NCBI GenBank assembly: GCA_023664775.1 | Contig: JAMPEW010000017.1 | Coordinates: 1-57,383, forward strand | DNA length: 57,383 nt | Source of the DNA: Clostridium sp. | GTDB taxonomy: Bacteria; Bacillota; Clostridia; Lachnospirales; Lachnospiraceae | Reading direction: 5' to 3' | Shown: in pieces, positions 1 through 57,383 of the stretch | Layout: every line of letters starts with the position of its first letter | Position numbering within the stretch: the first letter of the stretch is position 1 | The notes under the pieces: model-generated | Databases searched by the model: none | What the model saw: only the letters and a program-made list of their open reading frames with translations | Told to the model about the DNA's origin: nothing | Translations under genes and position numbers: made by a program

Positions 1-2
1 AG

Positions 3-494
3 GAACAGCTTTCCGACTATGAAATTACGCAGTCGGTAGAACAGCTTGCACGTCCTCTGTTTGCCATGACAGAGGAGGAAAAGAATGAGAAAACCTTAGA
101 CCGTTTCGGAGGCATGGTTTTAAGCGGCATATCCCTCTCAAGCAAGCTTCAGTCCTTGGGCTGGTACAAGGGACAGGCTGAGGATGCGGGATATTATTAC
201 TATTTTTACAGGGAAGATGTAGAAGCAGGCATTAAGGCAGTGCTGCATTTTTCAGGGGCATACGTTGCTGATGGCTACATGGCGTCTGAGGATGAGGAAG
301 TAACGGTTTACGACTTGGAATTTTTCAGAAGGGACGATAAAAATATTGTCATCTACAGCGGAAACAGTAAGGAACGAAAGGGACTTGCCATGAAGGAGCT
401 TTCTCCAAAATATTTTAGCGAGATTGTGTATCAGCTGACGAAGGTGACTGCCGCAAGTGAGGAAAGAAATAGCAATTGGAAGTCTGAGCGATAG
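3..494 (+). CDS. C-terminal part of an unidentified protein (DUF4132-like?)
   Basis: The reading frame is open from the first bases of the window to the TAG at 492-494, so this is the 3' end of a longer gene. The ATG at 66 lies inside the frame and has no ribosome binding site, so it is not taken as the start. The visible 163 residues carry a GWYKGQAEDAGYYYYF segment and a mixed alpha/beta pattern. That pattern reminds me of the C-terminal region of DUF4132 (WGR/MolR-associated) proteins, but the resemblance is from memory and weak. No catalytic motif is visible. A strong terminator follows directly, so this is the last gene of its transcript. Confidence 0.55.
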   Translation, partial: EQLSDYEITQSVEQLARPLFAMTEEEKNEKTLDRFGGMVLSGISLSSKLQSLGWYKGQAEDAGYYYYFYREDVEAGIKAVLHFSGAYVADGYMASEDEEVTVYDLEFFRRDDKNIVIYSGNSKERKGLAMKELSPKYFSEIVYQLTKVTAASEERNSNWKSER

Positions 495-500
495 TAAAAT

Positions 501-541
501 AATGGGGCTGCCTTAAATCCTAACTGTGGCAGCCCCATTTA
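501..541 (+). terminator. Intrinsic terminator after the first gene
   Basis: AATGGGGCTGCC (501-512) pairs with GGCAGCCCCATT (528-539), a 12 bp perfect stem with a 15 nt loop, followed by a short T/A-rich stretch. The GGGGCTG core is shared with the larger repeats at 9898, 14524 and 24766. The rest of the gap to 727 is A+T rich; a TATAAT at about 605 could be a -10 box, but I see no matching -35. Confidence 0.8.
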
Positions 542-726
542 TAAATCATAAAATAGTTCACAATTTAAACATTCTTTTTTCGCATTTTGGATAAATTTTA
601 CTCCTATAATATACAGATATAGAGATGAGCAAAACTACATGAATGGTATGTTTTATGTATGCTGAAATTAAATCGCACTGTGTTATATCACAATATTAAT
701 TATATTTGTACGAGGGAGTGTTACAT

Positions 727-1560
727 ATGAATTATCAAAATTTTTTCAAACGCTATGAAATTAAATATCTGATTACAAAAAGACAGAAGGAAGAAATTGT
801 AAGTGCCATGGAGTCCTATATGAAGCTTGATGATTATGGAAGGACAACCATAAGAAACCTCTATATGGATACGGACAGCTTCCTGCTGGTAAGACGGTCC
901 ATAGAAAAGCCCTGCTATAAGGAAAAGCTGAGGATAAGAAGCTATAAAAGACCTGAAAATGAGGATGATGTTTTTGTCGAGCTGAAGAAAAAATTTGACA
1001 GTGTTGTATATAAACGGCGTATCGAAATGAAAAAGCTTCAGGTGGACAGATGGATTGATGAGGGAAATAGCATACTTGAGCAGATGCTTAGCTGCGGGAC
1101 TGGATGCTATGAACAAAAAACAAGGGATATTGATGCCGTAAGCACGCAGATTTGTAAGGAAATAGATTATTTTGCAGGACATTATGGAACGCTTCATCCT
1201 GTAGTGTTTTTATCCTATGACAGAGAGGCTTATTATGCGCTGGACGGCAGCGATTTCAGGGTTACGTTTGATGAGAATATTTTAGCAAGAGATGATGTGA
1301 CAAGCTTAGACGGCGATATAGGTGGAATGAAGCTTTTAGATGAGGGCTATGTTCTTATGGAGCTTAAAACAGGAGGTGCCATTCCGCTATGGATGACAAG
1401 GCTTCTCACAAATGAAAAAATTTATCCGACCTCGTTTTCAAAATACGGAACCTATTACCAAAAAACCATGTGTAAAAATGAGATGGTCAGCTTTGCCAAA
1501 GCGGCAGTAGGCAGCTTAAAGGGAGCAATGATTAACGGAGGTATAAAAAAATATGCGTAA
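727..1560 (+). CDS. VTC-domain polyphosphate polymerase-like protein
   Basis: 277 residues; the ATG at 727 follows GAGGGAGTG (712-720) and is preferred to the upstream TTG at 706. The protein shows the features of bacterial VTC-domain proteins: KYLITKRQ near the N-terminus, RNLYMDT, the basic KEKLRIRSYKR segment, FVELKKKF, RVTFDENI and LMELKTGG near the C-terminus, all strands of a tunnel-shaped triphosphate-tunnel fold. In yeast the VTC4 domain makes polyphosphate from ATP. The bacterial relatives are annotated as polyphosphate polymerase domain proteins, and their product is less certain. It overlaps the DUF4956 gene by 8 nt, so the two are translationally coupled; this pairing recurs in Firmicutes. 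Confidence 0.88.
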   Translation: MNYQNFFKRYEIKYLITKRQKEEIVSAMESYMKLDDYGRTTIRNLYMDTDSFLLVRRSIEKPCYKEKLRIRSYKRPENEDDVFVELKKKFDSVVYKRRIEMKKLQVDRWIDEGNSILEQMLSCGTGCYEQKTRDIDAVSTQICKEIDYFAGHYGTLHPVVFLSYDREAYYALDGSDFRVTFDENILARDDVTSLDGDIGGMKLLDEGYVLMELKTGGAIPLWMTRLLTNEKIYPTSFSKYGTYYQKTMCKNEMVSFAKAAVGSLKGAMINGGIKKYA

Positions 1561-2248
1561 TATTTTTGAGAGCATTTTTGATGCATATGTAACGACAAAC
1601 ACAATTGAGGTAAAGGACTTTCTGATATGTCTTTTTGCTTCGCTTCTCATGGGACTTGTTCTTGCCCTTATGTATATGTACAAAAAAACGTATACGAAAA
1701 GCTTTATTTTTACGCTGGCGCTGCTGCCTGCGGTTGTGTGCGTTGTCATTATGATGGTAAATGGAAATGTGGGTGCAGGCGTTGCAGTAGCAGGAGCCTT
1801 CAGCCTTGTACGCTTTCGTTCTGCACCGGGTACGGCAGAGGAGATAGGGATGCTGTTTCTCGCCATGGGTGCAGGGCTTATGCTCGGCATGGGATATATA
1901 GGGTATGCAGTTTTATTCACCCTTGTCGTAGGCTTGGTAAGTATGATTTACAGTGCCTTAGACTTTGGCGCAGGAAAGAGAATGCAGAAAAAGAAAACGC
2001 TGCGAATTACAATTCCTGAGGACCTGGATTATACGGATGTATTTTCTGACGTGCTTTCCGACTTTACATCAGAGTGGGAGCTTGTAAATGTCAAGACGAC
2101 AAATATGGGAAGCCTTTTTAAGCTTACATATAACCTGACGTTAAAGGATATTGGACAGGAAAAGGAGATGATAGACCTTTTAAGATGCAGGAATGGTAAT
2201 CTTGAGGTTGCAATGTCGAGGCAGGAAAGCTTGATTGTGGAGATGTAG
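1553..2248 (+). CDS. DUF4956 family membrane protein
   Basis: 231 residues. About four hydrophobic segments lie in the first 140 residues (roughly 18-42, 48-68, 72-90 and 100-140), followed by a soluble C-terminal domain of about 85 residues. The central GAFSLVRFRSAPGTAEEI motif is the family hallmark of DUF4956. It starts 8 nt before the end of the VTC gene, so the pair is one operon. The likely role is a membrane partner of the VTC-domain enzyme, for example in moving or using its product; that is inference from pairing only. A small hairpin (GGTGT...ACACC, about 2259-2277) follows and may weakly terminate. Confidence 0.88.
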   Translation: MRNIFESIFDAYVTTNTIEVKDFLICLFASLLMGLVLALMYMYKKTYTKSFIFTLALLPAVVCVVIMMVNGNVGAGVAVAGAFSLVRFRSAPGTAEEIGMLFLAMGAGLMLGMGYIGYAVLFTLVVGLVSMIYSALDFGAGKRMQKKKTLRITIPEDLDYTDVFSDVLSDFTSEWELVNVKTTNMGSLFKLTYNLTLKDIGQEKEMIDLLRCRNGNLEVAMSRQESLIVEM

Positions 2249-2393
2249 ATTATTTTAGTGTGGTGTTAGTCCATGACACCTAAGTATCGAGGTTTTCAGA
2301 CGATTTTTATATTATGATATAAATATCATTAGTATAACAGTATCAAAAGGAAACCGTTAAGTAGTAGGCTGACGTTTAGATTGGAGGGATATT

Positions 2394-4262
2394 ATGAAAA
2401 AGATGAAATACATTATTTATCTATGTTTTCTTATGGCATCCTTGGTTGCCTGTGCCGATAAGGACAAAGGCGCATCGGAAAATAATGATAACCAAAATGT
2501 TCAGGAAGCTATGGGTAACAATGGCAGGGTGGACGATAAATTTAATCATAATCAAAATATGGAAAGCACTGCGACGCTGCTTGACACATCCGATATGTTT
2601 ACGGACAGGGACTTAAATCCTGCCTATGACAAGGCGGAGGAGATTGTTTTGTCTGACAATGGCAGCACAAGCACGTCAAATAACGTATCTGTGGAGGGAA
2701 ACACAATCACAATCAATAAGGAGGGAGTTTATCATATTACGGGTTCCCTGTCTGACGGAATGATAATCGTTGACAGTGATAAAACTGAAAAAATCCAGCT
2801 TGTATTGGATGGAGTAACGATACACAGTGACACCTCAGCCGCAATATATGTCCGTCAGGCAGACAAGGTATTTGTAACGCTTGCCGAAGGAAGCGTGAAT
2901 GAGCTTAGCAGCGGAGATAGCTATGTGGCGATAGATGACAACAGCATAGATGCAGTTATCTTTTCAAAGGATGACCTTACCCTGAACGGAAACGGAGCAT
3001 TAACCATAACCTCGCCTGCCGGACATGGAATTGTATCAAAGGATGACCTTGCCATAACAGGCGGTGACTATCATATAACGGCAAAACAGCATGGGCTTGC
3101 CGCAAATGACAGCGTCAGGATTGCTGATGGGACATATGAGATAGATGCCAAGGAGGACGGAATACATGCGGATGATTCCGATGATGCTGCTACGGGCTTT
3201 GTATATATTGAGAATGGGAGCCTCACCATAAATGCAGGCGATGACGGAATACACGGCACTATAAATATTAAGGTGGCAGGTGGAACCATTGATATACCGA
3301 CATGTAATGAGGGCATTGAGGCAAGAGTTGTAGAAATTGCAGGAGGAAGCATAAATATTGTCTCAAGTGACGATGGATTAAATGCTGCCAGTGGATCCTC
3401 TGATAGCACATCTGCCGGTGGTGGATTTTTTGACGCTGACAGTGGTGCTGCAATCATTATATCAGGTGGAACTGTAAGCGTAGATGCGGAGGGCGACGGC
3501 ATAGACAGTAACGGAAGCCTTGAAATATCAGGAGGTACAGTTTATGTGGCAGGTCCGGTAAGCGATGGGGACAGTGCCTTGGACTACGGAACAACGGCAA
3601 AGGTAACAGGTGGAATAATTGTAATGTATGGTTCTTCTGGAATGGCAGTAAATTTCAGTGAGGCTGAGCAGGGCACCATAATGTCGGTGGTAGATGCACA
3701 GCAGGCAGGAACGGACATATGTATCAAAGATGCAGTAGGAACGGAAATTGTTTCGCTCACAACAAAGAAAAAATACAGCTCGGTTATAATAAGCACACCT
3801 GACATAAAGGAGGGAGAGACATATACACTTACCGCAGGAGCTTACAGCGAAACTATAACAATGGACAGCCTGCTGGTAGGCGGGACAGGCATGGGAGGCG
3901 GTATGATGCCGGGACACGGAGGAAAGTTTGACGGTAATATGCCGAACCAAGGGCAGCCAAATGGAGATATGCCGCAGATGCCTGACGGAGAAACACCACA
4001 GATGCCGAATGGAGAAGCTCCAAATATGCAAAATCAGGGGCAGCCAAATGGAGAAGCACCACAGATGCCTGACGGAGAAGCCCCAAATATGCAAAATCAG
4101 GGACAGCCAGGTGGAGATATGCCTCAAATGCCTGACGGAGAAGCACCACAGATGCCGAATGGAGAAGCCCCAAATATGCAAAATCAGGGGCAGCCAAATG
4201 GAGAGCCACCGCAAATGCCTGATAATGGGCAATCTGATAGTGGAGATTTGAGAAGTTTTTAA
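2394..4262 (+). CDS. Cthe_2159-like carbohydrate-binding lipoprotein
   Basis: 622 residues with a lipoprotein signal (LMASLVAC, Cys20), so it is predicted to be anchored to the outer face of the membrane. Residues about 60-500 form repeated short strands ending in DG, DS or DD (SKDDLTLNGNG, AKEDGIHADDSDD, NAGDDGIHGTI), the pattern of the Cthe_2159-like carbohydrate-binding beta-helix family (PF14262), whose founding member binds acidic plant polysaccharide with calcium. The last ~100 residues are a Pro/Gln/Asn/Met-rich tandem repeat. It starts 145 nt after the DUF4956 gene. VTC, DUF4956 and this family commonly cluster, so a shared envelope role is likely. The start ATG has GGAGG 8 nt upstream. 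Confidence 0.85.
   Translation: MKKMKYIIYLCFLMASLVACADKDKGASENNDNQNVQEAMGNNGRVDDKFNHNQNMESTATLLDTSDMFTDRDLNPAYDKAEEIVLSDNGSTSTSNNVSVEGNTITINKEGVYHITGSLSDGMIIVDSDKTEKIQLVLDGVTIHSDTSAAIYVRQADKVFVTLAEGSVNELSSGDSYVAIDDNSIDAVIFSKDDLTLNGNGALTITSPAGHGIVSKDDLAITGGDYHITAKQHGLAANDSVRIADGTYEIDAKEDGIHADDSDDAATGFVYIENGSLTINAGDDGIHGTINIKVAGGTIDIPTCNEGIEARVVEIAGGSINIVSSDDGLNAASGSSDSTSAGGGFFDADSGAAIIISGGTVSVDAEGDGIDSNGSLEISGGTVYVAGPVSDGDSALDYGTTAKVTGGIIVMYGSSGMAVNFSEAEQGTIMSVVDAQQAGTDICIKDAVGTEIVSLTTKKKYSSVIISTPDIKEGETYTLTAGAYSETITMDSLLVGGTGMGGGMMPGHGGKFDGNMPNQGQPNGDMPQMPDGETPQMPNGEAPNMQNQGQPNGEAPQMPDGEAPNMQNQGQPGGDMPQMPDGEAPQMPNGEAPNMQNQGQPNGEPPQMPDNGQSDSGDLRSF
3936..4228 (+). repeat. In-frame tandem repeat coding for MPxGEAP/NMQNQGQP units
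   Basis: Reiterated units encode PQMPDGEAP, PQMPNGEAP and NMQNQGQPNG in alternating order. The DNA is strongly repeated (CAGATGCCTGACGGAGAA and CAAAATCAGGGGCAGCCA recur), so copy number is likely to vary by slippage or recombination. The product is a disordered, Pro-rich C-terminal tail without a cell-wall sorting signal. Confidence 0.85.
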
Positions 4263-4329
4263 AATAGCGTAATCCCCCAAAATTCCACTGTCAGCGTACC
4301 TGACTTACCATATTTATGATATTATTATA

Positions 4330-4358
4330 TTGGAAATTTATGTTTATTGTAGTATTAT
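4330..4358 (+). promoter_or_regulatory. SigA-type promoter for the XRE-like/kinase pair
   Basis: TTGGAA (4330-4335), a 17 nt spacer and TATTAT (4353-4358) lie 24 nt before the ATG at 4382. It fits the gap after the lipoprotein gene, where no strong terminator is visible. Confidence 0.6.
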
Positions 4359-4381
4359 AAAATGGAAAGAGTAGGTACGAA

Positions 4382-4837
4382 ATGAATAAAGATGAAAATT
4401 CCGAAAAAAAGGATCGGCTATGGAGCACCAATGAGCTTATGGAGCAAATAAAAAAATCACCTGTATATTTTAGCAGGAAGATTGCTGATGGTGATTTTTT
4501 AAAGGGCATAACCTTATCCGACTACCTTTGGCAGTTAATGGAAAAACGAAACATGACTATGGTGGAAATCGTTTTAAACTCCCTGCTTTCTAAAAGCTAT
4601 GTTTATCAGGTCTTTAATGGTGAACGTATGCCGGGGAGGGATGTATTGCTCAGGATAGGAATTTCCATGTCCTGTTCCGTAGACGAGCTTCAGCAGCTTC
4701 TGAATTTGGGGCAGCTTGGAAAGCTATACCCAAAGGTAAAACGTGATGCGGCGATTTTATGCTGTGTTTGTCAGGAATTTTCTTTGGAGGAAACCAATGA
4801 GTTTCTTGAAAGCATAGGGGAACGGACGCTGTTATGA
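4382..4837 (+). CDS. XRE-like helix-turn-helix protein paired with a kinase
   Basis: 151 residues. The central part (about 42-100: TLSDYLWQLMEKRNMTMVEI, then SKSYVYQVFNGERMPGRDVLL) matches a helix-turn-helix of the Cro/C1 type, including a recognition-helix-like SYVYQVFNGER segment. The N-terminal ~40 residues are charged; the C-terminal ~45 (YPKVKRDAAILCCVCQEFSLEETNEFL) are helical and belong to no domain I recognise. The stop codon overlaps the start of the kinase gene (ATGA), so the two are translated together. A natural reading is that the kinase acts on, or is tuned by, this DNA-binding protein, but nothing in the sequence proves it. Confidence 0.75.
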   Translation: MNKDENSEKKDRLWSTNELMEQIKKSPVYFSRKIADGDFLKGITLSDYLWQLMEKRNMTMVEIVLNSLLSKSYVYQVFNGERMPGRDVLLRIGISMSCSVDELQQLLNLGQLGKLYPKVKRDAAILCCVCQEFSLEETNEFLESIGERTLL

Positions 4838-6744
4838 CAAAAAAAGCAGAGAAAAATAAAATAGACGAGGCAAAGCGTATGATGGAGAAATTGTATCAGA
4901 CCGATGAGCTTCCTGAAAAATTACGGCAGGACTATAAAATGATGTCCTGCCTTCGTTTTGGCGAGTCAAGACAGGTTTATCTGCTGGAACAAAAAGACAC
5001 GAAGCATAAATTGATATTAAAATGTGAGAGTGGAAAAAATGCAGACATACTGAAAGGCGAATATAAAACCCTAAAGGATATAAATGAAAGCTTTGCACCT
5101 AAGGTATACATGTGCTTTTCAGAGGAAAACAGGACATATTTACTGCGGGAATATATAGATGGAGAAACGATAGAACAGCATATTGAAAGACAAGGGACAT
5201 ATGATAAAAAAGAAGCGCTTTTGGTTATGCTTGAAATCTGTCGGATTGTTGAGAAGCTGCACAAACATTCCCCGGCAATCATACATAGGGATATTAAGCC
5301 TCAAAATGTAGTGATAACAAAGGACGGAAACTACAAATTTATTGATTGGGAAACAGCAAGGGAATACAAAACGGGCGAGGAATGGGATACGGTTTTTATG
5401 GGGACAAGAATTACGGCGGCGCCTGAGCAATTTGGCTATCAGCAGACAAGCGCGCGGACTGATATATACAGCTTAGGGATTTTATTTTTGTACCTTCTCA
5501 CAGGCAATGTAAAAAGTGAGGGGAAAGCGTGGAACAGTCTGCCCTCTGAAATCAGAAGGACAATAAAGAAATGCATTTCCTTTGCCCCTAAGGACAGATA
5601 TTCAGATATGGGCGCATTAATCAGGGAGCTTAAAGCACTGTTGAAATTTTCCTGTAGAGTTAAAACACTGTGGTTATGGGCTGTCACGATTACGGTGGTA
5701 TGTTCAGTGGTTGCTTCAGTCTGCTTCCTTCCTGTCAGGCAGCCGAAGGAAAATACGGATGCCGTTAAATTTGAAAATCCACAGCTTGAGCAGGCGGTAA
5801 GGTTGAGCCTCGGCAAATCGGAGCATGAAGAAATAAGTGCTTCAGAGCTTCAAGGTGTTACAACATTAATATTGTGTGACGACCAAGTATTTTCAAGCTG
5901 GGAGGCGCATGAGCAATACCACGGCAATTATTGGTTTGAGTTTGATGGGCGAAACAAAAGGGAAAGCACAGTAGATTTAGATGACCTTAAACATATGCCG
6001 AATATAAACACGCTTGTACTTGATAATCAGGGACTCACGGATTTGTCCTGCCTTGCGGGGCTTCCGATTGAACGGTTAAGTCTGATAAAAAACAATATTA
6101 CGGATATTGCGCCGATTGCAGATAATCCATCACTTGAGATTTTGGATATCAGCTATAATCCCTTAGAAAATATTGATGCTTTGGAGCAGGCAGACAATTT
6201 AAGGGAGGTAAATTTCAATGAAACGGCAATTCATAATATAGATGCCTTAAATAAAGAGAAAATAAACTCCCTCAATATTTGTTATACACAGCTTGAGGAT
6301 TTATCAGAGGTGACGCAGTTTAAGAATTTGGAAAAGCTTTATGTCAGTGGTGCGGACAGGTCAGAAATTGAAATGATTAATACAATGAAAAATCTCCAGC
6401 TTCTTGGACTATTTGACAGTGACATAAAGAAGCTGTCCGAGGTTTCAGGGTTAAGCAATTTATATTGTCTTGATGTAGGCTCAAGTAAGCAGCTTGAGGA
6501 TTTAAGCGGGCTGGAACATTTCCCGAAGCTTTCATATTTAGGAATTGCAGGGACAAGGGTAACAGATTTATCCATCATTTCAAAGACGGGACAATTGGAG
6601 ATGCTGGATATAGTGGGTACGCCTGTAACAGAGCTTGCACCCGCTTTAACATCTAAGAAATTAAAGGTGTTGTTTATCGATTCGGGAAAAGAGGAATATG
6701 TAAATTCATTGGAGACTGATATAGAAATTATAGTTGTTGAATAA
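4834..6744 (+). CDS. Transmembrane Ser/Thr kinase with external leucine-rich repeats
   Basis: 636 residues. Residues about 40-265 are a Hanks-type kinase domain: the ATP-anchoring lysine is probably K63 (LILKC), the catalytic loop is HRDIKPQN (H151-D153), and the metal-binding Asp lies in IDWE (D171; DWE in place of DFG). APEQ and a DIYSLG segment follow. One membrane helix spans 279-299. Residues ~325-636 outside the membrane contain about nine 22-residue leucine-rich repeats of the NLxxLDIxxTxVxDLSxL type. Instead of the PASTA repeats of PknB it therefore carries an LRR sensor. It overlaps the upstream XRE-like gene by 4 nt. The product is predicted to detect a surface ligand and phosphorylate cytoplasmic targets; the ligand is unknown. 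Confidence 0.85.
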   Translation: MTKKAEKNKIDEAKRMMEKLYQTDELPEKLRQDYKMMSCLRFGESRQVYLLEQKDTKHKLILKCESGKNADILKGEYKTLKDINESFAPKVYMCFSEENRTYLLREYIDGETIEQHIERQGTYDKKEALLVMLEICRIVEKLHKHSPAIIHRDIKPQNVVITKDGNYKFIDWETAREYKTGEEWDTVFMGTRITAAPEQFGYQQTSARTDIYSLGILFLYLLTGNVKSEGKAWNSLPSEIRRTIKKCISFAPKDRYSDMGALIRELKALLKFSCRVKTLWLWAVTITVVCSVVASVCFLPVRQPKENTDAVKFENPQLEQAVRLSLGKSEHEEISASELQGVTTLILCDDQVFSSWEAHEQYHGNYWFEFDGRNKRESTVDLDDLKHMPNINTLVLDNQGLTDLSCLAGLPIERLSLIKNNITDIAPIADNPSLEILDISYNPLENIDALEQADNLREVNFNETAIHNIDALNKEKINSLNICYTQLEDLSEVTQFKNLEKLYVSGADRSEIEMINTMKNLQLLGLFDSDIKKLSEVSGLSNLYCLDVGSSKQLEDLSGLEHFPKLSYLGIAGTRVTDLSIISKTGQLEMLDIVGTPVTELAPALTSKKLKVLFIDSGKEEYVNSLETDIEIIVVE

Positions 6745-6756
6745 AATTCCATTTCA

Positions 6757-6841
6757 GAACAAGGTGCCTTTGGAACGCTTTATGCTGCCACAACATGAAT
6801 GGCATTTTGGACTAAAGTGAAAAAGTACGCTTGCAGCGTAC
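6757..6841 (+). repeat. Copy 1 of a 61 bp dispersed element, followed by a hairpin
   Basis: Positions 6757-6819 align without gaps to the minus strand of 15537-15597 (about 45 of 61 bases equal, including TTATGCTGCCACA and AATGGCA). A separate perfect hairpin, GTACGC-TTGCA-GCGTAC (6825-6841), follows and may end the kinase transcript. The rest of the 235 nt gap is A+T rich; I see no clear promoter for the gene at 6980. Confidence 0.5.
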
Positions 6842-6979
6842 CATTAAAAAAAGTAAATATGCTATCATCCAATAATAGGCAAATTATGTCATTTATAATG
6901 CCATTTAGTAATGAGCAAAATGATACTCTTTAAAATGCGTTTTGCACATTTCTAATGCCGATTAAAAAGGAGGTAGTAT

Positions 6980-9781
6980 ATGAAACAAATGGTTAAGAAA
7001 AAACGACTATCCGTTGTTAAAAGGGTTTTGTCTGTTTTGCTTACCGTGATGCTTGTGGTTGGAATGTGTCCTCTTGCAAATGCCGTTATGGCAGAGGAGG
7101 CAGCAGAGATTTCCGAGGGAGAACCTATGGAGAACGCCACGGAAACGGAGGCTGAAAAAGAAACAGAGGTGACGGAGGAGTATACGGAGCCGGCAATAGA
7201 GCTGTTGACAAGTGCAGACGCAGAGGGATTATATGCAATCTCTATCGCTAAGGGAGAAGATGGTTCAGATGAATCCGCTATTGCTGCAGGTGTTGAGGAA
7301 GGTGAGCTTCAGTGGACATCATTTGCTGATGCTCCGTATTGGAAGCATGACGAAAATGGAGGACTTACGGCAGGCGATTCTACGGATTATAATTTGTTTT
7401 ATGACAGCGGGGCAGATACATTGCACTTGAAAAATCTAAATCTGTCCGTAACTGCATCAGCAGATGGGAATGCAATATTTGCTGCGATAGATTTAAAGCT
7501 TGCGCTTGAGGGAACAAACTCCATAAGCTGTACGGATGTTGCAGTTATGACATTAGGTAATCTTGATTTATCAGGAAGCGGCAGCCTGACAGTTTCAGTT
7601 TCGGGTGATGCGGATATGCCGTCTGTGCTTGTAGGCGGAAATGTAAATCATAGCGCTTCGGGAACCGTAGCCTTCCAAAATGGAGGACTGGCATTTTTTG
7701 ACCCTGACGAAGAAGATGGTGTTGAGCCTGAGCATGAGGTAACAGGAGACGGTACATTTGCTGACGGCTCAATTCCATCAGATGAGCCTGATTGGGAGAG
7801 CTTTGGAAATGGCATCATTCTCACAGACGAGGGAATGACTGCGGAGGGACTTGACGCATCGTCATATTACTTAAATGCAGAAGGTGGAGCACTTACTGCG
7901 GAGGGAGCAGATGCAGGCAATTATTCCATCCGCTATGTGACAGGCGCAGATGCAAATACACTTTACCTGAACGGACTTACGCTTAACACAACGTCATGGA
8001 CGTCTGCAATCGCATATCGGTCAGAGAAAAAGCTTATTATTGAGGTGAGTGGCAAAAACAGTATTTCTTCTGAGGCAAATGCCGTAGAATTAGGACAGTG
8101 GGAGGATGCTGACGTTGGCAATGAGGAAATACGTGTATCAAATATTATTATAAGGGGAAGCGGTACTTTGCAAATCACCTCAACGCAGGTAGAGGAGGAA
8201 ACGGAAACGTATTATGGCGTTCCATTTATCGCAGTCTGCGACAGCTTTGAAAACAGCGCCGTCATTACCCTAAAAGCAAGCAGTAATGCATATGCCTGTG
8301 GAGAAATTACAGCGGATGCGCAGCAGGGAAAAGTGAAGAATACAGGAAGCATCTCCTGCTCAGGCGGGAAAGAAGGCGGTATATCTGTTTGGGGCGTTGG
8401 CTATGTAAGTGGAATGAGCTGGAACAGTACTATTGCAAAATCTGATATGCCAGCTACAGATACAGAAATTGGTCCGGGTAAAATCGGCAGATGCTATTAT
8501 ATTTACGGGGAGGAAACTTATCCAAATGAGCATATGGCGGTTTCTGCACCAAATGCCGTTATTCATGGAAAATATGATGCTGCCGGTAATCCGATACCTT
8601 CCAATATTGTAATTCAGACTGTAACCTATGATATGTACAACGTGCCATATATGGATGATTTTGTAGCGCCTGAATGGTGGCTTGTATATGAGGATGAGAT
8701 AGGCAGCATAGAGGATTACATTAAGCCGTATGATATTGTCAGTGTATGCGATGGTAAAAAGCATACATTTAATACCGATATTTACCGTGCATGGATCGAG
8801 AACGGTGACGTCACGATTAATGGAAATGTTATTTGTGATATTGCCCTGTTTGAGGCACCTTGTCTTGAAGGGGAAAAAGTATACACAAGAGATGAAAACG
8901 GAAACATAATTTTCTTGAGAAATTCAGCAGGGGCAAAGGTAACCGTTAATGGAGACGTTGGATTTTTAGGACTTAACAGCAGCTTCGACGGAGATGTTGT
9001 AATAAAGGGAGCAGTATTTAGTATTGCACTCTATGATGACATAAATGTAAAAGATGGCTTTGAGGCAGAAGAAACAGCTGTTTATGGTGCATATGCACCG
9101 GGGCAGGCTTCCATATCCAAGGGAAAGCTTACAACCAAAGCCCTTGCTATAGGTGGCAGTGCTTCCAGTAATATGCAGCTTACAGGCTATGGCGTTTATG
9201 AGGGAATAACGTATACGCAGATTATCGGTCGGGAAGGAACGCAGGAGGTAAAGGGAACAACAGGCGTTTTGGACGGAAAGGCTGTGCTTGTATCTGTATC
9301 ACTGGATAGTGTTACGGAAGGGTCAGCGCCGATGGTTAAGGAAGCGCCAAGCTCTGACAGACAGAATATTGAAACTGCAATTGGAAAGGGAAAGACATAT
9401 TTTGCTTTTGATTTATCCCTGATTGAGAATAATCAAGGTGCAGTTCAGCCTACATCGGAAATGGATGTATACATTACAAATACGGAGAACTTTACTGACC
9501 CTGTGGTGTGCTACGTTCAGTCTGACGGAACGCTTGTACCACATGATACAAGAATTGTAAATGGAAAGATTGCGTTCAAGACGACCCATTTAAGTACCTA
9601 TGTTATTATTGAAGCGGCTGACCTGCCTAAAACGAATAATGCGCCGATTGTTGTTAAGAACGAAAACAGCACTGACGCAAAAACACCGAATACGGGAGAT
9701 ACATTCCCTGTTGCAGTGTTGATTATGCTTATGCTTACGTCATTGGCAGGATTTGTGTTTATGCTGGAAAAAGAGAAGTAA
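6980..9781 (+). CDS. Large sortase-anchored surface protein
   Basis: 933 residues. The N-terminus is a signal peptide (KKKRLSVVKRVLSVLLTVML, ending near NAVMAEE), followed by a Glu/Thr-rich acidic linker. The C-terminus is a wall-sorting signal: TPNTGD at 902-907, a hydrophobic stretch and the charged tail EKEK. The motif is an LPXTG variant of the type seen in Lachnospiraceae. The ~850 residues between are beta-rich with repeated GxLTAEGxD- and NTLYLNGLTLN-like units (near 105-150 and 285-340), suggestive of a solenoid or repeated adhesin fold that I cannot name. The ATG has AAGGAGGT 6 nt upstream. It stands alone between the kinase and the XRE/DUF3169 pair; the LRR kinase next door could plausibly sense surface material, but that is speculation. 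Confidence 0.8.
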   Translation: MKQMVKKKRLSVVKRVLSVLLTVMLVVGMCPLANAVMAEEAAEISEGEPMENATETEAEKETEVTEEYTEPAIELLTSADAEGLYAISIAKGEDGSDESAIAAGVEEGELQWTSFADAPYWKHDENGGLTAGDSTDYNLFYDSGADTLHLKNLNLSVTASADGNAIFAAIDLKLALEGTNSISCTDVAVMTLGNLDLSGSGSLTVSVSGDADMPSVLVGGNVNHSASGTVAFQNGGLAFFDPDEEDGVEPEHEVTGDGTFADGSIPSDEPDWESFGNGIILTDEGMTAEGLDASSYYLNAEGGALTAEGADAGNYSIRYVTGADANTLYLNGLTLNTTSWTSAIAYRSEKKLIIEVSGKNSISSEANAVELGQWEDADVGNEEIRVSNIIIRGSGTLQITSTQVEEETETYYGVPFIAVCDSFENSAVITLKASSNAYACGEITADAQQGKVKNTGSISCSGGKEGGISVWGVGYVSGMSWNSTIAKSDMPATDTEIGPGKIGRCYYIYGEETYPNEHMAVSAPNAVIHGKYDAAGNPIPSNIVIQTVTYDMYNVPYMDDFVAPEWWLVYEDEIGSIEDYIKPYDIVSVCDGKKHTFNTDIYRAWIENGDVTINGNVICDIALFEAPCLEGEKVYTRDENGNIIFLRNSAGAKVTVNGDVGFLGLNSSFDGDVVIKGAVFSIALYDDINVKDGFEAEETAVYGAYAPGQASISKGKLTTKALAIGGSASSNMQLTGYGVYEGITYTQIIGREGTQEVKGTTGVLDGKAVLVSVSLDSVTEGSAPMVKEAPSSDRQNIETAIGKGKTYFAFDLSLIENNQGAVQPTSEMDVYITNTENFTDPVVCYVQSDGTLVPHDTRIVNGKIAFKTTHLSTYVIIEAADLPKTNNAPIVVKNENSTDAKTPNTGDTFPVAVLIMLMLTSLAGFVFMLEKEK

Positions 9782-9836
9782 TACAGCAGTAGCTTTGGTT
9801 TTATGTCAGGGTTATAATTTTATTTGGCAATTTTGC

Positions 9837-9884
9837 TTGACAACTTTTCTTGTCATCTATATAATGATGACAAGGAAAGTTGTC
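9837..9884 (+). promoter_or_regulatory. Consensus promoter with twin palindromic operators
   Basis: TTGACA (9837-9842), a 17 nt spacer and TATAAT (9860-9865) make a consensus SigA promoter. Two 16 bp palindromes of the form GACAA-N6-TTGTC flank the -10 box: 9839-9854 and 9869-9884. Together they form a near-perfect 19 bp inverted repeat with TATATAAT in the loop, followed by TTTTTATTTT. The layout fits autorepression by the XRE protein encoded from 10103; the RNA form could also terminate the surface-protein transcript. Confidence 0.75.
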
Positions 9885-9897
9885 ATTTTTATTTTAT

Positions 9898-10037
9898 GGG
9901 ACTGTCGCAATTAGGACTTATTCTCTTAGCAGCGATGCATTTTTAACAAAGAAAAGCGGAAGTTAAGTAACACGTTGGAGCGTTCTTTGTTTAAAATGCA
10001 TTATAAAAGAGAATTAAATCCTTATTGCGACAGCCCC
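9898..10037 (-). repeat. 140 bp inverted-repeat element, copy A
   Basis: The reverse complement begins GGGGCTGTCGCAATAAGG and ends CTAATTGCGACAGTCCC, so the element has ~20 bp terminal inverted repeats. An inner pair, TGCATTTTAAACAAAGAA and TTCTTTGTTAAAAATGCA, folds back again. Read on the minus strand it matches the copy at 24766-24906 nearly base for base. It has no coding capacity and sits between the promoter at 9837 and the XRE gene, so it lies in the 5' leader. A further hairpin (GCAGGATT/AATCCTGC, 10042-10060) follows. Confidence 0.85.
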
Positions 10038-10102
10038 ATAGGCAGGATTAAAAATCCTGCTAAGTTTGTTTATGGCAAAGTGAATCATAAGCGGAGGTGT
10101 AT

Positions 10103-10312
10103 ATGCCGTTATATAATAAGTTAAAGGAATATCGGGCAAGACTGGGGGTAAACCAGCAGCAGATGGGGGCGCTGGTAGGCACGTCAAGGCAGACCATCAG
10201 TCAGATAGAGCGTGGAGATTATTCGCCCTCCGTCACGCTTGCCTTAAAAATTGCAAGGGTGTGTAATGCGTCTGTTGAGGATATATTTCAGTATGAGGAG
10301 GATAAAAAATGA
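10103..10312 (+). CDS. Small XRE-family transcription regulator
   Basis: 69 residues, essentially one Cro/C1-type helix-turn-helix: GVNQQQMGALVGTSRQTISQ is helices 2-3, and IERGDYSPSVTLALKIARV completes the fold. This minimal type (with SRQTISQIERGDY) is typical of regulators coupled to a membrane protein gene. The ATG at 10103 has GGAGG at 10093-10097; the GTG at 10097 lies inside that site. The stop codon overlaps the next start (ATGA). It probably represses its own operon through the GACAA-N6-TTGTC palindromes at 9839-9884. Confidence 0.85.
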   Translation: MPLYNKLKEYRARLGVNQQQMGALVGTSRQTISQIERGDYSPSVTLALKIARVCNASVEDIFQYEEDKK

Positions 10313-11136
10313 AGCAGGAACAATCAGATACAGAAAAGACGTTAAATGAATATGAGGACAGAAACAAAAAAGAGGATAAAAAATCCTTCAAGCCCTTTAT
10401 CATTGTTATGGCGGTATGCTTTGTTGCGGGGATTGGCATGGGAATGTTGGAACGTGTCTTTGAACAAGAACTGGACGCTATAAAGGCAATGGCGGCAAAA
10501 AATGAGGCTGTGCTCGCATATGTTCTGCCGATAATATTTTTGCTTATGAATATAGTGGAGCTTGTTTTCGTGTTAGGTGTTGTGCGCCGACAGGAGAAAC
10601 GGCTGAAGCATTGGAATGGCGAAGATGAGGAGCTTCTTGACGACATTGAAAAGAAGCTGGATTTCCCGCTTAACGCTGTAAATGTGATGCAGATTTTAGC
10701 AATGCTTCTCTTTGCGGCAGGCATTCATATTGCCTTGTCCGCAGAGCTGCCTAAGCTTCATGTGAAAATAATTTATTGGATTGTTATTGTAGAATTTGTG
10801 GTAAGCATGATTATATGTATCGGGCTGCAAAAGAGAGCGCTTAATCTTGTCAAGCTTATGAATCCTGAAAAAAATGGAAGCATATATGACATGGATTTTA
10901 ATAAAAAATGGGTGGAAAGCTGCGATGAAGCACAGCAGATGGTAATATACAGGTCGGCTTACAAGTCGTTTCGTGCTTCCAATATGTTGTGCTGTATGTT
11001 GTGGGTCGTAGGAGTTATAGCTGACTTCGCATTTCACACAGGATTATTTCCGATTGTGGTTGTGCTGCTGATATGGCTTGTCCAAGTGCTTGTATATGCA
11101 AGGGAAACAATGCGGCTGGAACGGGGCGGAAATTAA
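10309..11136 (+). CDS. DUF3169 family membrane protein
   Basis: 275 residues. A charged cytoplasmic N-terminus of ~25 residues precedes about six hydrophobic helices (near 26-45, 65-90, 125-145, 150-172, 225-245 and 246-265). The NEYEDRNKKEDKK start, the basic RRQEKRLKHW loop and the overlap with a small XRE gene match the DUF3169 family, whose function is unknown to me. The 4 nt overlap makes it translationally coupled to the regulator, so the two form a self-contained regulator/membrane module. Confidence 0.85.
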   Translation: MKQEQSDTEKTLNEYEDRNKKEDKKSFKPFIIVMAVCFVAGIGMGMLERVFEQELDAIKAMAAKNEAVLAYVLPIIFLLMNIVELVFVLGVVRRQEKRLKHWNGEDEELLDDIEKKLDFPLNAVNVMQILAMLLFAAGIHIALSAELPKLHVKIIYWIVIVEFVVSMIICIGLQKRALNLVKLMNPEKNGSIYDMDFNKKWVESCDEAQQMVIYRSAYKSFRASNMLCCMLWVVGVIADFAFHTGLFPIVVVLLIWLVQVLVYARETMRLERGGN

Positions 11137-11253
11137 AAATTGTAAAAAATAAAAGGTATGCCCTGCTATAACAAAATGTTTTAAAAAGTAATTGTAAGAC
11201 TACAAAATGTTAAAAAAAAAAAACATTATGTAAATAATATTTGACATTTGCTA

Positions 11254-11282
11254 TTGACACATGACGGATATGGGAGTATTAT
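11254..11282 (+). promoter_or_regulatory. SigA promoter for the second XRE/membrane pair
   Basis: TTGACA (11254-11259), a 17 nt spacer and TATTAT (11277-11282), 50 nt before the ATG at 11332. A small dyad, CTCA-CAA-TGAG, just downstream (about 11285-11296) may be an operator. Confidence 0.75.
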
Positions 11283-11331
11283 GTTCTCACAATGAGACAA
11301 TGTAAAGTTTTTTGAGAGAGGTGTAGGACAT

Positions 11332-11862
11332 ATGGGTGACATTTCATCAGGCTTCTTTATCGGATTTCTTGTTGCTTGGATTGCCACAGTTGTACTGGCA
11401 GTTTACAGACGCAGGAAAAAGAGTAATGGAACGGATGATTACGACGAAAGACAGCAGCTTGTCAGATACAGGGGGTATCAGTATTGCTTTTTTATAATGG
11501 TAGCATTTCTTGCGTGTACCTGTCTGGTGGAAAGCGTTATGGATAAGCATGTGATAGATACGGATGCAGTAGCCATCATTGGTATTTGTTTAAGCGTGGG
11601 AGTCCATGTAAGTTATTGTATATGGAATGAGGGATATTTTCCTGTAAACCATAACCGTAAGTCATATATTGTTATGGCGGTAGCACTCAGCATATTGTAT
11701 ATTTCGTTTTCCATAGAAGCAATTAAGCGGGGCGAGGTGATTGTAGACGGCGTGCTTACGGGCGGCTGTACCAGTCTTGCATGTGCGGCTGTGTTTACTA
11801 TAACATGCATCGTACTTTTGCTAAAAAGTGCCATGGATAAGAAAGAGGATGAGCAGCAATGA
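11332..11862 (+). CDS. Small polytopic membrane protein paired with an XRE regulator
   Basis: 176 residues with about five hydrophobic helices (near 5-26, 48-68, 78-98, 107-127 and 140-165). A cytoplasmic DDYDERQQLVRYRGYQY segment follows the first helix; a DERQ motif at this position is common in small integral membrane proteins encoded next to XRE regulators. No enzymatic motif is visible and I do not assign a family. Its end overlaps the following XRE gene by 4 nt (ATGA). The order here (membrane protein, then regulator) is the reverse of the DUF3169 pair just upstream. Confidence 0.75.
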   Translation: MGDISSGFFIGFLVAWIATVVLAVYRRRKKSNGTDDYDERQQLVRYRGYQYCFFIMVAFLACTCLVESVMDKHVIDTDAVAIIGICLSVGVHVSYCIWNEGYFPVNHNRKSYIVMAVALSILYISFSIEAIKRGEVIVDGVLTGGCTSLACAAVFTITCIVLLLKSAMDKKEDEQQ

Positions 11863-12050
11863 AGAATTTAAGGTTAAAATCTGCAAGGGCTGCTCTTGAT
11901 CTGTCACAGCAGGATTTGGCAAACCGGGTCAATGTTTCGAGGCAGACGATAAATGCCATAGAAAAGGGAGACTACAATCCCACGATTAAGCTTTGTATTG
12001 CCATTTGCAGGGAACTGGGTAAAACATTGGATGAGTTGTTTTGGGAGTAA
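11859..12050 (+). CDS. Small XRE-family transcription regulator
   Basis: 63 residues, a single Cro/C1 helix-turn-helix: LDLSQQDLANRVNVSRQTIN followed by AIEKGDYNPTIKLCIAICREL and the ending LDELFWE. The same minimal class as the gene at 10103 but only moderately alike in sequence. It is translated from the ATGA overlap with the membrane protein gene, so it probably controls the promoter at 11254. A TTGGAGA...TCTCCAA dyad (about 12067-12098) follows and may end this transcript before the ABC transporter genes. Confidence 0.85.
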   Translation: MKNLRLKSARAALDLSQQDLANRVNVSRQTINAIEKGDYNPTIKLCIAICRELGKTLDELFWE

Positions 12051-12165
12051 TGTGAAATATATGTAGTTGGAGAAACAAGCAATTCACAGTATCTCCAATC
12101 GTATAGCATACAGTTCTTGGAGAGGAACTATAAATACTACTACTTTATAACACGAGGAGAAAACG

Positions 12166-13152
12166 ATGGAACTTAAGCTTACAAACATTAAGAAAAGCTT
12201 TGAGGACAAGGAAATTTTGCATGGCATAAGTTTTTCCGTAAAAAGTGGAAGGGCACTTGGTCTTCTTGGAAGAAACGGTGCAGGAAAGACAACAACCATA
12301 AGAATTATTATGGACGTTTTCAGGGCAAACGAAGGAGAAGTGACGCTGGATGGGGAAAAATTTGTGCCAAAGAGCAGTCAGATTGGATATCTTCCTGAGG
12401 AGAGAGGGCTTTATCCGAAAAAGACGGTCACGGATCAGATGGTTTACCTTGCCATGCTGAGAGGAAAAAACAAAAAAGAAGCGTTGGAGAGCACAAAGAA
12501 GTGGCTTACCAAGCTTGATGTTATAGAATATGAAACACGGAAGTTAGATACGCTGTCAAAGGGAAACCAGCAGAAGGTTCAGCTTGCGGCGACACTGGTA
12601 GGAGAGCCGGACATTGTGATTCTTGACGAGCCGTTCAGTGGTCTTGACCCGGTTAATGCCCAAATACTGAAGGATGTAATCCGTGAGCTTATTGCAGAGG
12701 GCAGAATCGTGATTTTCTCAAGCCATCAGATGAGCTATGTTGAGGAGTTTTGCGAGGACATTGTAATTATTAATCATGGAGATATTGCCCTTGCAGGCAA
12801 TCTGGATGAGATAAAAACAGAGTATGGCAAGGGAAGAAGAATTGTATGTGCAAACAATCTTACATTAGATGAATTGAAAGATGTTTGTGAGAGCAAGCTT
12901 TCGGATAAGGTAACAGTGCATGATGTAAACAAGCACTATGTAATTTTAAATATTAAAGACGGTGTTGACCAGTGGCAGCTTTTGGATGCCTTTCGGGAGC
13001 AGAACGTGGATATTAAGACCTTTGGTGCTTATGAGCCTGCATTAAATGATATATTTGTATCAAGAGTAGGCGAGGAGGAAGCTGAGGAAGAAAATGAGAA
13101 TAAAGACGAGGAACAGCCGAAGAAAAAAGGACTGTTCGGGCGAAAAAGGTAG
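12166..13152 (+). CDS. ABC exporter ATP-binding protein (NatA-like)
   Basis: 328 residues. It has Walker A (GRNGAGKTTTIR, near 36-47), the signature LSKGNQQKVQ, Walker B (IVILDEPFSGLDPVN) and the switch histidine in SSHQM. The region after ~225 matches the DUF4162-type extension seen in NatA/YhaQ-type ATPases, and the last ~30 residues are a highly charged tail (EEEAEEENENKDEEQPKKK). With the permease at 13256 it should form an ABC-2 exporter of the NatAB/YhaQP type; these export sodium or antibiotic-like compounds in characterised cases. Substrate unknown. The start has CGAGGAGA 8 nt upstream. Confidence 0.9.
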   Translation: MELKLTNIKKSFEDKEILHGISFSVKSGRALGLLGRNGAGKTTTIRIIMDVFRANEGEVTLDGEKFVPKSSQIGYLPEERGLYPKKTVTDQMVYLAMLRGKNKKEALESTKKWLTKLDVIEYETRKLDTLSKGNQQKVQLAATLVGEPDIVILDEPFSGLDPVNAQILKDVIRELIAEGRIVIFSSHQMSYVEEFCEDIVIINHGDIALAGNLDEIKTEYGKGRRIVCANNLTLDELKDVCESKLSDKVTVHDVNKHYVILNIKDGVDQWQLLDAFREQNVDIKTFGAYEPALNDIFVSRVGEEEAEEENENKDEEQPKKKGLFGRKR

Positions 13153-13158
13153 GACTTG

Positions 13159-13235
13159 TGTCAAGTTTTCTCTGAAAACTTGACATATAGCGTCTGCCCC
13201 TTTGCTGAAAGCAAAGCGGGAATGGACAGACGTTC
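13159..13235 (+). other. Intercistronic hairpins between ABC ATPase and permease genes
   Basis: TGTCAAGTTTTC (13159-13170) pairs perfectly with GAAAACTTGACA (13174-13185) around a 3 nt loop, without a following T tract. A second structure follows: CGTCTG...CAGACG enclosing CTTTGCT-GAA-AGCAAAG. Both lie in the 103 nt between the two cistrons and may stabilise or cut the mRNA so that the two subunits are made in different amounts. Confidence 0.65.
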
Positions 13236-13255
13236 AATAAAGGAGGTACACGGAA

Positions 13256-14515
13256 ATGAAAAGTTTTGGAACGATATTAAAATTTGAGCTGGCAAATTAT
13301 TTTAAAAGTAAATCATATGTCATATCTACCTTGTTAATCTGTCTTGTGTGCGTAATTATCATGTTTGTGCCACGGTTTATAAATAGTGATGATAAGAAGG
13401 ACAGTGACAAGGAAACTTCGGCAGACAGCAGCTTGTCAGACAGTTCGTCGGATGAAGAGGATAAAATCTATATGGCGCTTTATGATGTAAACAATATTGT
13501 GGACATGGAGCTTCTTAAAGGGTATTTCGGTGAGACGGAATTTAAAATCTGCGACAGTGAGGATGCCGTAAAAGCAATGGTTGAAAATGAGGAGGCAGAG
13601 GCAGGCTACGTTGTTAAGGCATATGATGTCTATGACTATTATGTATTTAACCGTGGCATGTTTGACGAAAATACGGAAATCTTTACGGAAGTCATGGAAA
13701 TGTCCGCAAAAAAGAAATACTGCGAGGTAAACAACCTTGATAAGGACGAATTTCTTGCACTGGAGTATTTGCAGGTAAATGTAAATGAAACGGTACTTGG
13801 TAAGGACAGCGTAAGCAATTACTTTTACTGCTACATTCTTATCATCATTGTATTTATGCTCATAGTCATGTACGGAACGACAATTGCAACAGGAATTACA
13901 AATGAAAAAAGCAACCGTTCCATAGAGATACTTGTAACGAGCACAAGCTCAACTGCTCTTTTGTTTGGCAAGGTATTTGCAGGAGCAATCGCAACCGTAT
14001 TTCAGGTGGGACTTATCGGGGGAAGCCTGCTTGGCTCCTATCAGATAAATAAGGAATACTGGCCGTTTGACATAGGACAATTCCTTAACATACCGTCAGA
14101 GGTAGTTGTGGCATTTGCAATATTTGGCATCGGCGGATTTCTGTTCTATGCATTTATGTACGGAGCACTTGGTGCGCTTGTATCTAAGATTGAAGACCTT
14201 AACAAAACCGCAGGAACTGCACAGATGCTTGTTATGATAGTATACTTTGTAACACTTATCCAGCTTTCCAATATAGATGGAATTGCAATGAAGGTCTGCT
14301 CATATCTTCCATTTTCCTCATACAGCGCAATGTTTGCGAGAGTGGCAATGGGCTCCGTGGCAACATGGGAAATCGTCCTGTCTGCTATTATACTCTATGC
14401 TTCAGTTGCTGTTATGGGTGTTATCGGTGGAAAGATATTCAGGGCATCTACCCTTCGGTATGGCAATCCGATTAAGCTTACAACAGCTCTGAAAGGACTT
14501 AGAAAGAGCGAGTAA
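13256..14515 (+). CDS. ABC-2 type exporter permease (NatB-like)
   Basis: 419 residues. One N-terminal membrane helix (about 20-40) is followed by a ~150-residue external domain with a Ser/Asp-rich stretch (KETSADSSLSDSSSDEED). A cluster of about six helices from ~180 to 405 forms the membrane domain. The TGITNEKSNRSIEILVTSTS segment after the second helix is the typical NatB/YhaP coupling motif (NEK-S-R--E-L--S). It forms the transporter with the ATPase encoded upstream. The ATG follows AAGGAGG. The gene ends just before an inverted-repeat element shared as a terminator with the convergent SDR gene. Confidence 0.9.
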   Translation: MKSFGTILKFELANYFKSKSYVISTLLICLVCVIIMFVPRFINSDDKKDSDKETSADSSLSDSSSDEEDKIYMALYDVNNIVDMELLKGYFGETEFKICDSEDAVKAMVENEEAEAGYVVKAYDVYDYYVFNRGMFDENTEIFTEVMEMSAKKKYCEVNNLDKDEFLALEYLQVNVNETVLGKDSVSNYFYCYILIIIVFMLIVMYGTTIATGITNEKSNRSIEILVTSTSSTALLFGKVFAGAIATVFQVGLIGGSLLGSYQINKEYWPFDIGQFLNIPSEVVVAFAIFGIGGFLFYAFMYGALGALVSKIEDLNKTAGTAQMLVMIVYFVTLIQLSNIDGIAMKVCSYLPFSSYSAMFARVAMGSVATWEIVLSAIILYASVAVMGVIGGKIFRASTLRYGNPIKLTTALKGLRKSE

Positions 14516-14523
14516 AAATAAAA

Positions 14524-14674
14524 GGGGCTGTCACAATAAGTAGTTAAGGCACACATAAAATTACACTGACAAGCCTCTTTTGTTTTGTATTTTTATAGTT
14601 ACCGGCTATCTTTAGCATATTGATATTTTGTCTTTTCTATTATGTGTGCCTTAACTACTTGCTGCGACAGCCCC
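14524..14674. repeat. 151 bp inverted-repeat element, copy B; bidirectional terminator
   Basis: The left end, GGGGCTGTCACAATAAGTAG, continues AAGGCACACATAA; it pairs with TTATGTGTGCCTTAACTACTTGCTGCGACAGCCCC read inwards, giving arms of about 34 bp. The loop (~80 nt) is unlike copies A and C; only the ends are shared. It sits between the convergent permease and SDR genes and abuts the SDR stop codon at 14677, so it probably terminates both. Confidence 0.8.
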
Positions 14675-14676
14675 TT

Positions 14677-15471
14677 TTATATCCACCCACCATCAAATTT
14701 TACGACCTCGCCTGTAAAGTAAGGCGGCATATCAAGAATCCTCTTTATAAATGTGGCGGCTTCCTCGGGAGCTGCCATTTTACCGTAAGGAATTTCATTT
14801 TCAAGTGCCGTTCTTTCCTCGCAGCTTAAATGACGGTTCATCTCAGTATCGATGGCGCCTAATGCAATGGCATTGACAGAAATATTACTTGGGGCAAGCT
14901 CCTTGGCAAGTGCCTTTGAAAAGCTGTTCACACCGCCCTTGGCAGCGGAGTATGCAACCTCGCAGGAGGCACCCGTAAGCCCCCAAACAGATGAAATGTT
15001 TATGATTTTACCTGCTTTGGCGTGTACCATATGAGGGACAACGCAGTGGCAGGTGTTGTATATAGAGGTGAGGTTGGTTGACATAATGCTAGACCACAAT
15101 TCAGGCGTTACGTCAGTTAAAAGTCCTATATGCGAGATGCCTGCAATATTTACAAGGGCATCTATGCCGCCTGCCTCTTTAAAAACAGCAGTAACCATAT
15201 TGGAGACAAAATTATAATCTCCAACATCACCAACAAATTTGCGGCATACACATTTTTTGTTTTGCTGTATTGTATCTTGCAGTTGTTGCTCTTGATAAGG
15301 CGTGTTGTTTTCTGCTTTCGTTTTATCTGTCATAATGCCGGCTTCAAGCTCTGACAATTTTTTTGAATTTTTATAGCCGCATATGGCAACAAAATCATAA
15401 TCCGAAGCGATAAGCCTTGCAAATGCACTGCCGACGCCGCCTGACGCGCCTGTAATAATAATTGATTTCAT
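14677..15471 (-). CDS. SDR oxidoreductase, EF-P 5-aminopentanone reductase type
   Basis: 264 residues, a classical short-chain dehydrogenase: the NAD(P)-binding TGASGGVG (7-14), the NIAG strand (NVAG-like), the catalytic Ser in NISSVWG and the YSAAK tyrosine/lysine pair. The run around SSVWGLTGASCEVAYS and NAIALGAIDTEMN is what I associate with YmfI-like enzymes, which reduce the 5-aminopentanonyl group on elongation factor P in Bacillus. There is a ~30-residue insertion, Lys/Gln-rich, between strands beta2 and beta3 (about 45-75). No efp gene is in the window. RBS GAGGT lies before the ATG on the minus strand. FabG-like reductase is the alternative. Confidence 0.8.
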   Translation of the reverse strand: MKSIIITGASGGVGSAFARLIASDYDFVAICGYKNSKKLSELEAGIMTDKTKAENNTPYQEQQLQDTIQQNKKCVCRKFVGDVGDYNFVSNMVTAVFKEAGGIDALVNIAGISHIGLLTDVTPELWSSIMSTNLTSIYNTCHCVVPHMVHAKAGKIINISSVWGLTGASCEVAYSAAKGGVNSFSKALAKELAPSNISVNAIALGAIDTEMNRHLSCEERTALENEIPYGKMAAPEEAATFIKRILDMPPYFTGEVVKFDGGWI

Positions 15472-15536
15472 GTTATACCTCGTTCTGTATAGAAAATTTC
15501 ATTTTCTATGTGCACGCTTCTTACGAAGCCTGCTAA

Positions 15537-15597
15537 GCTCCGACCAAAGTGCCATTAAAGCTGTGGCAGCATAAGGGATGTCGAAGGCACTTTGTTC
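15537..15597 (-). repeat. Copy 2 of the 61 bp dispersed element in the SDR leader
   Basis: The minus strand reads GAACAAAGTGCC...GGCACTTTGGTC, with AAAGTGCC/GGCACTTT able to pair; an alternative pairing AAGGGATG/CATCCCTT overlaps its left part. It is the partner of 6757-6819. It falls inside the transcribed leader of the SDR gene, next to another hairpin, TAGAAAAT/ATTTTCTA (about 15490-15509). Confidence 0.55.
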
Positions 15598-15612
15598 TTA
15601 AACATCCCTTAC

Positions 15613-15641
15613 ATAATATATACAATCAAAAATACTGTCAA
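15613..15641 (-). promoter_or_regulatory. SigA promoter for the SDR gene (minus strand)
   Basis: On the minus strand TTGACA (15641-15636), a 17 nt spacer and TATTAT (15618-15613). Transcription would start near 15605, giving a structured leader of about 135 nt before the ATG at 15471. Confidence 0.8.
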
Positions 15642-15776
15642 GCATGGGATTTGTAGTAGTAATAAATGTTATAGTATGATATAATCCTTCATGATATATT
15701 ATAGAAAAAATTTGTTGTGGGTAAAGCACTATAGTAAGAAGGTGTGTGTTACTCATCTAAAAAAGGGAGGCATTAC

Positions 15777-16361
15777 ATGAAGAATATTCAAACATATTAT
15801 CCGAAAAAATATGATGGTGCGGGTTATACAAAGGTAAAAGATAATATATATAAAACAGTACAGCTTTATGAGGAGGACGATACGTCGCTTTCTCTGAAAG
15901 GCGTAACAGATGAAGCTTTATTGGAGAAGCTTCACAGCGCGGCTGACTGGAAGCAGGGGGAACGTGAAATTGAGCGTAATGCAGGAACCCTTATCATTTG
16001 GTATGACGGAAAAAAATATTATAAATATCCGGATGATGAAGAAACCATATATGAAAACCTACATGATGCGTCGGGAGAAACCATATATGTGACGTCCCTT
16101 ATGTTTGAGCAGGAGACGGAGTTTGGCGAGTACGAGCCGTCATCCCCTGATATATCCCAATATCCGTTGGAGGATGTATTGGATGAGTTTTTTTGTTATG
16201 TTACGGATTTTTATGAGGATGAAAATGCAGGCGATAAGGTTTATTCCTATGTGGAATTTGCCAGTGAGGACATTTCGGATATAGAAAAGCTGTTATCTAT
16301 AGTCGGAAAACATGTTTACAACAGGGAAGATGGGGAATATATCAGGCTGGTTATTGAATAG
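15777..16361 (+). CDS. Acidic protein of unknown function
   Basis: 194 residues; the ATG at 15777 has GGGAGG at 15765-15770. The protein is acidic and soluble, with alternating predicted strands and helices (KYDGAGYTKVKDNIYKTVQL, then TLIIWYDGKKYYKYPDDEE, then DVLDEFFCYVTDFYEDEN). There is no signal peptide, membrane helix or motif I recognise. It stands alone between the divergent SDR promoter region and the LytR_C gene. A TTGTAG-N18-TATGAT sequence near 15651-15680 is a weak promoter candidate. Function unknown. Confidence 0.7.
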   Translation: MKNIQTYYPKKYDGAGYTKVKDNIYKTVQLYEEDDTSLSLKGVTDEALLEKLHSAADWKQGEREIERNAGTLIIWYDGKKYYKYPDDEETIYENLHDASGETIYVTSLMFEQETEFGEYEPSSPDISQYPLEDVLDEFFCYVTDFYEDENAGDKVYSYVEFASEDISDIEKLLSIVGKHVYNREDGEYIRLVIE

Positions 16362-16459
16362 CCTGTTATTTTTGCGAAATCATTTATATAAAATTGTGAT
16401 TGGCGTATGCCTGCAAATTGTGAATGTAATCTGTGAACAGTAAATGTCAGGGAAAAAGG

Positions 16460-16488
16460 TTGAAAATATAATTTGTATTTGTTATACT
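16460..16488 (+). promoter_or_regulatory. SigA promoter for the LytR_C gene
   Basis: TTGAAA (16460-16465), a 17 nt spacer and TATACT (16483-16488), 35 nt before the ATG at 16524. Confidence 0.7.
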
Positions 16489-16523
16489 GTCAAAGGCGAC
16501 ATGAAGTCAGTTTGGAGGTTCAT

Positions 16524-17078
16524 ATGAAGAAACAAAGTCCCGTAGGGTTATTTTTTGGAATATTACTTAGAGCAGTTGTAATTATATTCGGCGTGGCAAT
16601 CATAGCGTTTGGAATATTTTTTCTGTCAAAGGTTATAGGTGACAGCGCAAAGGAGGATAAGGGTCCCGTGACGACGCTGCCTGACAGTGTGCTTACAGAT
16701 GTTGAGGGGCGTGACGACCTGATATACAATACGGCGGAGCCTAGCACAGAGGAGCCTGCTACGGAGGCACCGGAGGTTTCCACATCATATGATAGGAATA
16801 TTCTTGTCCTAAACAGCACCGATACAACAGGGCTTGCAGGAAGATGGTGCGACAGATTGAGAGAGCAGGGATATGCAAATGTTGAGGCTGCCGATTATTC
16901 AGACACACAGACAAGTACAAGAATTATTGCTGTTGAGGATGGGGTAGGCAAGGATCTAGTGCAATATTTCAACGGCGCTACATATGAAGTAGGAGTCGTT
17001 ACGGAGGGCACAAATGCGGATGTCTCAGGCAAGGATATTATCATAATCATTGGAACAAATGATGATGACGGTCAATAG
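16524..17078 (+). CDS. Membrane-anchored LytR_C domain protein
   Basis: 184 residues; the ATG at 16524 follows GGAGGT. Residues ~8-38 are a single membrane anchor (GLFFGILLRAVVIIFGVAI region) and 45-90 a Thr/Glu/Pro-rich linker. Residues ~92-184 are a LytR C-terminal-type domain (ILVLNSTDTTGLAGRWCDRL, a repeat of VGVVTEG and ending IIIIIGTNDD). LytR_C domains occur beside or without the LCP catalytic domain; here the LCP domain is absent, so this is not itself a wall-teichoic-acid-type ligase. The location is the outer face of the membrane. Role unknown, probably in the envelope. Confidence 0.8.
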   Translation: MKKQSPVGLFFGILLRAVVIIFGVAIIAFGIFFLSKVIGDSAKEDKGPVTTLPDSVLTDVEGRDDLIYNTAEPSTEEPATEAPEVSTSYDRNILVLNSTDTTGLAGRWCDRLREQGYANVEAADYSDTQTSTRIIAVEDGVGKDLVQYFNGATYEVGVVTEGTNADVSGKDIIIIIGTNDDDGQ

Positions 17079-17121
17079 GCTAAGCGAAACAGATACATAA
17101 TTAGGAATGTATAAAACTAAG

Positions 17122-17161
17122 AAAAATTCTTCATACTATTATATATGAAGAATTTTTTTTT
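17122..17161 (+). terminator. Terminator hairpin containing the next gene's start codon
   Basis: AAAAATTCTTCATA (17122-17135) pairs with TATGAAGAATTTTT (17144-17157) around an 8 nt loop, followed by a T run to 17161. The ATG of the YitT gene (17145) is inside the right arm. Confidence 0.7.
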
Positions 17162-18002
17162 AAAATCAGGAAAACTGAATACATTTTTTAAAATTTTACT
17201 CGGTACATTTTTAATGGCCGCCTCGGTAGTATGGTTTTTTGATGCAGTGGGCGTTGTTGTGGGAGGCGTTTCGGGAATTGCGATAATCATTAAGGCGACC
17301 ATGGATATTCCAATGTGGGTAATCAATATCGCATTTAACCTGCCGTTATTTATTGCCGCATACAAAATTCTTGATATAGGCATGTTTTTCAGAACGGTTT
17401 TGGGAACGGCGTTTCTTACAATATGGCTTGGCATGCTTCCCTATGTAAATCTGCTTACGGGGGATTTGTTTGTTGACATGCTTGCAGGAAGCGTGCTGAT
17501 GGGAGCAGGGCTTGGATTGATATTTATAAGCTATTCCTCGTCAGGCGGTGGAGATTTGCTGGCAACCTTGATAAACAGGAAGCTGAAGCATTTGTCAATA
17601 CCCAAAATTATGGCTGTAATAGATATTGTGATAGTTTCGGCAGGCGCGCAGGTATTCGGCGTGGACAAAATTATGTATTCCATAATAGGAATTTTTGTTT
17701 TGACAAAGGTATCTGACATGATAATTGAAGGACCGAATCGTGCGAAGCTTTTGTACATTATTTCCGAAAAAAAAGAAGATGTTGTAAAATATATAGTAGA
17801 AACTATGGAAAGAGGAGCGACTTATATAGATACAGAGGGGGCATTTACACATAAAAGCGGCAAGATGATAATGTGTGTTGTCTCTGGCAAGGAAATGGTA
17901 AAATTAAAGCAGATTATATACAAATTAGATGAAAATGCAATCTGCTTTGTGGGTGATATAAGAGAAGCTTTTGGTGAAGGTTTCACAAAGTTTAGGGGGT
18001 AG
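17145..18002 (+). CDS. YitT family membrane protein
   Basis: 285 residues. The N-terminal half has about five membrane helices (KILLGTFLMAASVVWFF, GGVSGIAIIIK, then INIAFNLPLFIAAYKIL and further) typical of YitT/DUF161. The C-terminal ~85 residues (RGATYIDTEGAFTHKSGKMIMCVV and onwards) are the DUF2179 domain. The molecular function is unknown. The start codon lies inside a terminator-like hairpin and no Shine-Dalgarno sequence is visible, yet the first residues fit the family start and no later ATG does. A leaderless transcript or a missed promoter is possible. Confidence 0.88.
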   Translation: MKNFFLKSGKLNTFFKILLGTFLMAASVVWFFDAVGVVVGGVSGIAIIIKATMDIPMWVINIAFNLPLFIAAYKILDIGMFFRTVLGTAFLTIWLGMLPYVNLLTGDLFVDMLAGSVLMGAGLGLIFISYSSSGGGDLLATLINRKLKHLSIPKIMAVIDIVIVSAGAQVFGVDKIMYSIIGIFVLTKVSDMIIEGPNRAKLLYIISEKKEDVVKYIVETMERGATYIDTEGAFTHKSGKMIMCVVSGKEMVKLKQIIYKLDENAICFVGDIREAFGEGFTKFRG

Positions 18003-18187
18003 ATACTAGGTAAGGTTTGTCTAAAATGGACAAAAAAAACGTCGAAAAATTATTCATATACAAATTATACAATGTTTTCAAAGCTTATTTGTGTAAAAGT
18101 TATATGGTATTTCCTATGCGTTTGAGTTAAAATTGGTCTAACGTGAGTTAGAGAAACATTAGCTTAATCTAAGGAGGAAAATTAAAA

Positions 18188-19300
18188 ATGGCTAGTTTAT
18201 CACTTAAGAATATTTACAAGATTTACCCAAACGGCTTTAATGCTGTTAAGGATTTCAACCTTGAGATTGATGACAAAGAGTTCATCATCTTCGTTGGTCC
18301 TTCAGGATGTGGTAAGTCAACAACTCTCCGTATGATTGCCGGACTTGAGGATATCAGCTCAGGAGAGTTATGGATCGGTGACAAGATGGTCAACAATGTT
18401 GAGCCTAAGGACAGAGACATTGCAATGGTATTCCAGAATTACGCTCTGTACCCACACATGTCAGTTTATGACAATATGGCATTTGGTCTTAAGCTCAGAA
18501 AGGTTCCTAGCGAGAAGATTGACAAGCAGGTACATGAGGCAGCTAAGATACTTGATATTGAGCACCTTCTTGACAGAAAGCCAAAGGCTTTATCAGGTGG
18601 ACAGAGACAGCGTGTAGCCATGGGACGTGCTATCGTTCGTGATCCAAAGGTATTCCTTATGGATGAGCCACTTTCAAACCTTGATGCTAAGCTTAGAGTT
18701 CAGATGCGTGTTGAGATTTCAAAGCTTCATCAGAGACTTCAGACTACAATTATTTACGTTACACATGACCAGACAGAGGCTATGACTCTTGGTACAAGAA
18801 TCGTTGTTATGAAGGATGGTATTATACAGCAGGTAGATACTCCACAGAACCTTTACGACAAGCCATGTAACTTGTTCGTTGCAGGATTTATGGGTATGCC
18901 TCCTATGAACTTTATCGACTGTAAGGTCGTTAAGTCAGGTGCAGATGTTCTTCTTATGTTTGGTTCACATTCAATTAAGGTTCCGGATGCAAAGGCTGCT
19001 AAGCTTATTGCAGGCGACTTTATTGATAAAGAGGTTGTTCTCGGTGTTCGTCCTGAGGATATACATGATGAGCAACTCTTTATTGAGTCATCACCAGAGA
19101 GCGTTATTGATGCAAGAATTAATATCTATGAGATGTTAGGTGCAGAGGTTTACCTCTACTTCACGCTTGACCAGTTTGATATTACTGCTAGAGTTAATGC
19201 TCGTACTACAGCAAGACCTGGCGATACTGTACAGTTTGCATTTGACCTTAGCAAGGTACATGTCTTTGATAAGGAAACAGGTGAGGTTGTAGCTAACTAA
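18188..19300 (+). CDS. msmX: Carbohydrate ABC importer ATPase (MsmX/UgpC type)
   Basis: 370 residues with all MalK-type motifs: Walker A GPSGCGKST (near 38-46), Q-loop FQNYALYPHMSVYDN, signature LSGGQRQR, Walker B VFLMDEPLSNLDAKLR and the switch TVTHDQTEA-like THDQTEAMTLG. The C-terminal ~130 residues are the TOBE-type regulatory domain. Single unlinked ATPases of this type energise many sugar importers in Firmicutes; no permease or binding protein gene is adjacent, which fits a shared MsmX-like role. Codon use looks more biased than in the neighbours, as expected for high expression. The 185 nt leader contains TCTAAC/GTTAGA and TTGTC/GACAA dyads but no convincing promoter. Confidence 0.88.
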   Translation: MASLSLKNIYKIYPNGFNAVKDFNLEIDDKEFIIFVGPSGCGKSTTLRMIAGLEDISSGELWIGDKMVNNVEPKDRDIAMVFQNYALYPHMSVYDNMAFGLKLRKVPSEKIDKQVHEAAKILDIEHLLDRKPKALSGGQRQRVAMGRAIVRDPKVFLMDEPLSNLDAKLRVQMRVEISKLHQRLQTTIIYVTHDQTEAMTLGTRIVVMKDGIIQQVDTPQNLYDKPCNLFVAGFMGMPPMNFIDCKVVKSGADVLLMFGSHSIKVPDAKAAKLIAGDFIDKEVVLGVRPEDIHDEQLFIESSPESVIDARINIYEMLGAEVYLYFTLDQFDITARVNARTTARPGDTVQFAFDLSKVHVFDKETGEVVAN

Positions 19301-19324
19301 TCTTGTTTAAAATGTGAAATATTT

Positions 19325-19363
19325 GGGAAATGCATATTTTTATGCATTTCCCCTTTTTTTTTT
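19325..19363 (+). terminator. Strong intrinsic terminator of the MsmX-type gene
   Basis: GGGAAATGCATA (19325-19336) pairs with TATGCATTTCCC (19341-19352), followed by a ten-base T tract. Confidence 0.95.
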
Positions 19364-19466
19364 CTTAATTTTAATGTAAAATACATTATGTATACTAAAT
19401 GCTGAGAAAGGCTGATTGAAAAAGATAGAATTTCTTAGAATTATGTACATATTTGAAATAAATGAA

Positions 19467-19527
19467 TTGACAAGCTATGGCACAATTGCTATAATCGAAA
19501 TGTAACAAAATGTAACATTTTTGTAAC
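19467..19527 (+). promoter_or_regulatory. Consensus promoter with phased TGTAAC repeats
   Basis: TTGACA (19467-19472), a 17 nt spacer and TATAAT (19490-19495) are a perfect SigA promoter. Just downstream, three TGTAAC direct repeats start at 19501, 19511 and 19522, one helical turn apart, before the AAAGGAG ribosome site of the gene at 19547. They resemble a cooperative operator, perhaps for the PucR-type product itself. Confidence 0.75.
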
Positions 19528-19546
19528 AAATTAAAGGAGTGATAAA

Positions 19547-20635
19547 ATGATTTCAAATCAGATACTACAGGATACCATAGATGGTATCAAAAATATTACG
19601 CGTACTGATTTGTGTGTTATGGATACTGAGGGAAAAAATCTTGCGTCTACAATAAGGGAAACCGAGGCATATGAGGAGGCGGTTGTGGCATTTGCCGAAT
19701 CTCCTGCTGAAAGTCAGGTTATGCTGGGCTTCCAGTTTTTTAAGATTTATGATGAGAACGAGCTTGAATATGTGCTGCTTGCCAAGGGCGAGGCAGAGGA
19801 TGTTTATATGATTGGAAAAGTAGCTGCCTTTCAGATACAAAATCTTCTTGTGGCATACAAGGAGCGTTTTGATAAGGATAATTTCATTAAAAACCTTTTG
19901 CTTGATAATCTGCTTCTTGTTGATATATATAACAGGGCAAAGAAGCTGCATGTTGAGACGGACGCAAAAAGAATTGTATTTATTATAGAAACGAAAAATG
20001 TTAAGGACACAAATGCTTTGGAGACGGTAAGAACTCTGTTTTCAAGCAAGACAAAGGATTTTATCACTGCCGTTGACGAGAAAAACATTATTCTTGTCAA
20101 GGAGGTTAAGCCGAATGAGACATATGACGATATGCAGAAAACTGCAAAGGTTATAGTGGACATGCTCAATACAGAGGCTATGTCCTCCGTAAATGTTGCA
20201 TATGGAACAATCGTGAATGAGATTAAGGAGGTTTCCCGTTCCTACAAGGAGGCAAAGCTTGCCCTTGATGTCGGGAAAATATTTTACAGTGACAGAAGGA
20301 TTATCGCCTACAGCAATCTCGGCATAGGAAGGCTTATTTATCAGCTTCCGATTCCTCTTTGTAAGATGTTCATAAAGGAGATATTTGACGGAAAATCTCC
20401 TGACGAATTTGATGATGAAACACTTACTACCATAAATAAATTTTTTGAGAACAGCTTAAATGTATCTGAGACCTCAAGACAGCTTTACATTCACAGAAAT
20501 ACGCTTGTGTACAGGCTTGATAAGCTGGAAAAGAGTACGGGTCTTGACCTTAGGGTGTTCGAGGATGCCATTACCTTTAAGATTGCCCTTATGGTAGTCA
20601 AGTATATGAAATATATGGAATCCTTAGATTATTAA
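19547..20635 (+). CDS. PucR/CdaR-type transcription regulator
   Basis: 362 residues. The N-terminal ~130 residues look like a ligand-sensing region (TDLCVMDTEGKNLASTIRE, then VYMIGKVAAFQIQNLL). The middle is the degenerate GGDEF-like domain found in CdaR proteins (SSVNVAYGTIVNEIKEVSRS). The C-terminus is the PucR helix-turn-helix (FFENSLNVSETSRQLYIHRN, TLVYRLDKLEKSTGLDLR). The family includes regulators of sugar diacid or purine use; in Lachnospiraceae such a gene often neighbours the MsmX-type ATPase, so carbon-supply control is likely. The effector is unknown. It has its own promoter with repeated TGTAAC boxes. Confidence 0.85.
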   Translation: MISNQILQDTIDGIKNITRTDLCVMDTEGKNLASTIRETEAYEEAVVAFAESPAESQVMLGFQFFKIYDENELEYVLLAKGEAEDVYMIGKVAAFQIQNLLVAYKERFDKDNFIKNLLLDNLLLVDIYNRAKKLHVETDAKRIVFIIETKNVKDTNALETVRTLFSSKTKDFITAVDEKNIILVKEVKPNETYDDMQKTAKVIVDMLNTEAMSSVNVAYGTIVNEIKEVSRSYKEAKLALDVGKIFYSDRRIIAYSNLGIGRLIYQLPIPLCKMFIKEIFDGKSPDEFDDETLTTINKFFENSLNVSETSRQLYIHRNTLVYRLDKLEKSTGLDLRVFEDAITFKIALMVVKYMKYMESLDY

Positions 20636-20647
20636 ATTATAATGAAA

Positions 20648-20697
20648 CACGCTTATGCGTGCACAAATCCGTAAAGGTTTCCTTTGGAGCTGTTTTA
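20648..20697 (+). terminator. Two hairpins between the PucR-type gene and ftsE
   Basis: CACGC-TTAT-GCGTG (about 20648-20661) and TCCGTAAA...TTTTACGGA (about 20669-20700) lie in the 87 nt gap. Neither is followed by a good T tract, so they may attenuate rather than stop transcription; no separate ftsE promoter is evident. Confidence 0.45.
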
Positions 20698-20722
20698 CGG
20701 ACATATATTACAGGAGATTATT

Positions 20723-21412
20723 ATGATTGCACTAGAGAATGTTAGAATGAAGTACCCGGGTGGAAAAAGCTATGCCTTAAATGACATAAACATAAAAATT
20801 GAAAAGGGCGAGTTTGTATTTATTGTCGGTGCCAGTGGTTCGGGAAAGACAACGCTTATGCGGCTGTTGCTCAAGGAGCTTGACCCGACAGGGGGTAAGA
20901 TAAATGTGGCAGGCGTTGATTACAGTAAGCTGAAAAGGAGAAATCTGCCGAAGCTCAGAAGAAAAATGGGAATTGTATTTCAGAATTTCCGCCTTTTGAA
21001 GGATAGAACCGTATACGAAAATGTTGCATTTGCACAGAGGGTAATAGAGGTTCCGACAAGGTATATAAGGAGACAGGTTCCTGCAATGCTTACATTGGTG
21101 GGACTTGCAGATAAGTATAAGTCTTATCCGAAGCAGCTTTCGGGTGGTGAGCAGCAGAGGGTTGCCCTTGCAAGGGCGCTTGTGAATAAGCCGGAGATTT
21201 TGCTTGCGGATGAGCCGACGGGTAACCTCGATCCCAAAAATTCATGGGAAATCATGAAGCTTTTGGAGGATGTCAATAAAAAAGGGACAACCGTGGTTGT
21301 TGTTACACATAATAAAGAAATCGTAAACATGATGAAGAAAAGAGTTATTACCCTGAAAAAGGGTCAGATAATAAGTGATGAACAAAAGGGTGGGTATATA
21401 GATGAGGATTAG
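20723..21412 (+). CDS. ftsE: Cell-division ABC ATPase FtsE
   Basis: 229 residues; the ATG at 20723 is preferred because AGGAGA (20712-20717) precedes it and because FtsE proteins begin with this MIALENVRMKYP-type strand. It has Walker A GASGSGKTT, signature LSGGEQQRVALARA, Walker B ILLADEPTGNLDP and the switch VVTHNKEIV. FtsEX does not transport a substrate but couples ATP hydrolysis at the divisome to activation of peptidoglycan hydrolases. ftsX overlaps its end by 11 nt, and an M23 hydrolase gene follows, as in the FtsEX-PcsB system of streptococci. Confidence 0.95.
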   Translation: MIALENVRMKYPGGKSYALNDINIKIEKGEFVFIVGASGSGKTTLMRLLLKELDPTGGKINVAGVDYSKLKRRNLPKLRRKMGIVFQNFRLLKDRTVYENVAFAQRVIEVPTRYIRRQVPAMLTLVGLADKYKSYPKQLSGGEQQRVALARALVNKPEILLADEPTGNLDPKNSWEIMKLLEDVNKKGTTVVVVTHNKEIVNMMKKRVITLKKGQIISDEQKGGYIDED

Positions 21413-22310
21413 TTCAATGGCATACAGCATCAGACAGGGTTTTAAGAACATAAGAAGAAACCTTTTGTTCTCCTTGGCGTCAATTGGAACGATTGTTTCC
21501 TGTCTGTTTTTATTTGGAATATTTTATTGCGTTATCATAAATTTCAGGACGGCGATGACTGACCTGAAAAATACTGTATCAATTTCCGTTTTCTTTGATG
21601 AGGGCATATCTGAGGATAATATAGCACTGATAGGACAGCAGATAAGACTCAGGGAAGAAATAAACACAATGGATTTTGTTTCCGCAGACGAAGCGTGGGA
21701 GCAATATGCAAGGAAAAATTATGAGGATTATGAGGCTGCAATGGAGGCATTTGCGGGGGACAACCCACTGAAAAATAGCGCTTCCTATAAGATAACCTTA
21801 AAAAATCTTGATAATCAGGCGGAATTTGTTAATTATTTAAAGGAGCTGAAAGGAGTAAGAAAGGTGCTTACCTCCGAGGTTACTGCGGACGGCATATCAG
21901 CACTTAGCAGTGTCGTTACATATGCATCCGTGGGAATTGTTGCAATACTTCTGTTGGTATCAATATTCCTTATCAGTAATACAATAACTATAGGTATTAC
22001 GGTAAGAAAAGAAGAAATTGCAATTATGAAGCTGATTGGTGCAACCAATTTCTTTGTCAGGGCGCCGTTCATTGTGGAGGGTGTAACCATAGGACTGGTT
22101 GGTTCATCATTGCCGCTTGTATTAGTTTATTTGTTATATGATAATATTGTGGAATATGTTATAGGAAGATTTGCAATTGTGAAAAACCTTTTTGCATTTG
22201 TTCCTATTAAGGAGTTGTTTACGGTGCTTATTCCTGTGTCAGTTGCAATCGGAATAGGCCTCGGCTTAATAGGCAGTATATTTACAACAAGAAAACATCT
22301 TAAGGTTTAA
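21402..22310 (+). CDS. ftsX: Cell-division protein FtsX
   Basis: 302 residues. One N-terminal membrane helix (LLFSLASIGTIVSCLFLFG), an external domain of ~110 residues (about 50-165), then three helices near 175-200, 222-245 and 270-295. This is the standard FtsX topology; the external loop is the part that contacts the hydrolase. The ATG at 21402 overlaps ftsE by 11 nt; a second ATG at 21417 would give a protein starting MAYSIRQG and is equally possible. It is followed 12 nt later by the coiled-coil M23 gene, its likely partner. Confidence 0.95.
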   Translation: MRISSMAYSIRQGFKNIRRNLLFSLASIGTIVSCLFLFGIFYCVIINFRTAMTDLKNTVSISVFFDEGISEDNIALIGQQIRLREEINTMDFVSADEAWEQYARKNYEDYEAAMEAFAGDNPLKNSASYKITLKNLDNQAEFVNYLKELKGVRKVLTSEVTADGISALSSVVTYASVGIVAILLLVSIFLISNTITIGITVRKEEIAIMKLIGATNFFVRAPFIVEGVTIGLVGSSLPLVLVYLLYDNIVEYVIGRFAIVKNLFAFVPIKELFTVLIPVSVAIGIGLGLIGSIFTTRKHLKV

Positions 22311-22321
22311 GGAGGGATAAA

Positions 22322-23500
22322 ATGCGTAAGAAAATGCTACGGGCAATTTTGACGCTCTCAGTTGTCGCCGCTGTCGGCGTGTCGAGTATTACATATGTGA
22401 ATGCTTCGGAGATTGAGCAGCTTGAAGAAGAAAAGAAAGAGGCGGAGAGCAAGAAGGCTGAGGCACAGGGAATTTTAGACCAGCTTACAGCCGAGCAGGC
22501 AGACATTATATCTGCCATAAAGGAGCTTGATGCAAAGGTTGAGGATTACACGAACCAGATTGTTGACCTTGAGGCGAAAAAGGTGGATCTTGAGGCAGAT
22601 ATTGAGGTAACGAAGGAGGATCTTGCAGTTGCGCAGGCAGATGAGCAGGCACAGTATGATGCAATGAAGCTTCATATACAATATTCATATGAGAACGGTG
22701 ATGTGGAATATATGGATACTCTTTTTACATCTGCTGAAATGGCTGACATGGTAAATCAATCTGAGTATGCGGAGCAGATTTACAAGTATGATTCAAACAT
22801 GCTAAGTGACCTGATTGAAGTGAGAAAGCTTGTTGCTGATACGCAGCTCAAGCTTGAGTCTGAGCTTGAGGCTGTTGAGGCTGTTGAGACAGAGCTGAAT
22901 GATAGTAAGGATGCACTTCAGGTTATGATTGACGGTAAGCAGAAGCAGGTTGATAATTATGGAAACTCAATGGATGAATACGAGGACTTGGTAGCGAAAT
23001 ATCAGGCGGATATTGAGGCAACTGACGCAGCCATTGCTGAGGCGGAACGGAAGGAGCAGGAAAGACTGGCAGCCCTAGCGGCAGCAGGCGGCGGTGGAGG
23101 TCAGGTATACTATACAGGCGGTGCGCTCGGATGGCCGGTTCCGGGAAACTATACATATATATCATCATATTTTGGACCAAGAAGCCTTCTCGGAATGTCC
23201 TTCCATCATGGCGTGGATATACCGTGTCCGACAGGAACGCCGATTTATGCTGCTGAGGCAGGAACCGTTATTACGGCAGGCTGGAGCTACTCACTAGGAA
23301 ATTATGTCGTTATAGACCACGGCGGCGGAATGACAACTGTTTATGGACATAACAGTGCATTTGCGGTGTCATATGGAACAGTAGTTGCAAAAGGGCAGGT
23401 AATAGCATATGCAGGAAGCACGGGACAGTCTACGGGACCTCACTGTCACATAGCTGTCAGAATTAATGGAAGCTACGTTGATCCATTACCTTACTTATAA
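22322..23500 (+). CDS. FtsEX-associated coiled-coil M23 peptidoglycan hydrolase
   Basis: 392 residues. Signal peptide (LRAILTLSVVAAVGVSSITY), a long Glu/Lys/Ala-rich coiled coil (about 27-245), an AAAGGGGG hinge and a C-terminal M23 metallopeptidase domain (from ~270). The zinc ligands are visible as H/D in FHHGVDIPC and as HCH in GPHCHIAV. The build (coiled coil plus catalytic domain) matches PcsB/EnvC-type partners of FtsEX, except that M23 replaces the CHAP domain of PcsB. It should act outside the membrane and cut septal peptidoglycan when FtsEX releases it. RBS AAGGAGG precedes the ATG. Confidence 0.92.
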   Translation: MRKKMLRAILTLSVVAAVGVSSITYVNASEIEQLEEEKKEAESKKAEAQGILDQLTAEQADIISAIKELDAKVEDYTNQIVDLEAKKVDLEADIEVTKEDLAVAQADEQAQYDAMKLHIQYSYENGDVEYMDTLFTSAEMADMVNQSEYAEQIYKYDSNMLSDLIEVRKLVADTQLKLESELEAVEAVETELNDSKDALQVMIDGKQKQVDNYGNSMDEYEDLVAKYQADIEATDAAIAEAERKEQERLAALAAAGGGGGQVYYTGGALGWPVPGNYTYISSYFGPRSLLGMSFHHGVDIPCPTGTPIYAAEAGTVITAGWSYSLGNYVVIDHGGGMTTVYGHNSAFAVSYGTVVAKGQVIAYAGSTGQSTGPHCHIAVRINGSYVDPLPYL

Positions 23501-23520
23501 ATAGTTAGGAGCGAATAGAA

Positions 23521-24756
23521 TTGATAAAGAAAAGATTTTTGGTATTAGGAACATTTTTGACGCTGGCACTTTCTCTGGCAGGCTGTAGTGCGCCGAATCT
23601 CAGCATGAAGGATAACGGCACAGGCGGAAGGGCACAGGCGGAGGAAGGAAAGCAAAACGGCAAGGACGTTTCGGAGATGCTTGAGGATAAGGATGTTCAG
23701 GCAAAGGTAGACGAGATTAATAAGTACATAGAGAATTATTACTACTTTGACATTGATCCTGAGTTTCAGGAGGAATCCTTTTATGACGGCATCATGAATG
23801 GCTTGGATGACCCTTATTCCGTATATTACACAAAGGAAGAATATGAGGATTTGCTTGAGGATAATTCGGGCGAATACTTTGGAGTAGGTGCTGTTGTCAC
23901 ACAGGATGCTACAATGAAGGTGACGGTTGTCCGTCCTGTAAAGGGAAGCCCCGCAGAGGCGGCCGGCATTCAGGCAGATGACGTTATCATTGCGGTTGAT
24001 GGCACGGAGATTACAGATCAGGAGCTTTCCCTTGTTGTAGAGATGATAAGGGGGGAGAAGGGCACAACTGCACATATCAAGGTGTATAGACCTTCTGAGG
24101 ACGAATACATTGAGTTTGACATCAAGCGGGCAGAGGTTGAAAATGTTTCCGTAGATTATAGCATGCTGGATAACAAGGTAGGTTACATTTCCGTAACACA
24201 GTTTTATGAAAATACGCCAAAGGAGTATAAGGAAGCTGTAGAGGATTTGGAAAAGCAGGGCGCAAAGGGACTTATCGTTGACCTGAGAGATAATCCGGGA
24301 GGATTGTTAAATGCAGTTGTGGAAATGTGTGCATACACGCTTGACGGAGGAAATATAGTAACTACGAAGGACAGGGATGGAAAAATCACGTCCTCTTATG
24401 ATGACAACGATAAGCACAGCATAGATGTTCCAATGGTTGTGCTTGTAAATGGAAATAGTGCAAGTGCGTCAGAGATATTTGCTGGGGCAATGAAGGATAC
24501 AGGCACAGCAGAGCTTGTGGGAACTACAACCTTTGGAAAGGGTATCGTGCAGTCCATCCTTCCACTTTCAGACGGCACTGCCATTAAGATTACCGTATCA
24601 AAATATTTCACGCCTGGTGGAAACGATATTCACGAAATCGGCATTGAGCCTGACTATGAGGTTGAGCTTGAGGACAGATCCAATGCGGTAGGCGTAGATT
24701 ATGAGGACGACCTTCAGCTTCAAAAGGCTGAGGAGGTTATAAAAGGTATGATGTAA
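23521..24756 (+). CDS. S41 C-terminal processing protease (CtpA/CtpB), lipoprotein
   Basis: 411 residues starting at TTG 23521, which has AGGAG 9 nt upstream. The N-terminus is a lipoprotein signal (LALSLAGC). Residues ~115-200 form a PDZ domain (GVGAVVTQ, then PVKGSPAEAAGIQADDVI). The S41 domain carries the nucleophile region GNSASASEIFAG (311-322) and the catalytic Lys in TTFGKGI (K340). It is transcribed with ftsEX and the M23 hydrolase (20 nt gap). Carboxyl-terminal proteases trim or degrade periplasmic hydrolases and regulators in other bacteria, so control of the neighbouring hydrolase is a reasonable guess. Confidence 0.93.
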   Translation: MIKKRFLVLGTFLTLALSLAGCSAPNLSMKDNGTGGRAQAEEGKQNGKDVSEMLEDKDVQAKVDEINKYIENYYYFDIDPEFQEESFYDGIMNGLDDPYSVYYTKEEYEDLLEDNSGEYFGVGAVVTQDATMKVTVVRPVKGSPAEAAGIQADDVIIAVDGTEITDQELSLVVEMIRGEKGTTAHIKVYRPSEDEYIEFDIKRAEVENVSVDYSMLDNKVGYISVTQFYENTPKEYKEAVEDLEKQGAKGLIVDLRDNPGGLLNAVVEMCAYTLDGGNIVTTKDRDGKITSSYDDNDKHSIDVPMVVLVNGNSASASEIFAGAMKDTGTAELVGTTTFGKGIVQSILPLSDGTAIKITVSKYFTPGGNDIHEIGIEPDYEVELEDRSNAVGVDYEDDLQLQKAEEVIKGMM

Positions 24757-24765
24757 TATACATGT

Positions 24766-24906
24766 GGGGCTGTCGCAATAAGGATTTCAATTCTATTTTA
24801 TGATGCATTTTAAACAAAGAACGCTTCAACGTGTTATTTAACTTCCGCTTTTCTTTGTTTAAAATGCATAGTTACTAAGAAAACAAATCCCTATTGCGAC
24901 AGCCCC
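24766..24906 (+). repeat. 141 bp inverted-repeat element, copy C
   Basis: Begins GGGGCTGTCGCAATAAGG and ends CCCTATTGCGACAGCCCC, with inner inverted repeats TGCATTTTAAACAAAGAA and TTCTTTGTTTAAAATGCA. It is the plus-strand equivalent of copy A (9898-10037). It starts ten bases after the S41 stop codon and probably also ends that operon. The following ~200 nt (24907-25110) hold only a short open stretch of about 25 codons ending near 25084 and no recognisable gene. Confidence 0.88.
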
Positions 24907-25111
24907 AGTGTAGTTTGATTTCTTGCTTTCAAATATAAAAACTCCATGTCAAATCCTTTTGCCTTTTGTTTTTTTGCTGATGTAAAAGCATTTTGGTGGA
25001 ATTTGTATGTGGCGGATGGTATGGTTTGGGTGGTTCAAGAGTACAAATCAAGCCGTTTACCAGATGCAGAATGATATGGGCTGACGCTTAAAAACGGAAG
25101 GAGAAATAAAG

Positions 25112-25334
25112 CTGGAAGTAAGTTCACAAATAAAGAAATATCGCAGTAATAAAAAAAGATAATGATATTTCAACTTATAAGAAAATTGTTGCTTTTACAG
25201 AGGGCAAGCTGTTAGATGAAAAGGAAACGCAGCAGGAGTTTGGAAAACGTCAATATCAAAGAGTGCTGCTGATGATAGGCAGTGCTGCGTTTGGATTTAT
25301 TATATGCTGGCTGATAAGCAGGAATTTCCTATAG
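25112..25334 (+). pseudogene. Remnant of an XRE-regulator/membrane-domain gene
   Basis: After AAGGAGAA the frame reads LEVSSQIKKYRSN (from 25112, CTG in the place of ATG), the usual start of XRE proteins of the EISxQIKKYR type, then hits TAG. Shifted by a frame, it continues KDNDISTYKKIVAFTEGKLL and ends with a membrane helix (MIGSAAFGFIICWLISR) at 25334. The helix-turn-helix core between the two is deleted. A dyad AGCGTC-AAA-GACGCT with a T-rich tail follows (about 25350-25377). Confidence 0.6.
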
Positions 25335-25445
25335 GCAGGATTTAAATTACAGCGTCAAAGACGCTTTGTTCTTTTACAGATGATTTTATACGTTATGTCA
25401 GGTTTCTATTGAAAGCATGACCGTTAATTGCGAGAGGAGAAATAT

Positions 25446-26987
25446 ATGAAAAAGGAGCTTATTATTGTACTTGATTTTGGTGGACAGTACAATCAGTTGA
25501 TTGCCCGCAGGGTAAGGGAATGTAATGTGTATGCGGAGGTGCATCCATATACAATTTCCATTGAACGGATTAGGGAAATGAATCCGAAGGGAATTATATT
25601 TACAGGTGGACCAAACAATGTCTGTGAGGACGCTTCACCGAAATACAAAAAGGAAATATATGAGCTTGGAATTCCGATACTGGGAATATGCTATGGATCG
25701 CAGCTTATGGCATACTCTCTTGGCGGAACGGTGGAGACAGCGCCGGTCAGCGAGTATGGTCACACGGAGGTTTCCATTACAGGGGATAGCGTCTTGTTCG
25801 AGGGTGTATCAAAGCAGACCGTGTGTTGGATGAGTCACACCGTTTATATTGCAAAGGCACCTGGGGATTTTGTTGTCACGGCAAGTACACCGGTGTGTCC
25901 TGTGGCTGCCATGGAATGTCCTGCACATAACTTATATGCCACCCAGTTTCACCCTGAGGTTATGCATACCAAAGAGGGCATGAAAATGATTTCCAATTTT
26001 GTGACAAAGATTTGTGGCTGTTCCTGTGATTGGCGTATGGACTCATTTGTGGAAACGACAATAAAGGAAATCCGTGAAAAGGTAGGAAACGGCAAAGTAT
26101 TATGTGCCCTTTCAGGAGGAGTAGATTCCTCCGTTGCAGCTGTCCTTTTGGCGAAGGCTGTAGGAAAGCAGCTTACCTGTGTATTTGTTGACCATGGCTT
26201 GCTCCGCAAGAATGAGGGTGACGAGGTTGAAGCCGTATTTGGTCCTGATGGACCGTATGATTTAAATTTTATACGTATCAATGCCCAAGAACGCTTTTAC
26301 ACCAAGCTTGCAGGCATAACGGAGCCTGAAAATAAGAGAAAAATAATCGGTGAAGAATTTATACGTGTCTTTGAGGAGGAGGCGAAGAAAATCGGAGCAG
26401 TTGATTTCCTCGTCCAAGGCACGATTTATCCTGACGTAATTGAGTCGGGACTTGGGGACTCCGCAGTCATCAAGAGCCATCATAATGTAGGCGGACTTCC
26501 CGATTATGTTGATTTTAAGGAAATTATAGAGCCGCTTCGTCTTTTGTTTAAGGATGAGGTGCGTAAGGCAGGGCTTGAGCTTGGCATACCGAAGCATCTT
26601 GTATTCCGTCAGCCATTCCCTGGACCGGGCTTGGGAATCCGCATTATCGGCGAGGTCACTGCCGAGAAGGTCCGCATCGTGCAGGAGGCAGATGCCATTT
26701 ACCGTGAGGAAATCGCAAACGCTGGCATAGACCAAACCCTTGGACAATATTTTGCGGCACTCACCAACATGAGAAGCGTGGGCGTAATGGGTGACGAGCG
26801 TACCTACGACTACGCCGTGGCACTTCGTGCCGTGTGCACAAGCGACTTTATGACAGCCGAGGCAGCCGAGCTTCCGTGGGAGGTGCTCGCCAAGGTAACG
26901 AATAGAATTGTCAATGAGGTTAAGGGGGTAAATAGGGTACTGTATGATTGTACGGGGAAACCGCCGGGAACGATAGAGTTGGAATAA
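25446..26987 (+). CDS. guaA: GMP synthase (glutamine-hydrolysing)
   Basis: 513 residues; the ATG at 25446 follows GAGGAGAA. The N-terminal class I glutamine amidotransferase has the nucleophile C82 in GICYGSQ and HPEV further on. The ATP-pyrophosphatase domain has the P-loop SGGVDSSV, and the C-terminal dimerisation domain ends KPPGTIELE. It converts XMP, ATP and glutamine to GMP in purine synthesis. No purine riboswitch is recognisable upstream; the upstream DNA holds an XRE remnant instead. The 3' end of guaA is a known integration target for genomic islands, and the DISARM operon starts right after it. Confidence 0.98.
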
Positions 26988-26998
26988 GGGACATTTGG

Positions 26999-27043
26999 CT
27001 CTGAAATGCTTATTTTACAGGTGTTTCAGAGTTTTTCTTTTCT
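26999..27043 (+). terminator. guaA terminator
   Basis: CTCTGAAA (26999-27006) pairs with TTTCAGAG (27024-27031), followed by TTTTTCTTTTCT. It marks the end of the chromosome-type sequence before the island. Confidence 0.85.
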
Positions 27044-27145
27044 CGGTAAAATAGCTGGAGATAAGTTCTGCCTATTTAGTTATAAAGAAACCAAATAAAT
27101 TGTTGGAAATATTGATAAAAATATTTGAAAAATCAAAGAAAGTGT

Positions 27146-27195
27146 TTTACAAAACGAGGATGAAAGCCTATAATGGTCTATAGTGGGTTTATAGT
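27146..27195 (+). promoter_or_regulatory. Promoter and candidate operator of the DISARM operon
   Basis: TTTACA (27146-27151), a 17 nt spacer and TATAAT (27169-27174) form a promoter 55 nt before the first gene. TATAAT/TATAGT repeats begin at 27169, 27179 and 27190, that is 10 and 11 nt apart, starting at the -10 box and running into the transcription start. Such spacing suits an array bound by the XRE-type protein encoded from 27229. Confidence 0.7.
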
Positions 27196-27228
27196 ATTTG
27201 ATTTTGATTATCATGTGCGGAGGATATT

Positions 27229-27501
27229 ATGGCAGTATCATATAACAATTTGTGGAAACTTATGATTGATAAAAAAACTAATAAAAGTGAATTGTGTAAG
27301 AATGTAAAAATTAGCAGTAGTACTATGGCAAAAATGTCGAACGAAGAGATGGTGGCATTGCCTGTATTAGAAAAGATATGTGCAGAATTAGAATGTAATA
27401 TTGGTGATATTATGGAATTTACCGAGCTTGATAAAGTGAAAGAAAAACTACATGAAGAACAATTGAGTCCTGATAATGGGACAGAAAATATGGGATTATA
27501 A
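27229..27501 (+). CDS. Small XRE/HTH_26 regulator, controller of the DISARM operon
   Basis: 90 residues. The HTH lies at about 5-65: NLWKLMIDKKTNKSELCKNV, then SSSTMAKMSNEEMVALPVLE and KICAELECNIGDIMEF. This is the HTH_26 class often found immediately before cytosine methyltransferase genes. The last 25 residues are charged and probably flexible. The gene lies first in the operon and its stop is 13 nt before the methyltransferase ATG. By analogy with C proteins of restriction-modification systems it may delay or limit expression of the toxic components through the TATAGT repeats upstream. Confidence 0.85.
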   Translation: MAVSYNNLWKLMIDKKTNKSELCKNVKISSSTMAKMSNEEMVALPVLEKICAELECNIGDIMEFTELDKVKEKLHEEQLSPDNGTENMGL

Positions 27502-27514
27502 GGTGGGACAGACC

Positions 27515-28789
27515 ATGAATGACAATGGATTGAGTTACATTGATCTTTTTGCTGGAGCCGGAGGGCTTTCAGAAGGATTTATTCAAAGCGGATATCAGCC
27601 TATAGCCCATGTGGAAATGAATGAATATGCAGCAAAAACCATAGAAACAAGAATTGCTTATTATTACTTAAAAGAAAAGGGGCAACTGAAGAATTATTAC
27701 CAATATGAAAAGTGTCGTATATCAAGAGAGGATTTCTTGAAATTGATTCCGGAAGAAGAATTGAAAACAGTTATTAACAAAGAAATTTCGGAGAAAACAA
27801 TCAAAGGCATTTTTGAAACCATAGATACCATTAAGTCGAACAAAGGGATTGAGAAAGTAGATGTAATTATAGGAGGTCCGCCGTGTCAGGCGTATTCGCT
27901 TGTTGGAAGGGCTCAGAGTAGACATATGATTGTGCCTATGGAAGAGGATACGAGAAATGAATTGTATAAAATGTACGTTCAGTTTTTGACTAAGTATCAA
28001 CCAAGGATATTTGTGTTTGAAAATGTTGCAGGAATCAAAACTGCTCGTGGTGGACAGACATTTAAGAATCTTCAAATGTATATGAAACGAGTCGGGTATG
28101 AAATAGATTATCACGAATTAAATGCACATGATTTTGGCGTACTTCAAAGCAGAAAAAGAGTAATTATTGTTGGATGGTTAAAGGGAACGGGGTATGAGTA
28201 CCCGAAGTTTGATATAGTGCACAATAAAGCGAAGGTGTGGGATTTGCTAAAAGATTTGCCGCCTCTTAAACCAGGGCAGGAAGTAAGAGAGCATACTATT
28301 AATGATATGCGGAGAGTAAAGAAATATGTTAAAGAAAATGAAGTGCGTTTGAAAGAGGATATACTTACTGCTCATATTGCAAGACCACATACTGCACAGG
28401 ATATAGAAATTTATAAAAGAGCAATCAATCTTTGGTTCGAAAATGAACGCCATGAGCGATTAAAGTATGACACTTTACCGGAAAATTTAAAAACTCATAG
28501 AAATAGAACTTCATTTGTAGATAGATTTAAGGTTGTGGAAGGGGATCTGGAATATTGTCATACTATCCTAGCACATTTGGCAAAAGATGGACACTATTTT
28601 ATACATCCAGATATTGACCAGCATAGGTCAATTACTGTAAGAGAGGCTGCGAGATTACAGTCTTTTCCAGATAATTACTATTTTGAAGGATCTCGTACAG
28701 CACAGTTTGTTCAGGTAGGAAATGCAGTGCCGCCAATGATGTCAAAACAAATAGCAGATAAGATAAAAGAACAGTTAATCAAAAAATAG
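27515..28789 (+). CDS. drmMII: C5-cytosine DNA methyltransferase (DrmMII-like)
   Basis: 424 residues; ATG 27515 is preferred (AGGTGGG eight bases upstream, and the family begins at SYIDLFAGAGGLSEGF) over ATG 27476 inside the HTH gene. Motif I is DLFAGAGG, motif IV PPCQ (catalytic C124), motif VI ENVAG, motif VIII QSRKRVIIVG and motif X VGNAVPPMM. Between ~260 and 370 lies the target-recognition region. It should mark the host DNA at one cytosine-containing sequence; that site cannot be read from the sequence. In class 2 DISARM such an enzyme, DrmMII, distinguishes self from phage DNA. Confidence 0.93.
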   Translation: MNDNGLSYIDLFAGAGGLSEGFIQSGYQPIAHVEMNEYAAKTIETRIAYYYLKEKGQLKNYYQYEKCRISREDFLKLIPEEELKTVINKEISEKTIKGIFETIDTIKSNKGIEKVDVIIGGPPCQAYSLVGRAQSRHMIVPMEEDTRNELYKMYVQFLTKYQPRIFVFENVAGIKTARGGQTFKNLQMYMKRVGYEIDYHELNAHDFGVLQSRKRVIIVGWLKGTGYEYPKFDIVHNKAKVWDLLKDLPPLKPGQEVREHTINDMRRVKKYVKENEVRLKEDILTAHIARPHTAQDIEIYKRAINLWFENERHERLKYDTLPENLKTHRNRTSFVDRFKVVEGDLEYCHTILAHLAKDGHYFIHPDIDQHRSITVREAARLQSFPDNYYFEGSRTAQFVQVGNAVPPMMSKQIADKIKEQLIKK

Positions 28790-28802
28790 AGGAGGTGTGC
28801 AA

Positions 28803-31394
28803 ATGGGAATAGTAGAATTAATATATGCTGAATTGAAACAGCAGGAGCTACAGAGAAATCCGTATAGTTGTTTACATATGTCAAATATTGATGTCAATCC
28901 TCATCAGATTGAGGCATTTACATTTGCACTTTCGTCCTTGGAATCTGGGGGCACTATTCTGGCAGATGAAGTCGGACTTGGAAAAACGATTGAAGCGGGA
29001 CTTGTAATTAAGTATTTATTGCAGAGTGGTAGAAATAAGATTTTGCTTATTATGCCATCAAATCTTAGAAAACAGTGGCAGGTGGAACTTGAGGAAAAGT
29101 TTGATATAGCATCGTTGATTGTGGATAGTACGAATTGGGATAACTATCTAGCAGAGATAAAGAAGAAGCAAGCAATAATTATTGTATCGTATCATTTTGC
29201 GTCAAAGAGAAAAGAATATTTAGGAAAAGTTGCTTGGGATTTTTGCATTTTTGATGAGGCACATAGGTTAAGGAATGTTTATAAAAATGGCACGAAGATG
29301 GCGAACTCTTTGTATGAGTTAACAAGAGGAATTCCAAAGATTCTTTTAACAGCGACACCTATGCAGAATACATTGCTGGATATCTATGGTTTGGTTCAAT
29401 ACATTGATGAACGCATTTTTTACAACAAAGTGGTATTTTCTCAAAGGTATATGAAAAACGAGAATTATTTGGCACTTAAGGATAGTTTAAGGACAGTGGT
29501 ACAAAGAACTTTGCGTAAAGAAGTAGCGGAGTATATTCAGTTTTCAGAGAGAAAAGAGATTACGATAGATTTCGAATTATCTCCACCTGAAATTGAATTG
29601 TATGTAAGGATTAATCATTATCTAAAAAAAGAATTATTGTATGCCTTGCCAAAATCGCATCGTACATTAATTACGTCAGTAATACGAAAATTGCTGGCAT
29701 CTTCAAGTATGGCAGTTGCGGAAACATTTAAAACTTTAAAAGGACGATTAGAGGTTCTAAAAGAGACAACGAGAAAGGAAAGTGCAGATGAAAGTATTGA
29801 TTTTTTCCTAAGCTTTTTTGATGATGACGAGATTGAAACAGATGAAGATGATAAGCAGGATGAATTATACACAAGAGAAAAGGTAAATGAGTTCATTCAG
29901 CATGAGATAGATGAAGTGGATGCCATTATTAATAAGGCTGAAAGTATAAGTAAAAATGCAAAGATGACGGCGTTAAAGAAGGCTATTGAAAAGGCATTTG
30001 CATTTCAGACGGAGTCAGTCATAGAACAGAAAATTATTGTATTTACAGAATCTATCAGAACGCAGCAATATATATTTGACGAATTGTCAGCTGTAGGTTA
30101 TGCAGGGCAGATTCTTAAGTTTAATGGCAACACAGATGATGATATAACAAAGCAGATTTATAAGGCATGGAAAACGCAAAATTATGGGAAGTATTTAGGC
30201 AGTAGAAATGTTGAAATAAAGAATGCCATTGTAGAAGCGTTTAGAGACGAATATATGATTCTTCTTGTAACAGATTCCGGTTCAGAAGGTTTAAATCTTC
30301 AGTTTTGTAATACAATTATTAACTATGATTTGCCGTGGAATCCGCAAAAAATAGAACAGCGTATAGGACGTTGCCATCGCTATGGTCAGAAAAATGATGT
30401 TGTAGTAATTAATCTTCTCAATACACAGAATGTTGCGGATAAGCGAGTATATGAAATTCTTTCAGAAAAATTTAAACTTTTCCAAGGGGTATTTGGTGCA
30501 TCGGACAAGGCGATTGGTCTCTTGGAAAGCGGTGCAGATTTTGAGAAAAGAGTAACTCAGATTTATCAGGAATGTAAAACATCTTCAGATTTTACAAAGG
30601 AGTTCAAAGCATTAGAAAAAGAACTTGATAAAAAGAGAAATAAGAAGATGGACGAATTGAAAAATTTGTTTATCTATAAAACTGAAGAACAGCATAAACA
30701 AGAATTCAATCAGATACTACAAGAAATAGAACAATATGATTCGGAACTTGAATATTGGTCGAATATACCAATAGACAAGAATCGGGTTTCTTATCCGTTA
30801 TATTATGAAACGGATAAGAAATTAGAGATTCCAGAAATTATGCATGGCTATTTATTGATTGGAGGTTTATATGTTGATTCTATCATTGAAGAGGTTGTCT
30901 TTGAGATAGTTGATGATAACTGCAAAATATATGGAGTCAGCGACTGGCTAGCAAGAAAACTATGTGCAGAAATTCAAGAAGATGTGTTGTTGGTTAAAAC
31001 ACCAAATAATCAGAAGGTTTTATCGTGCATTGATAAAGTTACTAAATATTTGCAGCAAAGATACACTATTTCAAAACAGGAACTAGTTCAAAGAAATAAG
31101 GATAAGCTATTAAATTGGCTTGAACTAAGAAAAGAAGAGTATGTGTTAAAGACAAAAGATTCATCAGAGCTTGATGCCATAAAAGAGAAGTATGTTGCAG
31201 AGACTGATTTTACACAAAAAATTGCACTGAAAAAGCAGATAGAGTTATGGGAGCAGCAACAGAAGCAAATGATAGAGTCTTTCCACGATGAGATGACATC
31301 GTTGGAAGAAGAAGCAAATAATATGCAGAAAGAATTTGAAGAAGTTGTGTTAAAAACACCACAGTTCATAACCAAAATTGTGATCAAATTTTAG
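28803..31394 (+). CDS. drmD: SNF2-family DNA translocase (DrmD-like)
   Basis: 863 residues; ATG 28803 has GGAGG at 28791-28795. The N-terminal ATPase lobe has DEVGLGKTIEAG (Walker A), FDEAHRLRN (DEAH box) and LLTATPMQN (motif III). The second lobe has VTDSGSEGLNLQFCNTIINY and IEQRIGRCHRYGQ (motifs V, VI). The last ~300 residues are charged and contain coiled-coil stretches (EKELDKKRNKKMDELKN; KKQIELWEQQQKQM). The architecture and location beside drmA-drmB-drmC match DrmD, the SNF2-like subunit of class 1 DISARM. It is nine bases from the Mod-type methyltransferase gene, so stoichiometric expression is likely. Confidence 0.85.
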   Translation: MGIVELIYAELKQQELQRNPYSCLHMSNIDVNPHQIEAFTFALSSLESGGTILADEVGLGKTIEAGLVIKYLLQSGRNKILLIMPSNLRKQWQVELEEKFDIASLIVDSTNWDNYLAEIKKKQAIIIVSYHFASKRKEYLGKVAWDFCIFDEAHRLRNVYKNGTKMANSLYELTRGIPKILLTATPMQNTLLDIYGLVQYIDERIFYNKVVFSQRYMKNENYLALKDSLRTVVQRTLRKEVAEYIQFSERKEITIDFELSPPEIELYVRINHYLKKELLYALPKSHRTLITSVIRKLLASSSMAVAETFKTLKGRLEVLKETTRKESADESIDFFLSFFDDDEIETDEDDKQDELYTREKVNEFIQHEIDEVDAIINKAESISKNAKMTALKKAIEKAFAFQTESVIEQKIIVFTESIRTQQYIFDELSAVGYAGQILKFNGNTDDDITKQIYKAWKTQNYGKYLGSRNVEIKNAIVEAFRDEYMILLVTDSGSEGLNLQFCNTIINYDLPWNPQKIEQRIGRCHRYGQKNDVVVINLLNTQNVADKRVYEILSEKFKLFQGVFGASDKAIGLLESGADFEKRVTQIYQECKTSSDFTKEFKALEKELDKKRNKKMDELKNLFIYKTEEQHKQEFNQILQEIEQYDSELEYWSNIPIDKNRVSYPLYYETDKKLEIPEIMHGYLLIGGLYVDSIIEEVVFEIVDDNCKIYGVSDWLARKLCAEIQEDVLLVKTPNNQKVLSCIDKVTKYLQQRYTISKQELVQRNKDKLLNWLELRKEEYVLKTKDSSELDAIKEKYVAETDFTQKIALKKQIELWEQQQKQMIESFHDEMTSLEEEANNMQKEFEEVVLKTPQFITKIVIKF

Positions 31395-31403
31395 GAGGAT
31401 ACC

Positions 31404-33083
31404 ATGGAGAAACGAGGAAAGTTAGAACTGACATGGGTTGGTAAATACGAAGAAGAAAAATTGGAGCCGAGAATTTTGATTGAAGATAAGTCGAAGTCAT
31501 ATGGTGAAACAGATACGGAAAATATGCTAATTCATGGGGATAATTTGTTGGCGTTGAAAGCATTAGAAAAAGAGTTTACAGGCAAAATTAAATGTATTTA
31601 TATAGATCCTCCTTATAATACAGGAGAGGCCTTTGATGAATATGATGATAATGTTGAGCATTCAATATGGCTACAACTAATGAAGGAACGAATGGAAATA
31701 CTGATTAAGCTTTTAGCAGATGATGGAACCATTTTTGTTCAATTAAATGATGAAGAATTATGCTATTGTAGAGTTTTGATGGACGAAATTTTCGGACGAA
31801 AAAATTTTATAAATATGATTGCTGTTAAGACAAAAAATTCTTCTGGAGCAAGTGGTGGCGGAGAGGATCGTAAATTAAAAAAGAATATCGAACACATTCT
31901 TTGTTATGGTAAACAAGATTTTAAAAAGTTTTATCCATCATATACAACAGTGGAATTGTCGCAATATTTAGAAGATATGAAAATAAATGGAGTCAGTTTT
32001 AAGTATACTATGGTATTTACATCTTTAGGGAAACGTGAATACTTTAAAACCATAAAGGATGGTGCAGGTGAGGATATCATTATTTACAAACATAAAGGAT
32101 ATGAAACAAAAAGCATAAGGCAGTTAGCAATTGAAGATGAAATTACAGAGATAGAAGCTTTTGCAAAATACTATGACTATGTTTGTACAACGGAAAATGC
32201 ACAGACATCAATAAGAACTAGGGTTAGAGAAGCAACAGATGATTTAGATAATTTGTATTCTATAGATTATCATCCAGTGTCTGGTCGAAATAAAGGAAAA
32301 TTAACAACTGTACATTTTGTTGGGAAAAATAAACGTTTAGTTAGTTGGTTTAAAAATGTTTGTGTAAAAGAAAGAGGTCATATATTCAAAAAGGAAAAAG
32401 TAGGCTCTTTATGGGATGATTTGAATTGGAATAATGTAAATAGAGAAGGCGGAGTGGTTTTTTCGGGAGGCAAAAAACCAGAGGTATTGCTTGAACGCAT
32501 AGTGGAATTAGCTACATTACCAGGAGATATTATTTTAGATAGTTTTTTGGGGTCTGGAACAACTATGGCAGTTGCTCACAAAATGAATAGGAAATGGATA
32601 GGGATCGAAATGGGTGAACATGCGTATTCACTTTGTAAGGCAAGAATTGACGGTGTTATTGATGGAGAGCAAGGAGGAATATCAAAGGATGTCAATTGGC
32701 AAGGCGGTGGTGGATACAGATTCTATGAACTTGCAGAACCTCTTCTTGTAAAGAATACTACATTGCCGATTTATCAGCTTAATCCATCCTATACGTGGGA
32801 TATGGTTTGCGAGGCAATTTGTAAGATTAAAGGATTTACATATGCACCTTCAGGGGAATTTCAAGGATATTCTTCGGAAAATAGATTTATACATATTACA
32901 GAAGAATTTGTGAATGCAAAGTATGTAATGTCTGTTATGAGGTCTTTAGGTGAGAAACAGAGCTTAATGATTTATTGCAAGAAAAATCAAGCTGATATGA
33001 TATTACCAGGAAATGTGGAAGTTAAGAAGATTCCTAGGGATTTATTGGATAAGTGCAATTTTGAAAGCGAGGTGCAGGAATAG
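31404..33083 (+). CDS. Mod-type N6-adenine (or N4-cytosine) DNA methyltransferase
   Basis: 559 residues. Motif IV DPPYNTG (D68-Y71) comes before motif I FLGSG (381-385), the beta-class order seen in type III Mod and related enzymes. NMLIHGDNLLALKAL precedes it as in Mod proteins, and residues ~125-340 between the motifs would be the target-recognition part. The D-P-P-Y catalytic motif favours adenine N6 methylation. It overlaps the Res-type helicase gene by one base, as mod/res pairs usually do. It might act as the DISARM class 1 methylase DrmMI, although its Mod-like form differs from what I would expect for DrmMI; hence no symbol. Confidence 0.88.
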   Translation: MEKRGKLELTWVGKYEEEKLEPRILIEDKSKSYGETDTENMLIHGDNLLALKALEKEFTGKIKCIYIDPPYNTGEAFDEYDDNVEHSIWLQLMKERMEILIKLLADDGTIFVQLNDEELCYCRVLMDEIFGRKNFINMIAVKTKNSSGASGGGEDRKLKKNIEHILCYGKQDFKKFYPSYTTVELSQYLEDMKINGVSFKYTMVFTSLGKREYFKTIKDGAGEDIIIYKHKGYETKSIRQLAIEDEITEIEAFAKYYDYVCTTENAQTSIRTRVREATDDLDNLYSIDYHPVSGRNKGKLTTVHFVGKNKRLVSWFKNVCVKERGHIFKKEKVGSLWDDLNWNNVNREGGVVFSGGKKPEVLLERIVELATLPGDIILDSFLGSGTTMAVAHKMNRKWIGIEMGEHAYSLCKARIDGVIDGEQGGISKDVNWQGGGGYRFYELAEPLLVKNTTLPIYQLNPSYTWDMVCEAICKIKGFTYAPSGEFQGYSSENRFIHITEEFVNAKYVMSVMRSLGEKQSLMIYCKKNQADMILPGNVEVKKIPRDLLDKCNFESEVQE

Positions 33084-35809
33084 TGAGTTCAGTAGATAAA
33101 ATCAAATGGGCTATGAGTCTGCGTGACCCTCAATATGAAGCACTAAAATATTTTGATGCTATCAGTTCTAAAATTGAATACAGAACAGTGAGTAAGTCAG
33201 AGGCAGAAAAGATTGCATCTGAGAATTGCCAAGAGCCGCACCGGATATCAGTAGATAAGGAATTTGATTTTCCGTCATTTTGTTTTGATATGACTACGGG
33301 TATTGGAAAATCACGTCTTATGGGAGCGTGCATTTATTATTTGTACAAGACTAAAGGTTATAAGCATTTCTTTATTCTTGCACCAGGAAATACGATTTAT
33401 GACAAAATGCGTAGAGAGTCTGTACCGGGACATCCCCAATATATGTTTAAAGGTCTCGAAGCTGAGATGGGAAGACCAAAGGTATATGATGGAGAGAATT
33501 ATTTGTCTTATCCGGTGAAGTATATGCAGGAGGAAATAGTTGTAGAAAAGACTTCGGATATTCAGATTTTCATTTTTAATATTTCGAAGATTTTTACTCG
33601 TGGGGATTTGGAGTTTAAATTCCATAAGTTTAATGAGAATTTGGGTGGCTCATTTGCAGAAGTGCTTCGTTCTTTTGATGATTTGGTAATTTGTATGGAT
33701 GAAGCCCACAGATATTATGCACCTGCATCTAAGGTTGCCATTAACTACTTAAATCCGGTATTAGGATTAGAGTTTACAGCAACGCCTAAAAGTACGAATA
33801 AAAATATCATCTATCATTATGGATTAGAAGATGGTGCTGGAAAGTTTTTGAAGATTCCTGTAGTTATGGGAAGAACTAATACGGCAGGATATTCAGAGGA
33901 TGATATCGAAGAAATGAAATTGAAGGATGGAATTAAGCTTCATGAGAGAAGAAAATCCATCGTGTATAAATATTGCATAGAGAATAATTTGGAACAGGTA
34001 AAGCCGATAGTCCTAGTCGCTTGTAAAGATACAACCCATGCAAAGAAGATTAAAGATAAGATTGATTCAGATTCCTTTTTTGGAGGAAGGTATGTTGGAA
34101 AGGTTATTGAAATTGATTCAAGTACCAGTGGCGCAGAAACGGAAGAGAATATTCAGAAGTTGCTGACTATTGAGAAGAATACGAACCCGATTGAAATTGT
34201 ATTGCATGTGTATAAATTGAAAGAAGGTTGGGATGTAAACAACCTGTTTACGATTATTCCTTTGAATGCGGCAAAGAGTGATATATTAGCATTGCAGACA
34301 ATCGGTCGTGGGCTTAGATTGCCATTTGGTGAGATTACTGGAATAGAAGAGCTTGACACGCTTGATATCGTAGCACATGACCATTATCGTGAGATTATTG
34401 ATGATATTAAAAATAATCCTGTATTTAAGAAGAGAAATCTGGATGAAGAAGAAATACCTGATACAAAGACTGTGCAAGTTGAACCAGCAGTAGAAAATAA
34501 GCAGTTGTCTTTGTTTGATGAAGCGTTTAAGGAAAGTGGTATTAAATCATATCAAGATTTGAACAAACAAGGTACTGTGGATAATCTTTATGAAGAATAT
34601 CAAAAAGCATTTATAAAGAAGACTATATCAACAAAGAAATCTGATGACAATGATGCACAGATGTCTATTTTTGATTTTTTTGAGGAACAGACCAATGCAG
34701 ATAATTCGAGAGTGGATACAGCAGACGGATATCAATTGAATGATGGTAAAAATGAAACTGATGTAATTACAGTGATTCAGCCGGATAATACTACGTTACA
34801 AATTGATATTCAAAAAACTTTAGGAAGTAAGAATGTGCTTCCTTATGCAAAGCTGGAGTTTATCAAGAAAGTTGAAGAATTAAAGAGAGTAGCTATTTCT
34901 GTACCTAAAATTGGTATTAGTTATAGCTCTACGATTGAGTTCAAACCATTTATAGTAAAGAGAACTATCCAAGATTTTGATATTGCAGCATCCCGAATTG
35001 AACGATATGACACAATTAATGACAAGTTATTACAGGTACTTGATGCAGATGCATTAATCGTTGAAAATCCAGAAAATATGTTGGCAGTTTCACTTTTGGA
35101 TAGTATTCCGGAATTTGATTCTGATGATGCAGAATTTATATTAGATGTTGTAGAACAATATTTAGCTTTGATTGAAGGTTCTGTTGATGATAAAAAGAAG
35201 ATAGTTAGGAGATATGCAACGGTTATTGTGAATGATTTGAAAAGTCAGATATATGCGTCAAAGGAAGAAAGTACCGAGTTTGTATACAAGGTGCAAAAGG
35301 ATCTTATTGTATTTGGTTCATTTGTAAAAAATATGAAAGCGGACGGAAGGCTTCATTTCAAAAAAGAAGTTCCAGACAAGAAAAATATTAAGCACTATTT
35401 GTTTGAAGGATATAAGAAATCATATTATTCGGAAAATGCTTTTGATAGTGATGATGAAAGACGGTTATCTGTAGTTTTGGAAGAGGATGACGAGGTAGTG
35501 CGTTTTATTAAGCCGCCTCTAAATCAGCTTGGATTGTTTTACAGAGCTGCAAAACAGTATAATCCGGATTTCTTAGTTGAAACAAAGGATAAGAAATATA
35601 TGATAGAAGTGAAGGCGACTAACCAAACTGATAATGAAGAAGTGCAAGAAAAAGCAAAGGCTGCAATCAAGTGGTGCAAATGTGCATCCGAAGTAGATGC
35701 AGATGGAAAGTCTTGGGAATATCGTTTGATACCAAGCGATAAGATTATCATTGGTAACACATTGAAATATGTGATCGGTTTAGCGGCACCTATTTCAGTA
35801 GAAGAATAA
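33083..35809 (+). CDS. Res-type helicase-nuclease (type III restriction-like)
   Basis: 908 residues starting at GTG 33083, one base inside the Mod stop codon, with GCGAGG upstream; an ATG at 33112 is the alternative. Helicase superfamily 2 motifs: TTGIGKSRL (Walker A variant), CMDEAHRYY (DEAH), EFTATPKS, and QTIGRGLRLP (motif VI). Near the C-terminus a PD-(D/E)XK motif is visible: D829 in PDFLVE, then E842 and K844 in MIEVKAT. The combination is that of type III restriction subunits, which translocate along DNA and cut between sites. Its place inside a DISARM operon, between the methyltransferase and drmA, is unusual. Confidence 0.85.
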   Translation: MSSVDKIKWAMSLRDPQYEALKYFDAISSKIEYRTVSKSEAEKIASENCQEPHRISVDKEFDFPSFCFDMTTGIGKSRLMGACIYYLYKTKGYKHFFILAPGNTIYDKMRRESVPGHPQYMFKGLEAEMGRPKVYDGENYLSYPVKYMQEEIVVEKTSDIQIFIFNISKIFTRGDLEFKFHKFNENLGGSFAEVLRSFDDLVICMDEAHRYYAPASKVAINYLNPVLGLEFTATPKSTNKNIIYHYGLEDGAGKFLKIPVVMGRTNTAGYSEDDIEEMKLKDGIKLHERRKSIVYKYCIENNLEQVKPIVLVACKDTTHAKKIKDKIDSDSFFGGRYVGKVIEIDSSTSGAETEENIQKLLTIEKNTNPIEIVLHVYKLKEGWDVNNLFTIIPLNAAKSDILALQTIGRGLRLPFGEITGIEELDTLDIVAHDHYREIIDDIKNNPVFKKRNLDEEEIPDTKTVQVEPAVENKQLSLFDEAFKESGIKSYQDLNKQGTVDNLYEEYQKAFIKKTISTKKSDDNDAQMSIFDFFEEQTNADNSRVDTADGYQLNDGKNETDVITVIQPDNTTLQIDIQKTLGSKNVLPYAKLEFIKKVEELKRVAISVPKIGISYSSTIEFKPFIVKRTIQDFDIAASRIERYDTINDKLLQVLDADALIVENPENMLAVSLLDSIPEFDSDDAEFILDVVEQYLALIEGSVDDKKKIVRRYATVIVNDLKSQIYASKEESTEFVYKVQKDLIVFGSFVKNMKADGRLHFKKEVPDKKNIKHYLFEGYKKSYYSENAFDSDDERRLSVVLEEDDEVVRFIKPPLNQLGLFYRAAKQYNPDFLVETKDKKYMIEVKATNQTDNEEVQEKAKAAIKWCKCASEVDADGKSWEYRLIPSDKIIIGNTLKYVIGLAAPISVEE

Positions 35810-35824
35810 AACAGGAGGCTGTGT

Positions 35825-38800
35825 ATGGCAGATATAAAGGATTTTAAACATGCTATTGTTCGTCAGAAGATATTAGAGGCTGTAAAGAAAGATTTAATTG
35901 GTCCATCTTCGGAGTGTGAAGAACTTAATGAAGTACCAACAAGCAGTTATATTACGGGGTTACTATATCCTGCTGATACAGCTGTAACAGAGGATGAGAA
36001 TTACTTTGATGTGGAGTTTACGGAGAAGAAATTTGATGCTGATTGGGAAGTTATGGAAGCGGGGATTTTTGTGGATGAAGAGCCTGAAGATAGAATTAAA
36101 AGTGGATTTCAAAAATCTTCTTCAGTAGGAGTTTCATTTTATGTTGATGATGATGTATCTAAAATTAATGCATACATTAATTGGGGAAAATATCATGCAG
36201 AACAGATACAGAGTGAGGTTGTTGATGGAACCTTAGAAGAAGATACCGAGAATAAGAAAAAGAAGAAACATACTGTATATGTTAGGGAACAAATGCATGA
36301 TGTTGTAGAGATTGATTTGAATAATGGAAAGCGTTCCGAACAGATTATACTTGCTTCCAATAGCAATATTTATATCTATGCAATGAAAATGCAATTAAAC
36401 AATGGATATAAAATGGTATCTGTATATCTTCATAATAATGATAAATCAGACGGTGAAGAGAAAGAATATGAGAAAGTTATGTTCCAAGTGGAAATGCTAA
36501 TTGCAGATGATTTGATGAGCCCAATCTTCATTCCGGAATACGTGTGCAGAAAAGTGGAACTTGAAGATGAGTATTACTATAAGGGAAGACCTGTATATGC
36601 ACGTGGTAGAGGCTGTGCTGTTTCATGGAGCATGGCAGTAGACGAGGTCAATGCAACATCTGTAAGGACGGCATTTATACCAGATTATGAGATTCCAAGT
36701 GTAAGTGCACAGATAGAGGATATGCCTGAGCATGCTTTTTCTATGTTGCAAATGGGTTCACCGAAGAAAAAGACAGAAGTAATAGAGAATTTACGTCTTT
36801 TGACATCTATATATGGAGATTGGATTGAGGAAGTTCTAGAGAATGATACATCCATGAAGGATGATAAGTTTAGGGCGACAGGACAAGCTATCATAGAAAA
36901 GTGTAATGATGCAAATCGTAGAATGAATGTGGGTATTGACTTGATTGAGAACAATGAGAAGGCTTATCAAGCATTTGTTTTTATGAATCAAGCAATGTAT
37001 TTGCAGAGAAGCATTACATCATTCTCGAAGTACTACGGAAGTGGAATTTCTTGTAGTCTTCGTGATTTTATGAGTGATATGCCAGAGAAAGGTAGAAAAC
37101 AAGATCATAGTGAATGGAGACCTTTCCAGATTGCATTTGTTTTATTGAATCTGTACGGAATTATGGATGGTGAATCGCTAGAGAGGGAAATTGTCGATTT
37201 GCTTTATTTCCCTACAGGCGGTGGTAAAACAGAAGCATATTTAGGTTTGATAGCTTTTACAATAGCGTATAGAAGATTAACAGCTAAAGAAGAAAACGAG
37301 TATGAAAAAGATGGTGGTGTGACGGTATTTTTACGATATACACTTAGATTGCTTACAACACAGCAAAGAGACCGTTTGACGAGACTTATTGTTGCGATGG
37401 AACAGTTAAGAGAAAAGAATACAGAACTGTATGGTAATGAAAGAATTACCATTGGTTTTTGGGTTGGTGGAAATGTTACGCCAAACAAATTCAGTGATTA
37501 TTGTGATACGGATCAGTTTAAGAAGAAGGATTTTTTACGTAAGTTAACAAAGCAAATAATAAAATGTCCTTATTGTGGTAAGCCGATTGAAAGAGATGAT
37601 TACATAATAAATGAGAAAGGAAAATCGGTTCAAATTCATTGTTCGGATGATTATTGTATGTTTTCAAAGAAAACTGGAAGAACGATTCCAGTATATCTTG
37701 TGGATGAAGAAATTTATGCAAAATGTCCGACAGTAATTATTTCAACAGTTGATAAATTTGCGAGACTACCTTGGACAGAGCAGGTTGGATTATTATTTGG
37801 AAAAACAGGCAGGTGCTGTTCGAGATGTGGTCATATTGCGATTGGAGAAAAACATCCGGGAAGACATAATGCTGATACAGCAGCAGGACTTGATAAAGCG
37901 GTTACAACAGATTGTAAACCATTTTACCCACCGGAACTTATTATACAAGATGAGTTGCATTTGATAACGGGACCTTTAGGTACAATTTATGGTGGTTATG
38001 AAACGGTTGTAGAAGAAATGTGCTGTATTGAAAAAAATGGCAAAAAGATTCGTCCTAAGTATGTTGTATCTACTGCTACAATTAAAAATGCAGGCGAGCA
38101 GATTAAGTTCCTGTATGGAAGAGATAATTTTGCACAGTTCCCGCCAAGTGGATTTGATACAAGAGACTCATTCTTTATCAGAGAGGTTCCGTTACCACGG
38201 GAAAACTTAGCATCATTATCAGAGGAAAGGTTGCAAGAATTGATTGATGATGGTCAAAAGCCATTCCGCCAGTATGTAGGGATTTGTGCAAGTGGTCAGT
38301 CTGTTAAGACAACACTTATTCGATTATATTCAATTATTTTGCAAACAGCATTGGATTTGGCAAAAGAGCCAGAATTTGAAGATTATATAGATCCTTACTA
38401 CACATTGATTGGATATTTTAACAGTATTCGAGAGTTGGGTGGTGCCGTTCGCCTTCTGGACGATGATATTACGAGTAGAATTCGTGTGGTCAAGAATAAA
38501 TATAATAGTCTAGCACAAAGATATATTGGTATCGATGGAAAGAAAGAAATTACATCTCGTATCCCCTCATGGGAGATTGCACGGGTGCTTGAAAAGTTAG
38601 CAATTTCTTATGACAAGAAAAAAGAAAGGCAGAGCTGTTATGATGTTGTCATTGCCACAAATATGATTGCTGTTGGTATGGATGTGGATCGTTTAGGTCT
38701 TATGACTGTGGTAGGGCAGCCGAAGCAGAACTCAGAGTATATTCAGGCAACAAGCCGAGTGGGACGCCAGCATCCAGGTATCATTTTTACGATATATAAT

Positions 38801-39292
38801 CCATATAGACCACGTGACTTATCTAATTATGAGAACTTTGTTGGATTTCATTCGCAAATGTATAGATACGTTGAAGGTACGACTGCTACACCTTTTGCGG
38901 CAAGAGCAAGAGACAGAGTTCTTCATGCATTAATAGTGTCATTACTTAGATTGAAGTTTGAAGAGATGGCTGATAACGGAGGTGCTACTAATATCAATAA
39001 AATCTCCGATAATGATATTAAGCGTGTAAAGGAAATGATACTTGAGAGAGTAAAGGTTACGGCACCATCATCTTACGTGGATACGGGAAAAGAAATAGAT
39101 GAGTTTATAAGTATATGGAAGAATATTGCGAAAATTGATAAGTTATACTATTTCGTTCCTTATGTAACAGATGATAAGAAGAGATTGCTTACATATTATG
39201 GAGAATTTTATGGTGATAAGGAAAAACCAACATTAAGCTCTATGCGTGATGTTGAACAGTCATCTACAGTATTTTATTGGGAGGGTGTGTAA
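35825..39292 (+). CDS. drmA: DISARM helicase DrmA
   Basis: 1155 residues, AGGAGG seven bases upstream. After a ~440-residue N-terminal region, an SF2 helicase core starts: FPTGGGKTEA (K468) is Walker A, QDELH (D709, E710, H712) the DEXH box, and TNMIAVGMDVDRLGLM and QATSRVGRQHPG motifs V and VI. Two pairs of cysteines suggest bound zinc: CPYCGKP (~580), with CSDDYC, and CCSRCGH (~660). The size, the long N-terminus and the pairing with a DUF1998 gene identify DrmA. DrmA and DrmB form a complex that loads on DNA and is central to DISARM. It shares one base with drmB. Confidence 0.9.
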   Translation: MADIKDFKHAIVRQKILEAVKKDLIGPSSECEELNEVPTSSYITGLLYPADTAVTEDENYFDVEFTEKKFDADWEVMEAGIFVDEEPEDRIKSGFQKSSSVGVSFYVDDDVSKINAYINWGKYHAEQIQSEVVDGTLEEDTENKKKKKHTVYVREQMHDVVEIDLNNGKRSEQIILASNSNIYIYAMKMQLNNGYKMVSVYLHNNDKSDGEEKEYEKVMFQVEMLIADDLMSPIFIPEYVCRKVELEDEYYYKGRPVYARGRGCAVSWSMAVDEVNATSVRTAFIPDYEIPSVSAQIEDMPEHAFSMLQMGSPKKKTEVIENLRLLTSIYGDWIEEVLENDTSMKDDKFRATGQAIIEKCNDANRRMNVGIDLIENNEKAYQAFVFMNQAMYLQRSITSFSKYYGSGISCSLRDFMSDMPEKGRKQDHSEWRPFQIAFVLLNLYGIMDGESLEREIVDLLYFPTGGGKTEAYLGLIAFTIAYRRLTAKEENEYEKDGGVTVFLRYTLRLLTTQQRDRLTRLIVAMEQLREKNTELYGNERITIGFWVGGNVTPNKFSDYCDTDQFKKKDFLRKLTKQIIKCPYCGKPIERDDYIINEKGKSVQIHCSDDYCMFSKKTGRTIPVYLVDEEIYAKCPTVIISTVDKFARLPWTEQVGLLFGKTGRCCSRCGHIAIGEKHPGRHNADTAAGLDKAVTTDCKPFYPPELIIQDELHLITGPLGTIYGGYETVVEEMCCIEKNGKKIRPKYVVSTATIKNAGEQIKFLYGRDNFAQFPPSGFDTRDSFFIREVPLPRENLASLSEERLQELIDDGQKPFRQYVGICASGQSVKTTLIRLYSIILQTALDLAKEPEFEDYIDPYYTLIGYFNSIRELGGAVRLLDDDITSRIRVVKNKYNSLAQRYIGIDGKKEITSRIPSWEIARVLEKLAISYDKKKERQSCYDVVIATNMIAVGMDVDRLGLMTVVGQPKQNSEYIQATSRVGRQHPGIIFTIYNPYRPRDLSNYENFVGFHSQMYRYVEGTTATPFAARARDRVLHALIVSLLRLKFEEMADNGGATNINKISDNDIKRVKEMILERVKVTAPSSYVDTGKEIDEFISIWKNIAKIDKLYYFVPYVTDDKKRLLTYYGEFYGDKEKPTLSSMRDVEQSSTVFYWEGV

Positions 39293-41055
39293 TGAATTTT
39301 TATAAAAAACTGGGTGAAATACGTCCAAATCAATTAATAACTACATATGGACCAGGCTCAATTATGGATGCAGTAAATGATTCGTTAACGGTATTGGACA
39401 TTGAGTATTGGGATAACAATAATATTGGAAAGGAAATTAGAGATGCCAGATTGGCTAGCTATATGAATGTTAGGAAATTCTTTATGCCAAAGACTGGTGG
39501 AAAAGAGGATATTCCGGTTATTTCATTTCCTTACTATCATGTATGTTCAAAGGGAACATGTAAGTTCTTGTTTGATATGAGAGAGTATTTTGATATTGAT
39601 CAATATAAAAATGCACAAGGTGAAGTAAAATGCCCTAAATGTGGATTTCCAGCATATCCTTCCAGATTTATTACAGTATGTGAAGAAGGACATATGGATG
39701 ATTTTCCGTATCGTTGGTGGGTTCATCATGGAGAAACCAGTTGCAAGGAAGATATGTTCCTCAAATCGATGGGAAACACCTCATCACTTGCAGAACTTCG
39801 TGTCGAGTGTGCATGTGGTGCAAAAAGAGTAATGTCGGGAGCGATGCAAAAAGAAAAGTTTGCAGGCTTAAATTGTTCTGGCAATTATCCCCATAGACCG
39901 AGTGTAAAACCTAAAATTTGTAAGAAAAGTGTTGTTCCGAGTCAGAGAGGTGCATCAAATGTGTACTTTTCGGTTACAAGAAATGCTATCTCTATTCCAC
40001 CTTGGACAAACCCTATTAATGATATTATGAGTGCACAACGAACAACTATTGAAACATTAGTAGAAGCGATGGGAGAAGAAGATGGATTAGGATTTGCATA
40101 TAATAAATATTTTGCAGAGAGATATTCTTGGGATGATTTTAAAGCAGCATATGACAGATTAAGTCAGAATATAAAAGAGTTTACAGAATTGAAAGAAATG
40201 GAATATGCAGCAATTACACATCATGAAGATGTGGAATATCAGCATGATGTAAAATATTTTAAGGCTCAAGAAGTCGAAATTAAAGGTAGTCTTAAAGAAT
40301 ACATTTCAAGAGTAATAAAAATACATCGCTTGAGAGAAGTAAGAGTGTTGACTGGTTTCGCAAGACTTGAAGCACCGGAACCGGAAATCGAAGAACAAGC
40401 ACATGTTGTAAAATTGAAATGTGGTTCAGGAGAGAAATGGCTTCCTGCAGTGGAAATTAATGGAGAAGGTGTATTCATTGAGTTGAATAGAGGAAAAATT
40501 GATCAGTGGATACAAATTGAGCAGGTTAAGACTCGTTCAGGCAAATATGCCGAATGTTATGCAACATATTGCGAAAAGAAGGGGTGGGAGAATTTTAAAC
40601 CTCGAAATGCGGAATATGTATTACTTCATACACTATCACACATGTTGATTAAAGAAATGGCAATGCAGTCTGGATATTCTTCATCTGCCTTACATGAAAG
40701 AATTTATAGTAGCGAGAATATGTGTGGTTTGCTGATTTATACGGGAGCTGCAGATAAGGAAGGTTCACTAGGCGGTCTTGTCGAACTCGGTGGTATGAAT
40801 AAGTTATTGCCACTTCTTAAAGGTGCTTTAGAAAATGGACTAACATGTACAACAGATCCGGAATGTTTTATGAAAAATCCAACAAGTGACCGATTGAATG
40901 GTGCGGCATGTCATTCATGCACCATGATTTCAGAAACTGCATGTGAGAATGGAAACAGATTGCTTGATAGAGCATTGGTTGTTCCTGTTCCTGAACACGA
41001 GGAGATGGGTTACTTTAGAGGACTGGTGAGAGATTTATGTGGAATTCAAGTGTAA
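39292..41055 (+). CDS. drmB: DISARM DUF1998 protein DrmB
   Basis: 587 residues; the ATG overlaps the drmA stop (TAATG) and has GGGAGG at 39279-39284. The start KLGEIRPNQLITTYGPGSIM is the typical DrmB N-terminus. Zinc-type cysteine clusters are CPKCGFP (~110), CACGAKR (~180) and, in the C-terminal DUF1998 domain, AACHSCTMISETACENGNRL. DrmB is the adaptor that binds DrmA and makes the DrmAB complex recognise DNA ends or single-stranded DNA. Length agrees with characterised DrmB (~600). Its end overlaps drmC by 19 nt. Confidence 0.92.
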   Translation: MNFYKKLGEIRPNQLITTYGPGSIMDAVNDSLTVLDIEYWDNNNIGKEIRDARLASYMNVRKFFMPKTGGKEDIPVISFPYYHVCSKGTCKFLFDMREYFDIDQYKNAQGEVKCPKCGFPAYPSRFITVCEEGHMDDFPYRWWVHHGETSCKEDMFLKSMGNTSSLAELRVECACGAKRVMSGAMQKEKFAGLNCSGNYPHRPSVKPKICKKSVVPSQRGASNVYFSVTRNAISIPPWTNPINDIMSAQRTTIETLVEAMGEEDGLGFAYNKYFAERYSWDDFKAAYDRLSQNIKEFTELKEMEYAAITHHEDVEYQHDVKYFKAQEVEIKGSLKEYISRVIKIHRLREVRVLTGFARLEAPEPEIEEQAHVVKLKCGSGEKWLPAVEINGEGVFIELNRGKIDQWIQIEQVKTRSGKYAECYATYCEKKGWENFKPRNAEYVLLHTLSHMLIKEMAMQSGYSSSALHERIYSSENMCGLLIYTGAADKEGSLGGLVELGGMNKLLPLLKGALENGLTCTTDPECFMKNPTSDRLNGAACHSCTMISETACENGNRLLDRALVVPVPEHEEMGYFRGLVRDLCGIQV

Positions 41056-41735
41056 AAATTGATTACATAGCTGGATTAATTGTGGATGCTTTAGATAATT
41101 ATATAGTAGATGAAGTTAACGCTTCATTTACCAAGGTAATTATGGAGTTGAAGGAGCATTTTCCTAATTGTAGTGACGAAGAGATAAGGGATATTATTAG
41201 TTTGTGTATGCAATTATATTCAGCGAAGAAAACGGAACGAGCAGATTTGGTATTAACTGCACCTGATTCTTTTAGAGTAAAAGCATTACGAACTAAAGAA
41301 ATATTACAGGAACTAATAACGGATACGGAAAAAAGTTTAACTATTACAGAATATTCTATTTCAGATTATTTTGCAGATATGCTAGATGTGATTATAAGAA
41401 AAAGCCAGCAGGGTGTGTATGTCAGACTATATGTAAATGATATGGAAAAGCAGAAAGCTTCGTTGGACAGACTAATGGCATATAAATCTCGTTTTCTCAA
41501 AGTATATGAATATCAAAAGCAAGAAGATGACAAGATGGCAGCGTTGCATGCAAAAATGCTTGTATCTGATGCGAAGAAATCTTTGGTTTCTTCTGCGAAT
41601 CTTTCCTATCATGGAATGCAGGGCAATGTGGAAATGGGATTTTTGATTGAATCGTCGGATAAAGCAAAGCAGATAGAGGAAGTTATGAAGGAAATGGTAA
41701 GAATGAAGGTGTTCTGTAAATATGAGGGAAGGTGA
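41037..41735 (+). CDS. drmC: DISARM phospholipase D-type protein DrmC
   Basis: 232 residues. A single HKD motif is in LHAKMLVSD (H171, K173, D178), followed by SSANLSYHGMQGNVEMGFLI, the usual N/E continuation. Residues ~1-90 are helical, with a likely N-terminal domain (FPNCSDEEIRDIISLCMQLY). One HKD per chain means that the active site forms by dimerisation, as in bacterial nucleases of the phospholipase D family. In published DISARM work DrmC is dispensable for part of the protection. The start lies 19 nt inside drmB, so translation is coupled. Confidence 0.9.
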   Translation: MWNSSVKIDYIAGLIVDALDNYIVDEVNASFTKVIMELKEHFPNCSDEEIRDIISLCMQLYSAKKTERADLVLTAPDSFRVKALRTKEILQELITDTEKSLTITEYSISDYFADMLDVIIRKSQQGVYVRLYVNDMEKQKASLDRLMAYKSRFLKVYEYQKQEDDKMAALHAKMLVSDAKKSLVSSANLSYHGMQGNVEMGFLIESSDKAKQIEEVMKEMVRMKVFCKYEGR

Positions 41736-41741
41736 ATCCTA

Positions 41742-43394
41742 ATGGATAAACAATCATTAAAAGGCATAATTGCTCAAGGCGAAACAACAACCGTAGAATT
41801 TAAGTCATGGATAAAGGCGGATTCAATAAAGGAGAGAATCAACCTTGTTGTTCCGGAACTTATTGCATTTGCAAATTGCAAGGGCGGTACAGTTTACTTA
41901 GGTATTGAGGATAATGGGGACGTGACAGGTTGTTCTGGTAAATACGATCTTCAAAATATATGTGAGGCTATTTATGATAGAACAAGACCACCGATGTTTA
42001 CGGATATTGAGGAAATTGATTATCAGGGACAAAAGATAATCGCGATATCTGTTACACCTGATGGAAATACTTATGCGACAACGGATGGCAGGTGCCTGAA
42101 AAGACTCGGAAAAAATCCAAAGCCATATTATCCTGATGAAATGAACCATATATATTCAGTATCACAGACATCAGATTTTTCAAGCCAGATTATTGCTGAA
42201 AGCTCAGTTGATGATATTAATCTCATGGTAGTTTATAGCTTAAAAGAAAAACTTAAAATACGAGATGCTGACTCTACATTGCCGGAATTGGATGATATGG
42301 CATTTTTGAAAGATCTCGGACTTACAGCCGAAAATAATAGACAAGTTAAGCTTACTATAGCTGGATTGTTATTTGCTGGAAAAGATACTTCAATCCAAAG
42401 GTTGCTGCCGCAGGCGGAAGTGATTTATTTACATTACGATAAAGACAATTTAGAGGAATATAATTCCCGACTGGATATGAAACAACCTATTATCACAATT
42501 CTTGATAGGCTCACAGAGAAGGTACAGAATGATAATAAAATTCAGAATATACAGATAGGGTTATTTAGGCTTGAGATTGCAGATTTTTCAGAAAAGGTAT
42601 TTCAGGAGGCTTTGCTAAATGCACTGTCACACAGAGATTATCAACAGCTTGGGGCGGTGTATGTAAAACATTATCCTGATAAAATTGTAATAGAAAATCC
42701 AGGTGGATTTCTTGACGGAATTACGGAAAAGAATATTATTACACATCCATCCGTACCAAGAAACAAGCTGATAGCGGAAACTTTACAGAGGTTAAAATAT
42801 GTTCAGAGAACAGGACATGGTGTAGATATTATTTTTAGAGAAATGTTATCGATGGGAAAACCATATCCCATATACAGAGTATTCAATGATGCTGTACAGC
42901 TTACAATAGCTAGTGCAACAGAGTATGTTGACTTTGTAAAATTTATAGTGAATGAGCAGGATACGAAACAGATTTTTCTTTCGCTTTCCGAATTGATGAT
43001 TTTGAGATATGTAGCTGATAATAGGCAGATTAAGCTCGATAAGGCACAGGAATTGACGCAGGTTTCCGAGGACGAAGTAAGAAAGAGTTTAACAAGTCTT
43101 ATCAAGTATGGACTATTAGAAACATCAGGAAAAGACTATATGTTGACAGCTCGTGTGTATGAAGCAGTAAAATCCGATGTAGAATATACAAGGGATAAGA
43201 CTGTTCAGTATATTAGAGCAAAAGAAATGATTGTAGAATACATCAAAAAGCATGGTTCAATCACTAAGTCAACGGTGCAAGTGCTGTGTGGCTTTAGTGA
43301 ACAACAGGCAAGACGGACATTAGAAAAAATGCAAAAAGAAGACATTATAAAATTAGCTAATGCAGGTCGATATGCAAAGTACACATTGTTTTAA
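41742..43394 (+). CDS. AlbA_2/Schlafen-type ATP-binding protein, DISARM accessory
   Basis: 550 residues, six bases after drmC. Residues ~10-135 are an AlbA_2 (Schlafen-like) domain: TTVEFKSWI, a Gly-rich NCKGGTVYLGIEDNG strand and CLKRLGKNPKPYYP. The middle has the HATPase_c_4 pattern (EALLNALSHRDYQQLGAVYV, then GFLDGITEKN). The end has winged-helix parts (KHGSITKSTVQVLCGFSEQQARRTLEKMQ). Proteins of this build are usually called transcription regulators or RNA/DNA-binding ATPases, and some are antiphage factors. Its coupling to drmC suggests a role as DISARM regulator or extra effector. Confidence 0.85.
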   Translation: MDKQSLKGIIAQGETTTVEFKSWIKADSIKERINLVVPELIAFANCKGGTVYLGIEDNGDVTGCSGKYDLQNICEAIYDRTRPPMFTDIEEIDYQGQKIIAISVTPDGNTYATTDGRCLKRLGKNPKPYYPDEMNHIYSVSQTSDFSSQIIAESSVDDINLMVVYSLKEKLKIRDADSTLPELDDMAFLKDLGLTAENNRQVKLTIAGLLFAGKDTSIQRLLPQAEVIYLHYDKDNLEEYNSRLDMKQPIITILDRLTEKVQNDNKIQNIQIGLFRLEIADFSEKVFQEALLNALSHRDYQQLGAVYVKHYPDKIVIENPGGFLDGITEKNIITHPSVPRNKLIAETLQRLKYVQRTGHGVDIIFREMLSMGKPYPIYRVFNDAVQLTIASATEYVDFVKFIVNEQDTKQIFLSLSELMILRYVADNRQIKLDKAQELTQVSEDEVRKSLTSLIKYGLLETSGKDYMLTARVYEAVKSDVEYTRDKTVQYIRAKEMIVEYIKKHGSITKSTVQVLCGFSEQQARRTLEKMQKEDIIKLANAGRYAKYTLF

Positions 43395-43530
43395 GTTAAT
43401 TTGTCATTCTAATTCGTTGATGACGAATTAAACGCCGAGTTAAAAAGTAACTCGGTGGGAAACACCTTGAAATACAAGGCTGTTAATTCGTTGCTCTAAT
43501 TTGTTGGTGCCGAGTTAAGTGCCGAGAAAA
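43395..43530 (+). repeat. Nested repeats between the AlbA-type gene and the tail gene
   Basis: AATTCGTTG...GCCGAGTTAA occurs twice (43411-43443 and 43485-43518), and a GCCGAG follows at 43521. Within it AATTCGT/ACGAATT (43411-43429), CCGAGTTA/TAACTCGG (43435-43455) and CCTTG/CAAGG (43465-43479) form three consecutive hairpins. It ends at the AAGGAGG of the next gene. Possibly a decayed reading frame or an RNA regulatory leader. Confidence 0.6.
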
Positions 43531-43546
43531 GGAGGTCGTGGACATT

Positions 43547-43735
43547 ATGATGGTATTATATGATGAAGAGGAAGCTGTGCGGACTTATGTGGAAAGCGAA
43601 CGCTATGATGAGAAGATCGAATCAGCAACAAGAATGATTGCAGATGGGGATTTGTCTGTAGATAAAATTGCTAAATATTCTGGTCTTGCATTAGAAAAAG
43701 TAATAGAATTGCAAAAAGGATTACAACCAGTGTGA
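43547..43735 (+). CDS. Small tail protein like the C-terminus of Rpn-type nucleases
   Basis: 62 residues; AGGAGG at 43530-43535 supports ATG 43547 (GTG 43538 is a lesser option). The sequence ESATRMIADGDLSVDKIAKY followed by SGLALEKVIELQKG is a helix-turn-helix-like tail. The same type ends the Rpn/PD-(D/E)XK transposase family in Lachnospiraceae. The nuclease domain is missing. It may be a stand-alone DNA-binding helper or a fragment of a transposase gene; the intact ribosome site argues that it is translated. Confidence 0.55.
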   Translation: MMVLYDEEEAVRTYVESERYDEKIESATRMIADGDLSVDKIAKYSGLALEKVIELQKGLQPV

Positions 43736-43887
43736 GCTTATTAGTTTAATCTTGCAATTTTCTTGCAAAAAGTTAGATAAAGGATTATAATGTAGACAAT
43801 ATTTGGAATTTCTATACGAAATAATGTACATTATAATTATTTGGACACAAGATATAGTATGAACTATCGAATTCGAATAGTGTAGTT

Positions 43888-43934
43888 GTCCTCGCAGAGT
43901 CTTATTTTTTGGGCTTTGTGGGGACTTTTTGTTT
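43888..43934 (+). terminator. Terminator of the DISARM operon
   Basis: GTCCTCGCAGAGTC pairs with GGCTTTGTGGGGAC over 14 bp (G-U pairs included), followed by TTTTTGTTTTA. It is preceded by a short palindrome, CTATCGAATTCGAATAG (43863-43879). Between 43935 and 44139 I see no gene. Confidence 0.7.
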
Positions 43935-44139
43935 TATACGGGAGATATTTTGGGGACAAAAATAATTCATGGCTCAAAGTACAACAATTGTGGAAATGAA
44001 TAGGTGAATTAAAGAAACATCTGCTTATGATACAGGAACAGATGGGGTAAGATTTGATTTGTTGGTAGAGCAGATATTATGGGTGAGGAAGATGAATAAT
44101 ATCATGCTCTTTTGATCTTATGAAAATGTTGCTATAGGA

Positions 44140-44168
44140 TTGACTTGGTATATTTTTTTAAATATAAT
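44140..44168 (+). promoter_or_regulatory. Promoter of the GHKL-ATPase/nuclease gene
   Basis: TTGACT (44140-44145), a 17 nt spacer and TATAAT (44163-44168), 80 nt before the ATG at 44248. The gene can therefore be expressed apart from DISARM. Confidence 0.75.
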
Positions 44169-44247
44169 AAATAATGTGGTTGATATTGTTATAAATTCGA
44201 GGTTGTGGTAATATTTTAATATATTATGTAGAAAGTGGGTATATATT

Positions 44248-46086
44248 ATGAATCCTAATGAAGTACAGATTAATAAGGGATATGAACTTTATCAAATTAT
44301 TACTGATTTTGGAGAGCCGCTAGAAATTTTTCGAGAGGCTTTTCAAAATGCAATTGATGAAAATGCTCAAAGAGTTTTCTGTCATGTTTATGAAAGACAG
44401 AGGATGAGCGGGTCAGAATTGATTATAGATATTTGGAATGATGGTAATTCCTTAAAACAGGAACAGGTGGCAAATTTTTTTGGATTGGCAAAATCAACTA
44501 AAGTAGATGAAAATAATATGCCAATAAAAGGGAAATTAGGTTATAAGGGGCATGGAGCAAAAATATTTTTCAATGCAAAAAAAGTGCAGATATGCTCTAA
44601 AGAAGGTGAAAAAGAATGGGGTGTTGACTTAGATGCACCATTAACACAGCTTGAGAATAATAATACTTTTGAATATTCGAATTTTATAAGTGCTAAACAA
44701 TTAGAGATGCATTTGCCAGATGCTTGGGAACATGGATTTATGGTTCGAATAATTGGACCGAGGCATTTTGGAACATTACATACACAGTTTAAGCTGAACC
44801 ATATGTATTTGAGGGATTATATAAAATGGTATACTGTATTTGGGACAATTCAAATATTATATGATGATAGTTTAAAGGAAAAAGATATAAAGTTATATTT
44901 ATCTGGATTGAAGGTGGATGATTTTAAAAAATTATATAATAAGATAGAATTGGTTGATCCGTTACCGAAATTTGAGAAAATTAATGATATAACATATGAG
45001 ATTATAGACATGGGACATATATTTCCAGAGGAGCGCTGTAGTGAAGCTAAGATGAAACAGTACGCTAAATCTGTGAATAGTACAAGAGCATATTATGATT
45101 TTTATTCACGTATGATTTGCAATAACAATGTAGTCTGTAGCAATAATACAACTTTTAGATTGATTATAAGCTTAGAAGGATATGAAACTAAAAGGAGATA
45201 TGATTTATTATTGAGCAAGCGTGGAAAGGCTAGAACTGAGATGATACACACAGATGGCGAAAGGTACGGATTGTGGGTATGTAAAGGTGGGGTTCCTGTA
45301 GAGAAAGTTGATGATTGGATAGAAGGAGGAAAAGGTACTGGAACATATACATATATGCAAGCTTTTATTGACTGTGAGGATTTTCAGTTAACTGCAAATC
45401 GGGGGTCTATAAAAAATTCTGATATTGAAAAAATAGAAATTGTGAAGAAAGAATTAAATCATATTTTAAATGACAATAAAATAAAAGCATTAATGAATGA
45501 ACGTGCTGACATGGAGGCATTAGAAAAACAAATTCAATCTATTGATGGAGATATCAAAGATTTGGCAGAAAGAAAAAAATCTGCGAATAATAGAAATAAG
45601 ATTGTTCTACCTAATGGAGTTATTTTGCAGGAACCTACAAAAAATAAGTCAGGCTATTCCGAATCAGAAACGATGGTATTGCTGATTAATATAATGGCTC
45701 AGTATCCGTCATTATTTACTTTTAAGTTGCTTGATTACAACACAACAAAAGGTATTGATTTTGTGGTAGAAGTGAATGGAGAGGCTAAATACATTGAACT
45801 TAAAGGTACACTGGGAAAGAAAATGAATCATCCATTTAGATGTATTGATAAGTTTATATGTTACCAAACTGAATTGGAAGTTGATGATGTTATAACTGAT
45901 ATAGAGGATTTTGAAACAAAATTATTTATTAACAAACAAGACAAATTTTCTTCGTATGATGAGCAATATAAGAATAAAGTGTATAAAAGTTATAGATTAA
46001 GACCAAATAGTGCACAAATAAAAGATATGGAGATTATCTGTTTAAAAGAAATATTGACAGATATAATAGGTGCAACGATTGGTTGA
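44248..46086 (+). CDS. GHKL-ATPase fused to a PD-(D/E)XK-like domain
   Basis: 612 residues. The N-terminus has the Bergerat ATP-binding pattern of HSP90/MutL-type ATPases: E30-N34-D37 in EAFQNAID (N box), D65-G66 in WNDGN (G1) and GKLGYKGHGAKIF (95-107, G2/lid). A helical, coiled-coil-prone middle follows (EALEKQIQSIDGDIKDLAER). The C-terminal ~130 residues show D504 in GIDFVVEV and E517/K519 in YIELKG, a PD-(D/E)XK nuclease arrangement related to the DUF3883-type ends of defence ATPases. A plausible reading is an ATP-gated nuclease. It is a single-gene unit with its own promoter between two defence systems. I know no named system with exactly this build. Confidence 0.75.
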   Translation: MNPNEVQINKGYELYQIITDFGEPLEIFREAFQNAIDENAQRVFCHVYERQRMSGSELIIDIWNDGNSLKQEQVANFFGLAKSTKVDENNMPIKGKLGYKGHGAKIFFNAKKVQICSKEGEKEWGVDLDAPLTQLENNNTFEYSNFISAKQLEMHLPDAWEHGFMVRIIGPRHFGTLHTQFKLNHMYLRDYIKWYTVFGTIQILYDDSLKEKDIKLYLSGLKVDDFKKLYNKIELVDPLPKFEKINDITYEIIDMGHIFPEERCSEAKMKQYAKSVNSTRAYYDFYSRMICNNNVVCSNNTTFRLIISLEGYETKRRYDLLLSKRGKARTEMIHTDGERYGLWVCKGGVPVEKVDDWIEGGKGTGTYTYMQAFIDCEDFQLTANRGSIKNSDIEKIEIVKKELNHILNDNKIKALMNERADMEALEKQIQSIDGDIKDLAERKKSANNRNKIVLPNGVILQEPTKNKSGYSESETMVLLINIMAQYPSLFTFKLLDYNTTKGIDFVVEVNGEAKYIELKGTLGKKMNHPFRCIDKFICYQTELEVDDVITDIEDFETKLFINKQDKFSSYDEQYKNKVYKSYRLRPNSAQIKDMEIICLKEILTDIIGATIG

Positions 46087-46160
46087 ATATAAGAATAATG
46101 TACTTGTTTTTATTAAGAGCTGATTCTCATTTGAGTTTATCTTTATTATGGATAGTCATA

Positions 46161-46189
46161 TTGAAGCAACCATCCATTTATGATATAAT
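46161..46189 (+). promoter_or_regulatory. Promoter of the primase-helicase gene
   Basis: TTGAAG (46161-46166), a 17 nt spacer and TATAAT (46184-46189), 56 nt before the ATG at 46245. Confidence 0.7.
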
Positions 46190-46244
46190 CAGCAAAAAAC
46201 TAACCACACCATAACCATAGCACAATTTGCTACAGGAGGCTTCG

Positions 46245-48686
46245 ATGAACAACTGGAGAGAACGTCTAATTGCATACATTAAAGCACTAGATGAAGATAT
46301 CCTGGTTGATGAAGTGGAACAATTAATCCATGATGAGCTGATGAAAATAAAGGCGTCTGGTTCAGAAAAAAATTCCAAATCAGAAGAAACAAATCAAAAA
46401 GCGGGAGAAGATGCTCATTCCTTCCAACAGATGGAAGTGACGGAGCTGATAGCATTATATAGGGACTTGTTTTATGGAAGGCAGGATGTGTTTGCAGTCC
46501 GGTGGGAAAATGAAAAAGCAGGTACACATGGATATGCACCCAAATGTAAGAATGAATGGGATAGAAATATCTGTGGAAAATCACAAAGGATAAAGGGTGC
46601 ATGTAAGAAATGTGCCTATCGGGAAAATCAGGAGATAACGGATGATTTTATCAGGCAGCATTTTAGCGGAACAGGAAGAAATGCTCTTGCTATGGGAGTG
46701 TACCCGCTGCTTGAAGATGAAACGTGTAAATTTTTGGCAATTGACTTTGATAAAGCCAATTGGAAAGACGAAATTATAGCTGTTAAATCAGTTTTTGCGG
46801 AATATGGAATTGAGAGTTATATCGAAAGATCCCGTTCAGGTAATGGTGGGCATCTTTGGATATTTTTTAATGAGAGGATTGAGGCTCATATCGCAAGAAA
46901 GCTCGGGATAAATGTATTGGAAACGGTTATAAACAGAACTGGAAATTCAAAATTTGAATCGTTTGACCGTTTATTTCCAAATCAGGATCACATGCCAAAA
47001 GGAGGTTACGGCAATCTGATTGCATTACCGCTGCAATGGCAATCAGTGGAAAAAGAAAATAGCGTGTTTGTGGATGATTCCTTTCGTATGTATGCAAGTC
47101 AGACAGCGGTATTGCAGGGTATCAGAAGGTATAGCAGGGCAGAGATAGTTGAATTACTAAAAATATTCCCGAATGTCATTCTTGAGGATGTGAATGACAG
47201 AGAAATTGAGGAGGAAGACAAAACACTTCCATGGGAAAAGAAAAAGGAAGAAAAGATACCAAATGATTTGCCGAATTGCATAGAAATTGTGCTTTATGAC
47301 AAAATATACATTTCGAAAGAAAAGCTGCATCCATTCCTAAAAAAGAAATTGATAGGCATGACTGTGTTTCATAATCCGGAATATTATTTGGCACGGAATT
47401 TAAGAAAAAGTGTCCAGGATATTCCAATGTGGATTCAATGTTTTGATGAAGATGCAGATTATCTGATGCTTCCGATTGGGCTGGAAATAACGTTAAGAGA
47501 AATATGTGACAGCTACCATATAAAAATTGTGAGTGTCGATAAGCGTTTTGCAGGATATCTGATAGACGTGATGTTTCATGGAGATTTAAGGGAGAAACAG
47601 GTAAAGGCTGTAGAAGAAATGCTGGCTGTTACCAATGGGATTTTGCACGCAAATACTGCCTTTGGCAAGACGGTAACCGCCATTGCCCTGATTGCTGAAC
47701 GAAATGTAAATACACTGATTATTGTTGACAGGGTAAGCCTGTTAAATCAATGGTGTGAACGATTGTCGGTTTTTTTGAATATTCCCAAAAAGGAAATCGG
47801 TGTCATAGGTGGCGGGAAGAAAAGTCCAACAGGAAAAATTGATGTGGCGGTAAGCCAAAGCTTATACAGAGAGAATAAGGTATCTGAATTTGTCAAAGGA
47901 TATGGACAAATTATATGTGACGAATGCCATCATGTGTCTGCTGTGGGATTTGAGCAAATACTTAAGGCAAGTCCAGCCAAATATAAGTATGGACTGACTG
48001 CCACGTTAAAGCGTAAGGATGGTAAAGAAAGAATTGTATTGATGCAGCTTGGACCAGTATGTTATAAGGATTTGTCGAAGGTGACAAGTGAATTGGAGCA
48101 TAAGGTATATGTTTTGGAAACTGAAATAACGGCAGATGATTTGCAGGATGAGTATACAATCAATGAATTGTATGATTACTTGTATGCAAATCCAATCAGA
48201 AATATGCAAATCGTGATGGATGTGAGAAGCTGTTTGGATGAGAACCGGTATCCAATTATACTGACAGAGAGAAAAGAGCATATTGAGCTGCTGGAACGAC
48301 TGCTTTCCCCGCATGTTAAGGTTTTTAAGTTGTATGGTGGATTAAAAAAGAAGGAACGCGAGGCAACCATGGATGAATTGCTGGGGCTTCCTGAAAATAC
48401 ACGAAGGGTAATTATTGCAACAAGCAAATATATTGGTGAAGGATTTGATTATCCCATTTTGGATACGTTGTTTTTGACGTTGCCAATTTCATGGAGTGGG
48501 CGGGTAAAGCAGTATGCAGGACGTTTACATAGGGAGTATCACGAGAAAAAAGAGGTTCGTGTATATGATTATCTCGATTCAAAAATTAGTCAGGCGATGA
48601 AAATGTACGATAAACGAAGGAAAGGATATCGGAGTATGGGGTATGAGATAGTAGAGAAGGATGAAAATAACAAATTGATTAGATAA
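46245..48686 (+). CDS. Archaeo-eukaryotic primase plus SF2 helicase (TOTE conflict type)
   Basis: 813 residues; ATG 46245 follows AGGAGG (46234-46239). The N-terminal half is a primase domain: Cys pairs (C-N-CGK, then CKKCAYRE) for zinc, FLAIDFDKAN with the catalytic D-x-D, and RSRSGNGGHLWIFF with the nucleotide-binding S-x-H. The FDRLFPNQDHMPKGG and NLIALPL segments are typical of the TOTE primase family. The C-terminal half is a helicase: NTAFGKTVTAI (Walker A), CDECHHV (DECH), GLTATLKRKDGK and YAGRLHREY. TOTE systems are predicted to act in phage or plasmid conflict by blocking or copying foreign DNA; a nuclease component is not visible nearby, so the protein may act alone. Confidence 0.85.
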   Translation: MNNWRERLIAYIKALDEDILVDEVEQLIHDELMKIKASGSEKNSKSEETNQKAGEDAHSFQQMEVTELIALYRDLFYGRQDVFAVRWENEKAGTHGYAPKCKNEWDRNICGKSQRIKGACKKCAYRENQEITDDFIRQHFSGTGRNALAMGVYPLLEDETCKFLAIDFDKANWKDEIIAVKSVFAEYGIESYIERSRSGNGGHLWIFFNERIEAHIARKLGINVLETVINRTGNSKFESFDRLFPNQDHMPKGGYGNLIALPLQWQSVEKENSVFVDDSFRMYASQTAVLQGIRRYSRAEIVELLKIFPNVILEDVNDREIEEEDKTLPWEKKKEEKIPNDLPNCIEIVLYDKIYISKEKLHPFLKKKLIGMTVFHNPEYYLARNLRKSVQDIPMWIQCFDEDADYLMLPIGLEITLREICDSYHIKIVSVDKRFAGYLIDVMFHGDLREKQVKAVEEMLAVTNGILHANTAFGKTVTAIALIAERNVNTLIIVDRVSLLNQWCERLSVFLNIPKKEIGVIGGGKKSPTGKIDVAVSQSLYRENKVSEFVKGYGQIICDECHHVSAVGFEQILKASPAKYKYGLTATLKRKDGKERIVLMQLGPVCYKDLSKVTSELEHKVYVLETEITADDLQDEYTINELYDYLYANPIRNMQIVMDVRSCLDENRYPIILTERKEHIELLERLLSPHVKVFKLYGGLKKKEREATMDELLGLPENTRRVIIATSKYIGEGFDYPILDTLFLTLPISWSGRVKQYAGRLHREYHEKKEVRVYDYLDSKISQAMKMYDKRRKGYRSMGYEIVEKDENNKLIR

Positions 48687-48806
48687 TTCAAATGAATGTT
48701 GCAAATAGTGTTTGTAAGTGTGGCTATTGATTCAAATAGGCATGCTCTATTTTTTGGAAACAATAGAAATATAATTATACTCGAAAGAAAGTAAATCGTA
48801 AGATAG

Positions 48807-49646
48807 TTTGGAGATGCATTTGTTTATGGCATAACCGGAGGTATCCCACACTATATCAATAAATTGAATGTGCAGGGGGATTTTAGAAATGCTTTATTGG
48901 ATAATTTCTTTGATTGTTCTGCGTATCTGTTTGAAGAGCCTGCAAATCTGCGAAACAGGAGTTAAGGGAACCGGCTGTATATAATTCCGTAATCACTGCA
49001 ATAGCAGAAGGTGCTTTTCATATGAATGAGATTTGCACAAAATCAGGAATTGATAGTGGACCATGTTCTAAATATTTGAGTGTGCTCATTAATCTTGGTA
49101 TTTTAAAGAAGGAAACACCGATGACTGAGAAGCTAGGGAAGAAGACTATCTATAGTATTGCAGACCCCTTTTTCTGTTTTTGGTATCGCTTTGTTCCTAA
49201 TAACACGACGCCGATTGCATCAGGAAGAATGGAAAAGGTTTTTGATAAGGCAGTACAAGCGTATCTAAATGATTATATGGGACTTATCTTTGAGAAAATG
49301 TGCAGCGATTACTTGCTATATTATGCGGATGATTTAGACTTTCAGTTGGTTGATATTGGACAATGGTGGGGGACAGATTCTGTAGAAAGGAAGCAGGTGC
49401 AGATTGATTTGGTTGGAAGTACAGATAATAAGAATGAGTATCTGATTGGTTCCTGTAAATTTAGGAATGAAGTAATCGGCATAGATGAACTGGAATTATA
49501 AAATATGCATCAGTTTTCGGAAAAGGAAAGAAGTATCGTTATTATATTTTCTCCAAAGGTGGCTTCTCGGAAGGGTCGAAAGCAGCAGGTGACAGAGGGA
49601 AGTAAAGCTGATTAGCTTGGATGACATTGATATATCCCATGGGGCA
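48807..49646 (+). pseudogene. Decayed archaeal-type ATPase (AAA/DUF234) gene
   Basis: Three frames join into one protein: FGDAFVYGITGGIPHYINKL (from 48807) stops at TAA 48965; after a one-base shift KQELREPAVYNS continues through 49022 to TAA 49501 (SCKFRNEVIGIDELEL); shifted again, YASVFGKGKKYRYYIFSKGG goes on to ~49646 (VKLISLDDIDIS). The N-terminal ATPase half is absent. The remaining winged-helix and nuclease-like C-terminal part (QIDLVG, then SCKF) is typical of the AAA ATPases with DUF234. The piece 49022-49501 alone could make 159 residues but lacks a ribosome site. Confidence 0.75.
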
Positions 49647-49651
49647 GAGGG

Positions 49652-49852
49652 TTTGACAAAATCAAAGAAGCATGTGCAAAGTATGATGGACGCCTGCCAG
49701 AATACAATATCAGTGCATCTGGAATTATGGTGCTTAGCAAAACGTGTGATAAGTATATGGAATTGCTTTCTGGTCAAGAAAATAATTCGCTCACTTCAGA
49801 TGAACGAATTATGAGCGAATTATCGAGTGGAAAAATGAAGGAACCTGTGTAG
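49652..49852 (+). pseudogene. 3' fragment of an AlbA_2-type ATP-binding protein gene
   Basis: The frame reads FDKIKEACAKYDGRLPEYNI, then SASGIMVLSKTCDKYMELL, and stops at TAG 49850-49852. This is the usual C-terminal region of Schlafen-type ATP-binding proteins, unlike the intact one at 41742. No start, no upstream part; it is fused directly to the ATPase remnant. Confidence 0.55.
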
Positions 49853-49868
49853 CGGTTTCCTTTTTTTA
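49840..49868 (+). terminator. Terminator over the end of the gene fragment
   Basis: GGAACC and GGTTTCC around TGTGTAGC, followed by seven T. It isolates the following promoter from upstream transcription. Confidence 0.7.
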
Positions 49869-49880
49869 TGCAAAAAGTAG

Positions 49881-49922
49881 TTGACAAATCATTAAAACAA
49901 AAGTACAATAAAATTGTACAAT
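49881..49922 (+). promoter_or_regulatory. Promoter with overlapping palindromes for the ImmR/ImmA pair
   Basis: TTGACA (49881-49886), a 17 nt spacer and TACAAT (49904-49909). TACAAT-AAA-ATTGTA (49904-49918) and ATTGTACAAT (49913-49922) are overlapping dyads at the -10 box; a third half-site (ATTGTAT) follows near 49931. This suits autorepression by the XRE protein encoded from 49952. Confidence 0.75.
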
Positions 49923-49951
49923 AAAAAATAATTGTATATGGAGGCTTAAAA

Positions 49952-50311
49952 ATGGCAAACAAATTGTTTAGTGAAAGAGTTAAAAAACTTCGTTTGGATA
50001 ATAAGATGACAATGGACGAATTAGCACAAAAACTTAATATAACTAAGAGCAGAATAAGTATGTGGGAAAATAATGGAACTGTTCCAAGAGAAGATGTTTT
50101 AATTCAATTATCTAAATTGTATGGAGTTTCTATAGATTACCTTTTAGGTAATGAGGAGCAAGAAGGGAACCAACCAGTAAATGTGAAATTATCCTATATA
50201 CAACGGAGTTTAGGAAAACTAGATAATGATAGATTACAGAAAGCAGAAACGGTTTTAAAAGCTGTATTTGATGATATTTTTGATGAAGAGGAGGACCACG
50301 GTGACTTATAA
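49952..50311 (+). CDS. XRE-family repressor (ImmR-like)
   Basis: 119 residues. A canonical Cro/C1 HTH fills residues 6-65 (LRLDNKMTMDELAQKLNITK, then SRISMWENNGTVPREDVLI and LYGVSIDYLLGNE). The C-terminal ~50 residues form a helical region for oligomerisation (QRSLGKLDNDRLQKAETVLK). It overlaps the ImmA-like gene by 11 nt. In mobile elements of Bacillus, ImmR is a repressor destroyed by the protease ImmA after DNA damage or cell signals; the same logic is expected here. The targets probably include its own promoter and perhaps the genes from 51163 onward. Confidence 0.88.
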   Translation: MANKLFSERVKKLRLDNKMTMDELAQKLNITKSRISMWENNGTVPREDVLIQLSKLYGVSIDYLLGNEEQEGNQPVNVKLSYIQRSLGKLDNDRLQKAETVLKAVFDDIFDEEEDHGDL

Positions 50312-50960
50312 ACCAAATTTTAAAAAAGCATATATTTTAGCAAATGAAATACTAGTGAAATCACGAATAATAAATGCTTTTCCCTTTTCGGTTACCAAAT
50401 TAATCAAAGAGATATCAGACGTGCAATGTTGTAGTTTTAAAAGAGCTCAAAAATATAATGTTGATATTGAGGCATTTGGAAGCAAGTCAGCAATTTTGAC
50501 AGAATATCTTGGAAGACAGATTATTTTTTATAATCAGCTTGATATTGATGAAAGAGTTCGGTTTTCGATGCTCCATGAAGTTGGTCATTATCTTCTTGAC
50601 CATGATATGGACACTGATAATAAAGAACTATATGAAAGGCAAGAGATTGAAACAAATTTTTTTGCGGCACAGCTTCTTATGCCGGAGCAAACCTTGTTAG
50701 AATTACAGAGTCGAGGTAAAACTATTGATGCTGATTTTCTGATAACTTCATTTAAGGTATCGAAGGAAGCAGCAGAAAAGAGGATTGGGACCTTGTATAA
50801 AATAAATCCAGACTTTCGTTCTAAAGATGAAAAAGAATTTGATGATTTAATATTGTTGAAGTATAAGGGGTTTCTCGATTCAATAGTACCAAAGCAGAAT
50901 CAAAATAATTGGTTTGAAGATGAGTATGAAAGACAGAGGGAAAGAGAAAGGTGGCATTAA
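50301..50960 (+). CDS. ImmA/IrrE-type metallopeptidase
   Basis: 219 residues starting at GTG 50301, 7 nt after GAGGAGG (50287-50293). The zinc motif is in MLHEVGHYLLDHD (HEVGH), and the downstream ETNFFAAQLLMPEQ holds the third ligand, Glu. This is the ImmA/IrrE family (DUF955). The C-terminus (RSKDEKEFDDLILLKYKG and onwards) is charged and of unknown role. It should cleave the adjacent XRE repressor under inducing conditions. The pair is typical of integrative elements and of some toxin-antitoxin-like units. A short hairpin, GCTAG/CTAGC (near 51029-51053), follows. Confidence 0.9.
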   Translation: MTYKPNFKKAYILANEILVKSRIINAFPFSVTKLIKEISDVQCCSFKRAQKYNVDIEAFGSKSAILTEYLGRQIIFYNQLDIDERVRFSMLHEVGHYLLDHDMDTDNKELYERQEIETNFFAAQLLMPEQTLLELQSRGKTIDADFLITSFKVSKEAAEKRIGTLYKINPDFRSKDEKEFDDLILLKYKGFLDSIVPKQNQNNWFEDEYERQRERERWH

Positions 50961-51079
50961 AATATGACAGACAATTATATATTGAATGTTGGTTGGGAAG
51001 AGGTATGTTAAGGCGTTGCTTTTAACATAGAAAAAGCTAGAGAAGAAACCCTAGCTAATTCCCTTGTCAAAGATAGTCC

Positions 51080-51108
51080 TTGACATTATTTTTTACACAC
51101 ATTAATAA
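51080..51108 (+). promoter_or_regulatory. Promoter of the small basic protein gene
   Basis: TTGACA (51080-51085), a 17 nt spacer and TAATAA (51103-51108). An inverted repeat, CAAAGATAGT...ACTATCTTTTG (51068-51131), encloses the promoter and could place it in a cruciform or leader fold. Confidence 0.6.
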
Positions 51109-51162
51109 TACCAAAGGGTACTATCTTTTGCAAGGAGATTTTTGCAAAGGAGGTGTTGTGAT

Positions 51163-51288
51163 ATGGCAGTACATCATGGTGGAAAAGTTGGTGGAGCAGC
51201 TAGAAAATTAGCTAGTAAATCTACTGGAAAAAGCACTAAAAGTAAGGCTGGCAAGACTTTGGCTAATCATAAGGCTAAGTATCATTAA
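51163..51288 (+). CDS. 41-residue basic protein
   Basis: ATG 51163 follows a perfect AAGGAGGTG eight bases upstream, and the frame stays open to TAA 51286-51288. The product is rich in Lys, Ser, Ala, Gly and His (VHHGGKVGGAARKLASKSTG, then KAGKTLANHKAKYH). It has no hydrophobic stretch; it resembles a nucleic-acid-binding or disordered peptide. Small proteins with an S-x-AG-x-x-L-x-x-H pattern recur in bacteria, as far as I remember, without a known function. The strong ribosome site and own promoter argue for real expression. It is 85 nt before an unrecognised 216-residue gene, its likely partner. Confidence 0.7.
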   Translation: MAVHHGGKVGGAARKLASKSTGKSTKSKAGKTLANHKAKYH

Positions 51289-51373
51289 TTGAGTCGCAAA
51301 GATTTACAAGACCTGAACATGTCTAAAAACTGTTCATTCATTATATGAACTTTAATGGTAGGAGGTAGATAAA

Positions 51374-52024
51374 ATGACAATAGAATTTAATTTTTCGCAG
51401 TTAAAGAATGTATATTTTGATGCTCTTAATTCTTATGATAAATCGGTGGCATTTGATGTAAACATTGGTAGAGGTCAATTTTTATTTCTTATGTTTTTGG
51501 CTGAAGATGATGAGAAAGATACTTTGTTTCTGTATATGCGAAATACGCTAATTATGCGAAAACTCAAAATGTATGGTAGTCATAGAAATGGAGATTTTAA
51601 AGTTTATATCTCAGATGAAGTACAAAAACGGATGGTTGCTGAATTGCAATTAAAAGAAGGAAATGGAAATTTTGAATTTAATACATTTCTTAAGCAATTA
51701 AATAATGCTATTCCTTTAAAGGTAGACATGAAGAAAAAGGTAAATACACTTAGAAAAAATAGAAATGTTATTCAGAATGTTGCTATTAATGATCTTGAAA
51801 AAACGGTGTTGATTGGTACAAAAACTTTACCAAAGGGAAAACCACAAGATAAAACTTTAAGAAAATTGTATATGTATACAGAGGAAAGTGAATCAATAAT
51901 TACAGAATTTATTAGTAATCTTAAGAAAGCTAATATGACAGTTGCATGGACAACAGAAGACCAAAGGTTTAAAGCTGCTGATATCAACTTATTAATTAAT
52001 AATATTAGTGTTGATACTGTGTAA
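51374..52024 (+). CDS. Unrecognised 216-residue protein
   Basis: Translation starts at ATG 51374 with TAGGAGGTAG just upstream. It is a soluble alpha/beta protein, Lys- and Asn-rich, with no signal peptide or membrane helix. Recognisable stretches: FDVNIGRGQFLFLMFLAEDD, DTLFLYMRNTLIMRKLKMYG and VDMKKKVNTLRKNRNVIQNV. I see no catalytic triad, metal site or P-loop. Its low G+C and the context of an ImmR/ImmA pair and a small basic protein suggest a mobile or defence function, but the sequence does not define it. Confidence 0.7.
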   Translation: MTIEFNFSQLKNVYFDALNSYDKSVAFDVNIGRGQFLFLMFLAEDDEKDTLFLYMRNTLIMRKLKMYGSHRNGDFKVYISDEVQKRMVAELQLKEGNGNFEFNTFLKQLNNAIPLKVDMKKKVNTLRKNRNVIQNVAINDLEKTVLIGTKTLPKGKPQDKTLRKLYMYTEESESIITEFISNLKKANMTVAWTTEDQRFKAADINLLINNISVDTV

Positions 52025-52220
52025 TTATACTGTATGTATAATATAACTATGAGGGTGATGTAGTACGCATACCAGAATTTTTAATGACAGGGAAGTCTTT
52101 GGTGGATGTTATTTGGTATTTAATCTATCATACAGAAATCTAAAGATTATTAGGGATGAAGCATGGTTTTGTCAGTATCTGTTGTTGAAAGGCTGGTAAA
52201 TGAATAAAGGAAGGTGCTAA
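52025..52220 (+). other. Gap with short gene-like traces
   Basis: No complete gene is visible. A stretch from about 52062 reads VRIPEFLMTGKSLVDVIWYL up to a stop near 52143, without a start or ribosome site, and may be a remnant. The ribosome site GGAAGG before 52221 is present; no clear promoter. Confidence 0.4.
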
Positions 52221-52613
52221 ATGTTTAAATTTATTTTTGATCGTGTAACAGATCCGTTAGGATTACCTATTGAATGGTACTATGAATGGTTTGTTTTAGC
52301 AATAATAGGGATATTAGCATATAAATTTGCTTATAAAACAGTAGGTGTTTTATATCACGACGGTTCTATATCAGGAAGTGTTGCAGGTTCATTTTTCCAT
52401 TGGGTAATTAGAAGCATATATTTTATTACAGTGTGGGCTGTTACATATGGTGCGATTTGGGTGGGAAAGTTTGTTGCATTGCATAAGGTCCAGATTGCTA
52501 TGGGGATGTGTGGTATAATAACTATTATGGTTGTAGTGAAGTTGTTAATTTGGTATAAGGAACGAAAAATACCTAATGTGTTAGGCAAAATTGAGAAAGA
52601 TGAAAACCGTTGA
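52221..52613 (+). CDS. Small membrane protein of unknown function
   Basis: 130 residues; ATG 52221 has AAAGGAAGG upstream. Three hydrophobic helices are visible: WFVLAIIGILAYKFAYKTVG (about 25-44), WVIRSIYFITVWAVTYGAIW (about 62-81) and VQIAMGMCGIITIMVVVKLL (about 92-111). The C-terminal ~20 residues are charged (WYKERKIPNVLGKIEKDENR). No family is recognised. It lies just upstream of sbcD and could be the last island gene or an unrelated chromosomal gene. Confidence 0.7.
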   Translation: MFKFIFDRVTDPLGLPIEWYYEWFVLAIIGILAYKFAYKTVGVLYHDGSISGSVAGSFFHWVIRSIYFITVWAVTYGAIWVGKFVALHKVQIAMGMCGIITIMVVVKLLIWYKERKIPNVLGKIEKDENR

Positions 52614-52706
52614 ATAAATATGATAACATTTATGGCGGAACACTCTGTATTGGCAAAATGCAGTACATTATTTAATGAAAAAGCTTGCAGAGCAGAAAGG
52701 AAAAAC

Positions 52707-53864
52707 ATGAAATTTCTACATTTAGGTGATTTACACTTAGGAAAAACATTGAATGATTTTGATTTGATTGAGGATCAGAGGTATATCCTTGATCAGATTC
52801 TTCGCATCGCAGATAAAGAATCCATAGACGGTGTATTTATTGCGGGGGATGTGTATGATAAATCTATTCCAAGCGAGGCGGCTACGAAACTTTTAGATTA
52901 TTTTTTAATTGAACTAACAAAAAGAGAAATAAAAGTATTTATGGTGAGCGGAAATCATGATTCGGATGATCGTTTAAATTACGGAAGCACTCTGTTTGCA
53001 TCTAATCAGATATTTATATCGGCTGTTTTTGATGGGACACTTCATAAGCAGAGCTTCGCTGATGAGAATACGGAAATTGATATATACATGCTTCCGTTTG
53101 TAAAAGCTTCACAGGTAAAACATTATTTTCCAGACGAAGATATAGAGAGTTATAATGATGCTGTTCGAACCATAATAAGAAACACGCCTATAAACAAAAA
53201 TAATAAAAATATTTTGGTGGCACATCAATTTGTTGCTGGGAGAGGAGAGGATCCCATATTAGCAGGTTCCGAAAGCGTTGGAACACAGAGTGTAGGCATG
53301 GTTGAAAAAATTGGCTATGACTGCTTTGATGATTTTGATTATGTGGCATTAGGTCATATTCATTCTCCTCAAAGGGTTGGAAGGGATGAGGTTCGATATT
53401 CTAGTGCTCCTCTTAAATATTCACTTAGCGAAGTGAATAGTGAGAAGTCAATTCCACTTATTACGGTATCAGCAGAGGAAAAGGTTAAAATAGAGCTTGT
53501 TCCATTAAAGCCGATGAGGAATATGAGACATATAAAGGGGACGCTGAAGGAACTGCTGAATAAAAAGAATGTAAAAATGTCGGAGGATTTCATTTATGCG
53601 ACATTGACAGATGAGAATATCATTAATGATGCAATGGGAGTATTTAGGCAAACATATCCGAATACAGTGCGAATTGACTACGATAATTCACATACAAGAG
53701 AGATTGAGCAGGTGGATATCAGTAGAATTGCCGAAAACAAATCATTCACAGAGTTAATCGAAGATTTTTACAGGCTGATATATGGATGTGAAATTACAGA
53801 AGAAGAAATGGATGTAATGAGGACAGCAGCACGAGAGGCAGGTGTTATAAATGAAGCCAATTAA
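52707..53864 (+). CDS. sbcD: Nuclease SbcCD subunit D
   Basis: 385 residues; ATG 52707 (AGAAAGGAAA upstream) is chosen because the family starts MKFLHLGDLHLGK; an in-frame ATG 87 nt before it lacks a ribosome site. The metallophosphoesterase motifs are GDLHLG, AGDVYD, GNHDSDDR and, later, ALGHIHSPQ. It is the Mre11-type 3'-5' exonuclease and hairpin endonuclease, acting with SbcC at DNA palindromes and ends. It overlaps sbcC by 14 nt. SbcCD is usually core, though it also has a role against phage replication intermediates. Confidence 0.95.
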   Translation: MKFLHLGDLHLGKTLNDFDLIEDQRYILDQILRIADKESIDGVFIAGDVYDKSIPSEAATKLLDYFLIELTKREIKVFMVSGNHDSDDRLNYGSTLFASNQIFISAVFDGTLHKQSFADENTEIDIYMLPFVKASQVKHYFPDEDIESYNDAVRTIIRNTPINKNNKNILVAHQFVAGRGEDPILAGSESVGTQSVGMVEKIGYDCFDDFDYVALGHIHSPQRVGRDEVRYSSAPLKYSLSEVNSEKSIPLITVSAEEKVKIELVPLKPMRNMRHIKGTLKELLNKKNVKMSEDFIYATLTDENIINDAMGVFRQTYPNTVRIDYDNSHTREIEQVDISRIAENKSFTELIEDFYRLIYGCEITEEEMDVMRTAAREAGVINEAN

Positions 53865-56800
53865 ACTAATCATAAGTGCAATTGGTCCCTATGCGGAGGA
53901 ACTTCCACCAATAGAGTTTGGTGCCTTTGAGGAAAAGGGATTATTTTTGATATCCGGAGATACTGGAGCGGGGAAAACTACGATATTTGATGCTATATGC
54001 TTTGCGTTATATGGAACGACCAGCGGAACATATAGAGATACGAAAAATTTAAGAAGCGAATACGCTGAGAATTCTGCAAAGAGCTATGTAGACTTTTATT
54101 TTTCACATCAGGGACGAAAATTTCACGTTTGGAGACTGCCGTCTTATGAAAGGCAAAAACAGCGTGGTTCCGGTGTGACAACAGAAAAGGAAAATGCGAT
54201 TTTTTATGAAGATGGGCAGACACCGATAGAAGGATGGAAGCAGGTTAATAATGCCGTAGAGGAACTGCTAAACATTAATAAAATGCAATTTAAACAGATT
54301 GTGATGATTGCACAAGGGGAATTTTGGAATTTATTGAATGCCAAAACAGAACAGAGAAAAGAAATATTGCGTACTATATTTTCAACGAATAGCTATAAAA
54401 ATATAGAGTACAAATTGAAAGATCGAAAGGATGCAAGCTACAATAGTTGGATGAAGGCTAAAAATAGTATTATTCAGCATTTTCAAGATGTGTCAACAAA
54501 TGAAGACGATGAACTTTTTGACGAGTTGGAGAATCTTAAGAGGAGGGCTGAACAATCTGAAAGTACATGGAATTTGGATGAAATCTTAGATGTAATTGAT
54601 CGTCTGATTATATCAGACAGAAAAAGATTAAAGTACATGGAAGCAGATTTGAAAAAGGCAGATGCGGAGCTAAATAAGAACAATGAGAAGCTTGCACAGG
54701 CGGAGATTAATAACAAACTTATCGAGAAACGGGATACGCTTGAAAAGGAAAAAGAGGAGCTTGAAAAAAGGAGGACGGAAATTGATAAAAAAAATGAGCT
54801 TTTAGACAAACAAAAGAAAGCTACCCGTAACGTGAATTCGTCTTATGATGCATGGACTAAGAAGCGTGATGAGGTATCTGCGGCTCAGAAAGAGATTAAA
54901 AAAGAAAAATCAAATTTAAGAATGGCTGTGGAGGATGTAAAGCAGGCTGATGCCATGCTTGCTGATGCCAAAAAGCAGGAACCGGTGGTTGATAATTTAA
55001 AGCAAATGATAAGCAGAATTGACGAGGAAGAACAGAAATATCAGCAAAAAGAGGAACTGAAAGAAAAGCTAAAAAAACTTGAAAAACGTGATGAAATTAT
55101 TAGTACAGAAGAAATAGATTTAAAAGAAGAGGAGAAATCTCTTAGGGAAAAGATAAAAGATCTTAAAAAGACAGTTGAGAAATTAAAAGGCAAACCAGTT
55201 GAGTTGCAGAAAGAAAAAAATGAGCACGAAAAGCTGGTGGAACTTTTGAAAAATTTAGAAGCAATAATAGACAATCAGATTCCAGAAAGAGAAAGAAAGA
55301 AAAAGGAGCTTTCTAAAAAGCAGAAAGCATTTATAGATGCACGTGACAAATATAAAGATGTTAGTGACAGGAGAGAAGTGGCTGAGCATATTTTTGAAGA
55401 TGGCAGAGCTGGTATTTTGGCGAAAAAACTTGTAGAAGGAGAGAAATGCCCAGTGTGTGGCTCTGTGCATCATCCAGAGCCGGCTAAGCTTAAGGAGGTT
55501 TCGATTTCAGAAGATGATTTAAAAAAACTTCAAGAAGAAGAGTCTCGGCTTCAAGAGAAAAAGAATAATGCAAATACAGAAGCAGAAAAGGCAAAGATAT
55601 CATTGGAGGAATTTGAGAAGCGAATTAGGACAACTATATTTGATTGCATTGAACATCCGCTTTTAAAAATAGATACGGAGGAAGGTTCTCTTGATGAACT
55701 GATTAAAGTAGTAAAGAAAGCAAAAATGCAGATTGAGACGAGAAAAGAGGAGAATATTAAAAAATGCAATTCCCTTGATGAAGATTGCAAGACGCTTGAG
55801 AAGGCTGAAAAAGATATTGAAGCTGCACAGGGAGATGAAACAGAGAAACTTACTGCAAAAAAAGAAAAACTTAACGAAAATAAGCAAGAAGTAAAACGGG
55901 AATTGACAAAAACGACAGCCACATTAAAGACGTTTGATGAATTGAGCTTTTCAGATTGGGAAACTGCAAAAAAAGAGAAAAAACAAGCAGAGACGGAGAA
56001 GAATAAGATAGTAGATGATATTGAGAAGGCAGGTGAGAAAAAGAAAAAAGCCGATAACAAAGTTACTGCTGTTAATTCGAAGTTAGAGACATTGAATGGA
56101 AGTCTGAAACAGCAGAAAAAGGATGAAGAGGATTTAAGAAAGAAATTGGAAAAGAAGGTCAGTGAAAATGGATTCTCTTCTGTAGAGGAAATGCAAAGAT
56201 TTGTTGTGAGTGAAGATAATATTACATCGGTGGACAAGGAGATTAATGAGTATAATCAGGCGGTTGCAACAAATGGGAGACAGCTTTCAGATGCCAAGTC
56301 GGATGCAAAAGGGAAAAAGGTTATAGACATTAAAGAATTAAAGGCTGTATGTGATAAACAGGGTGAAAGTGTGAATTCGCTCAGGAAGAACTATAACAAT
56401 AGCGAAACCAGAATAAGGATGAATGAAGAGAAAAAGAATAGTATTCTGGATGGAAAAGAAGAATTAGAGAAAGCACGTAAAGAGCATAATATTTGTCAGC
56501 GACTTTATGATTTGGTCAAAGGGAACACTGGAAAAGGCAAAATTACGCTGGAGCAGTACATACAGGCTGCGGGATTTGATGGGATTATTGCTGCTGCAAA
56601 CAGGAGACTGTTACCGATGAGTGATGGACAGTATGAACTGTATCGTCAGGAGGATTCTCTTGGTAAGAAAAGTAGTAATTTCCTTGATCTTGAAGTGTTA
56701 GATAATTATACGGGGCACAGAAGACCCGTGGGAAATCTTTCTGGTGGAGAAAGCTTTAAGGCGTCGTTGAGCCTCGCCTTGGGATTATCTGATACGGTGT

Positions 56801-57033
56801 CGTCTAATCTTGGCGGTGTGCAGATAGATGCACTCTTTGTGGATGAAGGCTTTGGAACATTAGACCGAAAATCGATAGATAGTGCGATGGAAATTTTAAT
56901 AAATTTGACTGGAAGTAACAAGCTGGTGGGAATTATCAGCCATAGGGAAGAGCTTATGGAGAATATCCAACAGCAGATTAAGGTCAGGAAGACAAAAAAT
57001 GGAAGTCAGATTACTGTTGAACGTGGTTTGTAG
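53851..57033 (+). CDS. sbcC: Nuclease SbcCD subunit C
   Basis: 1060 residues, Rad50-type SMC ATPase. Walker A is GDTGAGKTTIFDA near the start. Long coiled coils run from about 180 to 500 and 560 to 900 around a zinc hook GEKCPVCGSVHHP (C533, C536). The C-terminal lobe carries the signature LSGGESFKASLSLALGL and Walker B IDALFVDEGFGTLD. With SbcD it forms the ATP-controlled nuclease that removes DNA hairpins and blocked ends. The 14 nt overlap with sbcD ensures coupled translation. It is complete and shows no sign of decay. Confidence 0.96.
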   Translation: MKPIKLIISAIGPYAEELPPIEFGAFEEKGLFLISGDTGAGKTTIFDAICFALYGTTSGTYRDTKNLRSEYAENSAKSYVDFYFSHQGRKFHVWRLPSYERQKQRGSGVTTEKENAIFYEDGQTPIEGWKQVNNAVEELLNINKMQFKQIVMIAQGEFWNLLNAKTEQRKEILRTIFSTNSYKNIEYKLKDRKDASYNSWMKAKNSIIQHFQDVSTNEDDELFDELENLKRRAEQSESTWNLDEILDVIDRLIISDRKRLKYMEADLKKADAELNKNNEKLAQAEINNKLIEKRDTLEKEKEELEKRRTEIDKKNELLDKQKKATRNVNSSYDAWTKKRDEVSAAQKEIKKEKSNLRMAVEDVKQADAMLADAKKQEPVVDNLKQMISRIDEEEQKYQQKEELKEKLKKLEKRDEIISTEEIDLKEEEKSLREKIKDLKKTVEKLKGKPVELQKEKNEHEKLVELLKNLEAIIDNQIPERERKKKELSKKQKAFIDARDKYKDVSDRREVAEHIFEDGRAGILAKKLVEGEKCPVCGSVHHPEPAKLKEVSISEDDLKKLQEEESRLQEKKNNANTEAEKAKISLEEFEKRIRTTIFDCIEHPLLKIDTEEGSLDELIKVVKKAKMQIETRKEENIKKCNSLDEDCKTLEKAEKDIEAAQGDETEKLTAKKEKLNENKQEVKRELTKTTATLKTFDELSFSDWETAKKEKKQAETEKNKIVDDIEKAGEKKKKADNKVTAVNSKLETLNGSLKQQKKDEEDLRKKLEKKVSENGFSSVEEMQRFVVSEDNITSVDKEINEYNQAVATNGRQLSDAKSDAKGKKVIDIKELKAVCDKQGESVNSLRKNYNNSETRIRMNEEKKNSILDGKEELEKARKEHNICQRLYDLVKGNTGKGKITLEQYIQAAGFDGIIAAANRRLLPMSDGQYELYRQEDSLGKKSSNFLDLEVLDNYTGHRRPVGNLSGGESFKASLSLALGLSDTVSSNLGGVQIDALFVDEGFGTLDRKSIDSAMEILINLTGSNKLVGIISHREELMENIQQQIKVRKTKNGSQITVERGL

Positions 57034-57112
57034 TTTGCTTGAATGTGAGAAATATTTATTTTGCTAACTAGTGTTGATAATAACAGAATCTATAATAGGA
57101 TTATATATACCG

Positions 57113-57155
57113 AAGGGACGCTTTCCGTTACAAACACATAACGAAAGCGTCCCTT
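57113..57155. terminator. Convergent terminator after sbcC
   Basis: AAGGGACGCTTTCCGTTA (57113-57130) pairs with TAACGAAAGCGTCCCTT (57139-57155) with one bulged base. There is no T tract on either side; it lies between two convergent genes and may serve both. Confidence 0.65.
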
Positions 57156-57244
57156 ACTGTGATTTATCTATATTACACAACGTCATCAAAGAAAGCAACT
57201 ATCATTTTCGTATACAGCCAATCAATCCAAATCTGTAAACAACC

Positions 57245-57382
57245 TTACTTCCCCTCAGAAGAAAGCACTTCCTCCTGCAGCTTGTCAAATTCATCCATAC
57301 ATTCCTCTACGGATGCACCGTTTAGCAGCATGCGGACAATCTGGCATGTATTGCCCCATTGTTCCACTTTCATACCTGCGTT
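57245..57382 (-). CDS. C-terminal end of a family 1 extracellular solute-binding protein
   Basis: On the minus strand the frame runs in from the window edge to TAA (57247-57245) and gives 45 residues: NAGMKVEQWGNTCQIVRMLL, then NGASVEECMDEFDKLQEEV and SSEGK. The helical VEECMDEFDKLQ ending is typical of sugar ABC-importer binding lipoproteins of Lachnospiraceae. Most of the gene is outside the window. It would depend on an MsmX-type ATPase such as the one at 18188. Confidence 0.65.
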   Translation of the reverse strand, partial: NAGMKVEQWGNTCQIVRMLLNGASVEECMDEFDKLQEEVLSSEGK

Positions 57383-57383
57383 G

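Follow-up and report, generated by a model that had tools for sequence, protein, structure and literature searches.

The described systems closest to the locus reported here are the DISARM defence systems and the three-gene type III restriction-modification systems. According to the available part of Bravo et al. (PMC9142583), DISARM carries 'DrmMI and/or DrmMII', DrmAB binds 5'-overhang DNA, DrmC can be dispensed with and is frequently absent, and nuclease recruitment is called a mystery. The three-gene systems of Murray et al. 2021 (PMC8259958) function in restriction-modification without drmABC; their extra helicase gene is dispensable for methylation, and in the partly purified Eco86II enzyme no peptide of the extra helicase was seen. 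Exchange of recognition domains in mod genes is known from regulons, as described in the accessible part of PMC3311624.

We have analysed a window of 57,383 nucleotides from Clostridium sp., a bacterium of gut type (contig JAMPEW010000017.1), in which an operon at 27229-43394 on the plus strand encodes, in this order, an HTH protein, DrmMII, DrmD, Mod, Res, DrmA, DrmB, DrmC and an AlbA/Schlafen protein. Its features are as follows.

27146-27174, + strand: promoter-like TTTACA-17-TATAAT upstream of the operon, matching the consensus at 11 of 12 positions
27229-27501, + strand: XRE-like HTH regulator of 90 aa, the first operon gene
27476-28789, + strand: drmMII, C5 cytosine methylase (PDLC02649, PF00145), with an alternative start ATG at 27515
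28797-31394, + strand: drmD of the DrmD_b kind, SNF2 helicase/translocase (NF038318, tree, motifs)
31404-33083, + strand: mod, type III-like beta-class methylase, N6-adenine or N4-cytosine (PDLC03636, PF01555)
31917-32474, + strand: exchangeable target recognition domain of Mod, about residues 172-357, bounds approximate
33083-35809, + strand: res, type III-like SF2 helicase with a C-terminal PD-(D/E)XK nuclease (PDLC03648, PF04851, and PF08722, a TnsA-like nuclease)
35564-35626, + strand: Res nuclease motif PD...EVK, residues 828-848
35825-39292, + strand: drmA, short form DrmAS, YprA-type SF2 helicase (NF038325, 7s9v_A)
39277-41055, + strand: drmB, DUF1998/MZB zinc-binding partner of DrmA (NF038324, PF09369)
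41037-41735, + strand: drmC, predicted phospholipase D-like nuclease (PDLC02616, PF13091)
41742-43394, + strand: AlbA_2/Schlafen - RecG-C-like gene (PF04326, PF13749)
43888-43925, + strand: terminator-like hairpin past the operon, 15 pairs then a T-run

All eight large genes claimed in the sequence-only reading are present as plus-strand ORFs, and the start it gave at 27229 is explained by the additional HTH ORF. The overlaps of 1 nt between mod and res and of 19 nt between drmB and drmC are as claimed; that between drmA and drmB is likewise 1 nt with the start ATG at 39292, or 16 nt with the TTG at 39277, and a single expression unit is likely. The promoter-like site is weak by itself, with 78 such sites in all and 75.0 on average after shuffling; terminator-like sites number 11 against a shuffled mean of 6.0. 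A second terminator-like hairpin (26997-27033) follows guaA, directly after which GC content drops from ~0.45 to ~0.33-0.35. An attachment site at guaA was considered and rejected, as the 3' end of the gene (111 bases) occurs nowhere else in the genome and none of the repeat families listed (20 of 30) supplies a matching direct repeat. Relatives of the HTH gene are found at the equivalent position in L025, L026, L032, L048, L051, L101 and L117; different small ORFs occupy this position in some further loci. The AlbA/Schlafen gene had been counted as an operon member, but its slot is occupied by different genes in other loci, so it was rejected as a core component and is probably a co-transcribed passenger.

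Family scores place the parts with DISARM on the one hand and type III restriction-modification on the other. DrmA matches NF038325 ('DISARM_DrmAS') at 1259.3 bits (cut-off 950), DrmB, a separate gene adjoining drmA, matches NF038324 at 576.9 bits (cut-off 240), and DrmC matches PDLC02616 (E 8.6e-101), with 116.1 bits for NCBIfam DrmC_I, below its cut-off of 133; together these make up the DISARM core. DrmA aligns to Serratia DrmA (7s9v_A, E 1.7e-165) from chain residue 133 and is without most of the N-terminus, the part that in class 1 DrmA reportedly contains an EVE-like domain. DrmMII matches PDLC02649 among the PADLOC profiles (E 1.6e-164). DrmD reaches 1340.7 bits with PDLC02619 and 1307.4 bits with NF038318 ('DISARM_DrmD_b', cut-off 950), and falls short with the other DrmD model, NF038317 (225 of 610). 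The top PADLOC families of Mod and Res are MTase_III (PDLC03636, E 6e-133) and REase_III (PDLC03648, E 4.5e-119), and both proteins have the type III build: in the beta-class Mod, DPPY precedes FxGxG with a variable region between them, and Res is an SF2 helicase with a C-terminal PD-(D/E)XK nuclease. The order DrmD-Mod-Res, with a helicase-like ATPase gene 5' of mod, is that of a three-gene type III system.

This gene set fits neither DISARM type defined by PADLOC. For type I, DrmD is present (by the DrmD_b model) and no DrmE was found, as that type specifies, but DrmMI was not found either; for type II, DrmMII is present but no DrmE was found. No DrmE occurs among the PADLOC families shown (at most 25 per protein) for ten operon-region proteins and ten neighbours, in agreement with the reported lack of drmE. 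The claim that both classes of methylase are present did not survive: the methylase beside DrmMII is of the type III Mod kind, and its identification as DrmMI was rejected, DrmMI being absent from the best 25 of 60 PADLOC families of Mod and from its NCBIfam matches. A C5 methylase is also annotated in a class 1 locus, that of Microvirga pR24_2, and the wording 'DrmMI and/or DrmMII' stands in PMC9142583.

The order DrmMII-DrmD-Mod-Res-DrmA-DrmB-DrmC recurs in 16 loci, the window included, from several families and at least two classes of one phylum (Bacillota) and from viral contigs, with Res identity down to 56% and DrmA down to 47-49%. Two further loci of the clade are partial, one ended by a contig end and one with a truncated res. 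Res-DrmA spacing varies from -46 to +20 nt, and the drmB-drmC overlap is exactly 19 nt in all 16. The association holds from either side. Starting from Res, drmABC adjoins the gene in all five loci with Res of at least 56% identity (window, L082, L117, L101, L102), and drmA is present in none of the 22 other Res loci examined, which include close kin (L086/L104/L105 and L120/L122) and one deletion remnant (L088); these counts leave aside six genomes with weak Res matches (five from one search, one from another), and among plasmids five of 99 records with Res matches were opened. Starting from DrmA, Mod-Res is present in 7/7 genomes with a DrmAS match above 1250 bits, in 0/10 other DrmA-like loci (360-970 bits) and in 0/7 plasmid DrmA loci opened (among 85 plasmid records with DrmA matches), 14 genomes matching the model at less than 27 bits being left aside. 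One genome (G731, locus L058) reaches 968.1 bits with joined pieces, over the cut-off, yet is without Mod-Res. Phage records gave no Res match.

On the Res tree, from which L117 was left out, the 16 DISARM rows form one clade (SH-aLRT 100), and pairwise distances of DrmD, Res, DrmA and DrmB correlate at 0.86-0.94 in a 14-locus set (used also for motifs and recognition regions) that omits L026 (Mod in two ORFs), L027, L029 and L117. Distances of DrmMII correlate with those of the same four proteins at only 0.57-0.65, and drmMII may have evolved along a line of its own. Any operon that moves as a unit would show co-inheritance and correlated distances, and these do not demonstrate physical coupling.

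The predicted active sites are retained. Res keeps PD and E-x-K in 14/14 loci, together with Walker A, a DEAH-type box, TATPK and GRGLR, the surroundings of the DEAH box differing slightly in three of them; GGPPCQ and ENV of DrmMII are likewise present in all 14. The only PDB sequence match of Res at E ≤0.01 is 4zcf_C, the EcoP15I Res (E 8.7e-7), and its structure model (pLDDT 63.2, pTM 0.37) offers a fold hint at most. The best fold match of the Mod model is 4zcf_A, the EcoP15I Mod (E 2.6e-18, TM-score 0.39 over the query). Since the order is conserved, Res forms one clade, the motifs are kept and neither PADLOC type fits, this is a stable third DISARM arrangement, and the proposal of a DISARM architecture with its own, conserved PD-(D/E)XK helicase-nuclease is upheld at the level of genes and motifs. 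That the pair might move independently of drmABC had been named as grounds for dropping the novelty claim, and on this the outcome is mixed: of the 18 clade loci, 16 keep Mod/Res together with drmABC, but a wider Mod-Res family exists without drmABC and the Mod recognition domain wanders.

This wandering is seen between L050 and L057, which share ~98% DNA identity that falls to 35-60% only in the Mod recognition domain. Among close pairs, 24 of 34 have recognition domains less than 25% identical, with a mean of 0.24 as against 0.72 for the conserved recognition region of DrmMII. Changes of context on the trees number nine for the recognition domain (six forced), four for the Mod N-part, and one each for the Mod C-part, whose clade of DISARM loci is weakly supported (87/46), and for Res. 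By sequence comparison, the recognition domain is thus one exchanged with stand-alone type III systems. Groups mixing DISARM and stand-alone Mods make up 2/17 at an identity limit of 55%, 3/12 at 45% and 3/5 at 35%, L056 (which shares a contig with L032) and L105 (whose recognition region matches that of L086 exactly) being left out of grouping and trees; the few mixed groups at 55% indicate that much of the exchange is old. Phase variation of the operon was rejected, as it contains no base run of at least 8 and no 2-6-base unit repeated five times; mod genes of some relatives carry A8 or (TA)5. Silent recognition cassettes were also rejected, since apart from mod itself the genome matches Mod only within one 692-aa frame on C44.

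The sequence-only reading was right that a DrmD is present, but it is of the DrmD_b kind and nearer to the SNF2 proteins of stand-alone SNF2-Mod-Res loci (41-46% identical over ~600 residues) than to class 1 DrmD (22-25%). The DrmD tree omits L049 (split ORF) and L096, and L094, annotated only as a DEAD/DEAH helicase and labelled class 1, sits on a very long branch. DrmD, Mod and Res resemble the three-gene type III systems already described, and the SNF2 gene classed as DrmD_b, which has the look of their additional helicase, may have originated there. As the gene for that helicase is dispensable for methylation in such systems and no peptide of it was seen in the partly purified Eco86II enzyme, DrmD may matter little to Mod-Res.

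We lean, with modest confidence, towards a coupled system in which an SNF2-Mod-Res type III module replaces drmD-drmMI of class 1, behind a C5 methylase and ahead of drmABC. We infer every activity in such a system, as well as any transfer from Mod-Res to DrmAB and the part played by DrmD. DrmMII would mark host DNA at a little-changing motif and Mod at a second one, determined by the exchangeable domain for recognition; on unmarked invading DNA the Mod-Res complex would bind its sites, and Res would move along the DNA with ATP and cut with its C-terminal nuclease. Cleavage by type III enzymes like EcoP15I produces short 5' overhangs. The cut ends would be the kind of substrate on which DrmAB loads; DrmAB would then unwind the DNA, DrmC and Res would provide nuclease activity, and DrmD would assist as a translocase. 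Res may be the missing cutter of DISARM defence. A more tentative proposal, to which we give somewhat less than even weight, is that the whole system relies on the type III module for both sensing and cutting, with exchangeable Mod domains re-aiming DISARM and Res-made ends loading the sequence-blind DrmAB so that it becomes sequence-directed. If so, this is a DISARM with modular specificity drawn from a common pool of type III recognition domains, and L050 and L057 form a natural comparison for whether restriction-enzyme recognition directs DISARM. With a helicase-nuclease fixed in the operon, the DISARM nuclease question can be put to a direct test by removing single genes.

The strongest competitor, which we regard as possible and distinctly less probable than coupling, is that two independent systems, DrmD_b-Mod-Res and DrmMII with DrmABC, co-travel on one transcript and share no intermediates. 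Mod-Res occurs without drmA in the 22 loci examined (with or without SNF2), two drmA-less Res groups are found in 28 and 72 of 5426 E. coli genomes (context from one strain each), and the systems of Murray et al. work without drmABC (PMC8259958). L029 retains drmABC alone, having lost the res start and everything upstream of it next to an IS110 gene, and no drmC match is present in L027, so halves may survive apart. Against this, the order is unbroken in 16 loci at the divergence given above, over which independent halves would be expected to have separated; the module sits between drmMII and drmABC and not at an edge; and the DISARM Res, and weakly the Mod C-part, form their own branch. It is improbable that Mod-Res serves mainly in methylation, for self-marking or gene regulation, with Res no longer cutting and DrmAB and DrmC left to defend: recognition-domain exchange in mod regulons (the accessible part of PMC3311624) would suit such a role, but a nuclease out of use should decay and the Res motifs are present in 14/14 loci. 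A one-off mosaic insertion of no lasting meaning, for which the mosaic nature of defence islands and the GC drop after guaA might speak, has a negligible probability, and chance is excluded, because the seven-gene order recurs in 16 loci of several families, at least two classes and viral contigs.

Among known systems, EcoP15I shows ~15% identity in the Mod fold alignment, and differs in that the window Mod-Res is embedded in DISARM. As far as the accessible text of the Bell et al. 2025 preprint goes (PMC12458937), ARMADA, BRIGADE and TALON have a YprA-family helicase like the window, and ARMADA an SNF2-like helicase and a methylase as well; the window helicase is of the split DrmA/DrmB DISARM kind, unlike theirs, the ARMADA methylase is PglX-like, and BRIGADE and TALON have other nucleases. 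Many uncharacterised DISARM-like classes are mentioned there, Mod-Res was not found in that accessible text, and the word 'DrmD' is absent from the paper. DISARM class 2 (drmE, drmMII, drmABC) has the core and the C5 methylase in common with the window, which is without drmE among the proteins scanned and has drmD, Mod and Res in addition. The three-gene systems Eco86II and BspHIV (PMC8259958) share a helicase-like ATPase 5' of mod/res and a PD-(D/E)XK Res, and drmABC and a C5 methylase are not described for them, unlike the window operon; the likeness to Eco86II is one of architecture, its genes not having been found in NCTC86, which is absent from the matches listed (40 of 99, 60 of 72, 28 of 28, 36 of 72). 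DISARM class 1 (drmD, drmMI, drmABC; for example Deinococcus AJ005 p96k and Microvirga pR24_2) has the same drmABC order and an SNF2 helicase and a methylase gene preceding drmA, and Microvirga pR24_2 also carries genes for an HTH protein and a C5 methylase ahead of these, all as in the window; the gene after drmD is annotated there as MmeI-like type IIL, whereas in the window a type III Mod and then Res take this place.

The operon in the window is a run of co-directional forward-strand genes (27229–43394) with tiny gaps and overlaps between them, on a contig (C8; 57,383 bases) of a 2.65-Mb genome. Because the GC content falls from ~0.45 to ~0.33–0.35 directly 3' of guaA, whose open reading frame ends at 26987, this gene run seems to be the start of a defence island. 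The operon and its flanking sites are as follows.

26997–27033: terminator-like hairpin, 3' of guaA
27146–27174: promoter-like site, among the two best in the window; as a class such sites show no excess (78 found, 75.0 expected)
27229–27501, forward strand: HTH gene, the first of the operon, followed by DrmMII (C5 methylase), DrmD (SNF2), Mod, Res, DrmA, DrmB, DrmC and AlbA/RecG-C
43888–43925: strong terminator-like hairpin

Relatives of this locus were collected by several searches. A DrmA search over named genome contigs gave eight, and the DrmAS model for short-form DrmA (NF038325, cut-off 950 bits), run on 391 and 392 genomes, gave any match in 20 and 12 and a match over the cut-off in 5 and 4, of which eight are distinct; among 14 control genomes it matched in three and exceeded the cut-off in one. 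Searching 398 and 300 genomes for Res yielded 13 and 11 with matches, and a scan of viral contigs for Res yielded six loci. In their genomic contexts, 16 loci have the order DrmMII-DrmD-Mod-Res-DrmA-DrmB-DrmC: the window and relatives L025, L026, L028, L030, L031, L032, L048, L049, L050, L051, L057, L082, L101, L102 and L117. L026 has a split Mod, and in L049 DrmD is split near its end. Two further loci are partial: L027 begins within Mod at a contig end and has no DrmC match, and L029, next to an IS110 transposase gene, has lost the beginning of res and all that precedes it but keeps drmABC. Eight of these 18 loci came from the DrmA search only and are closely related to the window (DrmA 75–90%), so the independent weight rests on the others. 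The sample is made up of Bacillota and unassigned viral contigs; for other phyla the analysis covered only plasmids, among which there was no Res or DrmA match at 60% identity or above. We are nearly certain that the gene set and its stability are real. Two of the loci, L050 and L057, lie in genomes of different families and carry the same island, with ~98% identity across more than 17 kb, which indicates recent horizontal transfer.

Catalytic motifs are kept, with minor variants, in all 14 loci compared: Walker A, a DEAH-type box, TATPK, GRGLR and PD...E-x-K in Res; DPPY and FxGxG in Mod; PCQ and ENV in DrmMII; Walker A, DEAH and RIGRCHRYGQ in DrmD; Walker A and DELH in DrmA; HxK in DrmC; and the DrmB cysteines. 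The best match of the Mod structure model (pLDDT 72.6, pTM 0.57) is EcoP15I Mod (E 2.6e-18, TM-score 0.39). EcoP15I Res is the sole PDB sequence match of the window Res and ranks second in the fold search with its model, which is poor. The window DrmA begins only 8 residues ahead of the part that aligns with Serratia DrmA (7s9v_A), starting at residue 133 of that chain. Bell et al. report that class 1 DrmA has an N-terminal EVE-like domain, a predicted reader of modified bases; judging by the alignment, the short DrmA of the window seems too short to contain it. The trigger loop (Serratia residues 176–232) falls within the aligned part, where the alignment is weak.

The Mod-Res pair follows this form of the DISARM core closely. 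Full-length Res is 56–92% identical to that of the window in complete DISARM loci; in 22 other Res loci (L083–L088, L089–L093, L103–L106, L118–L124) the main match does not exceed 46%, with short stretches up to 57% (e.g. L088), and drmA was found in none of them within the stretch examined. Half of the 22 (L083, L084, L085, L088–L093, L103 and L118) have a SNF2 gene or its remnant; the remaining 11 have no SNF2 gene in the stretch examined. Mod-Res was present in all seven genomes with a DrmAS match above 1250 bits and in none of ten other DrmA-like loci (360–970 bits), one of which, in genome G731, passes the DrmAS cut-off once its pieces are joined. A tree of 28 Res proteins places the 16 DISARM entries on one side of a branch with SH-aLRT 100. 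In the DrmD tree the 13 DISARM entries group together (100/99), with class 1 DrmD at a large distance, farther out than the stand-alone SNF2 proteins; since the branches are long, the kinship rests more on direct identity, which is 41–46% over ~600 residues to stand-alone SNF2 proteins but 22–25% to class 1 DrmD. We consider the chances evenly balanced that the type III module and the DISARM core are functionally coupled.

Several stand-alone loci have features of their own. In L088 a single reading frame (8201–10369) fuses the start of a SNF2 helicase with the end of Res and is apparently a natural deletion remnant. Between SNF2 and Mod, the stand-alone loci L089, L090, L091, L092, L132 and L133 carry different genes (Abi; AIPR and VapC; AAA and DUF4276; AAA ATPase and S8 peptidase; a protein of unknown type), and this position resembles a cargo slot for accessory effectors. 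In L132 (E. coli), the small HTH gene ahead of SNF2 (2270–2470) is, by NCBI naming, MAD1 of the methylation-associated defense system.

Within this stable order the recognition domain of Mod (31917–32474 in the window, approximately residues 172–357) varies strongly. Mean pairwise identity of Mod is 77–84% in the first three 30-residue bins, 9–27% across residues 151–330 and 58–81% from residue 361 onwards. Between L050 and L057, flanking stretches of 13.0 kb and 4.8 kb are ~98% identical in DNA, but identity drops to 35–60% over ~1 kb within Mod; other 100-base bins are at 83% or above, apart from the one bordering this drop (75%) and the cut end of the alignment. L030 and L048 likewise fall, to 31–58%, at this place, against a less similar background. 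Over 34 close pairs (Res identity >0.74), the recognition region averages 0.24 and is below 0.25 in 24, and the corresponding DrmMII region averages 0.72 and is below 0.5 in two. Recognition regions from 33 Mods (15 DISARM, 18 not) group across contexts, for example L031 with stand-alone L083 and L118 at 69% and L049 with L103 at 66%; at identity limits of 35%, 45% and 55%, groups mixing DISARM and other Mods number 3 of 5, 3 of 12 and 2 of 17, respectively. On the recognition-region tree the DISARM label needs nine changes, six of them forced by well-supported branches, where shuffled labels need ~11 on average and 58 of 500 shuffles are as low. The label needs four changes on the tree of the Mod N-part and one each on those of the C-part, whose branch is weakly supported (87/46, 88% of bootstraps), and of Res. 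From nine changes against one, we infer that the portion of Mod behind its recognition domain remains with the operon, whereas the recognition domain itself is drawn from a common pool. Such exchange is already known in type III mod genes (accessible text of PMC3311624); the literature searched, as far as its text was accessible, gave no report of it inside DISARM.

The genes flanking the core also differ between loci, including the small gene in front of the operon. The slot after drmC holds AlbA/Schlafen in the window, with distant relatives in L026 and L028; Vsr in L029, L050, L101 and L102 (Pfam) and in L057 and L082 (resemblance); HNH in L025; and GmrSD in L031. Vsr lies upstream in L032. 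A Vsr next to a C5 methylase is in keeping with repair of deaminated 5-methylcytosine. Farther downstream in the window we observed the following.

44248–46086: protein of 612 aa that matches GHKL/sacsin-like ATPases weakly and no PADLOC family; it may be a defence gene not yet characterised
46227–48686: TOTE-type primase (PF22548, E 3.3e-84) and SF2 helicase part, shortly after the DISARM operon; in L029 (16814–18711) a relative follows drmC
49952–50960: HTH protein, then a peptidase of the ImmA/IrrE type; matching models are RmrA and CapH/CapP
52620–57033: SbcD/SbcC-like pair, the second gene matching LmuB (E 2.9e-17)

PADLOC type I comprises DrmA, B, C, D and MI without E, and type II comprises A, B, C, E and MII (PMC9252829, Fig. 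1 legend); the window locus fits neither definition. PADLOC and NCBIfam models fit its DrmD, DrmMII and DrmA well, so curators have met such proteins. No description of DISARM with Mod-Res was found in the accessible literature. The gene set may be listed in the tables of Ofir et al. 2018. According to the accessible text of Murray et al. 2021 (PMC8259958), type III systems in which an additional helicase-like ATPase gene without an assigned role lies 5' of mod occur in more than 500 genomes, and the stand-alone SNF2-Mod-Res loci match that three-gene description. Only the combination of parts, the fact that it is fixed and its exchangeable specificity are new here; as every part belongs to a known family, we rank DISARM with Mod-Res, which the sequence-only reading had proposed as a possible third architecture, as a variant and not a new kind.
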